A stretch of 64,000 bases of DNA from Coptis chinensis (Eukaryota; Streptophyta; Magnoliopsida; Ranunculales; Ranunculaceae), in assembly GCA_015680905.1 (NCBI GenBank), contig JADFTS010000035.1, positions 62,001 to 126,000 on the forward strand. The letters run 5' to 3'. The stretch's first letter is position 1. Each line of letters opens with the position of its first letter. Under the pieces are notes generated by a model. That model was not told the origin of the DNA. It saw only the letters and a program-made list of their open reading frames with translations, and made no database searches. Below are positions 1-64,000 of this stretch, piece after piece. A program made the translations under genes and the position numbers.

Positions 1-1569
1 TCTGCTCAAATACAGTCGCATGCACTACTTTATAAGCTCCAAACAACTTCCACTATTGAAGTTTGCGCCATCAATTCAGAATATACGTGTTGTTCCAACT
101 ACCTTGTGAAACATTCTTCCATATGTTCTACCTCATTATAAAGCCACGATCTTCGTCAAGGAAATCTGAAGTTAAAAAACTCATCTTGAAAAAATTAACT
201 TTTCACGTACATACCACGTAAGAGTGTCCAGACAAAATGCACATGTCTCATTTTGTGTTCTATCTCTTTCCTATTATGTGATATTTGTTTGTTTTCATTG
301 ATTGGTGTGATATTTTTAACTTTCTTTTGAAATGTTGCATATTGTGCTCGACACACTTTTTGCCGCATTGTTAGGTGAATTTTTCTCAAGCTTCGCAGGT
401 ATTTTCTTTCTTCATCTCTTGACATTTTTGGGAGAAAACATTCTTCTGTTTGGGGGTGGTAAGAACCTGAAGCAAAATTTACGCAGTTTTTTGGTTGTAT
501 AGAGCTTCTTTATGAATAGTTGTACTTAGTGACAAAGTCTTGTTTCCTTTTCAATGATGAAAAAATTGTCTAGAAATCTCACACTAGTATTCGAATTAGG
601 ATTTCTTCTTAGAAATTTAATATAATATGTATGCAATAGTTTTTACATCTTTTCTTGAACATTCATGCACGGAGTATCATTGACAGTACATTGTATACAT
701 TTTCCAGGTTTCAAATACCGACATGATCATTTCAAGGATATTTTATGTTATGCATTTTGGAGGGTTGGAATACAAGTGAAGAAAGAAGCTCCCGTGAATT
801 TTTTCACTGATCTGAATGAGGGAAGATTAACACTTCGGCCTGTGGATGTATTGGTCTACAATTGGTTTGAGGGGAGGCATGCGTGTTTTGATGTAACTGG
901 AGCCTCTCTATTGGTAGGGCTTGGGAATGGAGTATTTGAGTTGTGAGAAACAGCTACTAGAGCAGCAGCAGGCAAGATTTGGAAACACGAGGAGGCTTGT
1001 AAAGCTAACCTGCATTGTTTCATTCCGTTCAGTTTCGACACTTTTGGTTTCTTGGCACAACAATCTGTTAAGCTCCTTAAGTGATTGCAGAAAGTTATGA
1101 ACTACAACCTAATGACAGCTGGTTCTAACGAGTTTGTATTCAGGAGGATAGGATTTGCCGTTCATAATGGACTTGCGTCACAGCTTGTTGCACGCTTGTC
1201 CTAATTATTTGTAAAACTCGTTATCATTTTCAATAAAATTTCCACTTAAAAAACAACAACAACAACATTTTCTTTTATTCGAAGAGTATATAATACAAAA
1301 AAATAACAAAAAAAAAACCATTTTCTTTTATTCGAAGAGTATATACAATAAATAAAAAAATAAAAAAAATAACAACAACAAAAAGAACAACATTTTCTTT
1401 TATTCGAATAGTATATACTACAAAAAAACTATTGAAAAAAATACAACGTCATCATTTTCTTTTTTTCGTATTTTATCCAATAAAAAAAAAAAAAAAAAAA
1501 ATAAATGAAAAAAACCCTTAAAAATCAAAAAAATCAAAATATCACAAAAGCAAAGCTAACTGAATTTAT
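1..1569 (+). repeat. Array unit 1
   Basis: First unit, measured from one TCTGCTCAAATACAGTCG motif to the next. It has a leader, an endonuclease-like frame from 665 and a long AT-rich tail (about 1210-1560) with an (AAC)n tract, four subrepeats and poly-A stretches. Confidence 0.85.
665..1204 (+). pseudogene. Restriction-like endonuclease domain remnant, unit 1
   Basis: The frame starts MHGVSLTVHCIHFPG, followed by RHD and by R-P-V-D and D-V-T motifs. It is open for 93 codons and then meets a TGA just after GVFEL. The remaining reading (KIWKHEEA-like to LVARLS) is still recognisable up to a TAA at 1202-1204. See the unit at 36993 for the domain description. Confidence 0.55.
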
Positions 1570-2840
1570 TCTGCTCAAATACAGTCGCGTGCACTACTCT
1601 ATAAGCTCCAAACAGCTTCCACTATTGAAGTTTGCGCCATCAATTCAGAATATACATGTTGGTCTAACTACCTTGTGAAACATTCTTCCATATGTTCTAC
1701 CTCATTACAAAGCCACGATCTTCGTCTAGGAAATCTGAAGTTAAAAAACCCATCTTGAAAAAATTAACTTTTCACGTACATACCACGTAAGACTGTCCAG
1801 ACAAAAGCACATGTCTCATTTGGTGTGTTATCTCTTTCCTATTGTGTGATATTTGTTTGTTTTCATTGATTGGTGTGATATTTTTAACTTTCTTTTGACA
1901 TGTTGCATATTGTGCTCGACACACTTTTTGCCGCAGTGTTAGCTGAATTTTTTTTGAAGCTTCATAGTTATTTTCTTTCTTCATCTCTTGACATTTTAAG
2001 GAGAAAGCATTCTTCTATTTGGGGGTGGTAAGAACCTGAAGCAAAATTTACGTTGTTTTTAAGTTGTATAGAGCTTCTTTATGAATAAGTGTACTTAGTG
2101 AGTCTTGTTTCCTTTTCTATGATGAAAATTGTCTAGAAATCTCACACTAGTATTCGAATTAGGATTTCTTCTTAGAAAAGTAATATAATATGTACGCAAT
2201 AGTTTTTACATCTTTTCTTGAACATTCATGCACGGAGTATCATTGACAGCACATTGTATACATTTTCCAGGTTACAAATACCGACATGATCATTTCAAGG
2301 ATATTTTATGTGATGCATTTTGGAGGATTGGTGTACAAGTGAAGAAAGAGGCTCCCGTAAATTTTTTTCACTAATCCGAATGAGGGAAGATTAACACTTC
2401 AGCATGTTGATGTATTGGTCTACAGTTCGTTTGAGGGGAGGTATTCGTGTTTTGATGTAACTGGAGCCTCTCCATTGGTAGGGCTTGGGAATGGAATATT
2501 TTAGTTGGGAGAAATTGCTAATAGAGCAGCAGCAGGGATGATTTGGAAACACGAGGAGGCTTGTAAAGCTAAGCAGCATTGTTTCATTCCGTTCAGTTTC
2601 GACACTTTTGGTTTCTTGGCACAGCAATCTGTTAAGCTCCTTAAGTGATTGCAGAAAGTTATGGACTGCAACCTAATGACAGCTGGTTCTAACGAGTTTG
2701 TATTTAGGAGGATAGAATTTGCCGTTCAGAAAGGACTTGCGTCACAGCTTGTTACACGCTTGTCCTCATTATTTGTAAAACTCGTTATCATTATCAATAA
2801 AATTTCCACTTAAAAAACAACAACAACAACATTTTCTTTT
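1570..2840 (+). repeat. Array unit 2 (tail truncated)
   Basis: Second unit, in line with the first. Its coding-derived part starts at 2228 and is shifted out of frame by an extra T in the run after 'gtaaatttttttcac'. The tail ends after one (AAC)n tract, where unrelated sequence begins. It is thus the right edge of array 1. Confidence 0.85.
2228..2763 (+). pseudogene. Restriction-like endonuclease domain remnant, unit 2
   Basis: Same domain as in the other units. Its start (MHGVSLTAHCIHFPG) and end (RRIEFAVQKGLAS-like) can both be read, but not in one frame. No long open frame remains. Confidence 0.5.
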
Positions 2841-2877
2841 AATATACTAACAGATTTTAAAACAACAACAACAACAT

Positions 2878-3040
2878 TTAATATCCGTTGGATTCGGATT
2901 CAGATATCGATATAAATTTCCGGATACAGATAAAAATTTTAATATCCGTTGGATTCGGATTCGGATATCGGTATAAATTTTTGAATTCAGATTCAAATAC
3001 AGGCATATCCGAATCTGAATCTATCCATTTGCACCCCTAG
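2878..3040. mobile_element. Fragment of a small hAT-like MITE
   Basis: The stretch alternates 'ggattcggattcagatatcgat' type motifs and ends in TTTGCACCCCTAG. That ending is the inverse of a CTAGGGGTGCAAA end, typical of small non-autonomous hAT elements of plants. The matching left end is not visible, so this is a half copy. The family call rests on the end motif alone. Confidence 0.4.
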
Positions 3041-4276
3041 TGGGAAGTGATGAAAAAAAAGTTTAGTGAAAAAATATGTCGCTCAAGTGAAAAGAAGGGC
3101 GCAGGAAGTAGTGAAGAATGGCACGAAGAACAAAAGGGTTACAAATAGATAGGGTGTCACTTTTTCCACCAATTCTGATTTTTCTTAAATTTGATCCGAG
3201 ATATTTCCGAATTTGTTAATCATATATGCATTCCGATATCTGAAATTCTGATGTCTGAAAAAAATCGGATCAGAATCGAATGTGTTATCAAGAACGATCC
3301 GATTCGATCTGATTTTATCAAAAGCGATCCGATCCGAAATTTAATTATGAATTTATTTCCAATTGTTTAACACAGCTTGACCATCCATCTATATACTAAT
3401 GGTTAATTAGTGTGAGATCGACTTCTAATTCATACCGTAATATGTTTAACTCACAACTAACTTCACTTATATATTCCCAGAAAAACATAATATACAGGTA
3501 TGTGGTAGACTGGTAGCCAACAAAAACAACAAATGATGCAAGTATGACCAATTTCATTCCAGCATCTAAACTCATTTTACTGTCTGTATATATCTACCAA
3601 CATCACATGTGGCCAGTGTGCATTTTTCTTCTTTCAGTGTGTATGCTTGTGTGTCTCCATGTTTCCATGTTGTCTCTTAATCACCAATGGCTCAATATCA
3701 TATTTCTTTTCTTCTTTTCCACAAAACCTTGGAAACATCAATCAGGAGTATGACCCGTGCACCCAACAGTACTCAGGAATATACTTTAATTTACCGGAGG
3801 AGTAAACCCTTAATCACCCGTGCACCCTAAACCCTTAATCACCGTGTTGTCTCTCGTGTAGTGTTTGCTTTCACTGCCTATGTGCCACCACATTACAGCA
3901 CTCAGCACCAGTAGGTGACAGAGTCACAACATAACAAGGCAAATGCCAATTCCAAACTTTTTCCACTTGGCATCGTCCCACTATAACATTACCAAGTGCT
4001 TTCAGAAACTCATTGTCGCCTCTTCCCTAATGTAATGTCATAAAGACTATTATCTTGTTTTCCCTCTACGTTTCTTAAATTTTGGGTATTACCAGTTTAC
4101 CACTACTTCATCAGTGATAAAAGGTCAGAGCAGAAAGTGTACCTAGATAGTGTTGCTAAAAACATTAACGAAACTGCAAACATATAATGTACCCAGAATA
4201 TAGGATATCAACCGTTGTTGTTCAACCAAAAACCTCACTAGCTCTAATGCATAATACCCATAATCAAATTGTTTAC
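3041..4276. other. AT-rich stretch without a recognisable gene
   Basis: No frame here resembles a known protein. Between about 3170 and 3350 there is another run of 'gatccgattcgat' type motifs, probably a second decayed MITE related to 2878-3040. The rest shows no repeats or motifs I can name. Confidence 0.6.
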
Positions 4277-4607
<331 letters not shown>

Positions 4608-5215
4608 CTGCACAAAACGTAGAGATCACACAAATTCGTTAATTTCATTACAATATACAATTTTTTCTTGTCAAATCAGGAAAATCAACAACCACAAGAA
4701 GACAGTAAATTAAGTAACTCAGACAAACAAAACAGAATATTCAATTATGTGTCTGAGTGTCCAAACTCCAAATCAGGTGCATCCAGGCAGTCATACATAT
4801 CAAACGCTGGCTAATGTGAAAGGGAGTTTAAGTGTAGTTGTTGGAGGCCTCAGGTCGCTGGGACCTCATCATAAGGTAAACAGCATTACATTACATATTC
4901 AAATAAAGGAGAAGGAAAGCTGCTACTAAACCACACTACCGTGGACTGCCGATACCGTCAAATAGTAACCAACAAATAGCCCCTACCTAGTCCAGGACCT
5001 AGGAAAATAAACAGTAACCAAGAACTACTCCTAGTTAACTCGGTGTTAAGATAGCTTGGAACCCGTAAAATTCAACCTCTTTGTCAACTACTTCTTTTGT
5101 AATCTAATGTGCTCCTTTGCTTAAAACAAAGAATCATTAAACCTCATACTCTAGCTCGTAGCGATCCCATAGAAGAGAACTCACTCTACTTACACCTTTA
5201 GGCAGGTGTAAAATA
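4608..5215. other. Spacer upstream of the MAP kinase exon, no gene recognised
   Basis: AT-rich sequence where an intron of the MAP kinase gene would be expected. One plus-strand frame at 4747-4895 ends in a donor-like AAG/GTAAAC, but its residues match nothing I recognise. No further kinase exon was found. Confidence 0.5.
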
Positions 5216-6828
5216 ACCGTGTAATTAATTTTATATATCTACCTTACTGCATAAGGGCTCTTTTTTGCTCTTCCAATATTCACCAAAGGCACCACTAGAA
5301 CAAAATAGCAACTTAAATGGATTTAATCATAATATTTAATGCATGCATAAACTGCCATGCCATTCATTAATCTATATATCACTGCACATCACAACTCATC
5401 TACTTCGGAATCTTCCATAAGCGACAAAACATGACAACAGGAAGATTCATATAGAGGCTAAGTATTTGATAAAACAAATATTCATACCCCCTACAGTAAC
5501 TTCTATTGCATCATAAAACAAACTTAATATAACAAACTACAGCTGCATGCACTGTCTTATTCAACAACCTTGATCACAACTCATTAACCAAGATACTGGT
5601 AAAAAAAGATACATTTCTTTCTTCATCCTAGACTCAGATTCTCACCTTCACAACTCTCCAAATTTTGCAAACAACTCATCAAAACTTACTTTCCACCACA
5701 ACATATGGAAAAATTCAAAACGCATGGCTAGAGTCTTCCAACAAGACAAATCTTTTTTCTCTAACAACATATTAGGACCAAAAAATTTCTATAAACAACC
5801 CTTTCACACCCATACGCACGCATAACTAACTATAGTCATGCACTCTACACTCCAAACCACTTGGGACCAATTTTCTGGCTAATGCTCATTCTGTTCCTAC
5901 GCCTAACACCCTTACTTTGCAAGCTTTCAATTCCCAGCAAAGCTATAACTTCCAGAATGCTCAGTACAGTGGAACCTATAAGATTTAGTAACAGTCAACT
6001 GCTGACCTGCCACTCAAAAGTCAAGAGGATGGCGACTCACCCAAATCATCTTCATTCATATTAAACATGGAATTATTAAATTAAAACCAGATTCATGTGG
6101 ATATATATTCATCGTCTAATATTCAAATCAAAATATCCTCCAAGCTAACCTCTCACAATATACTAGAATCATTTTCTCTACAGTTTGCCACATTATAGAA
6201 TATCATGCCTAAGCTCACCCACACCAAGTTGCTACAAATGCTACTGACTTACCAAAAACCTTTTTCTACACTCCGGATCACCATACTACAAACATTTTTA
6301 AGGGAATTATCAAGGACACTTGTATTCTACTCAAACCTATGCTACTTGTTTTACAATATTGTATGCTCATTACCATTTCATTTTTATGTATTATATACAT
6401 ATTCCTAATCAACTCTTTATAGGATCACCTGTGATCGAAAGCATGTATAGACGCAAGGACTGTCCCCTCATATCACAACCACGGCACCAACTTAATTCAA
6501 ATTTTAAACTTTTCATTTCTTAATAGATTTGCTTACTTTAATTATTTCAATCAAGATAACTTTCTAGTCTTTTAGCAATATGTCATCACTCCTAATAATA
6601 TATCTCAACACCATTCACGTCTAAGCTTTTTTGCTTTAGAAGACTAGAGACTAGAGATAAACAAAGCCTCTTCGATCTATATAACCACTGCATTTTATAT
6701 TATTTAAATCATAATAGTGTATTTTCGAATTAAGATGTTAACATTTATGATTTATGTAATTCTGGTCAACAACATGCATTAGTATCTCAACAAATTATAT
6801 TAACAAGTAATGCTAGAATACCTAACAA
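5216..6828. repeat. Segmental duplication block, copy A, left part
   Basis: Starting at ACCGTGTAATTAATTTTATA, this stretch matches 42579-44309 almost throughout, in the same order and orientation. Differences are scattered substitutions and short indels; the copy at 42579 has an extra ~140 bp near 43930-44090. Neither copy shows a coding frame I recognise. Both lie just right of a MAP kinase remnant, so this may be MAP kinase intron or upstream DNA. Confidence 0.85.
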
Positions 6829-7050
6829 TTCATTCACCATCAACTCACTGGTCCGAAAACAAACAAAAGAAGCAAGTGGCTTACTTGTATTGTGCTAGCG
6901 GCCATTAAATCACCAAAGAACTCCACCGCCAATAACGCACCGTCGACCAGGTTAATCACACATTTTCTCTCTCTCTATTTCTATTTTGTGCAACAAGAAT
7001 AGGGTTTCCCTTTCTCAAAACTCAAATCTATTCAAATTTTGAGTTAAGCG
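6829..7050. other. Part of copy A that is missing from copy B
   Basis: The second copy of the block lacks these ~220 bp; an LTR element sits at that point instead. On the minus strand, 6889-6953 reads LVDGALLAVEFFGDLMAAS followed by a good donor (GTAAGC), so it may be an old exon. I do not recognise the protein. Confidence 0.4.
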
Positions 7051-7608
7051 GGTATAAACTTTGGCTTCACTTCAATTTTTAAATTTAACTTTGGGTTCGC
7101 TCAAATCTCGGGCTAGTTCCCCCTCTTTGATATCTAGCGAGATGACTTAAACTTTGGGTTTTTAAAATCCCTCTTTCAAATTTTTAAATTTTTAAACTTT
7201 GGGTTCACTCAAATCTCAGGCTAGTTCCCCCTCTTTGATGATATCTAGCGGGATGACTTAAACTTTGGGTTTTTAAAATCCCACTTTCAAATTTTTAAAT
7301 TTTTAAACTTTGGGTTCACTCAAATCTCGGGCTAGCGGGATGACTTAAATTTTTAAATTTTTAGCAAATAATAGAGCGGGAACTAGCCCGAGAGAGCTCA
7401 ATTTTTTTCATACACACTATGCCCGAAATTTCAAATTCCAACCCATTCGACGGTTTCATAAAATCTCAGTAATCCGACCCTCGTTATCTCATTCTTGTTA
7501 TAGGATAATTGTTTTTCAAGTGTCCATCCATAATTCCATTATGGCTTCGGTTATCTACCATGCATGTAACTTACATGTTCATCGTGTTTTCATTACCATT
7601 AAATATTA
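7051..7608. repeat. Segmental duplication block, copy A, right part, with internal repeats
   Basis: Matches 55131-55560. Between about 7051 and 7380 it holds roughly three direct copies of a ~115-125-bp motif built around 'aactttgggttcactcaaatctcgggctag' and 'ctctttgatatctagcg'. The other copy has fewer repeats, which explains its shorter length. No coding sequence recognised. Confidence 0.8.
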
Positions 7609-7724
7609 TATATGCAAATAAGAACCCGTAAATGAATATGGTATTATTTTTATTGTCTACCATGTTTTAAATGAGATCACTAACTCTTTCATGTCGGCGG
7701 GGTTCAATCCCCATCGCTCTAGTT

Positions 7725-7729
7725 GGTAT
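7725..7729 (+). repeat. Target site duplication GGTAT, left
   Basis: Five bases directly before the TG of the left LTR. The same five bases follow the CA of the right LTR at 16665-16669. Confidence 0.9.
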
Positions 7730-9364
7730 TGATAAGTGCTCAAAAAGTGCTATTTAACCCTCGATTATGCCTCTTGTTTAGCCATCTTAGTGGACTAATA
7801 GTGTTTATAAGTTGTGTTTTAAGATTCTACGGGTGAAAAAGAGAGTTTCGTAGAATATTAGAGAAAATGGGGTAAAACAAAGCAATTCGGAGCATTGAGG
7901 ATCACATGGGAGGTCCGTGGACAATCATGGAGAAGGCCAAGGAATTGGAGCTATTAAAGATGCGACTTGGACCTATTTTAAAGCCTATTTGGAAGCCCAA
8001 GGCCAAAGGATTCGTTACTTGGACCAAAGCCATTAAAAGAGATAGAAGGATATAGCGAAAGAGAAAATCGGCTTACGCGTCGGGACGATGGATCGGCGCC
8101 CAGACGATTGATTATCGGGGGACGATAGATCAGCGCCCGGAACATTGTTTTGAGTCCGAGGCGTATGGATAATGATGAGTCCGGACGCATGAATCGATTA
8201 ATGTAGCCAATTCCTTCTCGGTTTTGAAGACGAAGTCGGACTGGAAGAAGTCTATTTGTATTAGGAAACAAATGACGGTTTGGAATGCTTCTAGAGCTCA
8301 TTGTAACCCCTATAAATAGAGGACCTAAGTGCCTCATGTAATTGGCCAATTCACTTATATTCTTGTCTCCAGAACTTGATGCAGAGAGAGATTAATAATA
8401 AAAGATCGGTTTTAACTAGCTGAGTCTTAATAAATTATTCTTTCTAGTCTTATGTTCTTCAACTCTTCTTCTTCTTGTTCTTCCTTCTTTATGGAAGGCT
8501 AATCTTCTTCTTCAAGGGAGGAGATGAAGACAAAGGCTTAAGGTTTAATGATTCTTCCGGTTCATGGTATTCTTCAATCAAAGTTAGTAGTTTTATGTTT
8601 TAGTTATTAGTTCCATTGCCCACACCAGGGATGGAAGTATAGATTAAGGTTTTATTTATTACAATTGAATATCATGCTAGTTTAGGGTTTTATTTATTGC
8701 AATTGAATATTTGCTAGTAACATGCTTTTATTTATTGCAATTGAATATCATGCTAGAATAGAGTTTTATTTATTGTAATTGAATATTATACTATTATTCT
8801 CTACTTTTCTTCTAGTTGTGTAGTGTTTTAGAGTAAGGGAAATATTCCTTGTGTTTACCTTAGATGGTGATTCATTGAATAGCTGCCCAAGCTCACATAA
8901 AAAGAAAAGAAGATACTAGTAACATGAACATAGGAACAACCTTGAGTAGAGTTAATTGTTAACGATGTTTCATCCAAGAGGGCATCGGCACTCGATTCGA
9001 GGCCCGACAGTAGTCTACTTGGAGAACAACATGAAGCAAAAGGTCATTGAATCAAAAGCATTGGTGGATTTGAATCTCTTGAATCTATCTCTCTCATATT
9101 CTTTCTCCTTATTTCCAATTCTTAGCTTTAGTATAAGTTTAGTTAGTTTAGTTTAGTTTAGCATTAGAATCTACAATATCTATAATCATAGTTTTTAATC
9201 CCTCAAACCCCTTTCCAAATTCGCCCTTCATATAAACATACACTTAAAAGTGGAACGATACCCTACTCATCCTTTACTTATTGAGGGATAATTAGGTTTT
9301 GATATCTTTCTTTTGTTCAACGACCATACCACATCTCACACACACACAAAAAGAGGAAAGGTCA
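7730..9364 (+). repeat. Left LTR of the Athila-like element
   Basis: About 1635 bp, starting TGATAAGTGCTCAAAA and ending GAGGAAAGGTCA. It contains a CTATAAATAGAGG TATA-like box near 8312 that probably marks the promoter. Confidence 0.9.
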
Positions 9365-9366
9365 AA

Positions 9367-9384
9367 TGGCGCCGCTGCCGGGGA
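9367..9384 (+). other. Primer-binding site of the Athila-like element
   Basis: TGGCGCCGCTGCCGGGGA lies two bases after the left LTR. It matches the tRNA-Asp-type primer site common in plant Ty3/gypsy elements. A second, partial copy of this site with its flank lies at 9409-9432. Confidence 0.8.
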
Positions 9385-10002
9385 TATAATTAATTGTAGC
9401 CGTAGAGGTAAGGTCAAATGGCGCCGCTGCCGTTTTAAGTTGTTTATGTTTAACGTTTTCTTTCAAGATTAGAATTTTGGATCTTGAGGTAATTTTAGTC
9501 GCATCATCCATCCTTTTAAGAAAGAAAGAAGCTTGAAGGACATCTAGAAGACAAGATCTACCATCCAGGTTAGTCGAATCTTCATTCTTTTTATTGCTTT
9601 ATTAGTTTAGTTGCATCATAGTTTAGTTTTATTGTTTTATAGTATAATTGCATTTAGGATCTTTTCAACAATTGAAGTTGTAAGCCAACACAAATAAAAA
9701 TCAAACTCTAGTGTTTCTTGTCGAGAATCTTGACAAACGGACTATCGTCTGCGTGGGCGGTGGTACTTAAGCAATCCAAGTGATTCACCATAATCCTAGA
9801 AGAGGCAAACTTTAGACAACGGGCGAGATAATTAGCTGCAAAGCCCAACCCAAGTTGAAGGAAAGTAGTTTTGCATTCAAGCATAGTAGGATAGTTTTCA
9901 TCATCTTCGTGATAGCAAGAATACTAGACAGATTGATACAATGGTCGACGACGAATGATGGAGGTGTTGTAGACACCAATAATCCCTGAAGCTATCCCAC
10001 CC

Positions 10003-11975
10003 ATGCAAGCAACAAGGAGGGAAGAAGTTGAGCGATTTCTATTCGCCAATCATTGGAGACCACCCCAAAAAAGATTGTTTTTCGAAACGAAGCTATTAAA
10101 GTTTGAGCTTAGAGCATCAAGAATCTCTATGCTTCCAAAGTTCAATGGTTCGATAATGTTCAAATTTTTATGTTCACATGAACAAATTTCTATCATCGAT
10201 CCTCGGAACTTTCAAGAACGAGAATATCAAAGATGAGAGTATCAAGTTGATTCTTTTTTTCCTCTCACTCGAAGGTAAAGCCTCGAATGGTTAACCGCAG
10301 ATAACCGATCAATTCAATAGACAATTGGGAGAAGTTGAGAACAAAGTTTATGAACAAGTTCTACCCACCCCAGAAGACAGATGCCATGCAGCAAGCCATT
10401 AGCAATTTCAAAGGAAAAGTGACTGAAGAATATCATCAAAGTGGGAAAAATTCAATAATCCGCTAGTCTCATGTCCACATCATGGTTATGATAAAGAGCA
10501 CACATGGCTCATTTTTTTTTCTTTCGAGGACTTTCTACTATGAACAAGCAGATGATACAGTCAATGCACAAAGGCAAGTTTACATCAATGGATGGAGAGG
10601 AAGCTTACAACTTTCTCGAGAATTTAGCTGAAGAAACACAACAATGGACTACTAGCAACGAGGATGTCGCTAGCATGGGAGGGGGAGCCAAAGCAATTTG
10701 GTTACCAAGCACATAAACAATCGATCAAGAACTGAAGTCTACATTAGCCCGCCACCAAAGATTGAAACTCGAGTAAGAAATTTAATCAATTCTCTATGAA
10801 TCCCTCCAAGTTCAACAAGTCTCAAGATAAATCTCTCCCAGTCATGCAAGCTAGCCAATACTGCGAAGTCTGTTCGGACACTTCTCATGCAACTCTAGAA
10901 TGTCCTAGTTACTATCAACATGCATCGGTTGGAGAGTACAATATAAACTCATTTTAGAGGCCCAACCAAGGTGGTAATAACTTTCAAGGTAATTATTAGA
11001 GACGAGAATCTTTGGACTCCCGTGTTCTCAAGATCAAAGTTATATTCCACGACAAGTCAAGTTTCACGGTTGGTCCCTCAACAACAATTATACTCTCAAC
11101 AAAATTCAAATACAAGTGGAGAGTTAGTGCCCGATCCTAGGAGAAATTATGCCGCGACCGCCAACCTGGAGAATGCAATTACTTTGCTATCACGTAAAAA
11201 ATCAGAAGTTTGAAAGTGTTCTAGAGCTTCTTGCACGCGATCTCAGCTCAATCTCTAGCAATCTCAGGCAAGTCAATGTTCTAGAATAGAGTCTCTAGAG
11301 GCTAAGGTCTACCAACTCACTACTGCTTTGTCTGTAAAGACACAAGCCACTCAACCTAGCTTATTGGAACCAATATCGAAGAGTGAAGATGTATGCCATA
11401 TTGGGACAACTTCTAGTACTGATCAACTCCATGATCATGTCAACTCAGTTACTACTCTTAGATCAGGATTGAAGATAGACAACAAGGTTGGCTTACCTTC
11501 TCATGATGACGTTGCTACAAAGCAATCTGTCAAGATTTCAAATGAAGTTCAAAAGGAAGTGGGGGAAATCCTTTCCACTCCCATTTGTCAAGATGACCAA
11601 GACAAGATATGCAAGAATGCCAAAGAGAAAGAAGAGCAAACACATGCTGATCGATGTGTTTGTACCGAAAGGCACTTTTTCCTATGTTTTTGCTCAAAGC
11701 AAAAAGGACAAGCAATTTTAGAGATGAAGGAGGCATTTGAGAAAGATAACATCAATATCCCTTTCAAAGCGATCAAGCAGGTTGCCATCATATGCCAAAT
11801 TCTTGAAGGATGCATGCAACATAAAGAGAAGTACTCATGTTCCAAAGCCGAGCATTTCTATTTGGACAAACAACATCTATTATCCATCGCAAGCTCCGGT
11901 CCAAGCTCAAAGATCCAAGAAGTCCTACAATATCATGCGGGGATAGAGAAAAATTCACGGGTAATGCTCTCTTAG
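10003..11975 (+). pseudogene. gag remnant of the Athila-like element
   Basis: Frames in this stretch resemble the capsid region of Athila elements, which forms the virus-like particle. Recognisable pieces are the EEAYNFLENLAEETQQW segment near 10597, a glutamine-rich stretch near 11070, and 'VTTLRSGLKIDNKV' near 11445, a motif that lies before the protease in this lineage. The reading is interrupted several times. Confidence 0.7.
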
Positions 11976-12560
11976 ACCTTGGTGCTAGTGTTAATCTTTG
12001 CCATATCATGTGTACCAAGCGTTGGGCTGGAAAACCTAAAGCCTACACAAGTCAAATTGAAGTTAGCTGACCGCTCTACCAAGATTCCCAGAGGCATAGT
12101 TGAGGATGTTCTTGTTCAAGTAGCCGATTTCTACTATCTAGTGGATTTCATTGTGATACACACCCAGGAGGCCTTTGATAAAATTCCAATTATTCTAGGC
12201 CGACCGTTCCTCGCTACCGCAAAAGCTTTGATAAATTGTCACAACGGTGAAATGAATATCAACTTTGGTAAGATGTCCATGGACATAAATATCTTTCACC
12301 TGTTGCATAAGGATTGTGATGACACCGAAGGTGGAGAGGTGTACTTCCTTGATAGTATGATACAAGAATTCGTCCCATTCGAAGATACAATTGAGAGTGC
12401 TCAATCTACAGAAAACTGTAATGAACCTGAGAACCCCACCACAGAGGCATTGCTAGCCATGTTCTTAGAATCTATGCAGAAAATTCAGGATTTAAGTGAG
12501 CATAATGGAAAATTGACAGAGAGAGTATCATATCTTGAGAAGATGAACTCTACATTTTAG
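11940..12560 (+). pseudogene. Aspartic protease region of the Athila-like element
   Basis: The active-site motif D-L-G-A-S appears near 11970. It is followed by LADRSTKIPRGIVEDVLVQV and IPIILGRPFLATAKALI, the hallmark run of Athila/Tat retroviral-type proteases, which cut the Gag-Pol polyprotein. The stretch ends with an acidic segment and a coiled coil (LSEHNGKLTERVSYLEKM). Confidence 0.8.
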
Positions 12561-12620
12561 GATGAACAACAAACTTCTGCCCAGAAAAATCAGTTACTAG
12601 AAAATCAACTTAAAGAAATT

Positions 12621-13061
12621 TTGGAAAAACAACAGAATCTAGAAACTGAAATGAGTCTTCTAAAGCAGAAAGTGAACCATATTGATAAGGAGAATTGCAC
12701 TGTTGAAGCTTCTTCTACACCATCATTGACTGAACAAGAGAAGTATGTGAACCAGTCTACTGCCCACCCTGAGCGTAGTCAGCCAGACATCCATTATCAT
12801 CACTGTGGTGGTAAAGGGCACATCAGATACTATTGTCCTGTTAGAAAGAGAGATTTTCGTCAACCTTCTACACAGGGGAACCACAAGGCCTATCACACAA
12901 TCGTCAGACCTAAAATAATTCAAGGTAGAGAAGCAACTTCACCAGCAATCTTTCCAGTATATCAAGGAGTATTTTTGACAACCCACAAGGTGAGACCTCC
13001 TCGCCCTCCAAACATTCGTCAGATTTGGGTGAGAAAATCTGATCTCCTCACTCCAAATTGA
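12621..13061 (+). CDS. Coiled coil plus zinc-knuckle frame downstream of the protease
   Basis: A 146-codon frame. Residues 1-30 form a heptad-like coiled coil (EKQQNLETEMSLLKQKVNHI). Near residues 56-71 it reads YHHCGGKGHIRYYCPVRK, a nucleic-acid-binding zinc knuckle of Gag type with a His in the place of the first Cys. It ends IRQIWVRKSDLLTPN, which resembles the tail after the knuckle in plant retrotransposon proteins. In most plant LTR elements the knuckle comes before the protease; here it lies after it. I cannot tell whether this is a rearranged gag end or a captured segment. Confidence 0.5.
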   Translation: MEKQQNLETEMSLLKQKVNHIDKENCTVEASSTPSLTEQEKYVNQSTAHPERSQPDIHYHHCGGKGHIRYYCPVRKRDFRQPSTQGNHKAYHTIVRPKIIQGREATSPAIFPVYQGVFLTTHKVRPPRPPNIRQIWVRKSDLLTPN

Positions 13062-15004
13062 TAATGCATGATATAAAGTCTTGAGAATCTGACTTTAAAA
13101 GACTCACATTACGTCTTAGGGATCTGACGTAAAAAGACCTAAAAATTCAGCATCAATGGTAACATCTTCCCTTTTTCTCATTCATTTCATTTACTTAATT
13201 TCTATACATTGAAGACAATGCATATGTTAAGTTGGGGGAGGGTGTACTTGAGAAATGAATTTCAAAAATTAGTTTTCACAAACAAAAATATTTTTATTTC
13301 TATATCAGTAGCATGAGAAAAATGAATTTTAATGATGAGTCTGGGATATATATTCTATACTGCTTAGTGCTGAGTTTGATAGATAGTTGATATTATTGAT
13401 TTCATTACTACTTAGACTATTTATTATGCTCAGACATAGTTCTTGTTGATAGAATCCTTTATCAAGGCACCACCATAGTACTTGGTCAGTTTTGTATACT
13501 TTTGCTAGAAGAGAGATTTAAACCCCTAGTAAACTGGAAGTAGAATTTTTAGACTTGCTCGTGAGACTTGAGCTTTATACCCATTTTTTGGAGAGTTCTT
13601 ACGAAAAATCCTAGTCTTAGTGACTCATCATCTTTCAGTTCTTTATGTCGTTTGTAATATAGTCTCATTATTCTTTGATTTGGTTAATCACGGAAGTGAC
13701 ATCAAACGGGAGATAGCCATTAGGTCTTGTAGTCTATTCAAACAGAGTATCATCTTGATAAGTCAAGTAGTGAACCCATTCGGCCTTTATCCCACCTAGT
13801 AGGACCATCATGTTAAACCCTTTTGCATATTACAATAAGCCATTTTCTTTCATAAAACCCTTTATCCTTGACCTAACTCCGGACAAAGGAGTATAGCCAA
13901 AATCTTTATTAGCCATACCCATATGTTTTCGAGAATACTGAGGGGAACAAGGAGGAAGAAAGACCACAAAAGGAAGATTACAAGGAAATATCGAGAGATA
14001 CAATGAAGTCCATCATTCATTCAAAGTGAAAGAAGCTAGTGGAAAACAAGCATATCCAAGACTAATCAAGGATATAAGGATATTTAAAAAAAAAAAAAAA
14101 AAAAAAAAAAGTTGAAGAGAATGGATGGAAAAGCTAGGACAAAGGAAGAATTTTCTCTGCAATACAGAATTTGAAGAAATCTTCCAAAGAAAGAAGCAAA
14201 ACCCTTAGTGTTTTTCAGAAACAACCTTAGAATCCTTTTACCTTTCCTTCATAAAACCAATACCCAAGCCAAGTTACAACCCATGGCTTATCACTACAAA
14301 AGATGGTACCTAAGTCTAGAATAGGTGAGAGGATGCTAAAGTGAAGGACCGACACTTCATATGTGATTGACATTCTTTCCATGAGACTAATTTCATTCAG
14401 AAGTCTGTTTTTCAAGATAGTATATGGGATGTTCATATGCATTATTCTTTTCCCCACATACATGAGGTAAAATAGTAGACCATCTTTCGAGAGATTCTTT
14501 TTTTCCGAGAGTATGACCGGTGAGGATTGAAAGTCGAGATTATCTACCTATGGTAAACTAGGGATTCCGTTTCTTGGATAGAGAGTATAGGAGAGATTGA
14601 CTAAGTACACACATAAGCCTTGATTGAGAATTTTGTCAATTTTACTATCTCCCATCATAATCTATGAGTCTTTGCAAAGCAATATAGTTAGCAATGGATA
14701 CCGCCTCATTTGGAGTAAGCACTAAAGTGGGTAAGGAATTTCTCTCTGAAAAATACTATCATTCTTGAACATGCTATTGATTGATTTTGTGGGTATATCA
14801 CCTAAAAACCCTCACGAGACTATAACTCGCCCTTTTGGGGAACTTAAAGGTTTAAAGCCTTGTTGCATATGGTAAATGCAATCGCGATGCCCGCGAAAAG
14901 TGAGTTAGGATTTTATTTTTTTTTTCATTAGGATATGATTTTGATCACTTATCTATTTTTTATCTTATTTGCTAAGAGACTAGCAAAAGGCTAGTTGGGA
15001 GTTG
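13062..15004 (+). other. Non-coding 3' region of the Athila-like element
   Basis: About 1.9 kb without a convincing frame. A purine tract (AAGTTGGGGGAGGGTG) lies at 13229-13244, and a poly-A run at 14077-14110. The last bases before the right LTR are GGGAGTTG. A pol gene would be expected before such a region in a complete element. Confidence 0.6.
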
Positions 15005-16664
15005 TGATAAGTGCTCAAAAAATGCTAATTAACCCTCGATTATGCCTCGTGTTTAGCCATCTTAGTGGACTAATAGTGTTTATAAGTTGTGTTTTAAGAT
15101 TCTACAGGTGAAAAAAAGAGAGTTTTCAGAGAATATTAGAGAAAATGGGGTAAAACGGCGAAATCAATTCGGGGCATTGAGGATCACATGGGAGGTCCGT
15201 GGACAATCATGGAGAAGGCCAAGGAATTGGAGCTATTAAAGATGTGACTTGGACCTATTTTAAAGCCTATTTGGAAGCCCAAGGCCAAAAGATTCGTTAC
15301 TTGGACCAAAGCCCGCAAAAGAGGATAGAAGGATAGAGCAGAAGAGAGAAAATCGGCTTATGCGCCTGGGACGCATGGATCGAGCGTCCAGACGCGATTG
15401 ATTGCGTCTGGGACGATAGATCAAGGCCCAGACGCATTGCTTGAGTCTGAGATGCATGGATAATGAGTCCGACGCATGAATCGACATTAATTGTAGAGCC
15501 AATTCCTTCTCGTTTTGAAGGCTAAGTCGGACTCTGGAAGAAGTCTATTTGTATTAGGAAACAAATGACAGTTTGGAATGCTTCTAGAGCTCATTGTAAC
15601 CCCTATAAATAGAGGACCTAAGTGCCTCATGTTATTGGCCAATTCACTTATATTCTTGTCTCCAGAACTTGAGGCAGAGAGAGATTAATAATAAAAGATC
15701 GGTTTTAACTAGCTGAGTCTTAATAAATTATTCTTTCTAGTCTTATGTTCTTCAACTCTTCTTCTTCTTGTTCTTCCTTCTTTATGGAAGGCTAATCTTC
15801 TCCTTCAAGGGAGGAGATGAAGCTAGTACTTAAGGTTTAATGATTCTTCTGGTTCATGGTATTCTTCAATCAGGTTAGTTCTTTATGTTTTTAGTTATTA
15901 GTTCTATTGCCCACACGGGGGATGGAAGTATAGATTAAGGTTTTTATTTATTACAATTGAATATCATGCTAGTTTAGGGTTTTATTTATTGCAATTGAAT
16001 ATTTGCTAGTAACATGCTTTTATTTATTGCAATTGAATATCATGCTAGAATAGAGTTTTATTTATTGTAATTGAATATTATACTATTATTCTCTACTTTT
16101 CTTCTAGTTGTGTAGTGTTTTAGAGTAAGGGAAATATTCCTTGTGTTTACCTTAGATGGTGATTCATTGAATAGCTGTCCAAGCTCACATAAAAGGAAAG
16201 AAGATACTAGTAACATGAACATAGGAACAACCTGAGAGTAGAGTTAATTGTTAACGATGTTTCATCTAAGAGGGCATCGACACTCGCTCGATTGCCCGAT
16301 CAGTAGTCTACTTGGAGAACAACATGAAGCAAAAAGGTCATTGAATCAAAAGCATTGGTGGATTTGAATCTCTTGAATCTATCTCTCTCATATTCTTTCT
16401 CCTTATTTCCAATTCTTAGCTTTAGTATAAGTTTAGTTAGTTTAGTTTAGTTTAGTTTAGCATTAGAATCTACAATATCTATAATCATAGTTTTTAATCC
16501 CTCAAACCCCCTTTCCAGTCCTGTCCTTCATATAAACATACACTTAAAAGTGGAACGATACCCTACTCATCCTTTACTTATTGAGGGATAATTAGGTTTT
16601 GATACGCTTCTCTTTTGTTCAACGACCATACCACATCTCACACACACAAAAAGAGGAAAGGTCA
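15005..16664 (+). repeat. Right LTR of the Athila-like element
   Basis: About 1660 bp, TG to CA, aligned end to end with 7730-9364. Followed at once by the GGTAT target duplication (16665-16669). Confidence 0.9.
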
Positions 16665-16669
16665 GGTAT

Positions 16670-19600
16670 CATCACCCAAATATTTTACCAATATTGCTAG
16701 TTAGCACCTGCTAGTATGTTATAAGTGCATTGTTTGGATATGTAACCGCTCATTTTGGAATTCATAAGAATATAAATAACTTTGGGTGGAATATGTGGTC
16801 ATTTTGAAATTCATAAGAATATAAATAACTTTGGCTGGAATATGTGTTTGTGATCACCTTCTGCACACATGTAATTGTCTTCTTTTAGCGAAATTTCTAA
16901 ATAGATAATAACATTCTCAAAATCCCACCAATCATTTATAAATAGGATACCCGACCCATAACTATGTCAGCTTCAGCACAACACAATAACATATTGCTAA
17001 GAATGAAGAATACGATCTTTATACCAATAACATGTTATAATCTTCACAAGTAAAAGTTAGTGTTCGATCACTTCATGCTGAGAAATTAAACTTGAATTGG
17101 ACACTGTGGTTGCCAAAAAGGGGTTGCCTACTTTTTCAATCAATTATTTAACTACATTCTACATACTCGTGACGAATTATTACATTGTGTTTTACATCTT
17201 ACTCCGTCTCCTAACTCGTCACTCTATCTCATTCAAACCGTCTACAACATACACTTCTCATCAAATAAATGAAGATAATCATTATAGGATCCAGCACCAA
17301 ACATTCCACATTTGACACAACGGTCTTCTAGACCTCATGCAACTGTTATAGATATAGTCATCATTGAATTTAAATACATTTCATACAACGGTCTTCTAGA
17401 CCTCATGCAACACATTATTGCCTTACATTTATGGCAGCATGATCTTAGCTCGTAGCTCACTTATAAAATGAGACCTAGAACCACTTAGCTTGATTCCACT
17501 ATACCCATTTTTGGACTGAGTTTACCAACGTTGATGTGGATATTTCACATATTGACATAGTGGATATGTGCAGTCTGCGCGTGGGATTCTTACGTTTTCG
17601 TGGAAATTCCATTGATCAAAAGAAGGTACAAAATAGACAATAAAATTGAGTTCTAGCTAAATAGTAACACGATCGCAAAGAGGTTATATCTTTCTCTCCA
17701 AACCTTGTCTTGTGGAAGCCTAAGCCTCTGTTTCGTAGCATGGATTAGCCAGCATGTACAATGAATAAGCCCATGATACCATGTCTATGTGTTTGGTCCA
17801 ATCCATTTTGGGAATAGGGGCCACAACTAATGAGTAACGAGTGAAGCTGGTGACTTTTGAAACGAAAAAAACGTGTATAATGGTATCGTGGGGTTTAGGA
17901 GAGATAACGTTATACAAAAGAAAAACAAACAAAAAAATAAAAATAAAAATAAAAAGACTTTCTTTGGTCGACTACTCCATTTTTAGATCTCCAACTCCCA
18001 TGAACTTTTCTTCCATCTTCTCTCTAAATTTTATTTTGAATCCTTCTATCCCACCATATATATTCTCTTTAAACTCATCTCTCATTGCCCATTACCTTCT
18101 ACCATCTTCTCCCAACACCTTTTTATTTACAAGTTGTCAAGATAAACTATAAAGAATTTGGGATTGGCTTTTTGCCATTTTTTAAGACAGGAAATGAAAA
18201 GGGGCAAGTTGATATTGTGGTGTTGCTTTATTCGAGGAAAAGTGGCACCCCTAATGGGCACCATCGCTATTTTTATTTTTATTTGGTTTGGTTGAAGATG
18301 ATTTTTTTTGTGACACAATAAGAGACAATAAGAATATAAGAGCTGGTTGTGTATCCCTCTTCTCATGGGAGAGGTTGCAAGTTTGAATCCCACCAAGTAT
18401 TGGTATAAATTTATTTCTCAAAGAACGAGCCCATATGACAATATTGCATTTTAATTTTGATTCTAGTTAGGGTCAGTAGTAGATAATTATGGCTGAAGGA
18501 CAAACTGGGTTGACTAGACTTGCGAAGACGGTATTGTCTTTTATTGTTTATTGTTTTTGAACCCAACTCTTATGCAATTTTGCTCAGGTAATTAAATCAC
18601 AACTAATGAAAGCTGAAAAATCACCATTATTGGTTTGCACATTCTTATTACAACCTCATCAGCCAGCTAAAAGTATTTGAATCTATCAATTTAAAAAATC
18701 TACCACTTTCAAACACACACAACATAGATTTATTCCAATACTCGATTGAAACCATAATCTATGAAATTTGAAAGTCATATTTTCTAACAATTTGAGAATG
18801 AGAAGTTTGGATCAACATGTTGATGAAGATTTTGGATGAATTGAAGATGAATATAATGAAGAAGAAAATAATAATGAATTACCATTAAAGGTAAAACTCT
18901 AGTTTATTTTGTGATTTATTTTATTTATGTTTTTATTATATGTAAATATGTTAATTAGTTGTCTAAAATGAATTAGAATAATTGGTATGTTGTTATTCAA
19001 ATTTCACTTAATTTATTTACAACTAATTTGAGCAACGAATTTACATGCAAAGAGGTGTATGCATGTTCTAACACACATGCACAAACTTATTTGCATATGT
19101 GTTGTATTTGCATGAAATTAGTGAATGAAGTATCACAAATTTTTCATGGTTAAAAGTTAATTATTTTTGATAAATTTTCAATCATTTATGTCTATTATTG
19201 TTTGTTGGTGTACAAGTTTGAGGAGGAGATTGAAACTCAAACTCAAACTTTCTAGAAAACAAAATTAAATTAAGAATAATTAAATATAAGAAGTTGGAAG
19301 CTAAAACTCAATGACAATAAAGTATAATGAGAGGTGCAAACAAAAGAAGTATAACAAAGAAGTCGTAAGTAAAACAATGTACATAGATTGGTCAAGATAG
19401 AACATTGAGTGTTCATAGACCAAAGAGCTTAAAACAAGTCTTCATGGACAAAGTAGAGGCAGTTGGGCCCGGGGCTAAGGTCCTTCGATTTAATCGGTGT
19501 GGGTATACTTAACTCTCTAAATATTTAACACAAAAAAGAATACACAATGTATTTCATTGAATTTTATATTTTGTACAACCGGCCCAATTATGTCTAAAAA

Positions 19601-20417
19601 CCTTTACCAAATGTGCGCGTGGACAAAAACCCCTTCGTTCCTCAAATCAACCACCTATTTTCGTGATATTGGTCACAACACAATACAAAATCAGTGAAAG
19701 TACATTGTATCTATCTTTTCGTAACAAAAAAAGACCAATGCAATCACTGTTAAAAAAAACTAGTATAGTACATTGTATTAAACTATAACATATCTATGTT
19801 GACATGTGAAGATGTCTAGTCATTCACATGTCTTCGAGACCTCCTCTCATATATGAATAGAATTGACCATTCATATAAGTTCGAACTTATAGAGAAATTG
19901 ACAATTTAATAGTCCAAACGGATTTGACAACTAAGGACTTATTAGAGACATTAAGTTATAGAGTTGGGTTAACATTTCGCTCTATAGGTGGAATGATCCT
20001 TATCTAGGCCAATACCGTGGTAACATTTTTTAAAACAGTCAGTGTAGCAAATCTTATCACTTTGAGAACATACTCGTTACCGATTACCCCTAATTAATTA
20101 TGGTACTCACTTTGGGCACAACTCATTTTGTGTTTGGCGGACCCAAAAAAAAATATTTTACAAATTTGTCATTGATAAAAAAAAATCGTAATTTGTGTTG
20201 GGCACTCCCACCAACATCAAAGGTAATTTGTTGCAACCTCCTATTGCCCTTACCCTAAAAGACCCCACTTCCAAAAAATAAAAACTAATTCCAAAAAATA
20301 ATTCTCAATTCAAGAATTTCCAAATACAAACATATCTAGATGGCCATAAATACCGCTATGTAGTTCGCTCAATCCACCTAGTGAAGTCGTCCAAGGGAAG
20401 GCTAGAGCGACACGTAC
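16670..20417. other. AT-rich stretch without a recognisable gene
   Basis: No frame resembles a known protein. Small direct repeats are visible: a ~54-bp pair at about 16748-16850 (sharing 'aattcataagaatataaataactttgg') and a pair with 'caacggtcttctagacctcatgcaac' near 17318 and 17388. Near 18335-18395 a B-box-like 'gtttgaatccc' could mark a SINE, but no clear A box was found. Confidence 0.5.
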
Positions 20418-20665
20418 TGCTAAATTGTTGGGACATCGTCACCTATTGAATCCAATTCTCAAACGACCCGGTTGGGTCGCAGAAGCTAAGCCTAAACGAC
20501 ACTGCTAAATCGTTGGGACATCCAATTCTCATACGACCCGGCTGGGTCGCAGAAACTAAACCCATACGACACTGCTAAATCGTTGGGACATCGAATTCCC
20601 AAACGACCCGGTTGGGTAGCAGAAACTAAACCCAAACGACCATGCTAAATCGTTGGGAGATCCGG
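20418..20665. repeat. Tandem repeat, ~65-bp unit, about 3.5 copies
   Basis: Repeats of a unit containing CTGCTAAATCGTTGGGACATC and CGACCCGGTTGGGTCG. The second motif is a perfect inverted repeat (CGACCC-GGTT-GGGTCG) and could form a hairpin. The last unit abuts the NLR fragment. Confidence 0.8.
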
Positions 20666-20667
20666 AT

Positions 20668-20744
20668 CAAATCTTCAAGAAAGTTATAATGGTGACTGTC
20701 TCCAGTAACCCTGACATCAAAAAAGTCAAGATGAGATTACTCAG
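20668..20744 (+). pseudogene. NLR resistance-gene fragment, left part (RNBS-A region)
   Basis: Reads FKKVIMVTVSSNPDIKKVK, which corresponds to the RNBS-A motif of the NB-ARC ATPase of coiled-coil NLR immune receptors. The P-loop that should precede it is not visible; tandem repeats lie there instead. A solo LTR interrupts the gene directly after this piece. Confidence 0.7.
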
Positions 20745-21491
20745 TGTTGGAGTTATCCCTCACATGAGGAGAGAAACGGAGCTGATTCGGCGTTGGATAT
20801 GTCGAGGCCTGCGCGCTCGAGGAGGCGACCAAGGCGCTCGAGGAGGCGCGACTGCTTCGTGCCTTTGAATCAGTCCAGTGTTCAGAGCGCGACCCGCGCT
20901 CGAGAGAGCGCACCTATGCTTGTGACTCCAGTGTTTGCCGACCTGCGGCCAAAAGGCGACCAGCCGCGATCTCGGTGTTTTGGCGACCAGCTCAAAGGCG
21001 CCCGCCTGTGTCTAATTTTCCGTGGCTTCGCTACAAGAACGCAAAATTTGGTTTTTGGAGATAAAAACCAAAATCAAGGTTTTGGAAAACCTAAGACTAA
21101 GAACCAGACCAAAACAAAAGAGAGAGAAACCCAATCTTGAAAGCTATCAAGATTGAGAGATAACCTTTACAGAGATACAACCCTGTAAAGAGATAAGAGT
21201 GATCTAGTAAGGTGAGAGACAAAAAGGAGAGATTATAATCTTCTTTCCCACTTTATAAAGAACTAGCTCTTGTGGAAGTAGGCACTATTGGCCGAACCAC
21301 GGTAAATCTTTGTTTTGTGGTTTGCCTTTACTGCTTTGCATTATTATTTGTTGTTGATAGTTGTTTAGCTAGTTGGGCATGTTAGTATAGGTTGTAGTTG
21401 ATATTTAGATTTTGTCCGGAGTTGAAGTGTGCTCATACAAGTTATCTGTGTAATGGGGGAATCGATTGGTATTGGTATAAAAACCCCAACA
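20745..21491 (+). mobile_element. Solo LTR inside the NLR fragment
   Basis: A 747-bp insert that starts TGTTGGAGTT and ends AACCCCAACA, the usual inverted ends of plant LTRs of the TGTTGG type. It is flanked by the 5-bp duplication CTCAG (20740-20744 and 21492-21496). No internal region or second LTR is present, so it is a solo LTR left by recombination. The TGTTGG ends suggest a Ty1/copia origin. Confidence 0.8.
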
Positions 21492-21496
21492 CTCAG

Positions 21497-21795
21497 AGGC
21501 TTGGCTTGGAATTTAAACCTGGTAGTTCACATTTTGTTAGAAGCGCTGCTTTGCATTGTCCGAGAGATTGAAGGAAGAATAACCTTTCCTTTTTATATTG
21601 GATGATATTTGGAAGAAACTAGACTTATCTGATATTGGCATCCCAATAGGAAGTGATCATAAGGGCTGTAAAATCGTCTTGACAACTCCAATGGAAAATA
21701 TTTGCCGTGAAATGGGGACTAAAGTAATCATCAGAATGCAAGAGTTGTCGGAGGAGGAATCTTGGGTTCTCTTCAAGGAAAAGGTTGGTGTATGA
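21497..21795 (+). pseudogene. NLR resistance-gene fragment, right part (kinase-2 to RNBS-C)
   Basis: After the solo LTR the sequence continues as RLGLEFKPG, then FLFILDDIWKKLDLSDIGIP (kinase-2, with its two aspartates), GCKIVLTTPMENICREMG (RNBS-B) and LSEEESWVLFKEKVG (RNBS-C). These motifs in this order identify the NB-ARC domain of a CC-type NLR, an intracellular pathogen receptor. A TGA and a frame change lie between the LTR and kinase-2, and no GLPL, MHD or leucine-rich repeats follow. It is a broken fragment of about 130 codons. Confidence 0.8.
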
Positions 21796-23580
21796 TCAAA
21801 TTTTACAACCACTGAGCTCACAGTTTCTCTCCGTTTCACTCTCTTACTCTCTCTCTCTTTTTTCTATTTTCTTTCCTCCTCTTTTTCTCTCTCTGATGTT
21901 GCTCTATATATCCCATAACCGCTCTCTTTCTCCAACCGCTCCATCTTCTCTAACCGCTCTCCATGATCTTTTTCGTGTCCCACGTCTGCCCCTTGTCCAA
22001 CCGTCTCTCTAGGTATCATGTCTGGCTACTGTGCTCCTCCTACCTTTTTCCTTAATCCACATCCATTTAGGCCCCCCGATACTTCACTGAATCTTATGCC
22101 TTACTAGGTTCCGCGATATATCTCTGTTCCGCGGACTTGATCCGTCGCTCCCACTCCTTCTCTGCCGTCATAGGGTAGCTCTCGGCAGTTGTATTACCGC
22201 TGCGGAATGATCCGTTACACTAGGTTTCTTCTTCGCTATTCGCATAATGACCCAATTTGCCACCTATAACCCCACGCGGTCATGAATACGCTTCTATACG
22301 GATGCCCTCTCGGTCCCGTTTGATGTTCCGCGATATCGTTTTAAGTCCGCAGATAAACTACGAGACCGAGAAAAATCTCCCCTTTCTTTTACATCATCGG
22401 GCAGCGCGTGCACCCATGGCACGCGGCGCTTATCATTATATCTCGATGTCCGATCCGCACGTGCATCGAGCCTGTCATTTCGGCGCACGCACCTCGAGCC
22501 TACTTTTCCACTTTTCAAGGCCCTACGTGTCCCTTGTTTCTTGGTTCTTTTCCCAAATGAAATAACTCTTTTGCCCTTGTCGATTAATATCCCGCCCAAA
22601 CCTCTCTCTTCCTTCAAAACCCCTAAACTCGTCTCTAACCTTTTCATTTTCCTCTTCTTCCAGTTTCTTCCCCGTTTCTTCCTGTTCTTCATCTTCAGTG
22701 GGTCTTCAATTTGGCAAGATTCGAACTTCCCTTTCGTTGCTATTTGCCGCTTTGCTCCTCAGGTTTGTCTTCCTCCCCTTAGTTCTTGTCTTTGTTCCGA
22801 TTATTCTCCCTCGTTTTACTGTTCCCATTTCTCTTTCCTCCATAGCCTATTTTCACTACTGTTCTTCAGTTTAGGGCTTCTCCGTTGTTTAATTTTGTCA
22901 TGTCTGAGTCCGAATCGGCGAGTTCCTCAACTACCCGACCTGATGGATCGGAGTCCTCCACTCCCAGATCTAGCGGTCACACCGTGGACATATATCGACT
23001 CCGGCGCGGACTCGGGCTCGCTAGCCCTGCCGCGGAACCTTCCACCTCGGGAAGGAAAGCCATTCGCGCCTCCCATCCCATCATCATACGCTGTAGGCCC
23101 AATTTAGACGCAGATTAAAGCCGCTTATGGCATCCCGCCAACGTGATCCTTGAGCACGTGCACCGGCGCCTCCCATTTCCCGCGATCTAGTCCCACCCCA
23201 TTTCCGTTGGTCGATCTAGTCCTTAACTCTCCTTGGTCTTTTTGGTGTTGGGCTTGGGTAGATTGTTAGTTCATGGACATGTTTCTAGAGCGGGATAATA
23301 GTTTTTGTTCGGTCCAGTTTTGGGCATCCTCTAGATATAGATTTGTAAGCCAATCTTAAAGAGGATGTCAAGTGGATATGTCTATGTAAGTTGTTCTTGA
23401 TTTTAATGTGAGGGTCCATTAACCCTAGCTTACTATTTTAAAAAAAAAAAAAAAAAAAAAACATCCCCCCCTGCCAAGGTATTGGTAACTTTTGGCGTAT
23501 CTTATATGTCGCAGATCATTACAACAAAACCCATTCTCCCAAAATCCAACTCTGCGATATGATAGCTCACTACTATGGGG
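21796..23580 (-). mobile_element. Old fragment of a Tat-type LTR element, reversed
   Basis: Several stretches match the 3' part of the element at 44310-55130, in opposite orientation. 'gatgccctctcgg...ccgcgatatcg' near 22300 matches its LTR. 'cgcttatggcatcccgcc' near 23122 matches the reverse of about 54045-54075. NIPPCQGIGNFWR near 23460 matches its antisense protein. CT-rich DNA fills 21830-22060. The fragment is much more diverged than the full element and broken many times. Confidence 0.6.
23221..23461 (+). mobile_element. Possible poly-A-tailed retroelement end
   Basis: A ~240-bp segment that interrupts the Tat-type fragment and ends in a run of about 20 A (23442-23461). It has no counterpart in the related element. 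A LINE 3' end or a processed transcript is possible. I see no target duplication, so the left edge is uncertain. Confidence 0.3.
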
Positions 23581-23868
23581 TTGTCCTAATTATTTGTAAA
23601 ACTCGTTATCATTATCAATAAAATTTCCACTTAAGAAAACAACAACAACAACAACATTTTCTTTTATTCGGAGAGTATATACTACAAAAAAAATAAAAAA
23701 AAAAAAAAAAAATCTATTCAAAGAGTATATACTATAAATAAAAAATAAAAAAATAACAGCAACATTTTCTTTTATTCGAAGAGTATATAGTATATACTAC
23801 AAAAAAAACTATAAAAAAAAATTAAAAAAAAATCATCATTTTCATTTTTTTAGATTTATCCACTAAAA

Positions 23869-23905
<37 letters not shown>

Positions 23906-23956
23906 TTAAAATAAAACAAAACAAAATCAACCAAAAGCAAAGCTAACTGAACTTAT
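23581..23956 (+). repeat. Partial unit at the left edge of array 2 (tail only)
   Basis: Starts at TTGTCCTAATTATTTG, the end of the coding-derived part, and holds only the AT-rich tail, with a (CA)n tract at 23872-23904. The junction with the Tat-type fragment is abrupt. Confidence 0.8.
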
Positions 23957-25485
23957 TCTGCTCAAATACAGTCGTGTGCAATACTCTATAAGCTCCACAC
24001 AGCTTCCACTAATGAAGTTTGCACCATCAATTCAGAATATAAGTGTTGGTCTAACTACCTTGTGAAACATTTTTCCATATGTTCTACCTCATTACAAAGC
24101 CACGATCTACATCTAGGAAATCTTAAGTTAAAAAACCCATCTTGAAAGACTTAACTTTTCAAGTACATACCACGTAGGAGTGTCCAGACAAAAGCACATG
24201 TCCAATTTATTGTGCTATCTCTTTCCTATTGTGTGATATTTGTTTGTTATCATTGATTGGTGTAATATTTTTAACTTTCTTTTGACATGTTGCATATTGT
24301 GCTCGACACACTTTTCGCCGCAGTGTTGGCTGAATTTTTTCTCAAGCTTCACAGGTATTTTCTTTCTTCATCACTTGACATTTTGTGAGAAAGCATCCTT
24401 CTGTTTGGGGGTGGTAAGAATTGGAAGCAAAATTTACGCAGTTTTTAGGTTGTATATAGCTTCTTTATGAATAAGTGTACTTAGTGACAAAGTCTTGTTT
24501 CCTTTTCAATGATGAAAATTGTCTAGAAATCTCACACTAGTATTCAAATTAGGATTTCTTCTTAGAAACTTAATATAATATGTACGCAATATTTTTACAT
24601 CTTTTCTTGAACATTCATGCACGGAGTATCATTGACAACACATTGTATACATTTTCCAGGTTTCAAATACCGACATGATCATGTCAAGGATATTTTATGT
24701 GATGCATTTTGGAAGGCTGGAGTACAAGTGAAGAAAGAGGCTCCCGTGAATTTTTTCACTAATCCGAATGGGGGAAGATTAACACTTCGGCCTGTGGATG
24801 TATTGATCTAAAGTTGGTTTGAGGGGAGACATGCGTGTTTTGATGTAACTGGAGCCTCTCCATTGGTAGGGCTTGGGAATGGAGTATTTGAGTTGGGAGA
24901 AGCAACTAATAGAGAAGCAGAGGGAAGATTTGGAAACACGAGGAGGCTTGTAAAGCTAACCAGCATTGTTTCATTCCGTTCAATTTTGACACTTTTGGTT
25001 TCTTGGCACAACAATCTGTTAAGCTCCTTAAGTGTCTGCAGAAAGTTATGGACTGCAACCTAATGACAGCTGGTTCTAACGAGTTTGTATTCAGGAGAAA
25101 ATGATTTGTCGTTCAGAAAGGACTTGCGTCACAGCTTGTTGCACGCTTGTCCTAATTATTTGTAAAACTCGTTATCATTATCAATAAAAATTTCCACTTA
25201 AAAAACAACAACAACAACAACAATATTTTCTTTTATTCGAAGAGTATATACTACAAAGAAAAAAAAATACTTTTATTCGAAGAGTATATACTATAAATAA
25301 AAAAATAAAAAATAACAACAACAAAAACAACAACATTTTCTTTTATTCGAAGAGTATATACTTTAAAAAAAAAACCAACATCATTTTTTTTTCGTAGATT
25401 ATCCACTACAAAAAAATAAAAATAAAAACCCCTTTAAAAATAAAACAAATCAAAATCTCACAAAAGCAAAGCTAACTGAAGTTAT
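23957..25485 (+). repeat. Array unit 3
   Basis: Complete unit of about 1529 bp with coding-derived part from 24617. Confidence 0.85.
24617..25155 (+). pseudogene. Restriction-like endonuclease domain remnant, unit 3
   Basis: Reads MHGVSLTTHCIHFPG to LTLRPVDVLI, then a stop. A later part continues in other frames. At the site where most units have TGA after SVKLLK this unit has TGT, so the stop there is not universal. Confidence 0.5.
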
Positions 25486-27007
25486 TCTGCTCAAATACAG
25501 TCGCATGCAATACTCTATAAGCTCTAAACAGCTTCCACTATTAAAGTTTACGCCATCAATTCAGAATATACGTGTTGGTCTAACTACTTTGTGAAACATT
25601 CTTCCATATGTTCTACCTCATTACAAAGCCACGATCTTCGTCTAGAAAATCTGAAGTTAAAAAACCAATCTTGAAAAAATTAACTTTTCACGTACATACC
25701 ATGTAGGAGTGTCCAGACAAAAGCACATGTCTCATTTGGTGTGCTATCTCTTTCATATTGTGTGATATTTGTTTGTTTTCATTGATTGGTGTGATATTTT
25801 TAACTTTCTTTTGACATGTTGCATATTGTGCTCGACACACTTTTCATCGCAGTGTTGGCTGAATTTTTTCTCAAGCTTCACAGGTATTTTCTTTCTTCAT
25901 CTCTTGACATTTTGAGGAGAAAGCATCCTTTTATTTGGGGGTGGTAAGAACTTGAAGAAAAATTTACACAGTTTTTAGGTTGTATATAGCTTCTTTATGA
26001 ATAAGTGTACTTAGTGACAAAGTCTTCTTTCCTTTTCTATGATGAAAATTGTCTAGAAATCTCACACTAGTATTCGAATTAGGATTTCTTCTTAGAAACT
26101 TAATATAATATATACGCAATAGTTTTTACATCTTTTCTTGAACATTCATGCACGGAGTATCATTGACAACACATTGTATACATTTTCCATGTTTCAAATA
26201 CCGACATGATCATGTCAAGGATATTTTATGTGATGTATTTCGGAGGGCTGGAGTACAAGTGAAGAAAGAGGCTCCCATGAATTTTTTCACTGATCCGAAT
26301 GGGGGAAGATTAACACTTCGGCCTGTGGATGTATTGGTCTACAGTTGGTTTGAGGGGAGGCATGCGTGTTTTGATGTAACTGGAGCCACTCCGTTGGTAG
26401 GGCTTGGGAATGGAGTATTTGAGTTGGGAGAAGCAACTAATAAAGCAGCAACAGGGAAGATTTGGAAACATGAGGAGGCTTGTAAAGCTAACCAGCATTG
26501 TTTCATTCCGTTCAATTTCGACACTTTTGGTTTCTTGGCACAATAATATGTTAAGCTCCTTAAGTGATTGCAGAAAGTTATGGACTACAACCTAATGACA
26601 GCTAGTTCTAACGAGTTTGTATTCAGGATGATAGGATTTGTCATTCAGAAAGGACTTGTGTCACAGCTTGTTGCACGCTTGTCCTAATTATTTGTAAAAC
26701 ACATTATCATTATCAATAAAATTTCCACTTAAAAAACAACAACAACAACAACAACATTTTCTTTTATTCGGAGAGTATATACTACAAAAAAAATTAAAAA
26801 AAAAATCTTTCATTTGAAGAGTATATAATATAAATAAAAAAATAAAAAAAATAACAACAACATTTTCTTTTATTCGTAAAGTATATAGTATATACTACAA
26901 AAAACAATTATTAAAAAAATAAAAATAAACACACACACACACACACACACACACTTTTAAAATAAAACAAAACAAAATCAACCAAAAGCAAAGCTAACTG
27001 AACTTAT
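25486..27007 (+). repeat. Array unit 4
   Basis: Complete unit of about 1522 bp. Its tail holds a (CA)n tract at 26928-26954, similar to the one at 23872, so the two tails may be recent copies of each other. Confidence 0.85.
26148..26687 (+). pseudogene. Restriction-like endonuclease domain remnant, unit 4 (132 codons open)
   Basis: One of the best preserved copies: open from MHGVSLTTHCIHFPC through RPVDVLVYSWFEGRHACFDV to FDTFGFLAQ, then TAA. RHD, R-P-V-D and D-V-T are all present. The C-terminal quarter lies beyond the stop. Confidence 0.55.
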
Positions 27008-28558
27008 TCTCGCTTCAAAAACAAGTGCAATACTCTATAAGCTCCAAACAACTTCCGCTATTGAAGTTTGCGCCATCAATTCAGAATATAAGTGTTGGTC
27101 TAACTACCTTGTGAAACATTCTTCCATATGTTCTACCTCATTACAAAGCCACGATCTTCGTCTAGAAAATCTGAAGTTAAAAAACCCATCTTGAAAAAAT
27201 TAACTCTTCACGTACATACCACGTAGGAGTGTCCAGACAAAAGCACATGTCCCATTTTTTGTGATATCTCTTTCCTATTGTGTTATATTTGTTTGTTATC
27301 ATTGATTAGTGTGATATTTTTAACTTTCTTTTGACATGTCGCATATTGTGCTCGACACACTTTTTGCCGCAGTGTTGGCTGAATTTTTTCTCAAGCTTCA
27401 CAAGTATTTTCTTTCTTCATCTCTTGACATTTTGAGGAGAAAGCATCCTTCTGTTTGGGGGTGGTAAGAACTTGAAGCAAAATTTACGTAGTTTTTAGGT
27501 TGTATATAGCTTCTTTATGAATAAGTGTACTTAGTGGCAAAGTCTTGTTTCCTTTTCTATGATGAAAATTGTCTACAAATCTCACACTAGTATTCAAATT
27601 AGGATTTCTTCTTCGAAACTTAATATAATATGTACGCAACAATGTTTACATCTTTTCTTGAACATTCATGCACGGAATATCATTGACAACACATTGTATA
27701 CATTTTTCAGGTTTAAAATACCGACATGATTATGTCAAGGATATTTTATGTGATGCATTTTAAAAGGCTGGAGTACAAGTGGAGAAAGAGGCTCCCGTGA
27801 ATTTTTTCACTGATCCAATTAGGGAAAGATTAACACTTCGGCCTCTGGATGTGTTGATCTACAGTTGGTTTGAGGGGAGACATGCGTGTTTTGATGTAAC
27901 TAGAGCCTCTCCGTTGGTAGGGCTTGGGAATGGAGTATTTGAGTTGGGAGAAGCAGCTAATAGAGCAGCAGCAGGGAAGATTTGGAAACACGAGGAGGCT
28001 TGTAAAGCTAACCAGCATTGTTTCATTCCGTTCAGTTTCTACACTTTTGGTTTCTTGGCACAACAATCTGTTAAGCTTCTGAAGTGATTGCAAAAAGTTA
28101 TGGACTGCAACCTATTGACAGTTAGTTCTAACGAGTTTGTATTCCGGAGGATAGGATTTGTCGTTCAGAAAGGATTGCATCACAGCTTGTTGCACGCTTT
28201 TCCTAATTATTTGTATAACTCGTTATCATTATCAATAAAATTACTACTTAAAAACAACAACAACAACAACAACAACAACAATTTTTTTTTATACTAAAAA
28301 AAAAAAAAAAAAAAAAATCTTTTCTTCGAAGAGTATACTATAAATAAAAAAATAAAAAATAACAACAACAAAAACAACAACATTTTCTTTTATTCGAATA
28401 GTATATACTACAAAAAAACTATAAAAAAATAAAAAATAAAATAAAAAAACATCATCATTTTCTTTTTTCGTAGATTATCCACTACAAAAAAAATAATAAA
28501 AACCCTTTAAAAATAAAACAAATCAAAATCTCACAAAAGCAAAGTTAACTGAACTTAT
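27008..28558 (+). repeat. Array unit 5
   Basis: Complete unit of about 1551 bp. Its first bases differ from the others (TCTCGCTTCAAAAACAAG instead of TCTGCTCAAATACAGTCG). Confidence 0.85.
27668..28206 (+). pseudogene. Restriction-like endonuclease domain remnant, unit 5
   Basis: An early stop lies near FWRAGV, but a frame of 102 codons from 27779 covers EAPVNFFTDP, RPLDVLIYSW, the D-V-T region and SVKLLK. Confidence 0.5.
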
Positions 28559-28657
28559 TCTGCTCAAATACAGTCGCGTGCAATACTCTATAAGCTCTTA
28601 ACATATTCCACTATTGAAGTTTGCGCCATCAATTCAGAATATATGTGTTGGTCTAAC

Positions 28658-29095
28658 CAAGGCCATAAATATCGATCGCTTTATCGAAAAATTGCCGATA
28701 TATATCGTTTTTTCAACAATCCAACTTCGAAAAATCTAAAATATCGGCTCCGAAAATTTAATATTTTTTAAACAGATATATATCGGTAAAACAGATATAA
28801 AGATATATATCGACGATATATTCCGACATATTTCGACATATTTGATATATATCGTTTGACTTTGTTGGACAGTTTGACTTTTGACCGATTTTGTTGACTG
28901 TTGACCGATATATCCCGATATATATAATGATATATATCGGTGATATTTCCGATATATCCCGATTTTTTGATTTGTCTTAATATTATCACCAAAATAGGCA
29001 AAAACGATATATCGATCCGACATATCAATATATTCGATATATATCTTTTTTTGGCCCCTCCAATATATCCTAATATCCCAAAAAATTGGGACTTT
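28658..29095. mobile_element. ATATATCG-rich MITE in unit 6
   Basis: A 438-bp insert flanked by the 8-bp duplication GGTCTAAC (28650-28657 and 29096-29103). It is full of CGATATATATCG-like palindromes. The ends (CAAGGCCATAAAT and ATTGGGACTTT) are only weakly inverted. The 8-bp duplication suggests a hAT-type origin. It encodes nothing recognisable. Confidence 0.65.
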
Positions 29096-29665
29096 GGTCT
29101 AACTACCTTGTGAAACATTCTTCCATATGTTCAACCTCATTACAAAGCCACGATCTTCATCTAAGAAATCTGAAGTTAAAAACCAATCTTGAAAAAATTA
29201 ACTTTTCACGTACACACCACGTAGGAGTGTCAAGACAAAAGCACATGTCGCATTTGGAGTGCTATCTCTTTCTTATTGTGTGATATTTGTTTGTTTTCAT
29301 TGATTGGTGTGATATTTTTAACTTTCCTTTGACATGTTGCATATTGTGCTCGACACACTTTTCGCAACAATGTTGGCTGAATTTTTTCTCAAGCTTCACA
29401 GGTATTTTCTTTCTTCATCTCTTGACATTTTGAGGAGAAAGCATCCTTCTGTTTGGGGGTGGTAAGAACTTGAAGCAAAATTTCCGCAGTTTTTAGATTG
29501 TATATAGCTTCTTTATGAATAAGTGTACTTAGTGACAAAGTCTTGTTTCCTTCTCTATGATGAAAATTATCTAGAAATCTCACACTAGTATTCGAATTAG
29601 GATTTCTTCTTAGAAACTTAATATAATATGTACGCAATAGTTTTTACATCTTTTCTTGAACATTC

Positions 29666-30200
29666 ATGCACGGAGTATCATTGACAACACATTGTATACA
29701 TTTTCCAGGTTTCAAATACCGACATGATCATGTCAAGAATATTTTATGTGATGCATTTTGGAGGGCTAGAGTACAAGGGAAGAAAGAGACTCCCGTGAAT
29801 TTTTTCACTGATCCGAATGGGGAAGATTAACACTTCGGCCTGTGGATGTATTGATCAACAAATGGTTTGAGGGGAGGCATGCGTGTTTTGATGTAACTGG
29901 AGCCTTTCTGTTGGTAGGGCTTAGGAATGGAGTATTTGAGTTGGGAGAAGCAGCTAATAGAGCAGTAGCAGGGAAGATTTGGAAACACGAGGAGCCTTGT
30001 AATGTTAACCAGCATTGTTTCATTCCGTTCAGTTTTGACACTTTTGGTTTCTTTGCACAACAATCTGTGAAGCTCCTTAAGTGATTGCAGAAAGTTATGG
30101 ACTGCAACCTAATGATAGCTGGTTCTAACGAGTTTGTATTCAGGTGGATAGGATTTGCCATTCATAAAGGATTTGCGTCACAGCTGCACGCTTGTCCTAA
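29666..30200 (+). pseudogene. Restriction-like endonuclease domain remnant, unit 6
   Basis: Readable throughout with one frame change near the middle. A frame of 80 codons from 29842 covers MDVLINKWFEGRHACFDVTG to SVKLLK. Confidence 0.5.
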
Positions 30201-30501
30201 TTATTTGTAAAACTCGTTATCATTATCAATAAAATTTTCACTTAAAAACAACAACAACAACAACAACATTTTCTTTTATTCGAAGAGTATATAATACTAC
30301 AAAAAAAAAAGAAAAAAAATCTTTTATTCGAATAGTATATACTATAAATAAAAAAATAAAAAAATAACAACAACAAAAACAACAACATTTTCTTTTATTC
30401 GAAGAGTATAAAGCATACAAAACAAAAAAAAAAAAAAAAAAAAACTCGTTTAAAAATAAAACAAATCAAAATCTCATAAAAGCTAAGCTAACTAAACTTA
30501 T

Positions 30502-32026
30502 TCTGCTCAAATACAGTCGTGTGCAATACTCTATAAGCTCCAAACAGATTCCACTATTGAAGTTTGCGCCATCAATTCAGAATATATGTGCTGGTCTAAC
30601 TACCTTGTGAAACATTCTTCCATATGTTCTAACACATTACAAAGCCATGATTTTCGTCTAGGAAATCTGAAGTTAAAAAACCCATCTTGAAAAAATTAAC
30701 TTTTCACGTACATACCACATAGGAGTGTCTAGACAAAAGCACATGTCCCATTTGTTGTGCTATCTCTTTCCTATTATGTGATATTTGTTTGTTTTCATTG
30801 ATTGGGGTGATATTTTTAACTTTCTTTTGACATATTGCATATTGTGCTCGACACACATTTCGCCGCAGTGTTGGCTGAATTTTTTCTTATGCTTCACAGG
30901 TACTTTCTTTCTTCATCTCTTGACATTTTAAGGAGAAATCATCCTTCTATTTGGGGGTGGTAAGAACTTGAAGCAAAATTTACACAGTTTTTAGGTTGTA
31001 TATAGCTTCTTTATGAATAAGTGTACTTAGTGACAAAGTCTTGTTTCCTTTTCTATGATGAAAATTGTCTAGAAATCTCACACTAGTATTCGAATTAGGA
31101 TTTCTTCTTACAAACTTAATATAATATGTACGCAATAGTTTTTACATCTTTTCTTCAACATTCATGCACGGAGTATCATTGACATCACATTGTATACATT
31201 TTCCCGGTTTCAAATAACGACATGATCATGTCAAGGATATTTTATGTGATGCATTTTGGAGGGCTGGAGTACAAGTGAAGAAAGAGGCTCCCGTGAATTT
31301 TTTTACTAATCCGAGTGGGGAAAAATTAACACTTCGGCCTATGGATGTATTAGTCTACAGTTGGTTTGAGGGAGGCATGCATGTTTTTTATGTAACTGGA
31401 GCCTCTCCGTTGGCTGGGCTTGGGAATGGAGTATTTGAGTTGGGAGAAGCAGCTAATAGAGCAGTAGCTGGGAAGTTTTGGAAAACAGGGAGGATTGTAA
31501 AGCTAACCAGCATTCTTTCATTCCGTTCGGTTTCGACACTTTTGGTTTCTTGGCACAACAATCTGTTAAGCTCCTTAAGTGATTGCAGAAAGTTATGGAT
31601 TGCAACCTAATGACAGCTGGTTCTAACGAGTTTGTATTTAGGAGGATATGATTTGTCGTTCAGAAAGGACTTGCGTTACATCTTGTTGCACGCTTGTCCT
31701 AATTATTTGTAAAACTCGTTATCATTATCAATAAAATTTCAACTTAAAAAACAACAACAACAATATTTTCTTTTATTCGAAGAGTATATTCTACAAAAAA
31801 AAATCTTTTATTCGAAGAGTATATACTATAAATAAAAAAAATTAAAAATAATAACAACAAAAACAACAACATTTTCTTTTATTCGGAGAGTATATACTAC
31901 AAAAAAAACTATAAAAAAAAATCATCATTTTCTTTTTTTCGTAGATTATCTACTACAAAAAAAAATAAAACTCTTTAAAAATAAAACAAATCAAAATCTC
32001 CCAAAAGCAAAGCTAACTGAACTTAT
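30502..32026 (+). repeat. Array unit 7
   Basis: Complete unit of about 1525 bp. Confidence 0.85.
31164..31702 (+). pseudogene. Restriction-like endonuclease domain remnant, unit 7
   Basis: The RHD site is altered (TAACGACATGATC). A frame of 111 codons from 31275 covers EAPVNFFTNP and RPMDVLVYSW; a one-base loss near EGGMHVF shifts the following part. Confidence 0.5.
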
Positions 32027-33587
32027 TCTGCTCAAATACAGTCGCGTGCAATACTCTATAAGCTCCAAACAGCTTTCACTATTGAAGTTTCCGCCTTCAA
32101 TTCAGAATATACGTGTTGGTCTAACTAGCTTGTGAAACATTCTTCCATATGTTCTACCTCATTACAAAGCCACGATCTTCGTCAAGGAAATCTGAAGTTA
32201 AAAAACCCATCTTGAAAAAATTAACTTTTCACGTACATACCACGTAAGAGTGTCCAGACAAAAGCACATGTCTCATTTGGTGTGCTATCTCTTTCCTATT
32301 GTGTGATACTTGTTTGTTTTCATTGATTGGTGTGATATTTTTAACTTTCTTTTGACATGTTACATATTGTGCTCGACACACTTTTTGCCGCAGTGTTCGC
32401 TGAATTTTTTCTCATGCTTCATAGGTATTTTCTTTCTTCATCTCTTGACATTTTGAAGAGAAAGCATCCTTTTGTTTGTGGGTGGTAAGAACCTGAAGCA
32501 AAATTTACGCAATTTTTACGTTGTATAAAGCTTCTTTATGAATTAGTGTACTTAGTGACAAAGTCTTGTTTTCTTTTATATGGTGAAAAAATTGTCTAGA
32601 AATCTCACACTAGTATTCGAATTAGGATTTCTTATTAGAAACTTAATATAATATGTACGCAATAGTTTTTACATCTTTTCTTGAACATTCATGCACGGAG
32701 TATCATTGACAGCACATTGTATACATTTTTCAGGTTTCAAATACCGATATGATCATGTCAAGGATATTTTATGTGATGCATTTTGGAGGGCAGAAGTACA
32801 AGTGAAGAAAGAGGCTCCCATGAATTTTTTCACTAATCCGAATGGGGGAAGATTAACACTTCAGCCTGTGGATGTATTGGTCTAAAGTTGGTTTGTGTGG
32901 TGGCATGCGTGTTTTGATGTAACTGGAGCCTCTCCGTTGGTACGGTTCCGGAATGGAGTATTTGAGTTGGGAAAAGCAGCTAATAAGGCAGCAGCAAGTA
33001 ATATTTAAAAACACGAGGAGGCTTGTAAAGTTAACCAGCATTGTTTGATTCTGTTCAGTTTCGACACTTTTGGTTTCTTGCCACAACAATATGTTAAGCT
33101 CCTTAAGTGATTGCAGAAAGTTATGGACTGCAACCTAATGACAGGTGGTTCGAACGAGTTTGTATTCAGGAGGATAGGATTTGCCGTTCAGAAAGGACTT
33201 GAGTCACAGCTTGTTGCACGCTTGTCCTAATTATTTGTAAAACTCATTATCATTATCAATAAAATTTCCACTTAAAAAACAACAACAACAAAATTTTCTT
33301 TTATTCGAAGAGTATATACTACAAAAAAAACAAAAAACAAAAATAAAAAAACATTTTCTTTTATTCGATGAGTATATACTATAAATAAAAAAAATAACAA
33401 CAATAAAAACTACAATATTTTCTTTTATTCGAAGAGTATATACTACAAAAAAACTATAAAAAAAAATAAAAATAAATAAAACATCATCATTTTCTTTTTT
33501 CCTTAGGTTATTATCCACTACAAAAAAAAACCACTTTAAAAATAAAACAAATCAAAATCTAACAAAAGCAAATCTAACTGAACTTAT
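32027..33587 (+). repeat. Array unit 8
   Basis: Complete unit of about 1561 bp. Confidence 0.85.
32691..33230 (+). pseudogene. Restriction-like endonuclease domain remnant, unit 8
   Basis: Open from MHGVSLTAHCIHFSG to LTLQPVDVLV (64 codons), then a stop. The R of R-P-V-D is Q here. The rest is more diverged than in other units. Confidence 0.5.
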
Positions 33588-34251
33588 TATGTTCAAATAC
33601 AGTCGCGAGCACTACTCTATAAGCTACAAACATCTTCCACTATTGAAGTTTGCGCTATCAATTCAGAATATACGTGTTGGTCTAACTACCTTGTGAAACA
33701 TTCTTCCATATGTTCTACCTCATTACAAAGCCATGATCTTCATCAAGGAAATCTGAAGTTAAAAAACCTATCTTGAAAAAATTAACTTTTCATGTACATA
33801 CCACGTAAGAGTGTCCAGACAAAAGCACATGTCTCATTTGGTGTGCTATCTCTTTCCTATTGTGTGATATTTGCTTGTTTTCATTGATTGGTGTCATATT
33901 TTTAACTTTCTTTTGACATTTTGCATATTGTGCTCAACACACTTTTTGCCGCAGTGTTAGCTGAATTTTTTCTCAAGCTCCACAAGTATTTTCGTTCTTC
34001 ATCTCTTGACATTTTGAGGAGAAAGCATCCTTCTGTTTGGGGGTGGTAAGAACCTGAAGCAAAATTTACGCAGTTTTTAGGTTGTATAGAGCTTCTTTAT
34101 GAATAGGTGTACTTAGTGACAAAGTCTTGTTTCCTTTTCTATGATGAAAAATTTGTCTATAAATCTCACACTAGTATTCGAATTAGGATTTCTTCTTAGA
34201 AACATAATATAATATGTATGCAATAGTTTTTACATCTTTTCTTGAACATTC

Positions 34252-36212
34252 ATGCACGGAGTATCATTGACAGTACATTGTATAAATTTTCCAGGTTTCA
34301 AATACCGACATGATCATTTCAAGGATATTTTATGTTATGCATTTTGGAGGGTTGGAGTACAAGTGAAGAAAGAGGCTTTCGTGAATTTTTTTCACTGATC
34401 CGAATGAGAGAAGATTAATGATCTTAACACTTTTCAATGTTTTTAGAAGTTGACTTACTACGTGCTAAAACTCAATAATTCCTTACTCACTGTTTTTTTT
34501 TTTCTTTTAGAATGTCAATCTAGTTCGAGTAGGGATTTCGTTCTAACTTCTAAGACAAGAATCTAAATGGTCACAACTGAAATCTATACCTTGAAGAAGT
34601 AAGTGAGAAGGATTTGATAGATAGTTTTTTTTTTTTACACAAGTTATCTAAAATTTGTAAGTTTGTTTATAGTTAAATGAAAGAGAGAGAAAGATAGGGA
34701 AGGATTAATCCTACTCATGCAAGGCCTAGCTACAAGTCTTTTAGAAACAGGTCACTACCATCTCAAATCCCTAACATAATATACCTATCTCTAAACATAT
34801 CATGCTAGCATGTAGAATTGAAATGATATTTCATCTCTAAAATATCATTCCAACTCCTAGTTCTACTTTACAACAATTTATCAGATATTTGTCAATCTCT
34901 GTCATTTTAGGACAGGATAAAAAATAGAACCTAAGTCTTTTAAGTAGTGATTTTGGAATCCTAAATTTGTAGCCTGATCCTCACATGAGCATCATTAACC
35001 TTCCCCTTGGGAGAGTTTTAGCTCATGATCTTAGGATTTGATTAAAACTACAAGTAAGATAAGTAAAAAGAGATAGAAAGAAGAAATGAATACAAAACCC
35101 ACTAATTACCTAAGGAAAACAGAAGTTTTTATTGAAGAACTAGAAGGTGTAGTCCTCCATTAAAAACTAAAAACTAAAAACTAAAAGTAAAGACATGGAA
35201 GTAAATGAAAAGTAAAAGTCAAGGAATTAAAAGCTAGCTAACTCCCAAAATCAGCCCCCCTTTACATAAGAGAGCCTTTATCTCTTCTCCCACGTGAAAC
35301 ACTCTCCTTTCATTTATTTTTCACGTATCCACAACTAACCCCCATTTTGACACCTTTTATTTTTTTAGATAATCATCACCTAAATCCAACCAACTCATTA
35401 ACTTCATGCAAGGTGTCAAATTTGCACCAATTATTTGCACCTTTGTCTGGACTTGCATGATGACTCATCAAATCTTATGGGCCCGCCTAGTGGGTCAACA
35501 TGCAGTGTCCAGTGGCAGTCCGGTCTTTTGGCATTTTTACAACTTCCTGCCTATGCGTAGAGTTCGTCGCACTGATCGTCGGAGCAGCTCACTCGTCGCA
35601 TTCGGAGTCCTGGTTCAAGAGATATTAGCTTCAGAAGTTTGACGCTTCTGTGCACGTAATCCCGTTTCTGACTAGATTCTGTATTATTTGAGTCTTTGGG
35701 CTTTAGTCCGGATTTGTTGGGCTTCACATGGGCTTGATCGGAAGGCATGTGTATACTCCCTATTCTGTGCTTAAATGTTGGCTTTATAATAATTTTACAT
35801 TAGTTGCTCTAACCCGCAAAAGCACTTAAGATGCGATTATTTCATGATTATTAAGCACAAAATTGACCTAAATGTTATGTCTCTACAGGTTTTTATAATA
35901 CAGTTTTGGGTGCTTATCAATTAACACTTCGGCCTGTGGTATATTGGTCTACAGTTGGTTTGAGGGGAGGCATGCGCGTTTTGATGTAATTGGAGCATCT
36001 CCGTTGGTAGGGATTGGGAATGGTGTATTTGAGTTGGGAGAAGCAGCTAATAGAGCAGCAGTAGGGATGATTTGGAAACACGAGGAGGCTTGTAAAGCTA
36101 ACCAGCTTTGTTTCATTCCATTCAGTTTCGACACTTTTGGTTTCTTGGCACAACAATCTGTTAAGCTCCTTGAGTGATTGCAGAAAGTTATGGACTGCAA
36201 CCTAATGACAAC
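34252..36212 (+). pseudogene. Restriction-like endonuclease domain remnant, unit 9, interrupted
   Basis: The left part is 34252-34418 and the right part 35925-36212. The right part has an open frame of 77 codons from 35944 with the ARFDVIG region (D-V-I instead of D-V-T). The last ~40 codons are deleted. Confidence 0.5.
34419..35919. mobile_element. Solo LTR inside array unit 9
   Basis: A 1501-bp insert that starts TG, ends CA and is flanked by the 5-bp duplication ATTAA (34414-34418 and 35920-35924). There is no internal region. Read on the minus strand it begins TGATAAGCACCCAAAAC, similar to the first bases of the Athila-like LTR at 7730, so it may be a Ty3/gypsy LTR inserted in minus orientation. 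Confidence 0.75.
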
Positions 36213-36327
36213 ATCATCATTTTCTTTTTATTCGTAGATTATCCACTAAAAAAAAAAAAATAAAAATAAAATCCTTTAAAAATAAAACAAATTAAAATCT
36301 CACAAAAGCAAAGCTAACTGAACTTAT

Positions 36328-37880
36328 TCTGCTCAAATACAGTCGCGTGCACTACTTTATAAGCTCCAAACAGCTTCCACTATTGAAGTTTGCGCCATCA
36401 ATTTAGAATATAAGTGTTGGTCTAACCACCTTGTAAAACATTCTTCCATATGTTCTACCTCATTACAAAGCCACGATCTTCGTCAAGGAAATCTGAAGTT
36501 AAAAAACTCATCTTGAAAAAATTAATTTTTCTCGTACATACCACGTAAGAGTATCCAGACAAAACGCACATGTCTCATTTTGTGTGCTATCTTTTTCCTA
36601 TTGTGTGATATTTGTTTGTTTTCATTGATTGGTGTAATATTTTTAACTTTCTTTTGACATGTTGCATATTGTGCTCGACACACTTTTTGTCGCATTGTTA
36701 GCTGAATTTTTTCTCAAGCTTCACAGGTATTTTCTTTCTTCATCTCTTGACATTTTTGGGAGAAAGCATCCTTGTGTTTCGGGGTGGTAAGAACCTGAAG
36801 CAAAATTTACGCAGTTTTTAGGTTGTATAGAGCTTCTTTATGAATAGGTGTACTTAGTGACAAAGTCTTGTTTCCTTTTCTATGATGAAAAAATTGTCTA
36901 GAAATCTCACACTAGTATTCGAATTAGGATTTCTTCTTAGAAACTTAATATAATATGTACGCAATAGTTTTTACATCTTTTCTTGAACATTCATGCACGG
37001 AGTATCATTGACAGTACATTGTATACATTTTCCAGGTTTCAAATACCGACATGATCATTTCAAGGATATTTTATGTTATGCATTTTGGAGGGTTGGAGTA
37101 CAACTGAAGAAAGACGCTCCCGTGAATTTTTTCACTGATCCGAATGAAGGAAGATTAACACTTCGGCCTGTGGATGTATTGGTCTACAATTGGTTTGAGG
37201 GGAGGCATACGTGTTTTGATGTAACTGGAGCCTCTCCGTTGGTAGGGCTTGGGAATGGAGTATTTGAGTTGGAAGAAGCAGCTACTAGAGCAGCAGCAGG
37301 GAAGATTTGGAAACACGAGGAGGCTTATAAAGCTAACCAGCATTGTTTCATTCCGTTCAGTTTCGACAATTTAAGTTTCTTGGCACAGCAATCTGTTAAG
37401 CTCCTTAAGTGATTGCAGAAAGTTATGGACCGCAACCTAATGACAGCTGGTTCTAACGAGTTTGTATTCAGGAGGATAGGATTTGCTGTTCATAATGGAC
37501 TTGCGTCACAGCTTGTTGCACGCTTATCCTAATTATTTGTAAAACTCGTTATCATTACCAATAAAATTTCCACTTAAAAACAACAACAACAACAACAACA
37601 ACAACATTTTCTTTTATTCGAAGAGTATATAATACAAAAAAAAAAACATTTTCTTTTATTCGAAGAGTATATACTATAAATAAAAAAATAACAACAACAA
37701 AAAGAACAACATTTTCTTTTATTCGAAGAGTATATACTACAAAAAAAACTATTAAAAAAAATACAACATCATCATTTTCTTTTTTTCTTATTTTATCCAA
37801 TACAAAAAAAAAATTAAAAAAAAAACTCTTAAAAATAAAAAAAATCAAAATATCACAAAAGCAAAGTTAACTGAATTTAT
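36328..37880 (+). repeat. Array unit 10
   Basis: Complete unit of about 1553 bp. Contains the longest open copy of the endonuclease-like frame. Confidence 0.85.
36993..37532 (+). CDS. Restriction-like endonuclease-type domain, unit 10 (139 codons open)
   Basis: The best copy. From Met at 36993 the frame is open for 139 codons to a TGA after SVKLLK; a further 40 codons are readable to a TAA at 37530-37532. Residues 9-21 read HCIHFPGFKYRHD, a C/H cluster followed by R-H-D. R58-P-V-D61 and F75-D76-V-T78 lie about 15 residues apart, with basic and aromatic residues between. This order (C/H cluster, RHD, then R/K-P-D and D-V-T) matches the restriction-like endonuclease at the C terminus of R2/CRE-type non-LTR retrotransposons, which nicks the target DNA for reverse transcription. 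Similar sequences follow reverse transcriptases in plant genomes. No reverse transcriptase is present in any unit. The frame may not be translated at all; the family call is an inference from motifs. Confidence 0.55.
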
Positions 37881-38559
37881 TCTGCTCAAATACAGTCGCG
37901 TGCACTACTCTATAAGCTCCAAACAGCTTCCACTATTGAAGTTTGCGCCATCAATTCAGAATATACATGTTGGTCTAACTACCTTGTGAAACATTCTTCC
38001 ATATGTTCTACCTCATTACAAAGCCACGATCTTCGTCTAGGAAATCTGAAGTTAAAAAACCAATCTTGAAAAAATTAACTTTTCACGTACATACCACGTA
38101 AGAGTGTCCAGACAAAAGCACATGTCTCATTTGGTGTGCTATCTCTTTCCTATTGTGTGATATTTGTTTGTTTTCATTAATTGGTGTGATATTTTTAACT
38201 TTCTTTTGACATGTTGCATATTGTGCTCGACACACTTTTTGCCGCAGTGTTAACTGAATTTTTTTTCAAGCTTCACAGTTATTTTCTTTCTTCATCTCTT
38301 GACATTTTGAGGAGAAAGCATTCTTCTATTTGGGGGTGGTAAGAACCTGAAGCAAAATTTACGCTGTTTTTAGGTTGTATAAAGCTTCTTTATGAATAAG
38401 TGTACTTAGTGACAAAGTCTTGTTTCATTTTCTATGATAAAAATTGTCTAGAAATCTCACACTAGTATTCGAATTAGGATTTCTTCTTAGAAAATTAATA
38501 TAATATGTACGCAATAGTTTTTACATCTTTTATTGAACATTCATGCACGGAGTATCATT

Positions 38560-39360
38560 CACTACACCAGAAAATGCATTTACTAACAGTTATATCCGTT
38601 ACTTATATTTTTACTAACGGTTATATCCATTAGCTCTGGGGCGTCACTCTCACTTAATTAAGCAAAAATTAGTAACGGATATAACCGTTACTAATAATAA
38701 TTTTTGTAACGGTTATATCTGTTACTAAAATTCTTTGTAACAGATAGCCAACTATTGGTGGCCCAATTAAATTTGTCATTTCTAATGGATATATCCGTTA
38801 GTAATGGATGTACTATTTACTTAACTATTGTTTGTAACGGATATATCTGTTACTAACTTTTAGTCTAAGAAAAAATAAAATTTCTCGGGTCAAATTTTTT
38901 TTTCCACCTCGCAAATCTAATTCTTCCACATCCGACTATTCCATCAAGCATAAATATCTATACAACAACTCAAGCAACAAATGAATAACAAGAAAAAGCA
39001 ATCCAAATCTCAATTTACATAGAAAGAAACAAGGCCTCCAATCCAAATCACAATTTACATTGAAACAAAAACAAAGTCTCACAATGAGTTTTCCTACTTT
39101 CTTCCTTAATTCATTTCTACCATATACAGATAGACATATATTGACAAACCTAACAAACACATTGTTCTCATTGTCAATTACTTGAACCGAAATGTTTCCT
39201 AGCCATAGCACAAAAGCAAGCATAGCAAATGTACTCTCTTGATCATCTTTACAAAGTCGAACAATATCTAACGCCTCCTGATCAAATGAAGGAAACAAAA
39301 ACCATAAGCTGTGTTGTCATTATTAATAACTAATAGCTAGCGAAAGGGCTATAAACCTAC
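38560..39360. mobile_element. CACTA transposon fragment carrying a myosin exon
   Basis: The left end CACTACACCAGAAAA is the classic terminus of plant CACTA (En/Spm) elements. At least six subterminal repeats of a TAACGGATATAACCGTTAC type follow in both orientations (38580-38870). The right terminus, which should be its inverse, is missing: the element stops near 39360 and runs into unit sequence. It inserted after ATT in the unit, and the unit resumes at ATTGACAGCACATTG. No transposase is present, so it is non-autonomous. Confidence 0.8.
39153..39277 (-). pseudogene. Myosin motor-domain exon fragment inside the CACTA element
   Basis: On the minus strand, after a good acceptor (TTTGATCAG), the frame reads EALDIVRLCKDDQES then TFAMLAFVLWLGNISVQVID and NENN. 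The run FAML-x3-LWLGN-[IV]-S-x-x-V-x-DNEN is typical of the motor domain of plant myosins (class VIII or XI), the actin-based motors. It covers only about 41 codons. It was most likely picked up from a host gene by the transposon and is not a functional gene. Confidence 0.75.
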
Positions 39361-39378
39361 ATGATCATTTCAAGGATA

Positions 39379-39903
39379 TTGACAGCACATTGTATACATT
39401 TTCCAGGTTTCAAATACCGACATGATCATTTCAAGGATATTTTATATGATGCATTTTGGAGGGTTGGAGTACAAGTGAAAAAAGTGGCTCCTATGAATTT
39501 TTTCACTGATCCGAATGAGGGAAGATTAACATTTCGGCCTATTAATGTATTGGTCTACAATTGGTTTTAGGGGAGGTATGCGTATTTTGATGTAACTGGA
39601 GCCTCTCCGTTGGTAGGGATTGGGAATGGAATATTTGAGTTGGGAGAAATAGCTAATAGAGCAGCAGCAGGGATGATTTGGAAACATGAGGAGGCTTGTA
39701 AAGCTAACCAGCATTGTTTCATTCCGTTCAGTTTCGACACTTTTGGTTTCTTGGCACAGCAATCTGTTAAGCTCCTTAAGTGCTTGCAGAAAGTTATGGA
39801 CTGCAACCTAATGACAGCTGGTCCTAACGAGTTTCTATTCAGGAGGATAGGATTTGCCGTTCAGAAATGACTTACGTCACAACTTGTTGCAGGCTTTTCC
39901 TCA
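39379..39903 (+). pseudogene. Restriction-like endonuclease domain remnant, unit 11
   Basis: Restarts at GACAGCACATTG after the CACTA insert. It reads HCIHFPGFKYRHDHFKDIL, FRPINVLVYNWF, a stop, then 86 codons to FAVQK. Here the site after SVKLLK is TGC (Cys) rather than TGA, so the C-terminal part LQKVMDCNLMTAG is in frame. Confidence 0.5.
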
Positions 39904-40262
39904 TTATTTGTAAAACTCGTTATCATTATCAATAAAATTTCCACTTCAAAAACAACAACAACAACAACAACATTTTCTTTTATTCGAAGAGTATATACTA
40001 TAAAAATAAAATAAAATAAAACATTTTCTTTTATTCGAAGAGTATATACTATAAATAAAATAAAAACAACAACAACAACAACAACATTTTCTTTTATTCG
40101 AAGAGTATATACTACAAAAAAACTATAAAAAAAATAAAAAAACAACAACATCATTATTTTCTTTTTATTCGTAGATTATCCACTACAAAAAAAATTAAAA
40201 ATAAAATCCTTTAAAAATAAAACAAATCAAAATCTCACAAAAGCAAAGCTAACTGAACTTAT

Positions 40263-41546
40263 TTTGCTCAAATACAGTCGCGTGCACTACTCTATAAGCT
40301 CCAAACAGCTTCCACTATTGAAGTTTGCGCCATCAATTCAGAATATATGTGTTGGTCTAACTACCTTGTGAAACATTCTTCCATATGTTCTACCTCATTG
40401 CAAAGCCACGATCATCGTCAAGGAAATCTGAAGTTAAAAAACCCATCTTGAAAAAATTAACTTTTCACGTACATACCACATAAGAGTGTCCAGACAAAAG
40501 CACATGTCTCATTTGGTGTGCTATCTCTTTCCTATTGTGTGATATTTGTTTGTTTTCATTGATTGGTGTGATATTTTTAACTTTCTTTTGACATGTTGCA
40601 TATTGTGCTCAACACACTTTTTGCCGCAGTGTTAGCTGAATTTTTTCTCAAGCTTCACAGGTATTTTCTTTCTTCATCTCTTGACATTTTGAGGAAAAAG
40701 CATCCTTCTGTTTTGGGGTGCTAAGAACCTGAAGCAAAATTTATATAGTTTTTAGGTTGTATATAGTTTCTTTATGAATAGGTGTACTTAGTAACAAAGT
40801 CTTGTTTTCTTTTCTATGATGAAAAATTTGTCTAGAAATCTCACACTAGTATTCGAATTAGGATTTCTTCTTAGAAACGTAATATAATATGTACGCAATA
40901 GTTTTTACATCTTTTCTTGAACATTCATGCACGGAGTATTATTGACAGTACATTGTATACATTTTCCAGGTTTCAAATACCGACATGATCATTTCAAGGA
41001 TATTTTATGTTATGCATTTTGGAGGGTTGGAGTACAAGTGAAGAAAGAGGCTCCCGTGAATTTTTTCACTGATCCGAATGAGGGAAGATTAACACTTCGA
41101 CCTGTGGATGTATTGGTCTACAGTTGGTTTGAGGGGAGGCATGCGTGTTTTGATATAACTGGAGCCTCTCCGTTGGTAGGGCTTGGGAATTGTGTATTTG
41201 AGTTGGGAGAAGCAGCTAATAAAGCAAAGAGCGGGGATGATTTGGAAACACGAGGAGGATTGTAAAGCTAACCAGCATTGTTTCATTCCGTTCAGTTTCG
41301 ACAATTTAAGTTTCTTGGCACAGCAATCTGTTAAGCTCCTTAAGTGATTGCAGAAAGTTATGGACCGCAACCTAATGACAGCTGGTTCTAACGAGTTTAT
41401 GTTCTGGAGGATAGGATTTGTCGTTCAGAAAGGACTTGCGTCACAGCTTGTTGCACGTTTGTCCTCATTATTTGTAAAACTCGTTATCATTATCAATAAA
41501 ATTTCCACTTAAAAAACAACAACAACAACAACATTTTCTTTTATTC
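40263..41546 (+). repeat. Array unit 12 (right edge, tail truncated)
   Basis: Last unit. It ends in its first tail subrepeat at TTTTATTC, then unique sequence starts. Confidence 0.85.
40927..41466 (+). pseudogene. Restriction-like endonuclease domain remnant, unit 12
   Basis: Open for 112 codons from MHGVLLTVHCIHFPG through RPVDVLVYSW and D-I-T to NKAKSGDD, where the frame shifts. The remainder resembles unit 10, including its 'gacaatttaagtttc' variant. Confidence 0.5.
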
Positions 41547-41738
41547 TATGGCAAGTAAACGTCATTCGTGGTTTAACCATCTAAAAAAAAAAAAAATGTG
41601 AATAAGCAAGTTAAAGGAAGCACGCGCATCATTAAAAAATCAAAAGACTAACTCTCAAACTTACATCAAACAAAATGGGATCAAACATCACCTTTTCTAG
41701 GCAGACTGCCTCAACTCTACTTCTCAATACGGAAAAAC

Positions 41739-41918
41739 TCACTGTTCATCATACTCCGGGTTATATGCCACTGTTTCCTACTAAATTAACTCCTTAATCT
41801 GTTCAGAAGACAATGCATGCTGCTCAGAGTCAAAGCTCAAGGGTGTCGAAAGCGCATGGCTTCATCACTAATGTCGCGTGTGGGGAGGCTAGGTATGGAT
41901 GTGCTAGTGCTTCTTCAA
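41739..41918 (-). pseudogene. MAP kinase pseudogene, exon 6 (C terminus)
   Basis: On the minus strand, after the acceptor TTTGCAG, it reads VEEALAHPYLAS, ISDEA, TPLSFDSEQHALSSEQIKEL and ETVAYNPEYDEQ followed by TGA. This is the ordinary last exon of a plant MAP kinase, with the common-docking and tail region. Two stop codons lie between KELI and ETVA and small shifts occur before TPLSFD. It joins exon 5 in phase (QRMR/VEEAL). Confidence 0.85.
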
Positions 41919-42170
41919 CTGCAAACCACAGAGAACAATACACACATAGATACATAAACCACGCCATATCGTGTTCAATCAAACCGCATAACTTTCTTTG
42001 GGAAAACACAACTCAAATACCTCATTTTAGGTGTTATTCTTTGCTTTTTTTACTACCATAATCAAAATCGAAGCAAATGCACCACTTTGCCTTCACTTCT
42101 ACAGTACAAATACTTTACCGCCACAAAACATATTTATCAAAACAATCGAGGAACAGATCCTCACTCTTAC

Positions 42171-42329
42171 CTCTCATTCTCTGCCTTGGATCAAATGTTA
42201 ACATCTTCTCAACTAGATCAACAGCTGCAGGACGGGCGTGTGGGAATCTCTCAGTAAATAATTGCCACTTGTGGCCGGGAACTTGTCGTTTATACATTCT
42301 AGGTCAGCCTCAGAAGGGTTGCCAATCAG
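42171..42329 (-). pseudogene. MAP kinase pseudogene, exon 5 (subdomains X-XI)
   Basis: Reads LIGNPSEADLE, then with a frame change KRQVPGHKWQLFTERFPHAR and PAAVDLVEKMLTFDPRQRMR, ending before a GTAAGAG donor. This is MAP kinase subdomain XI. The junctions fit exon 4 (ending LLME) on one side and exon 6 on the other. Exon 4 itself is absent from this locus but is present at 4277-4607 in the other copy. Confidence 0.85.
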
Positions 42330-42578
42330 CCTTGTAATACACCAATTACTATGTAAACACTACACGCATACATCAAACGTGTTCCATATATATGTAAAAT
42401 CATGTATTAAGACATTCAACGCTACAAATCTTAACTATAGGTGTTTAGCCATTTACAAATCCAAACAAAACAAAAGCTTCAGAAACCATCTAGACACAAT
42501 GACTACAAAACACCTTCGTGTCCATCCCTTAACTTCGACCATCTTCTCCATCCTAGACCTTAATAAGATGAGTAAAAA
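42330..42578. other. Spacer between MAP kinase exon 5 and the duplicated block
   Basis: AT-rich; MAP kinase exon 4 should lie about here but no trace of it was found. Confidence 0.5.
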
Positions 42579-44309
42579 ACCGTGTAATTAATTTTATATA
42601 TCTACCTTACTGCATAAGGGATCTTTTTTGGTCTTCCAATATTCACCAAAGCCACCACTAGAACAAAATAACAAGTTAAATGGATTTAATCATAATATTT
42701 AATGCATGCATAAACTGCCATGCCATTGATTAATCTATATATCAGTGCACATCACAAAACATGACAACATGAACATTCATATAGAGGCTGAGTATTTGAC
42801 AAAACAAATATTCATACCCCCTACAGCAACTTTTATTGCATCATAAAACAAACTTAATATAACAAACTACAGCTGCATGCACTCTGTCTTATTCAACAAC
42901 CTCGATCACAACTCATTAACCAGTACAGCTGTAAAACTACATACATTTCTTTCTTCATCCTAGACTTTGCATTCTCACCTTCACAACTCTCCAGCTTGCA
43001 AACAACTCATCAAAACTTACTTCCAGCACAACATATGGAAAAATTCAAAACGCATGGCTAAAGTCTTCGAACGAGACAAATATTTTTTCTCTAACAACAT
43101 ATTAGGACCAAAAATTTCTATAAACAACCCTTTCACACCCATCTGCACAGACAACTAAGTATAAGCAATTACTCTAGACTCCAAACCACTTAGGACCAAT
43201 TTTCTGTCTAATGCTCATTCTCTTCCTACGCCTTAACAAAATTTTACTTTGCAAGGTTTCAGGTTCCCAAAGAAAGTTATAAGTTCGAGAATGCTCACTT
43301 CTGATGGAACCTATAAGATTTAGTAAGAGTCAATCACGACTGGCACTCAAAAAAGTCGAGAGGATGGCGACTCACCCAAATGATCTTCATTCATATTAAA
43401 CATGGAATTATGAAATTAAAACTAGATTGATGTGGAAATATATTCATCGTCTAATATTCAAATAAAAATATCCTCCAAGCTAACCTCTGACAATATACTA
43501 GAATCATTTTCTCTACAGTTTGCCACATTATAGAATATGATGCCTAAGCTAACCACACCAAGCTGCTACAAATGCTACAACTTACCAAAAACCTTTTTCT
43601 ACACTCGAGATGACCATACTGCAAACATTATTAAGGGAATTATCAAGGACACTTGTATTCTAGTGAAACCTGTGCAACTCTGTTTACAATATCGTATGCT
43701 CATTACCATTTCATTTTTATGTATTATATACATATTCCTAATCAACTCTTTATAGGATGACCTGTGACCGAAGCATGTATAGGGACGCAAAGGATCTGCC
43801 CCTCGAGATCGTAACCACGGCACCAACTTAATTACAAGTAAACTTCTCATTTCTTAATAGATTTGCTTACTTCAATTATTTCAATCAAGATAACTTTCTA
43901 GTCTTTTTGCAATATGTCATCAGTCTTAATAATATATCTCAACACCCTCAGCTTCTACATACTACTTAACCTCTAAACATCAATATGTCAGCTTTCTAAA
44001 TCCCTTCTTTTCCAACAGTATAGTTACAACTTATTAAGTATTCAAATTTTCGGTGCTTGCCTCCTCTTTGTACAAATTTACATCCAGACAACCATTCACG
44101 TCTAAGCTTTTTTGCTTTAGAGGACTAGAGACTAGAGATAAACAGAGGGTCTTCGATCTATATAACCACTGCATTTTATATTATTTAAATCATAACAATG
44201 TATTTTCGAATTAAGATGTTAACATTTATGATTTATGTAATTCTGGTCAACAGCATGCATTAGTATCTCAACAAATTATATTAACAAGTAATGCTAGAAT
44301 ACCTAACAA
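42579..44309. repeat. Segmental duplication block, copy B, left part
   Basis: Matches 5216-6828 in the same order. It ends at CCTAACAA, where the Tat-type element begins. It contains no recognised gene. The copy holds ~140 bp near 43930-44090 that are missing from copy A. Confidence 0.85.
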
Positions 44310-44768
44310 GGAAGACGGAAGACTACAGTTGGAAAGTTTAATGTGTAGAACTCTCGACTCCCCGATCGAGATACTATCGCGGACTCGAGAGGGGGCATCT
44401 GTAGTGGCGGGGAAAACCTTTGGGATATCGGTGGTGAGATGTCCGGTCAAGATAACACATAAGTCCGCGATCCACCGGATTGGGGGTGACGATGTGTGGT
44501 CGCTGATCTGGAAACCCTACACATGGAGATAAGAGGACCGCGAGATGGAGGAACAGGTGGAGGGCCATGATGGATGAAAAGAAAGATATAAAGAGAAATA
44601 GTGGGAGAGAGAAGAAAAAGGGGGCGGATTCATTAATCCAAAGAGAGAAGACCTAAGGAAAAGGGGAGCGAATAGAGAAAGTGGAGTGAGTAGAGTAGGG
44701 CTGAGAAGGAGAGAATAGTGCCTAAGAGCTAGGGAATAGTGCTTGTAGTAGAAACAGGGGTTGTAACA
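44310..44768 (+). repeat. Left LTR of the Tat-type element
   Basis: About 459 bp, ending GGTTGTAACA. Starts at GGAAGACGGAAGACTAC, a few bases inside the start of the right LTR. Confidence 0.85.
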
Positions 44769-44795
44769 TTTGGGCATTTGTCACGTGGGGAAACG
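44769..44795 (+). other. Likely primer-binding region of the Tat-type element
   Basis: TTTGGGCATTTGTCACGTGG directly follows the left LTR. It resembles a diverged form of the TTTGGCGCC...GTGGGGA primer sites of plant Ty3/gypsy elements. Confidence 0.45.
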
Positions 44796-45227
44796 AAGTA
44801 GAAATGGCACCAAAAGAAGCGCGGGTAGGCCCCGAAAGATAAGTGGTCCCGCAACAGATCTTGGGAAGGCGTGGTAGAAGAAGGGGAAGGACGAGAGGAG
44901 GGGAAGCCGAGAAGAAGAAGAAGCGCGGCTTATGCGGGAAGAGATTGGAAGGCTGAGGGAGGAAGATGAGGAGCTGAGACGAGAGAGAGAAAGGATGGAT
45001 GAGGAGACCGGGGAAGAAACATGGGAGGAAGCGGAGAATGAAAAGGTGGAGGACGAAGAGGAACAGGGACCGACCCTAGTGGACAATCCGGTGACCGGGT
45101 TAACGGTTGAACAAGTCCAACAAATGATTAACAGTGACCGAGTGGCGAATCTTCAACAAACAAGGGTCCAAACGGGCGCCTGATCCAAGTGGTGGCGGGC
45201 TGAACCGCGAACCCGCCAGATCGCGAT

Positions 45228-46504
45228 ATGGACTTGGAGGTACCAAAACGCTTCAATCAGCCGAGAATCGAGAGATATGACGGAACGGGTGACCCGGCAG
45301 ATCACATCCATCACTTTAGACAGCAGATGCCTCTCTGGCAAGAGGCGAGGTATGATGGTCTGCAGTGCATGATGTTCCCGGCCAATCTTAAGGGTGGAGC
45401 TTCCGACTGGTACTATCGGTTGCCTTCAAAGAGCATAACCAATTTCCAAGAGTTAGAGCAGGCGTTTGTTGACCACTTTATACATCAGAAGAGGAGGGTT
45501 GTGGACATCGCAGCCTTATTTAACGTTAGACAGAGATCCGCAGAATCGGTCAAAGAGTACCTATGTCGCTTCAAGGCAGAGACCCTAAAGGTAGAGAATT
45601 TGGATGAGAGGACAGCGGTAATAGCATTCGAAAGGGGGCTGCGACCTGGAACGGCGGTCCATCAGTCCGTGGCGAAGAACGAGATATAACGCTTAACGAA
45701 GTTATATCTGCGGGAGAAGTATATTAGATATGAAGACACCATGCATGAGTCGAAGAGGGGAGCCAAAGGCGATCGGCGGCGTAGAGAAAGGGGTGAACGC
45801 AGAAAAGACAGAGGGAAGTGACCGGGCGGGAGAGGTACCACGGACAGTCCTCAAGGCCGAAAAGAGGAAGGGAGATAGCGCGGAGAGAGCAAAGGGAGCG
45901 GAAGCCATACCGCGAGGTGGAACATGTCCCGTTGGCGAGACCGTTGAGTGAGATACTGCCGCTCATTAAAAATGTGCAAGGATATGAAGGGCCGCGAACC
46001 ATTCCGGCCGAAATGCCCAACAAGCCATACTGTGAGTATCACCAGGTGCGCAATCACGAAACCAATGATTGTTATGCCTTGAAATGGTTAGTCCAGAGAT
46101 TAATAGAGAAGGGGATGCTGAGGGAATTCGTTGGGGAAACTCCAGACCGGGAGCCTGGGCCTGCCGCGGGACGAATATTGGGAACCATAAATGCTATTTT
46201 CAGCGGGGAAGCGTTGAGTCACAATGCCCACCGGGATAAGGTCAGGAGGACGGCGAGTATTCAGCAGGTCAATGAGTCCCACAGAGGGCAGAGATACCGA
46301 GCAGAGTTAATGAGCGGGGAGGAGAAAATTACATTCTCCAAGGCAGACCTCCGAGGCGTGGATACGCCACACGAGGATGCGTTGGTTATTACAGTAGTGA
46401 TGGGCAATTATGTGGTCAAAAGGGTCCCGATAGATCGTGGTAGCCGCGGTGGATTTGCTATTGAGGAGCTCTTAAGGAGATGGGGATCAACCCAGGGCAA
46501 CTGA
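45228..46504 (+). pseudogene. gag and protease start of the Tat-type element
   Basis: The capsid-type region reads QPRIERYDGTGDPADHIHHF, then ASDWYYRLPSKSITNFQELE and a QRSAESVKEYLCRF segment, typical of the Ty3/gypsy gag domain that forms the particle shell. Further on, CEYHQVRNHETNDCYALK marks the gag C terminus and DALVITVVMGNYVVKRVPID the start of the aspartic protease. Broken in several places. Confidence 0.8.
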
Positions 46505-47627
46505 GACCTCCGCGGACAAATTTGTATGAATTCAATGGAAGTGTTACAGAGCCTATGGGGGAACTTCTGCTGCCAGTAACAACGGGGCCCGTGACAGTGT
46601 TCTCAAGGTTCATGGTGATCGACTCCAACTCCTAATACAACGCGATCCTGGGGAGGAGATGGATACATGAGATAAGGGCGGTGCCGTCGACTTACTATCA
46701 AGTTATCCGATTCCCTACCCTAACGGGAACATATGAGGTCCGCAGAGATCAGGTGGCATCCAAGAACAGTCACCAGAATACAATCAAAAGGATGTCCCGC
46801 GGACCAGAAGAGGAGTCGACGAGCTCTAGGAAGAGGCCGGCATAGCAACTACTGATGGGGGGGCGGTGGAGGGGGAGGAGGTCGCGGTGGTTCCAAAGAC
46901 TTTAGACGAGATAGAAATAGTAAACTTGGGAGAGGGCGAAGAGGAGAAGTTCACATCGATAGGGTCGAGTCTTGCAGAAGAATGGAAGGATAAGTTGGTG
47001 CAATGATTGGTGAAGAACAGAGACGTCTTTGCGTGGGGGATAGAGGATGTCACTGGTTTAGATCCGGAGTTTGCATGTCATCGCCGCACACGGAGGGAGG
47101 ACGCCGGCGGGCTGAGACGAAGATGAGAGGCATGAGACCCAAATATGCAGAAGGAATCCGAGAATAGGTTGCGAGGCTAAAGGGTGCGGGGATAATAAGA
47201 GAGGTGGAATTCACTGACTGGTTGTCCAACGTGGTCGCGGTCCCGAAGAAAAATGGAAAGGTCCGGATGTGTGTGAACTTCACGGACGTAAATCTAGAGT
47301 GTCCGAAGGACAGCTATCCGATGCCGCGAGTGGATGAGTTGGTAGACAGGACTGCGGGGTTCAGCATGTTCTCATTTATGGATGCGTCTATGGGGTACAA
47401 TCAGGTGGCAATGTATGGACCAGATCAGGAAAAAACCGCCTTCGTAGTGGAAGGGGGCACATACTGTTATACTAGAATGCCATTCGGATTAGAAAATGCA
47501 GGAGCCACATTCTAGCGCTTGGGAGAGAAGATGTTCGAGGGTAAAATCCGAAAAGGCATTGAGATATACATCGATGATATGGTGGAGAAGAGTATGTCAG
47601 AACAGGAGCACTTGGAAGGGTTGGAGG

Positions 47628-48702
47628 TAGGGGTGGGAATTTGGCCCTAACGACCCTAACCCGGCCCTGACCGACCCCACCCTAAGCCCTATAAAGCCCT
47701 CACAACTAAAGCCCTCACAGAGTTTAGGGCCCGGCCCTAATGCCTTCTAGTAGGGCGGGCTAAGATTCTAAAACATAGGCCCTAAAAACATAACTAAGCC
47801 CCTAACCAAGCCCTAACCAAGCGCGCCCTGTTTCATACTTTCACTATAAATACACATACCATAATTGTCCAACTCTTTGTTAAATATTTTCAATTAAAAT
47901 AACATTGTCCTTTGTAATTTATCACTTACACCCAAGGGTACTTCCAATAACTTGTTTTATATAACAAAACTTGTCAACTTAAGTACCATGAAGAACAATG
48001 AGCACTAGCCTAATAAAAATAAGACTTTATTCCTTTGATCATCAAGTCAAAGTCCATAACTTATTATTCTTAATTTCTTTTTCTCACTTATTTCTTATAA
48101 ATTATATTTTTATTCACATCCAAGCCAAGTCTAAAACTAAAGATTTCCTTCCACACCATTAAAGCAAAATACAGAGCAGACATTTGTAACATAGAAACCA
48201 AAAAACAACATTTGTCAGAAAAATGACATTTGTAATCTCAAACCTTTCTCCATCACTTGTTCAAAAGCCAATATTTTCATTTCCATATACAAAGCTTGAA
48301 TCACTTTTAAATTATAAGAAAGGTAATATTATATTTGTTTGAATCTATTATAGAAATAATTTATGATATTACAAATAGTTTAACAACTTCCATGACCCTT
48401 AACCAAAACTATTATGTTTCTTCTTTATATATATTACTTCTTCCTTTAAAATGATAATATAATTATTTGTCTATGTATTTCAATGTTAAATGTAATTTTA
48501 GTGAGGTTTGAGTACAAGGAAGAACAAATTCCGAACTCTCGATGTACTTTCAGTTCATTAGATTGTGGATGTGCATTTTAAATTTTTGGACTTATACGGG
48601 GATTATTACTAGATTGGTTGGACTTTGAGTTTGTAGATTATTGTACATTTTGTAATATAAATGAGTTTTAAAACCGATAGTAAAAAAATATATATATATA
48701 TA

Positions 48703-48758
<56 letters not shown>

Positions 48759-48946
48759 CCTACCCTAAAGCCCGACCCTAAAGCCCTTAAAGAGGGCTAG
48801 TGGTCGGTCGGGCTTGAGGTTTAGACTTGTGACCCGCCCGACCCGCCCTATGTCGACTTTAGGGTCGGGCAACCCGGCCCTAATATCTTAAGGGCTTTAA
48901 ATGTTTAGGGCCGGGCTAGCCCGACCCGGCCCATTGCCCACCCCTA
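47628..48946. mobile_element. Non-autonomous hAT-like element inside the reverse transcriptase region
   Basis: A 1319-bp insert that starts TAGGGGTGGGAATTTGGCCC and ends GGCCCATTGCCCACCCCTA: near-perfect inverted ends. It is flanked by the 8-bp duplication GTTGGAGG (47620-47627 and 48947-48954). Both features fit a hAT transposon. Subterminal parts are rich in 'gccctaa' and 'gggccggg' motifs. There is no transposase. The interior is AT-rich and contains a long (TA)n tract. Confidence 0.9.
48686..48756. repeat. (TA)n microsatellite
   Basis: About 70 bp of almost pure TA, broken once by AAAA, inside the hAT-like element. Confidence 0.95.
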
Positions 48947-49289
48947 GTTGGAGGAGACATTTCAGATACTGCGAACACACAATTTGAAACTCAATCCCGA
49001 GAAGTGCACATTTGGAGTCACCACAGGGAAATTTCTGGGGTATATTGTGACACAGCGAGGAATAGAGGCCAACCTAGAGCAGATAAGATCATTGGTGGAG
49101 ATGCCATCACCAAAGACAGTGAAGGAGGTGCAGCGGTTAGCTGGAAGGGTCACGGCTCTCAACAGGTTCATCTCAAAATCATCCGACAAATGTAGGCATT
49201 TGCAGATGCGGACTATTGAGAAACACCACAGATTTCACATGGACGGCAGAATGTGAACAGGCATTCCAAGGGCTTAAAAGGTATTTAGA

Positions 49290-50335
49290 GGGTACACCGT
49301 TGTTGTCGCGACCCGAAAAGGGAGAAAAGTTGTATTTGTACCTAGGGGTCACAGATTATGCAATCAATCATTTCGATCCTCGAAAGTAGTGGATAAGATA
49401 GAAAGACCAGTGTAATTTCAGAGTAAGACATTGTTGGATGCAGAAACCAGATACTGGTCGGGAGAAGCGCCACCGCCTTGATATTTTTGCTCGAAGTTTG
49501 AAGCCCTATTTTGAAGCCCACGCAGTTGATCGTGGTCACGAACTTGCCTCTTAAGCGAGGCTTTGAGAGCGCAGAGAAGTCGGGGAAGAATGTTGAAATG
49601 GGCCGTGATGCTAAGTTCAGTATGAGATCCAATATCGTTAGGACGGCGGAGAAGCGCTCAGCAATGGCGGAGTTCTTGGCGGAGTTCCCGTAGAGGACCC
49701 TACATGGGGGAGGAGATGGTTTTGGGCAGGAGAGGAAGAGGAACTGGATAGCTTGAACCCATGGGACGAAAAAACGGTTGGAGAAGTGTTTGTTGATGGG
49801 TCGCGAACGGATCGGCAAGCCAGAATTGGTGTAGTATTGGTCACGCCGCACAACAACAGGCTAGAGCCGACAATGAAATGGGGTTTCTGAAGCATCCAAC
49901 AACGGCGGAGTATGAGGCGTAATCGCGGCATGAGAATGGCGAAAGGCACGGGGGTGAAGGAACTCACCGTGATAATCCGACTCCAATTTAGTAGTGTGCC
50001 AGGCGAATGGAGGGTTCGCGGCGAGATGTCCCAGGATGGCAAGATATTTGGGAGTCCTGCGAAGCTGGGCATCGAAGTTCGTGCAAATCCGCTTTGTATA
50101 TTTGAACCGAGGGGAGAATCGCCACGCAGATGCTCTGGCTTATGTAGCCGCTGCCATGCCAGGGTCCGAAGAAAGGACCCTCGAAGTAAGGAAGTTGGAC
50201 AAGCCAAGTACCGAGGAAGCATTGGGAGTGATGAATACCGCGGAGGGTGACGAAGGATGGGTGGGGCCTATCAAGCAGTTTTTGACAGGGGGGGAGGGGA
50301 TTTGTCCGAGAGAAAGACGAAGGTTGGAATAGACA
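49290..50335 (+). pseudogene. RNase H region of the Tat-type element
   Basis: Follows the reverse transcriptase. Pieces such as AFQGLKRYLEGTP near 49265, VFVDGSRTDRQAR-like near 49785 and the RGENRHADALAYVAAAMPGS segment near 50108 fit the plant Ty3/gypsy RNase H, which removes RNA from the hybrid. Strongly decayed; other frames overlap it. Confidence 0.6.
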
Positions 50336-50350
50336 TCTCGAAGGTACACG

Positions 50351-51488
50351 TTGGTGGGAGGTGAATTATATCGGAGGAATTTCAATGGGCCTTTGTTAAG
50401 ATGCTTGGGGCCAAAACTGGCTCAAGAGGTGCTCAGTGAGTTGCACAAAGGGGATTGTGGGAGCCACTCGGCGGGCAGGACAACAGTGCACAGGTTGTTA
50501 ACACAAGGTTACTTCTGGCCTCACATGAAAAGAGACACCGTGGAATTTGCCAAAAAATGTGAGAAGTGTCAGAGGTTTTCTCAGTTGATATTGGCCCCAG
50601 CAGAGCCGCTGCACAGTGTGTCTAGCCCGTGGCCATTCGCGATGTGGGCCCTTGATATAGTGGGACCGCTGCCCATGGCCCGCGGTAAAAGGAGATTCTT
50701 ATTAGCCGCGACGGACTATTTTACAAAGTGGATCGAAGCCGTACTATTGCAGCAGGTGAAAGAGGTGCAAGTGATCAAGTTCTTGTGGGAAAACATCATA
50801 TGCCATTTCGGGTTGCCCTATTCTATCATTGCGGATAATGGAACCCAGTTCACGGGATCAAGGGTTAGGAGTTTTCTGCAAGCGTATCACATCAAACAAG
50901 GATTCTCGGGCCCATACAACCCTGAGGGAAATGGACAGGCGGAGTCCTCTAACAAAACCATACTTAACAATCTCAAGAGGAAACTGGAGGGCAAGAAGGG
51001 GTCCGGGCAATTTAACTAAATCGGTGCTTTAGGCCTATCGGACAACCCCACTTAACCGACAAAGGAGACCCCCTTTTTCATTGGCATATGGAGTAGAGGC
51101 CGTGATACCGACAGAAATGGTGGCGGCAACCACTAGGACCTCGGCTGTCAAGGATGGGTCAAACTGGGGCATTCTGGCCAGAGACATGAACCTAGCAGAA
51201 GAAAGGAGAGACACAGCGCGCATCAAACTGGAAGAATATCACCGCCGCCTGCAAAGGCAGTACAACAAGAAGCTGAGAGTGAGGAGATTTAAGGTGGGAG
51301 ACAAGGTGCTTCGGCGGGTGACCCCCAGCACCAAGAAAGCAAGCGAGGGGAAGTTGGGTCCGACATGGGAGGGGCCTTACGTAGTGGTCGAGGTGGGGGA
51401 AACAGGCACCTACAGGTTACAAACTGTAGAGGGCACAGCGGTGGATAGGCCGTGGAATATAAGGTTGCTGAAAAAATTTCACGAGTAA
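50351..51488 (+). pseudogene. Integrase of the Tat-type element
   Basis: Contains the H-H-C-C zinc-binding part (LHKGDCGSHSAGRTTVHRLL, then CEKCQRF), the catalytic core with WALDIVGPLPMARGKRRFLL, DYFTKWIEA, IIADNGTQFTG and the GNGQAESSNKTIL segment, and a C-terminal part (VGDKVLRRV, LGPTWEGPYVVVEV). The D-D-E core inserts the DNA copy into the host genome. This is the best preserved part of the element, but not free of breaks. Confidence 0.88.
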
Positions 51489-52118
51489 ATGTAATGAGAG
51501 AAACTGAAAACGGCATGAGTTATTTGTACATATATAAAACCGTAGCACTTTTGAGTTAAGTATTATTGCATGAGTTTTCATTGCCCCTCAGAGTGAAGGG
51601 AAGGGAGGGGGTGAGCCCTCCAAGGACGAGAGGTCCAAACTTTAGTAGGGCAAAAAGAGTTGCCACACGAAGATGAGGTCTCACAGGGCCGGGGTGAGAG
51701 GAGTTGCCCCGGACCTATGTGGGAGAGGGGCAAACGGAAGCGAAGAAGCTTCCGTGTGCCGCGGGCAGAGTGCCTGCCAGAGGTAGAGAGAGTGGCGGAG
51801 GCCTGGTCTGGGCGTGGGGCAAACAAATCAAATATTCCCAACCAATGGGGGTGAATACACTAATAGGGGCCAGTTGTTGCTGGATCCATATGCGAGTAAG
51901 AGTGTCGAGAGAAACAATCAGGGCAAACAGGCAAAACATAATATGAACATCCCAACTGGTGGGGGTGAAAATACGACAAAATGTAGCATAAATAGTATGA
52001 CAAAGTAGCATCAAAAGAAGCCCAGCGGGGCATAAACAAGCTATTTTCAAGACACGGTACTTTTCGCGGATCGCGGACTCGGCGGCTTCTTCTATGACTT
52101 CATCCGCGCGGCCCACGT

Positions 52119-52625
52119 CTATCGCCCGGCTACCAACGCAATGCCTCTTTCCCTTCGAAGTGGAGTCCGGATTGGCACAAATGACCTCGATATTGGAGCA
52201 GCGGCATGGGGGCTTCGGGGAAAGAGACGGCCTTCTTTGGTGAGCCGGTCAAACTCCTCCTTGACCTTCTTGGCCACCCTCTTCTCGGCTTTGGCCCGAA
52301 AGCTGTCCCGGAGCTCCTCCATATCGGCCTCATGTTGTCTAAGGAGAGCCGATACATCCTCCTGATGCTTCTGAGAGAGGGAGTCCAGAGCGGCGGCGTG
52401 CTTCTCTTGAAAGGTCTCGCGCTGGTTACTCAAGCAGTCATTAACCTTGTCCATATAAGCAAGGTGGGAGGCCTCCGCAGTTTTAAGCTCGTCTTGGGCC
52501 CTGATCTTGTCTAGGTCCACGGCCACATTCTTCTTTTCTAGATGGGCGACTTCCTTATCCAGCTTATCGATCCGTGCCCTTGCACCAAAGAGGCCGCAGA
52601 TCATGAAGGAGATGTCCAAACTCAT
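52119..52625 (-). CDS. Antisense coiled-coil frame of the Tat-type element
   Basis: A 168-codon frame on the minus strand, opposite to gag-pol. Residues 17-120 form a long coiled coil rich in E, K, A and L (LDKEVAHLEKKNVAVDLDKI, ALLRQHEADMEELRDSF). Antisense frames with such a coiled coil are known from Ogre/Tat elements; their function is not established. It probably belongs with the next two segments to one antisense transcript with introns. Confidence 0.6.
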   Translation of the reverse strand: MSLDISFMICGLFGARARIDKLDKEVAHLEKKNVAVDLDKIRAQDELKTAEASHLAYMDKVNDCLSNQRETFQEKHAAALDSLSQKHQEDVSALLRQHEADMEELRDSFRAKAEKRVAKKVKEEFDRLTKEGRLFPRSPHAAAPISRSFVPIRTPLRRERGIALVAGR

Positions 52626-52851
52626 CTGGAAGAAGGGGCAGAAGTTAGAATACTCAGAGAGATGGAAGAAAGATACTTGAATGCAAAGAAAAGGTTACCT
52701 TCTCCCAGCTGGTGTAGAATGAAGTCCGGTGAGACTCAAAGGAGCCCCCCTCAGCGTACGTCATATCGTTGGGGAGATGAGACCCGAAGAACAGGGAGGA
52801 AGCCACTGCAGGATTTTCCAAGGCAGAGTCGTTGACATTTAGAATGCGGTT

Positions 52852-53367
52852 TCAAAGCTTGAAAGCGGGGCAAAACGGAGGAATGGGTCCAGCGGCCCCC
52901 TTATCAGTCCGTGGTGCCATCTCCTTCCCGGGCCGCTGTTCCGCATGAGGAGGTGCGGTAGGTTGGGATGTGGTCCTAGTTGGGGGACCCTCTTCAGGAG
53001 CTGAGGGCCGTGGACATTTGGAGGCCGGGGGAGGAGAGGAATGAGCAGCGTCGAGGGGGGCAGCAATGGGGACGACATCCTCATCCGAATCACTGTCGAA
53101 GAGTTTGCGTTTGTTAGCGCCCATGTCTGAAGTTTGAGAAGTGGTGGAAGGGGAATGAGAGGCTGAGTATTGATCTTCCCAAGTGGTCAGGGATCGGTAT
53201 GGAGTAGGGGCAGCGGAGGGAGGAGTGGTCTTGCGAACAGGCTTGGAGCGGAGTGGGGATTTCGCGGTATGGCGCTTTTTCTTAGGAGGTGGTGTGTCAC
53301 GTGGCTTTCTCTCTTTGGGGGGAGGAGGACGGAAAAATGGGGAGCAATATTTTCCTATGGATTTCAA
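52852..53367 (-). CDS. Antisense Pro/Ser-rich frame of the Tat-type element
   Basis: A 171-codon frame of low complexity: a basic and proline-rich start (PPPKERKPRDTPPPKKKRH), a serine/threonine-rich middle, then an acidic patch (KLFDSDSDEDVV) and a proline-rich end. The basic run could be a nuclear localisation signal. It lies between the other two antisense segments and is probably a linker of the same protein. Confidence 0.5.
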   Translation of the reverse strand: MKSIGKYCSPFFRPPPPKERKPRDTPPPKKKRHTAKSPLRSKPVRKTTPPSAAPTPYRSLTTWEDQYSASHSPSTTSQTSDMGANKRKLFDSDSDEDVVPIAAPLDAAHSSPPPASKCPRPSAPEEGPPTRTTSQPTAPPHAEQRPGKEMAPRTDKGAAGPIPPFCPAFKL

Positions 53368-53525
53368 TTCGATCGGACAAGAGGGGAGTAGCGGTTGCAG
53401 TGGTCAATCCCAAGTATCACGGCTTGAGCAGGCCCCAGGTCGCGAATCTGCTGGAAAGTGGTGGAAGAAATGTGGTCGTAGGGTCGCGACTTTGAGTCGG
53501 GGCGCCAACCTGAAATAGAGAGCCA

Positions 53526-54261
53526 TCAAGTCAGATGAGAAACCAAAAGATATACATCAATGGGGGTAGATAAAGAGGGAGACTCACCACTGGGAAGAAA
53601 AGCCAAGTGGTTAAGATTCAGTTCGGGTGGAAGATCCGCGGAGAGGAAATTGCCTGAGATATAAAGAGGGTAGTGATGCCACACTTTGTCTAAGGAAGTG
53701 ACACGAAGAATAAAATGTTGTTTTCTAGGGCGGACACAAAAAGAGTGATAGCCCACACTGACATCCTTGGTGCTCTTTTTGATGAAGAAGTGAGCGGTCA
53801 TGTCGCGAACCGTTATCTTGGGTACTTCGGAACGGTTGTAGTGGTTCGCGGCATACATGACCCTCCAGAAATTGCCAATGCCTTGGCAAGGGGGGATGTT
53901 AAAGTGATTACACACCTCGACATCAAGACGGGTGAGAGGCAAACGCAGGCCGGCAACAATCTGTCCTACCGTGGCTACGAGGGCACCCGACTGTAAAGGG
54001 AACCGGATCGCGGGAAGTGAGTTAGGTCAGGCACATGTTCTAAGGTGACATCAGCGGGTATCCCGTAAGCGCTTTAAACGGCTTCAAGGTTAGGTCTACG
54101 ATCGATGGGGCGGGGAGGGGCAAAATCTTGCCCGAGATTGAAGGGCCTCGACCGGCAGTGGGGAGAGGTGGGGAAGCAAGGCTACGGGATGGGGAAGAGG
54201 AAGAGGTGGCGGATCTCGGGCCGACATCGCGGGTCGGGTGGAAGACACACAGCCACGACAA
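53526..54261 (-). pseudogene. Antisense plant-transposon-type domain of the Tat-type element
   Basis: The frame reads CNHFNIPPCQGIGNFWRVMY, then ITVRDMTAHFFIKKS and HHYPLYISGNFL. This layout resembles the 'putative plant transposon protein' domain found in antisense frames of Ogre/Tat elements, with the pattern PxQ-x-x-x-N-x-W-R. A related piece is present at about 23460-23580. The N-terminal part continues toward 54261 with an SPSRSLASP-rich segment. Confidence 0.6.
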
Positions 54262-54689
54262 AGGCGGAGAAAGAAGGGGAGACGCGAACAGATTCTAACA
54301 CAAAGGACAAAGGAGAAACGCCGCGAATATAGCAATTAAATGGGGCTAGAGAGAAGAGGAGACCAACCCGAGGTAAAAGGAAAGCAGCCGGAGCAAGAAT
54401 TTCCTTGAAGAAACCGGAGAAGAACGACCGTCGCGCGGCGACCGATCTTTGGAAAACAAGAAGAAAGGTAGAGGGAGAGGTTGAGAGGAACCGAAAGGCA
54501 AAAAAGAAAAGCTAAGTGAGAGAGGAAAAATCGAGCGGGCTTTTTATAAGAGGAGGGGGTAAAAGAGTAATTTGAGGGGAGCTGAAATCGAGGGGACACC
54601 AAAAGGAACCATCCAGTGAAGGACACGTGGATGCACAAGAAACGAGGGGGCGCCAGTGGTACTCACGTGGAAACTCGTGAATCCAGCGG

Positions 54690-55130
54690 TGAAAGGAAGA
54701 CGGAAGACTACGGTTGGAAAGTTTAATGTGTAGAACTCTCGACTCCCCGATCGAGATACTATCGCGGACTCGAGAGGGGCATCCAGAAGTGGCGGGATGC
54801 AAAGATCTTGGGATATCAGTGGTGAGATGTGCCGGGTCAGTATAACACATAAGTCCGCGATCCACCGGATTGGGGTGACAGTGTGTGGTCGCGGTACGAA
54901 AACCCTACACATGGAGATAAGAGGACCGCGAGATGGAGGAACAGGTGGAGGGCCATGATGGATGAAAAGAAAGATATAAAGAGAAATAGTGGGAGAGAGA
55001 AGAAAAGGGGGGCGGATTCATTAATCCAAAGAGAGAAGACCTAAAGAAAAGGGGAGTGAGTAGGGCTGAGAAAGAGAATAGTGCCTAAGAGCTAGGGAAT
55101 AGTGCTTGTAGTAGAAACAGGGTTGTAACA
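54690..55130 (+). repeat. Right LTR of the Tat-type element
   Basis: About 441 bp, TGAAAGGAAGACGGAAG to GGTTGTAACA. It lacks about 20 bp present near 44670 in the left LTR; otherwise similar along its length. Confidence 0.85.
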
Positions 55131-55560
55131 GGTATAAACTTTGGGTTCAGTTAATTTTTTAAATTTAACTTTGGGTTCAGTCAAATCTCGGGCTAGTTCC
55201 CCCTCTTTGATATCTAGCGGATGAGTTAAACTTTGGGTTTTTTAAATCCCTCTTTCAAATTTTAAAATTTTTAAACTTTGGGTTCAGTCTCTAGCGGGGA
55301 TGAGTTAAATTTTTAGCAAATAATAGAGCGGGAACTAGCCCGAGAGAGCTCAATTTTTTTCATACACACTGTCCCGAAATTTCAAATTCTAACCCATTCG
55401 ACGGTTTCATAAAATCTCAGTAATCCGACCCTCATCATCTCGTGCTTGTTAGAGGAGAATTGTTTTTCAAGTGTCCATCCATAATTCCATTATGGCTTCG
55501 GTTATCTAGCATGCATGTAAACTTAGATGTTGATCTCGTTTTGATTACCATTAAACATTA
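55131..55560. repeat. Segmental duplication block, copy B, right part
   Basis: Matches 7051-7608 but has fewer of the internal ~120-bp repeats. It ends in CCATTAAACATTA, where copy A continues TATATGCAAATAAG and this copy runs into the Helitron-like end. Confidence 0.85.
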
Positions 55561-57420
55561 CTAGCTAATTGGCCCGGCCATTGCCGGGCTTGCTACATTA
55601 ATAGTGGATTATTTTATGATTAAGTATATTGCATAATATATGGTATCACTTTAAGCCTTCAAAAACAACAAAACAAAACAGCTACTTCAGCATCCAAAGT
55701 TTCAGTTTGCTCGCTTGGAATCTCATATATGTTGCTCCTAATATAATTCCATCTGTTGTACGACATATTGTTCATGCTGCAGCTTTACTACCAACCCTGT
55801 CAAATCCAGCATTACTATTTACTTTAGCCCATGGTGAGATAGGAGGTGACCAAGTATCTAAAAGAAAGTATAACTGGCTAGGTTTATAAATCTGAGCTTC
55901 CAACTTCTGATCCTTACTAAAAGCATCAGAACATCTTGCTCTATTAAAATCAGTGATCTGCAAAATAGCTTTTGGAGATATATCTTTGTTCTCCATTCTA
56001 GCCTAGCTTGGTCCTGCAGTCCTAGAGCTCATAGAGAAGAGAAATTGAGAAATAGCCTCTTCTTTTCAGATCCTCATCTTTATGCAACTTTCTTCAACTC
56101 GATGTTGAGGCCTAGACTGAATCCCCATGCATATACCTGTTGATCATGCAAATGACATAAATAACAGTCAAAAGGTCAATCAGTTCACATTACCAACCTA
56201 CTGCAACTTCCACCAGCAGGGTGGATCAGCTCTACATTATGGCTAGCACATGGTATTGCTTAGTTGTTTTCCTCCAAATTCTTCAAAGTAATTATTATAG
56301 GTCCAACAAATGACGAACTGAATCAATGTAATCCTTGTATTTGTTTGTTATAACCACATCGTTAGCTCCACTAATATAATTTAGAAATGAATATGCTAGG
56401 TTCATCTATCCTGACACAGTTAAGGAATATCCAATTTGTGTTGTACTTACTACATAAATAGACAGTGTATTGTGCATGCAACTCGGCATCACACCATCTA
56501 CACTACTTCTAAATCCTTTTCTTCGATAACATCTACATTTTAGGATTTGCATAGAAAGGAGAAGCATTGTCGATAGCATCTATATATATAACTGCTTGCA
56601 ATAAACTCATCCACAGTTGAAAAATAACTGACCTTGGTAACAACATGCTCAAGATATGTGATAGCCTCCATTAGCGTCTCCAATTAATTGTAGTGGAGCC
56701 TACTGTTTCGACAAGATTTGCCTAAACACACCAGTTGGGTCGAAAGTGTTTTTTTCGGAGGAGATTGCGAAGGAGATGGATGTTGGGGAGAGTTGAGACT
56801 GGACTTTGGTTTTGAAGTTGCCTACGTACCCAAAGATATTGTTTGGGATCAAGTCTCGATTGCGTAGTTATGGAAAAATGACAAAGGTTGGATTTTATAG
56901 GTAGGATTGGTGATAGTTACTTCTTCGTTCTCCAATATTCCAATCGTGGGATGAAGTTAGAGAATTGGCGGAAGAACTGTCCAATCGTGGGATGAAGTTG
57001 GAGAACTGGCGGGAGAACTGTCATACGATATGAAGTTGATGGAAGTGAATCTTGAATGTGGATGAAGTTGTGGAAGTTGTTTGACTCGCAAAACATGTGC
57101 GCAATTGATATTGATTTTATGTGTAGGTATGTAGGCTTTGAGCATAAGTTTTGAACATTGGCTCTGAGTGTGGGCTTTATTGTAGATACGCTCTGAACAT
57201 GAGCTTTGAGCGTGGGTTTTTTGGGCTCTGAGCATGGGCTCTAAGTGTGAGTTTGTATTGAATTGGGCTTTTATTGGGCCACATTAGTTGGTACTCATGG
57301 GATCCACAGACTTTTTTTTAAAGCTTATTAATATTAAATTACTATTTTATCTCTCAAAAATTTAAAAAATAATTTAAAAAAATGTGAAATGACCAAAATG
57401 CCCCTACGTCCACACACATT
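55561..57420 (-). mobile_element. Helitron-like element, minus strand
   Basis: Read on the minus strand, the element ends ...GCCCGGCAATGGCCGGGC, an 18-base hairpin with a 7-bp stem (55572-55589), then 11 bases, CTAG and a host T. Hairpin, spacing and CTRR end are the hallmarks of a Helitron 3' end. The uninterrupted copy at 7600-7612 shows that insertion took place between A and T, as expected. The other end is not clear. The motif 'ggggcattttggtcattt' (minus strand, near 57400), common near plant Helitron 5' ends, suggests it lies near 57420. No RepHel protein is visible. Confidence 0.65.
55772..55996 (-). pseudogene. RNase H-like fragment inside the Helitron-like element
   Basis: A 74-codon frame on the minus strand. 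It ends YFLLDTWSPPISPWAKVNSN-AGFDRVGSKAAA, resembling W-x-PP-x-x-x-x-K-x-N-x-D at the start of the RNase H-type domain that ends many plant LINE-derived proteins. The first catalytic Asp seems to be present in AGFD. Probably a fragment picked up by the element. Confidence 0.5.
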
Positions 57421-57623
57421 CACTATTCACTCGACCCCTCGTTTTTACCGGAGAGAGTTGGTGGGCGGTGAAGCAACTAGGCATATTCATTTTGCAAAGC
57501 CCGATGGTATGTCTATAAAAGAAGGTCCGTCCATAATAAAACTGTGGGCTTTTACTTGATTGATCTAAAATAAGAGATTTGGACCGCGTCAAAAGTCAAA
57601 ACCCTAACACCGAGGGGGGTTTA
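57421..57623 (+). promoter_or_regulatory. Presumed upstream region of the WDR55-like gene
   Basis: About 200 bp between the Helitron-like segment and the ATG. A TATAAAAG-like box at 57514 fits a promoter. The 5' UTR cannot be fixed. The inserted element may have removed further upstream sequence. Confidence 0.3.
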
Positions 57624-60600
57624 ATGGAGATAGATTTGGGAAAGCTACCGTTTGATTTGGACTTCCACCCGTCAAGCCCTCTCGTCACTGCTGGTCTCAT
57701 CACTGGTGATCTTCACTTGTAAGTTGTTCTTTCACTTTCACTTTCACTTTCATCATCTTCATCATGTAATTATTCAATTGAATCTTAACTACAGGTATCG
57801 GTATGCTGCAATCGGTACTCAACCTAGAAAAGGTTTTCGAAATACATGCACACGAAGAATCTTGTAGAGCTGTTCGTTTTATCAATGGCGGTACCGGTAT
57901 TATTTCATTTTCTTTTTTTTTCTTCCCTAAATTGCATTCTTTACTCTTCTTCTTCTCACTTTGGGTTGTTTTACAGCGATTTTGACTGCTTCTCCTGATT
58001 TCTCTATTCTGGCTACGGATGTTCAAACTTGAGCAACAATTGCTCGTTTGGATAATGCCCATGAGTAAGTTTTTATTTTACTTTATTCTTGTGAGGAATT
58101 TTATTTAATTCTTCTGCTCTGTTGTCGTGCAGGGCAGCTGTAAATCGCTTGGTCAACTTGACTGAAACCACTATTGCCTCAGGAGACGATAATGGCTGCA
58201 TCAAGGTGCTGTTATCCACACTTTGTCTATATTCATTATTATTGCCATCAAGGGATTTTCCTCGAATTTAGCATATAGTGACCTCCTTTGTGTTTAAACA
58301 TACTCTGGGCTTATAAATTTATACACTTGTTTTTTTCACCCAAACTGCCGAATAGGTATGGCACCTTAGGTTACTATCTGATCCCTCTAAGCTAGATGAA
58401 TCTATTTGTGATATAACCATGAATCAGTTTCACGTCCTATTACTAGGAGCAATTTAATGGTTTCGCAATTTCGTGATATGTTAATCCCACGATTCAATTG
58501 GTAAGAAGAACCAAAGTGAAGTATCTTATCTTGTTTGTAGACTTCATCATCCCCAATTTAGTCATTACTAATCTTAAACTCCATTTATATGTCTGTTGAT
58601 GAAATACCAGTTACTTTTCTTTATCATGATGCTTTATAGAATTCATTCCATAGGTTTGGGATACAAGGCAACGTACTTGCTGCAATTCTTTTGACGCCCA
58701 TGAAGAGTACATTTCTGATATGACTTATGCGGCGGATTCATTGAAACTTTTGGGAACGAGGTAGATCTATTTTCTTTCATATTTATGATATTACGTCGTT
58801 CTTTTATGCAACTCTGGCTTGCGTATATGTTTCTTATTGAGGTTTGAAGCACATGTCTAAGCTTCACACTTTATTTTTTGCTGAGTAGTGGGGACGGCAC
58901 TCTATCTGTTTGCAGTCTTAGAAAAAATAAAGTAAGTTGTCTATTTCTTTTAATTCTAGAAAATTTTCTTGCAGACAGTTGGTATTATTACGCTTATTGT
59001 ACTTCTCACTTCAGTTTTGAATAAATAATTTTATTTGGTTGTTGTATGACGTTGTTAGGTCCTAACGCAGTCTGAGTTTTCTGAGGATGAGCCCCTTTCA
59101 GTAGTTCTGATGAAGGTGAAGTTACATTTTGTCCTTCAACTTTGGGTTATGTGGTAGACGCATGGTCATATACTGCTCAGAAACAAACATCTAGACTTAG
59201 TATGTCGTACAGTCAGTGTAGTTGTGTTGGATTCCGCAAGTTGATAGCACGAGTATATGAGAAACATTAAACATAGATTCATCGTTGCAACAATGGACCA
59301 TTTATTGTTGCATTTATGTATCCATTGAAATTTTGGATATGAGAAACCTCTTTATTGGGTCAATGAGAGGATTATGGTTGGTATCATTGAGGTTTCAAGC
59401 TCTTATCTTGTTAGAAAGGTGAATTGGGCAAACATTGAGTCTTGGAATATGGTTTTTTGAAATATGATGTTTTCCATTATTCTAGGTATTAAAAATGGTA
59501 TCGTTTCTGTTACCTCTTTTTTCATGGGTTAGGAAACGGTTGGTCATGTATTTTGAGGAGCGTAGTTGTGTTGGTGTTCTTCATGGGAGTTAGCTTGTGA
59601 TGCTAAATATCAAAGGAGTTATTTTTTACGTAAGTGTGTTAATTATTACTTGATCTTCCTTGATAAGTATATATTCTTATCAGAATGGCCGAAAAGTGAT
59701 CTGTGGAACTCAGAATGGGGTTTTGTTACTGTATTCTTGGGGATATTTCAAGGATTGCAGGTATGCTAGTAAAAAATGTCGGAACAAAATTTGGGAATCA
59801 ACAGTTCATTTTCTCTTTTCACTTATAATTATATTTATTAAAATTAGAGACATCTTAACTTGAAATTTATATTTATCGGATTGTTGACCGCTTTTTCTTG
59901 GATTTCAGTCTAACTCCATCGATGTATTACTCAAGGTGAGTGCATTTTGCTGTAATATTTTTCATTGGATTACAAAATACGAGTTACATTATTCTAAACT
60001 ATTTTTGCTTATTTTGGTTTTAGCTTGATGAAGATAGAGTTATTACTGGAACAGAAAATGGACTCATTAGGTAACAGGACTTGTTCTTTAGCGCAAAGGG
60101 GGTACACACTTTGGGTCAGCCAACCATCATTGTCGAATCGCAGAATATATTGGTGGAGAATTGGCCTAATGTGTGCACATTGGTCATTTATGTAGTGTTG
60201 AACGGATGGAGATGATGGATAATGTAGATGAAAGATAATGTTTTCCTATTTGTTATCTAGTGGTCCTCATATATTTGCTAACGCTGTCTTTGTTCAAATC
60301 CAGCTTGATTGGGATCTTACCCAATAGAATAATTCAACCAATTGCTGAGCATTCTGAATATCCTGTTGAGCGACTTGGTACAACTGTGTGTGTGTGTTTG
60401 TTTAAGGTGCTTTATTTACTGGTGGTATAAGAGTCCCTTAGTACTCTGCATTATACCATTATACTCAGGGGAACCAAACCTTGAAACCTGCATTATATCT
60501 CTTCTGAACCAAGTCCCAGCTGCAAATCCATCCATCCATCCACCCCCTCCCCTCCAACGAGAAAAAACTTGAACTTGTAATTTAACCCTTTTGTGAGAAC

Positions 60601-60798
60601 CTTAAATTTTTTTTGAGAATATTATCTCCAACCATTTGTCTGACTATTGAAATGAAAGTGGAATTTTGTGTAATCACGAGTTTAGCTTGTATTTTGAAGT
60701 GAATTCTTCCACTGCGGGCCTTCAGATGGTCAATGCCTCCCTTTTTTTTTTTTTTTTTTTTTCATTTGCACCTTCCCCCTTTACTGCCAGTTTGTGTG

Positions 60799-60894
60799 CT
60801 TTAAATTCAAGCTAGCTTAGTCTTGTGTTATATCTTGCAGTTTATTCTTTAAATTCAAGCTTGCTTAATCTTGTGTTATATCTTGCAGCTTATT
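60799..60894 (+). repeat. 48-bp tandem duplication across a splice acceptor
   Basis: Two adjacent 48-bp copies, each beginning CTTTAAATTCAAGCT and holding TTGTGTTATATCTTGCAG followed by TTATT. The duplication covers the end of the WDR55-like intron 11 and the first bases of exon 12, so two equivalent acceptors exist (after 60840 and after 60888). Only the second leads in phase into CTTATTCTCATGATAGG. Confidence 0.85.
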
Positions 60895-61233
60895 CTCATG
60901 ATAGGAAGTTCTTGGGCAGTATTTCACATGATCAAATGTTGAAGGTATATGATGCTCTCTCTCTCTGATAGTATGATACATATATTTATAAATAATGTTA
61001 TATCGAAATTCAGTTTTGCACTCAATTGACGTAGTTGTTTAGTACAAATTTATGCATCTGTGTAGAGAGATGACGTACTTGCGGTTACTACTAGAGAATT
61101 TTTTTTTTACTTTCTATTATAAATATTAATTGCTATAGCTTTTGATCCACTACTCGTTGGATATACTTATTTCTGTAAGAGAAGTGGAAAATCAATCAGT
61201 TCAAAGAACAAAACCTGTTTGAATAGTTTAATC

Positions 61234-61777
61234 CTATGTTACATGGACACGCCATATTTCAAAAATAATCCGTGTCGGATACGTATTTACGTGTCCGTAT
61301 TTTTTTTTTGGATAAATATATTTTATTAGAATGGACTTTAAACTGTTACAGATAGTGAGTGAGAACACTACAAGTTCTGCAACTGAAAGGAAAACATACA
61401 GGGAAGTAAACGAAAATAGCATCCCTAGAATATTAACATCCCTGGAGTCGGCCATTATCACACGAGGCCAGTCTAGTACCAAGTTCTTGAATTGGTATTG
61501 TTGCCTTTCCTCATAATTAGACATCCAATACCACAACACACCTTTGATCTCCCTGACCGTTTGTGAGACCGAACATTCTTTGTTCTTGAAAATATGATGA
61601 TTTATGTTCTTCCATATTACCCAAATAACAACATATGGCAATAGACTCCACGTGTCCGTATCGGACACTTATTGTATGTACTATACATCAGTTTTTTATT
61701 TTTCACCATGTCAGACACTTCGTATCCATGTCAGATATGGACAGTTGGATGCACGTATCCGTGTCAATGTAACTTAG
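61234..61777. mobile_element. hAT-like MITE in WDR55-like intron 12
   Basis: A 544-bp insert with inverted ends (CTATGTTACATGGACACG and, inverted, CTAAGTTACATTGACACG) and the 8-bp duplication GTTTAATC (61226-61233 and 61778-61785). Its own sequence is rich in 'cgtgtccgtat' and 'cggatacg' motifs. A LINE piece of 349 bp is inserted in it. Confidence 0.8.
61301..61649 (-). mobile_element. 5'-truncated LINE nested in the MITE
   Basis: On the minus strand it encodes LLPYVVIWVIWKNINHHIFK, then VLWYWMSNYEERQQYQFKNL, the usual C-terminal end of plant L1-type ORF2, followed by 3' UTR and an A-rich tail (T-run on the plus strand at 61301-61309). It is flanked by the 12-bp duplication ACGTGTCCGTAT (61289-61300 and 61650-61661). 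Short length, tail and duplication fit target-primed reverse transcription with 5' truncation. Confidence 0.85.
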
Positions 61778-62204
61778 GTTTAATCTCTTGAGCGTTTTCC
61801 TATCCCCTTTGAGGAATCTGTGGGACTGATGAGATATATACCTATTGTTTGCAAACAGAATCCATATCCTTCATTTCCATTTCATATCCTCCGCTCCATA
61901 TATTAAATTTTCTTGAGATAGAATCTAAGACATTGCTTAAAGTATTTGACATGTTGTAATTTATCCATGTAGCTCTGGGATTTGGATGATCTGTTGCAAG
62001 GTTCTGGTGATGTTCCAAGGAGCCCGGTCAGAGGTCGATAGTAGCGAGATGATGAGATGGATATGGACACTAATCCTTCAACCTCTTTTAAAGGTATGCT
62101 GGTGTTTTTATAGAGGTAGTAACATAAGTTATTACATATTTACATCGTATACAATCAAATATTAAAGTATAATCACCTCCCCTCTCTTCAGTCTTCTCCC
62201 CTTA

Positions 62205-64000
62205 GAGCATCATCAACGCATTGCTATTTGCAATTGTGACACATCAGCGTTTTTAAGGAATCAAAAAAGTCAAAAATGAATCAAGTACCAACGCGAAATA
62301 AGAAAAATTCTTGTTTTCATTTCGCACGGCTAAAGTTGTCCTGCAAACATTAATCTTTTATAAACGGCACAAGTTGTCCTGGATCCATCAATTCCCCCAT
62401 TTTTATGAAGCCAATCCATATTGGTTTCATTATTCCCTCCACTTTCTCGTTATATATCACATATGAATCACAGTTGAAGCATCCATCATTTCTTCATCTC
62501 CTCTCATCAATCAAACTTTTTATATTTTGTCATGGGTTCTAGTAGTCATAATAGCAGCAATTGCGAAAGAGTAAGTGAACTAATTTTCGACGATGATGAT
62601 GAAAATACCGTAATCGTTCAACAAATGCAAAGTGATGCAGTTGTAGTGGCGTCAATGATTCCGCTTTCAACGCTTTATCTGTACCAAAATGGGGTGGATC
62701 TGTTGATGGTAGAGAATACACTAACCGCGATCGTGTTGGATTGCGCGCATGAACGGTTGGTAGCCGATTATTTTGGCGATAGACCAACTTATAAAGCATG
62801 TAAGTTTCGGTCAGAGGTTTCGTATGAGAAGACCACTTTTTAACAATATATTGGAAGTTGTCACTAATTTTGATTCATATTTTAATTTTGATGCTCTTGG
62901 TTTGGGGTTTGGGTTTGGTAAAATGGCGGTACCGCAATACGATGCTTGCTTATGGTTGTCGGTGATTCAATGGATCAACTGGATAAAACTTGTCGAGAGT
63001 ACGCCCGAGAATCACTTCATCATTTCTCGCAATGCGGTTGTCAATGTTTTTGAAGAACAATACCGGAAGCCCAACGGAAGAAGATGTAACACGTTTGCTT
63101 GCGATGAAGTGAAGAACGCGGTTGGCCGGTATGTTGGGTAGTTTAGAATTTGTATGCACTAGGTATGGAAAAATTGTCCAAACTGCGTGGCATGGAACTC
63201 ATTTAGGCCATGCTAGAAAAGTTTAATCGTGATTTTGGAAGCGGTTGTAGACCGGGAGCTATGGTTTTGCACGCATACTTTGGAATGGTCTGGATCGTGT
63301 AATGATCTTAATGTGTTAGATAATTCTCATTTATTTGATAATTTAGTCGAGGAAAACTCCGGCTTGTGTTTATCAAGTTAATAACAATCCTTACAATATG
63401 GGCTACTACCTTGCCGATGGAATATATCGACCATGGGCTACATCGATTCAAACAATCCCATCTCCCCGCTACTCCTATGGATACTAATTTTGCAAAAAGC
63501 GCAAGAAGCAGCTTTCGTAAAGATGTGGAACGTGGTTTTGGTGTTTTACGTGCTAGATTTGCAATTGTTAGCTCGCTTTCGTCGATGGGACAGAGGAGCT
63601 CTATCCCGTATAATGAAGACATGTATTATACTTCACAACATGATTGTTGAGAATGAACGTAATGTACAACTTCCAAAGTGGAAACCACCTTCAGATGAAC
63701 GGTTGCGGCATGAAGTTGAGATGCAGAGTAATGACCATCTGTTTGTGCAAAACATGGTAGCTAGGACATTAAGTATTCGTTGTGGAGCTACTAATCAACA
63801 ATTGAAGAATGATCTGGTTGAACATCATTGGGCACATTATGGTGCACGCCACAACCAAAGGAACAACTAATAAGTTTGTTTAAGTTTGTTAACTGTGTTT
63901 TTTAAGTGTGCTTTATGTATTTTCTATTAACTGTACTTTCATCATGTTTGTTTAAGTTTGATTTGTCTTAGTTGAATTTTCTCGTTAAGCGTACTTTCAT
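62205..64000 (+). mobile_element. PIF/Harbinger element, right end outside the window
   Basis: Begins GAGCATCATCAACGCATTGC directly after TTA (62202-62204), the 3-bp target site of PIF/Harbinger elements, with an end resembling GAGCATCTCCAACGC of plant Harbingers. The transposase follows at 62532. The other end and the second TTA are not in the window. Confidence 0.7.
62532..63870 (+). pseudogene. PIF/Harbinger transposase (ALP1/HARBI1-like), decayed
   Basis: The N terminus is MGSSSHNSSNCERVSELIFD. Next come HERLVADYFGDRPTYKA, FRMRRPLFNNILEVVTNFDS, WINWIKLVESTP, VFEEQYRKPNGRR, YNMGYYLADGIYRPWAT, RKDVERGFGVLRARFAIVSS and IMKTCIILHNMIVENERN, all in the order of plant ALP1/HARBI1-like nucleases. 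The frame changes at least four times. The segment that should hold the first catalytic Asp (GSIDCMHWEW in relatives) reads MLGSLEFVCTRYG, and about 50-60 codons around the second Asp are mostly lost near 63240-63390. It cannot encode a functional DDE transposase. The family normally cuts and pastes DNA at TTA/TAA sites with a Myb-like partner, which is not seen here. Confidence 0.88.

Follow-up and report, generated by a model that had tools for sequence, protein, structure and literature searches.

Satellites derived from LINEs are already known as a class. The chicken HinfI (SCR1) satellite embeds the LINE CR1, and PROsat, Pvc 20 and the Common Cetacean Satellite derive from LINE-1 (review PMC9659126, passages cited). 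In Silene, subtelomeric Retand LTR elements contain tandem repeats (PMC12477314, passages cited). LINEs that bear an RLE fall into the CRE, R2, R4, NeSL, HERO and Utopia clades (PMC4640811, passages cited).

We analysed a 64,000-nucleotide stretch of Coptis chinensis DNA (the window) that holds a tandem array resembling each of these satellites in part. As described for HinfI (SCR1) in the cited passages of PMC9659126, the repeat unit contains a LINE 3′ UTR together with part of the coding region; unlike HinfI, its source is an R2-like plant LINE, and the LINE part is joined to a leader unrelated to it and to a minisatellite block that the arrays share. PROsat, Pvc 20 and the Common Cetacean Satellite are likewise tandem repeats grown from LINE fragments, but their source is mammalian LINE-1, and the same passages of the review mention no bordering shared minisatellite. 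Silene Retand also mixes retroelements and tandem repeats at plant chromosome ends, with LTR elements (PMC12477314, passages cited) where the Coptis array has LINE fragments. The Coptis array is very probably a satellite whose placeable copies lie mostly near chromosome ends and whose passenger is a 5′-truncated piece of an R2-like LINE that was amplified together with the minisatellite.

The initial annotation had described at least 12 tandem units of about 1.5 kb over positions 1–41546. Self-comparison with blastn recovered 12 head-to-tail units of about that length, and the long, similar units in this arrangement are as expected of a LINE-derived satellite. However, the array is not continuous: five pieces total about 18 kb, and the remainder of 1–41546 is other DNA. 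All 12 units have the endonuclease-like part, in 11 as a nearly whole LINE-derived body and in one as a body split by a solo LTR. The pieces, as delimited by self-blastn, and the DNA between them are as follows.

1–2879, forward strand: array piece 1, with LINE-derived bodies at 689–1259 and 2252–2823, leaders and a minisatellite block.
2880–23580: non-array DNA between pieces 1 and 2, 20.7 kb.
23581–28657, forward strand: array piece 2, with a 3′-end remnant from 23581 and bodies at 24641–25211, 26172–26742 and 27692–28263.
28658–29093, unstranded: insertion of about 0.44 kb, flanked by copies of TTGGTCTAAC.
29094–34418, forward strand: array piece 3, with bodies at 29690–30257, 31188–31757 and 32715–33285 and the start of the split body at 34276–34415.
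34419–35919, unstranded: solo LTR inside a unit, 1501 bp, with TG..CA ends and a 5-bp target duplication, ATTAA.
35920–38559, forward strand: array piece 4, with the rest of the split body at 35924–36210, a body at 37017–37589 and leaders.
38560–39377, unstranded: insertion of about 0.8 kb that begins with CACTACACCAG, a CACTA-like start; a matching inverted end was looked for and none was found.
39378–41546, forward strand: array piece 5, the right edge of the array, with bodies at 39388–39958 and 40951–41522.

Among the matches listed, array-to-array matches longer than 250 bp are 87–94% identical, except for one 493-bp match at 78%. On its own contig the array extends leftwards beyond the window, and blocks of its units are found again on other contigs. 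Positions 38766–43015, which include about 1.5 kb past the array, recur on C6 (95.7% identity) and C28 (94.5%); 39378–43013 recur on C37 (92.3%), and 35048–39059 on C6 (95.0%).

The structure of a single unit is illustrated by the one whose body starts at 37017.

36300–37012, forward strand: leader, made up of a first part of ~400 bp and a last part of ~310 bp that resembles a dispersed high-copy repeat.
36987–37412, forward strand: longest open array frame in the window, 141 aa long and closed by a stop common to most units.
37017–37600, forward strand: LINE-derived body, which corresponds to the final ~583 bp of the LINE and opens within its CCHC cluster.
37590–37860, forward strand: minisatellite block, in which A-rich spacers separate copies of ACATTTTCTTTTATTCGAAGAGTATATACTAC.

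The body, the only LINE sequence in the unit, has no RT; it carries the motifs RHD, R-P-x-D and D-V-T and a 3′ UTR with AATAAA and (CAA)n. Its coding part measures 171 codons followed by a short 3′ UTR, close to the roughly 179 codons first proposed, and the frame listed there as 139 codons from 36993 is the 141-aa frame given above. The three motifs are readable in the longest array frames, as had been reported; of the reported C/H cluster only the last residues are LINE-derived, because homology to the LINE begins within it. Pieces of the last ~310 bp of the leader are 69–77% similar to the dispersed repeat, which we suspect to be the 3′ region of an LTR retrotransposon. The leader has no match in the LINE, and its interpretation as a LINE 5′ UTR is not supported, because the matching sequence in locus L023 is not part of what L023 and L022 have in common and belongs to the high-copy dispersed repeat. 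Nor is the minisatellite supported as an extension of that repeat, as 18–54% of shuffles scored just as well in four comparisons.

The initial annotation had suggested looking for a relative with an RT upstream, and such copies exist in the same genome. From 2654 candidates, 116 RT matches were scored; copy L011 holds the RT and an array-type C-terminal domain within one 840-aa frame. Nearly the full span of unit positions ~713–1299 matches 18 of the 20 10-kb loci fetched, at 79–86% nucleotide identity, and the other two (L031 and L032) contain only RT-segment units. The parent LINE has an N-terminal Cys/His cluster, a central RT, a C-terminal CCHC and an endonuclease-like domain, an order shared with the RLE clades in the cited passages of PMC4640811; the likeness is drawn from sequence order and RT matches. 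The RT is of the non-LTR type: its best PDB matches are R2 proteins (E about 1e-5), and the Pfam family RVT_1 was above cut-off in both long LINE frames and below it in a third frame that has only part of the RT. Neither of two LINE frames searched with Pfam (840 and 762 aa, both incomplete proteins) matched an apurinic endonuclease. At their C-termini, L011 and L022 have the CCHC cluster ahead of the endonuclease motifs, judged by the motif spacing of R2: C-x2-C, H and C come first, followed by K/RHD, R-P-x-D and, after 14 residues, D-V-T, with deviations in single copies. By these features the parent LINE is R2-like in architecture; the array part comes from its C-terminal end, as initially annotated, and now belongs to a tandem repeat of satellite-like form. 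The LINEs of plants are generally described as carrying an apurinic-type endonuclease, and the endonuclease of CR1, a LINE of animals, is of a different type. With the terms used, titles and abstract openings in the open literature gave no description of a plant R2-type or RLE LINE.

Searches with the endonuclease-like domain itself returned little. Four array frames had no Pfam match, sequence searches of the PDB gave nothing better than E 0.4 (chance-level values of 0.51 and 0.42, or no match), and no relatives were confirmed in viral contigs, plasmids, or bacterial and archaeal genomes. AlphaFold2 on a 14-row alignment of the domain reached a mean pLDDT of 35, and the model was not used for fold comparison.

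By the 3′ flanks compared, the LINE is not R2 proper in the sense of inserting at one 28S rDNA site. The 3′ flanks of 16 dispersed copies have no common sequence, although two pairs share some flank, and unlike the RLE clades as outlined in the cited passages of PMC4640811, the copies are dispersed, end in A-rich tails and have no flank common to all. Exact matching, with 5′ ends unmapped, yielded no convincing target duplication among these 16; flank matches of 8 to 13 bases at 10 of them were judged A-rich or low-complexity chance.

We next consider whether the array frame is under selection. The frame evolves about neutrally: dN/dS is 0.93 among 11 window units and 0.79 among 22 array units, which are not fully independent because they include block copies, and 0.20 among 23 LINE copies. 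Such a captured part without coding constraint is what a LINE-derived satellite would contain. A stop at codon 132 is common to 18 of the 22 units, and frameshifts occur. In a tree, the 22 array units, block copies among them, form one clade apart from the 23 LINE copies with moderate support (0.69). That the units are a selected family of RT-less endonuclease genes, or a selfish endonuclease satellite, is scarcely credible: the 141-aa frame, the two of the 22 units that keep the whole frame open (elsewhere, in L002 and L003) and the motifs still legible in the longest frames are what it has to offer, against the neutral codon pattern, the common stop, the frameshifts and a LINE-derived part that starts within the CCHC cluster. 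Moreover, a short unit of about 850 bp that lacks the endonuclease core has been amplified in its own array at C2:114.12 Mb, and a sister array on C45 carries an RT segment instead. These findings, with the RT-bearing parent in the same genome and an inherited stop in most units, do not support the original proposal of an endonuclease end turned into an independent repeat. The endonuclease-like part seems to be carried along as a passenger, with no working role.

One and the same minisatellite block adjoins LINE segments that differ from array to array. The C45 array has 15 units (the first truncated at the boundary of the C45 sequence examined) of LINE RT segment plus this minisatellite. The minisatellite 26-mer has 400 exact matches in the genome and its reversed-pattern control none. 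Among the 100 matches listed, 93 lie within 4 Mb of the end of a large contig and five at C6:92.05 Mb, about 8 Mb from an end; four of the leader–LINE junctions listed are at that same place. Since the listing covers 100 of the 400 minisatellite matches, and small contigs hold 79 of the 100 junctions listed, the location at chromosome ends is established for the placed part only. The first 6 kb of C3 contain neither TTTAGGG nor CCCTAAA.

One alternative is that a LINE lineage targets the minisatellite, each copy landing in the tail of its predecessor and so building a head-to-tail array. In the window arrays and in L027, LINE 3′ ends do adjoin (AAC)n and this minisatellite, the three kinds of array have three different 5′ LINE cut points, and some HERO families target microsatellites (PMC4640811, passages cited). 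However, units within one array have a common 5′ junction rather than varied truncations, 14 of the 15 C45 units end at one internal point of the LINE without its 3′ end, and the minisatellite is found at the 3′ end of none of the 16 dispersed copies. We consider serial insertion improbable. Rolling-circle amplification by a Helitron is more improbable still. Locus L027 has a repeated piece with a hairpin and CTAGT at its end, and in its repeat family D2 (5 copies) some copies finish with ACGTGCAACGCACGTACCCGTTTACTAGT, or nearly so, before the minisatellite, which we take to be a Helitron end pattern. No such hairpin occurs in the window with two mismatches allowed, the L027 piece has no match in C45:90001–120000, and minisatellite arrays without any Helitron end make a role as general engine unlikely.

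Capture of LINE pieces by the minisatellite accommodates these arrays better. Near chromosome ends, LINE copies would have landed in or beside a minisatellite that is A-rich and contains (AAC)n; flanking minisatellite copies may then have allowed unequal crossing-over, or some other process of tandem duplication, to multiply the minisatellite with the captured segment, and block exchange between loci could have spread the arrays. The endonuclease would now do nothing for the array. We infer this order of capture and amplification, because no empty ancestral site was found. It is conceivable, if doubtful, that at the ends of plant chromosomes the (AAC)n-minisatellite block acts as a module for capture and amplification, making new satellites from adjacent LINE segments, LTR-like pieces and Helitron ends, and that R2-like LINEs may prefer to land there.

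In summary, the reading of an endonuclease living alone as a satellite is removed. Two findings deserve specialist attention: the presence in a plant genome of an R2-like LINE in multiple copies, and a minisatellite, located mostly towards the ends of chromosomes, that adjoins satellites built from different captured segments. Thus, the birth of satellites could be traced inside one genome.

Self-comparison of the window revealed units of ~1.5 kb in head-to-tail order. The endonuclease-like part is present in 12 of them, nearly whole in 11 bodies and split by a solo LTR in the other, and an extra remnant of a unit 3′ end begins at 23581. The initial annotation had proposed an array of at least 12 units over 1..41546; the 12 units of ~1.5 kb hold, but the array is broken into five pieces that together cover only ~18 kb of the proposed 41.5 kb, with other insertions occupying the gaps. 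It extends past the left edge of the window within the same 220.8-kb contig.

A ~1.4-kb pair (5208-6612 and 42572-43946, 88% identical by self-comparison) flanks array pieces, and two direct repeats of ~1.65 kb, 93% identical, bound an apparent LTR element at 7719-16664. Frames at 45204-51488 resemble Ty3/gypsy polyprotein remains, with Retrotrans_gag found for 45204-45686, the one part of this interval searched. Adjoining frames at 62478-63870 recall, as an impression, a plant transposase.

DNA comparison resolved the unit, from 5′ to 3′, as follows:

Leader, first ~400 bp: outside the likeness to a dispersed repeat
Leader, last ~310 bp: pieces 69-77% like a dispersed repeat
LINE-derived body: the final ~583 bp of the LINE, its start falling within the CCHC cluster
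Downstream of the LINE end: (CAA)n, then a ~32-bp minisatellite motif present two to four times, with A-rich spacers

The LINE-derived ~583 bp matches 18 of the 20 fetched 10-kb loci at 79-86% identity, and the leader upstream has no match in the LINE. With its copy at locus L023 as the query, the repeat resembling the last ~310 bp of the leader, suspected to be an LTR retrotransposon 3′ region, gave 3040 candidate places genome-wide; the 40 scored places, the query's own among them, are at least 91% identical to that copy.

The genome (935.6 Mb, 116 contigs) was searched with an RT query, giving 116 scored matches among 2654 candidates at 49-64% identity; the matched stretch is stop-free in 12 of the 116. 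The initial annotation had described the array's domain without an RT and called for an RT-bearing relative. Such a relative exists in the same genome: at locus L011 a single 840-aa frame, belonging to an incomplete protein, spans the RT, the CCHC cluster and the domain seen in the array. A 762-aa frame at L010, also incomplete as a protein, combines the RT with an N-terminal Cys/His cluster. Pfam reports RVT_1 in both frames and, neither being a complete protein, an apurinic endonuclease in neither. Searched against the PDB, the L011 frame matches R2 proteins best, within the RT (E about 1e-5). Sixteen dispersed copies have A-rich 3′ tails, some long and others of just four or five A, and no flank common to all 16 3′ ends was found. 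Two pairs (L035/L039 and L026/L040) share some sequence past the LINE 3′ end, possibly as insertion targets, duplicated regions or read-through. Because of these frames, Pfam and PDB matches and 3′ ends, the parent is classed, from its sequence, as an RT-bearing, putatively R2-like LINE.

The coding frame is decaying about neutrally in the array. After earlier exclusion of ten partial matches, removal of 12 duplicate or cut rows from 57 retained 23 LINE copies plus 22 array units, of which 11 belong to the window and 11 to six loci spread over four other contigs. Differences are spread about equally over the three codon positions in array units and fall mostly at third positions in LINE copies. 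Mean dN/dS, obtained with our own script for Nei-Gojobori counting that skipped codons with stops or gaps, was 0.79 for array units (n=22), 0.93 for window units (n=11) and 0.20 for LINE copies (n=23). A stop at codon 132 is common to 18 of the 22 array units, and gaps or insertions break the frame in some; it is fully open in two, both on other contigs. The array units form a clade with support of 0.69.

Parts of the window recur elsewhere: 38766-43015, which takes in ~1.5 kb outside the array, on contigs C6 (95.7%) and C28 (94.5%); 39378-43013 on C37 (92.3%); and 35048-39059, including part of the solo LTR, on C6 (95.0%). Units are therefore copied between loci as blocks, edges and insertions included.

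A 26-mer from the minisatellite has 400 exact matches in the genome, and its reversed control none. By our own count, 93 of the 100 matches listed lie within 4 Mb of a large-contig end, matches being clustered and hence non-independent; the exceptions are at C2:86.05 Mb, C3:117.17 Mb and, for five, C6:92.05 Mb. Allowing at most two mismatches, the junction between leader and LINE was found 113 times (control, 0). Among the 100 matches listed, 79 are on small contigs. Of the 21 on large ones, 17 are no more than 4 Mb from an end and the other four sit at C6:92.04-92.05 Mb.

Array form varies. At the extreme start of a chromosome-sized contig (C3:1-6000), the window form recurs with one short unit amid long ones. 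Short satellite units of ~850 bp, arranged in an array at C2:114121000-114125500, lack the leader end as well as the stretch of LINE body that holds RHD, R-P-x-D and D-V-T. At C1:1777001-1787000, a longer LINE copy is surrounded by an array in which LINE 3′ ends are mixed with minisatellite blocks and with a piece whose end we liken to the Helitron pattern. At C45:90001-120000, an RT segment of the LINE is repeated in a tandem array of 15 units (the edge of the stretch truncates the first), and the minisatellite of the window array borders this array too; 14 of the 15 units join that minisatellite at one identical internal LINE point, and the last reaches the LINE 3′ end. The main rival explanation, in which LINE copies inserted serially at a targeted site, is opposed by these C45 units without the LINE 3′ end and by the 5′ junctions common to units within each array.

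A review (PMC9659126) catalogues LINE-derived satellites, among them the chicken HinfI satellite, which contains a CR1 3′ UTR and partial coding region. Other papers describe RLE-bearing LINE clades, including HERO with microsatellite targeting (PMC4640811), retroelements at plant chromosome ends (PMC12477314) and Utopia elements in oomycetes (PMC5348765).

We read the array as minisatellite-captured LINE fragments. What its parts are, the neutral decay, the minisatellite common to the arrays and the copying in blocks are shown by the sequence comparisons. We infer that these fragments were captured next to a chromosome-end minisatellite and that the two would have been amplified jointly through unequal exchange, after which the arrays may have dispersed by block exchange.
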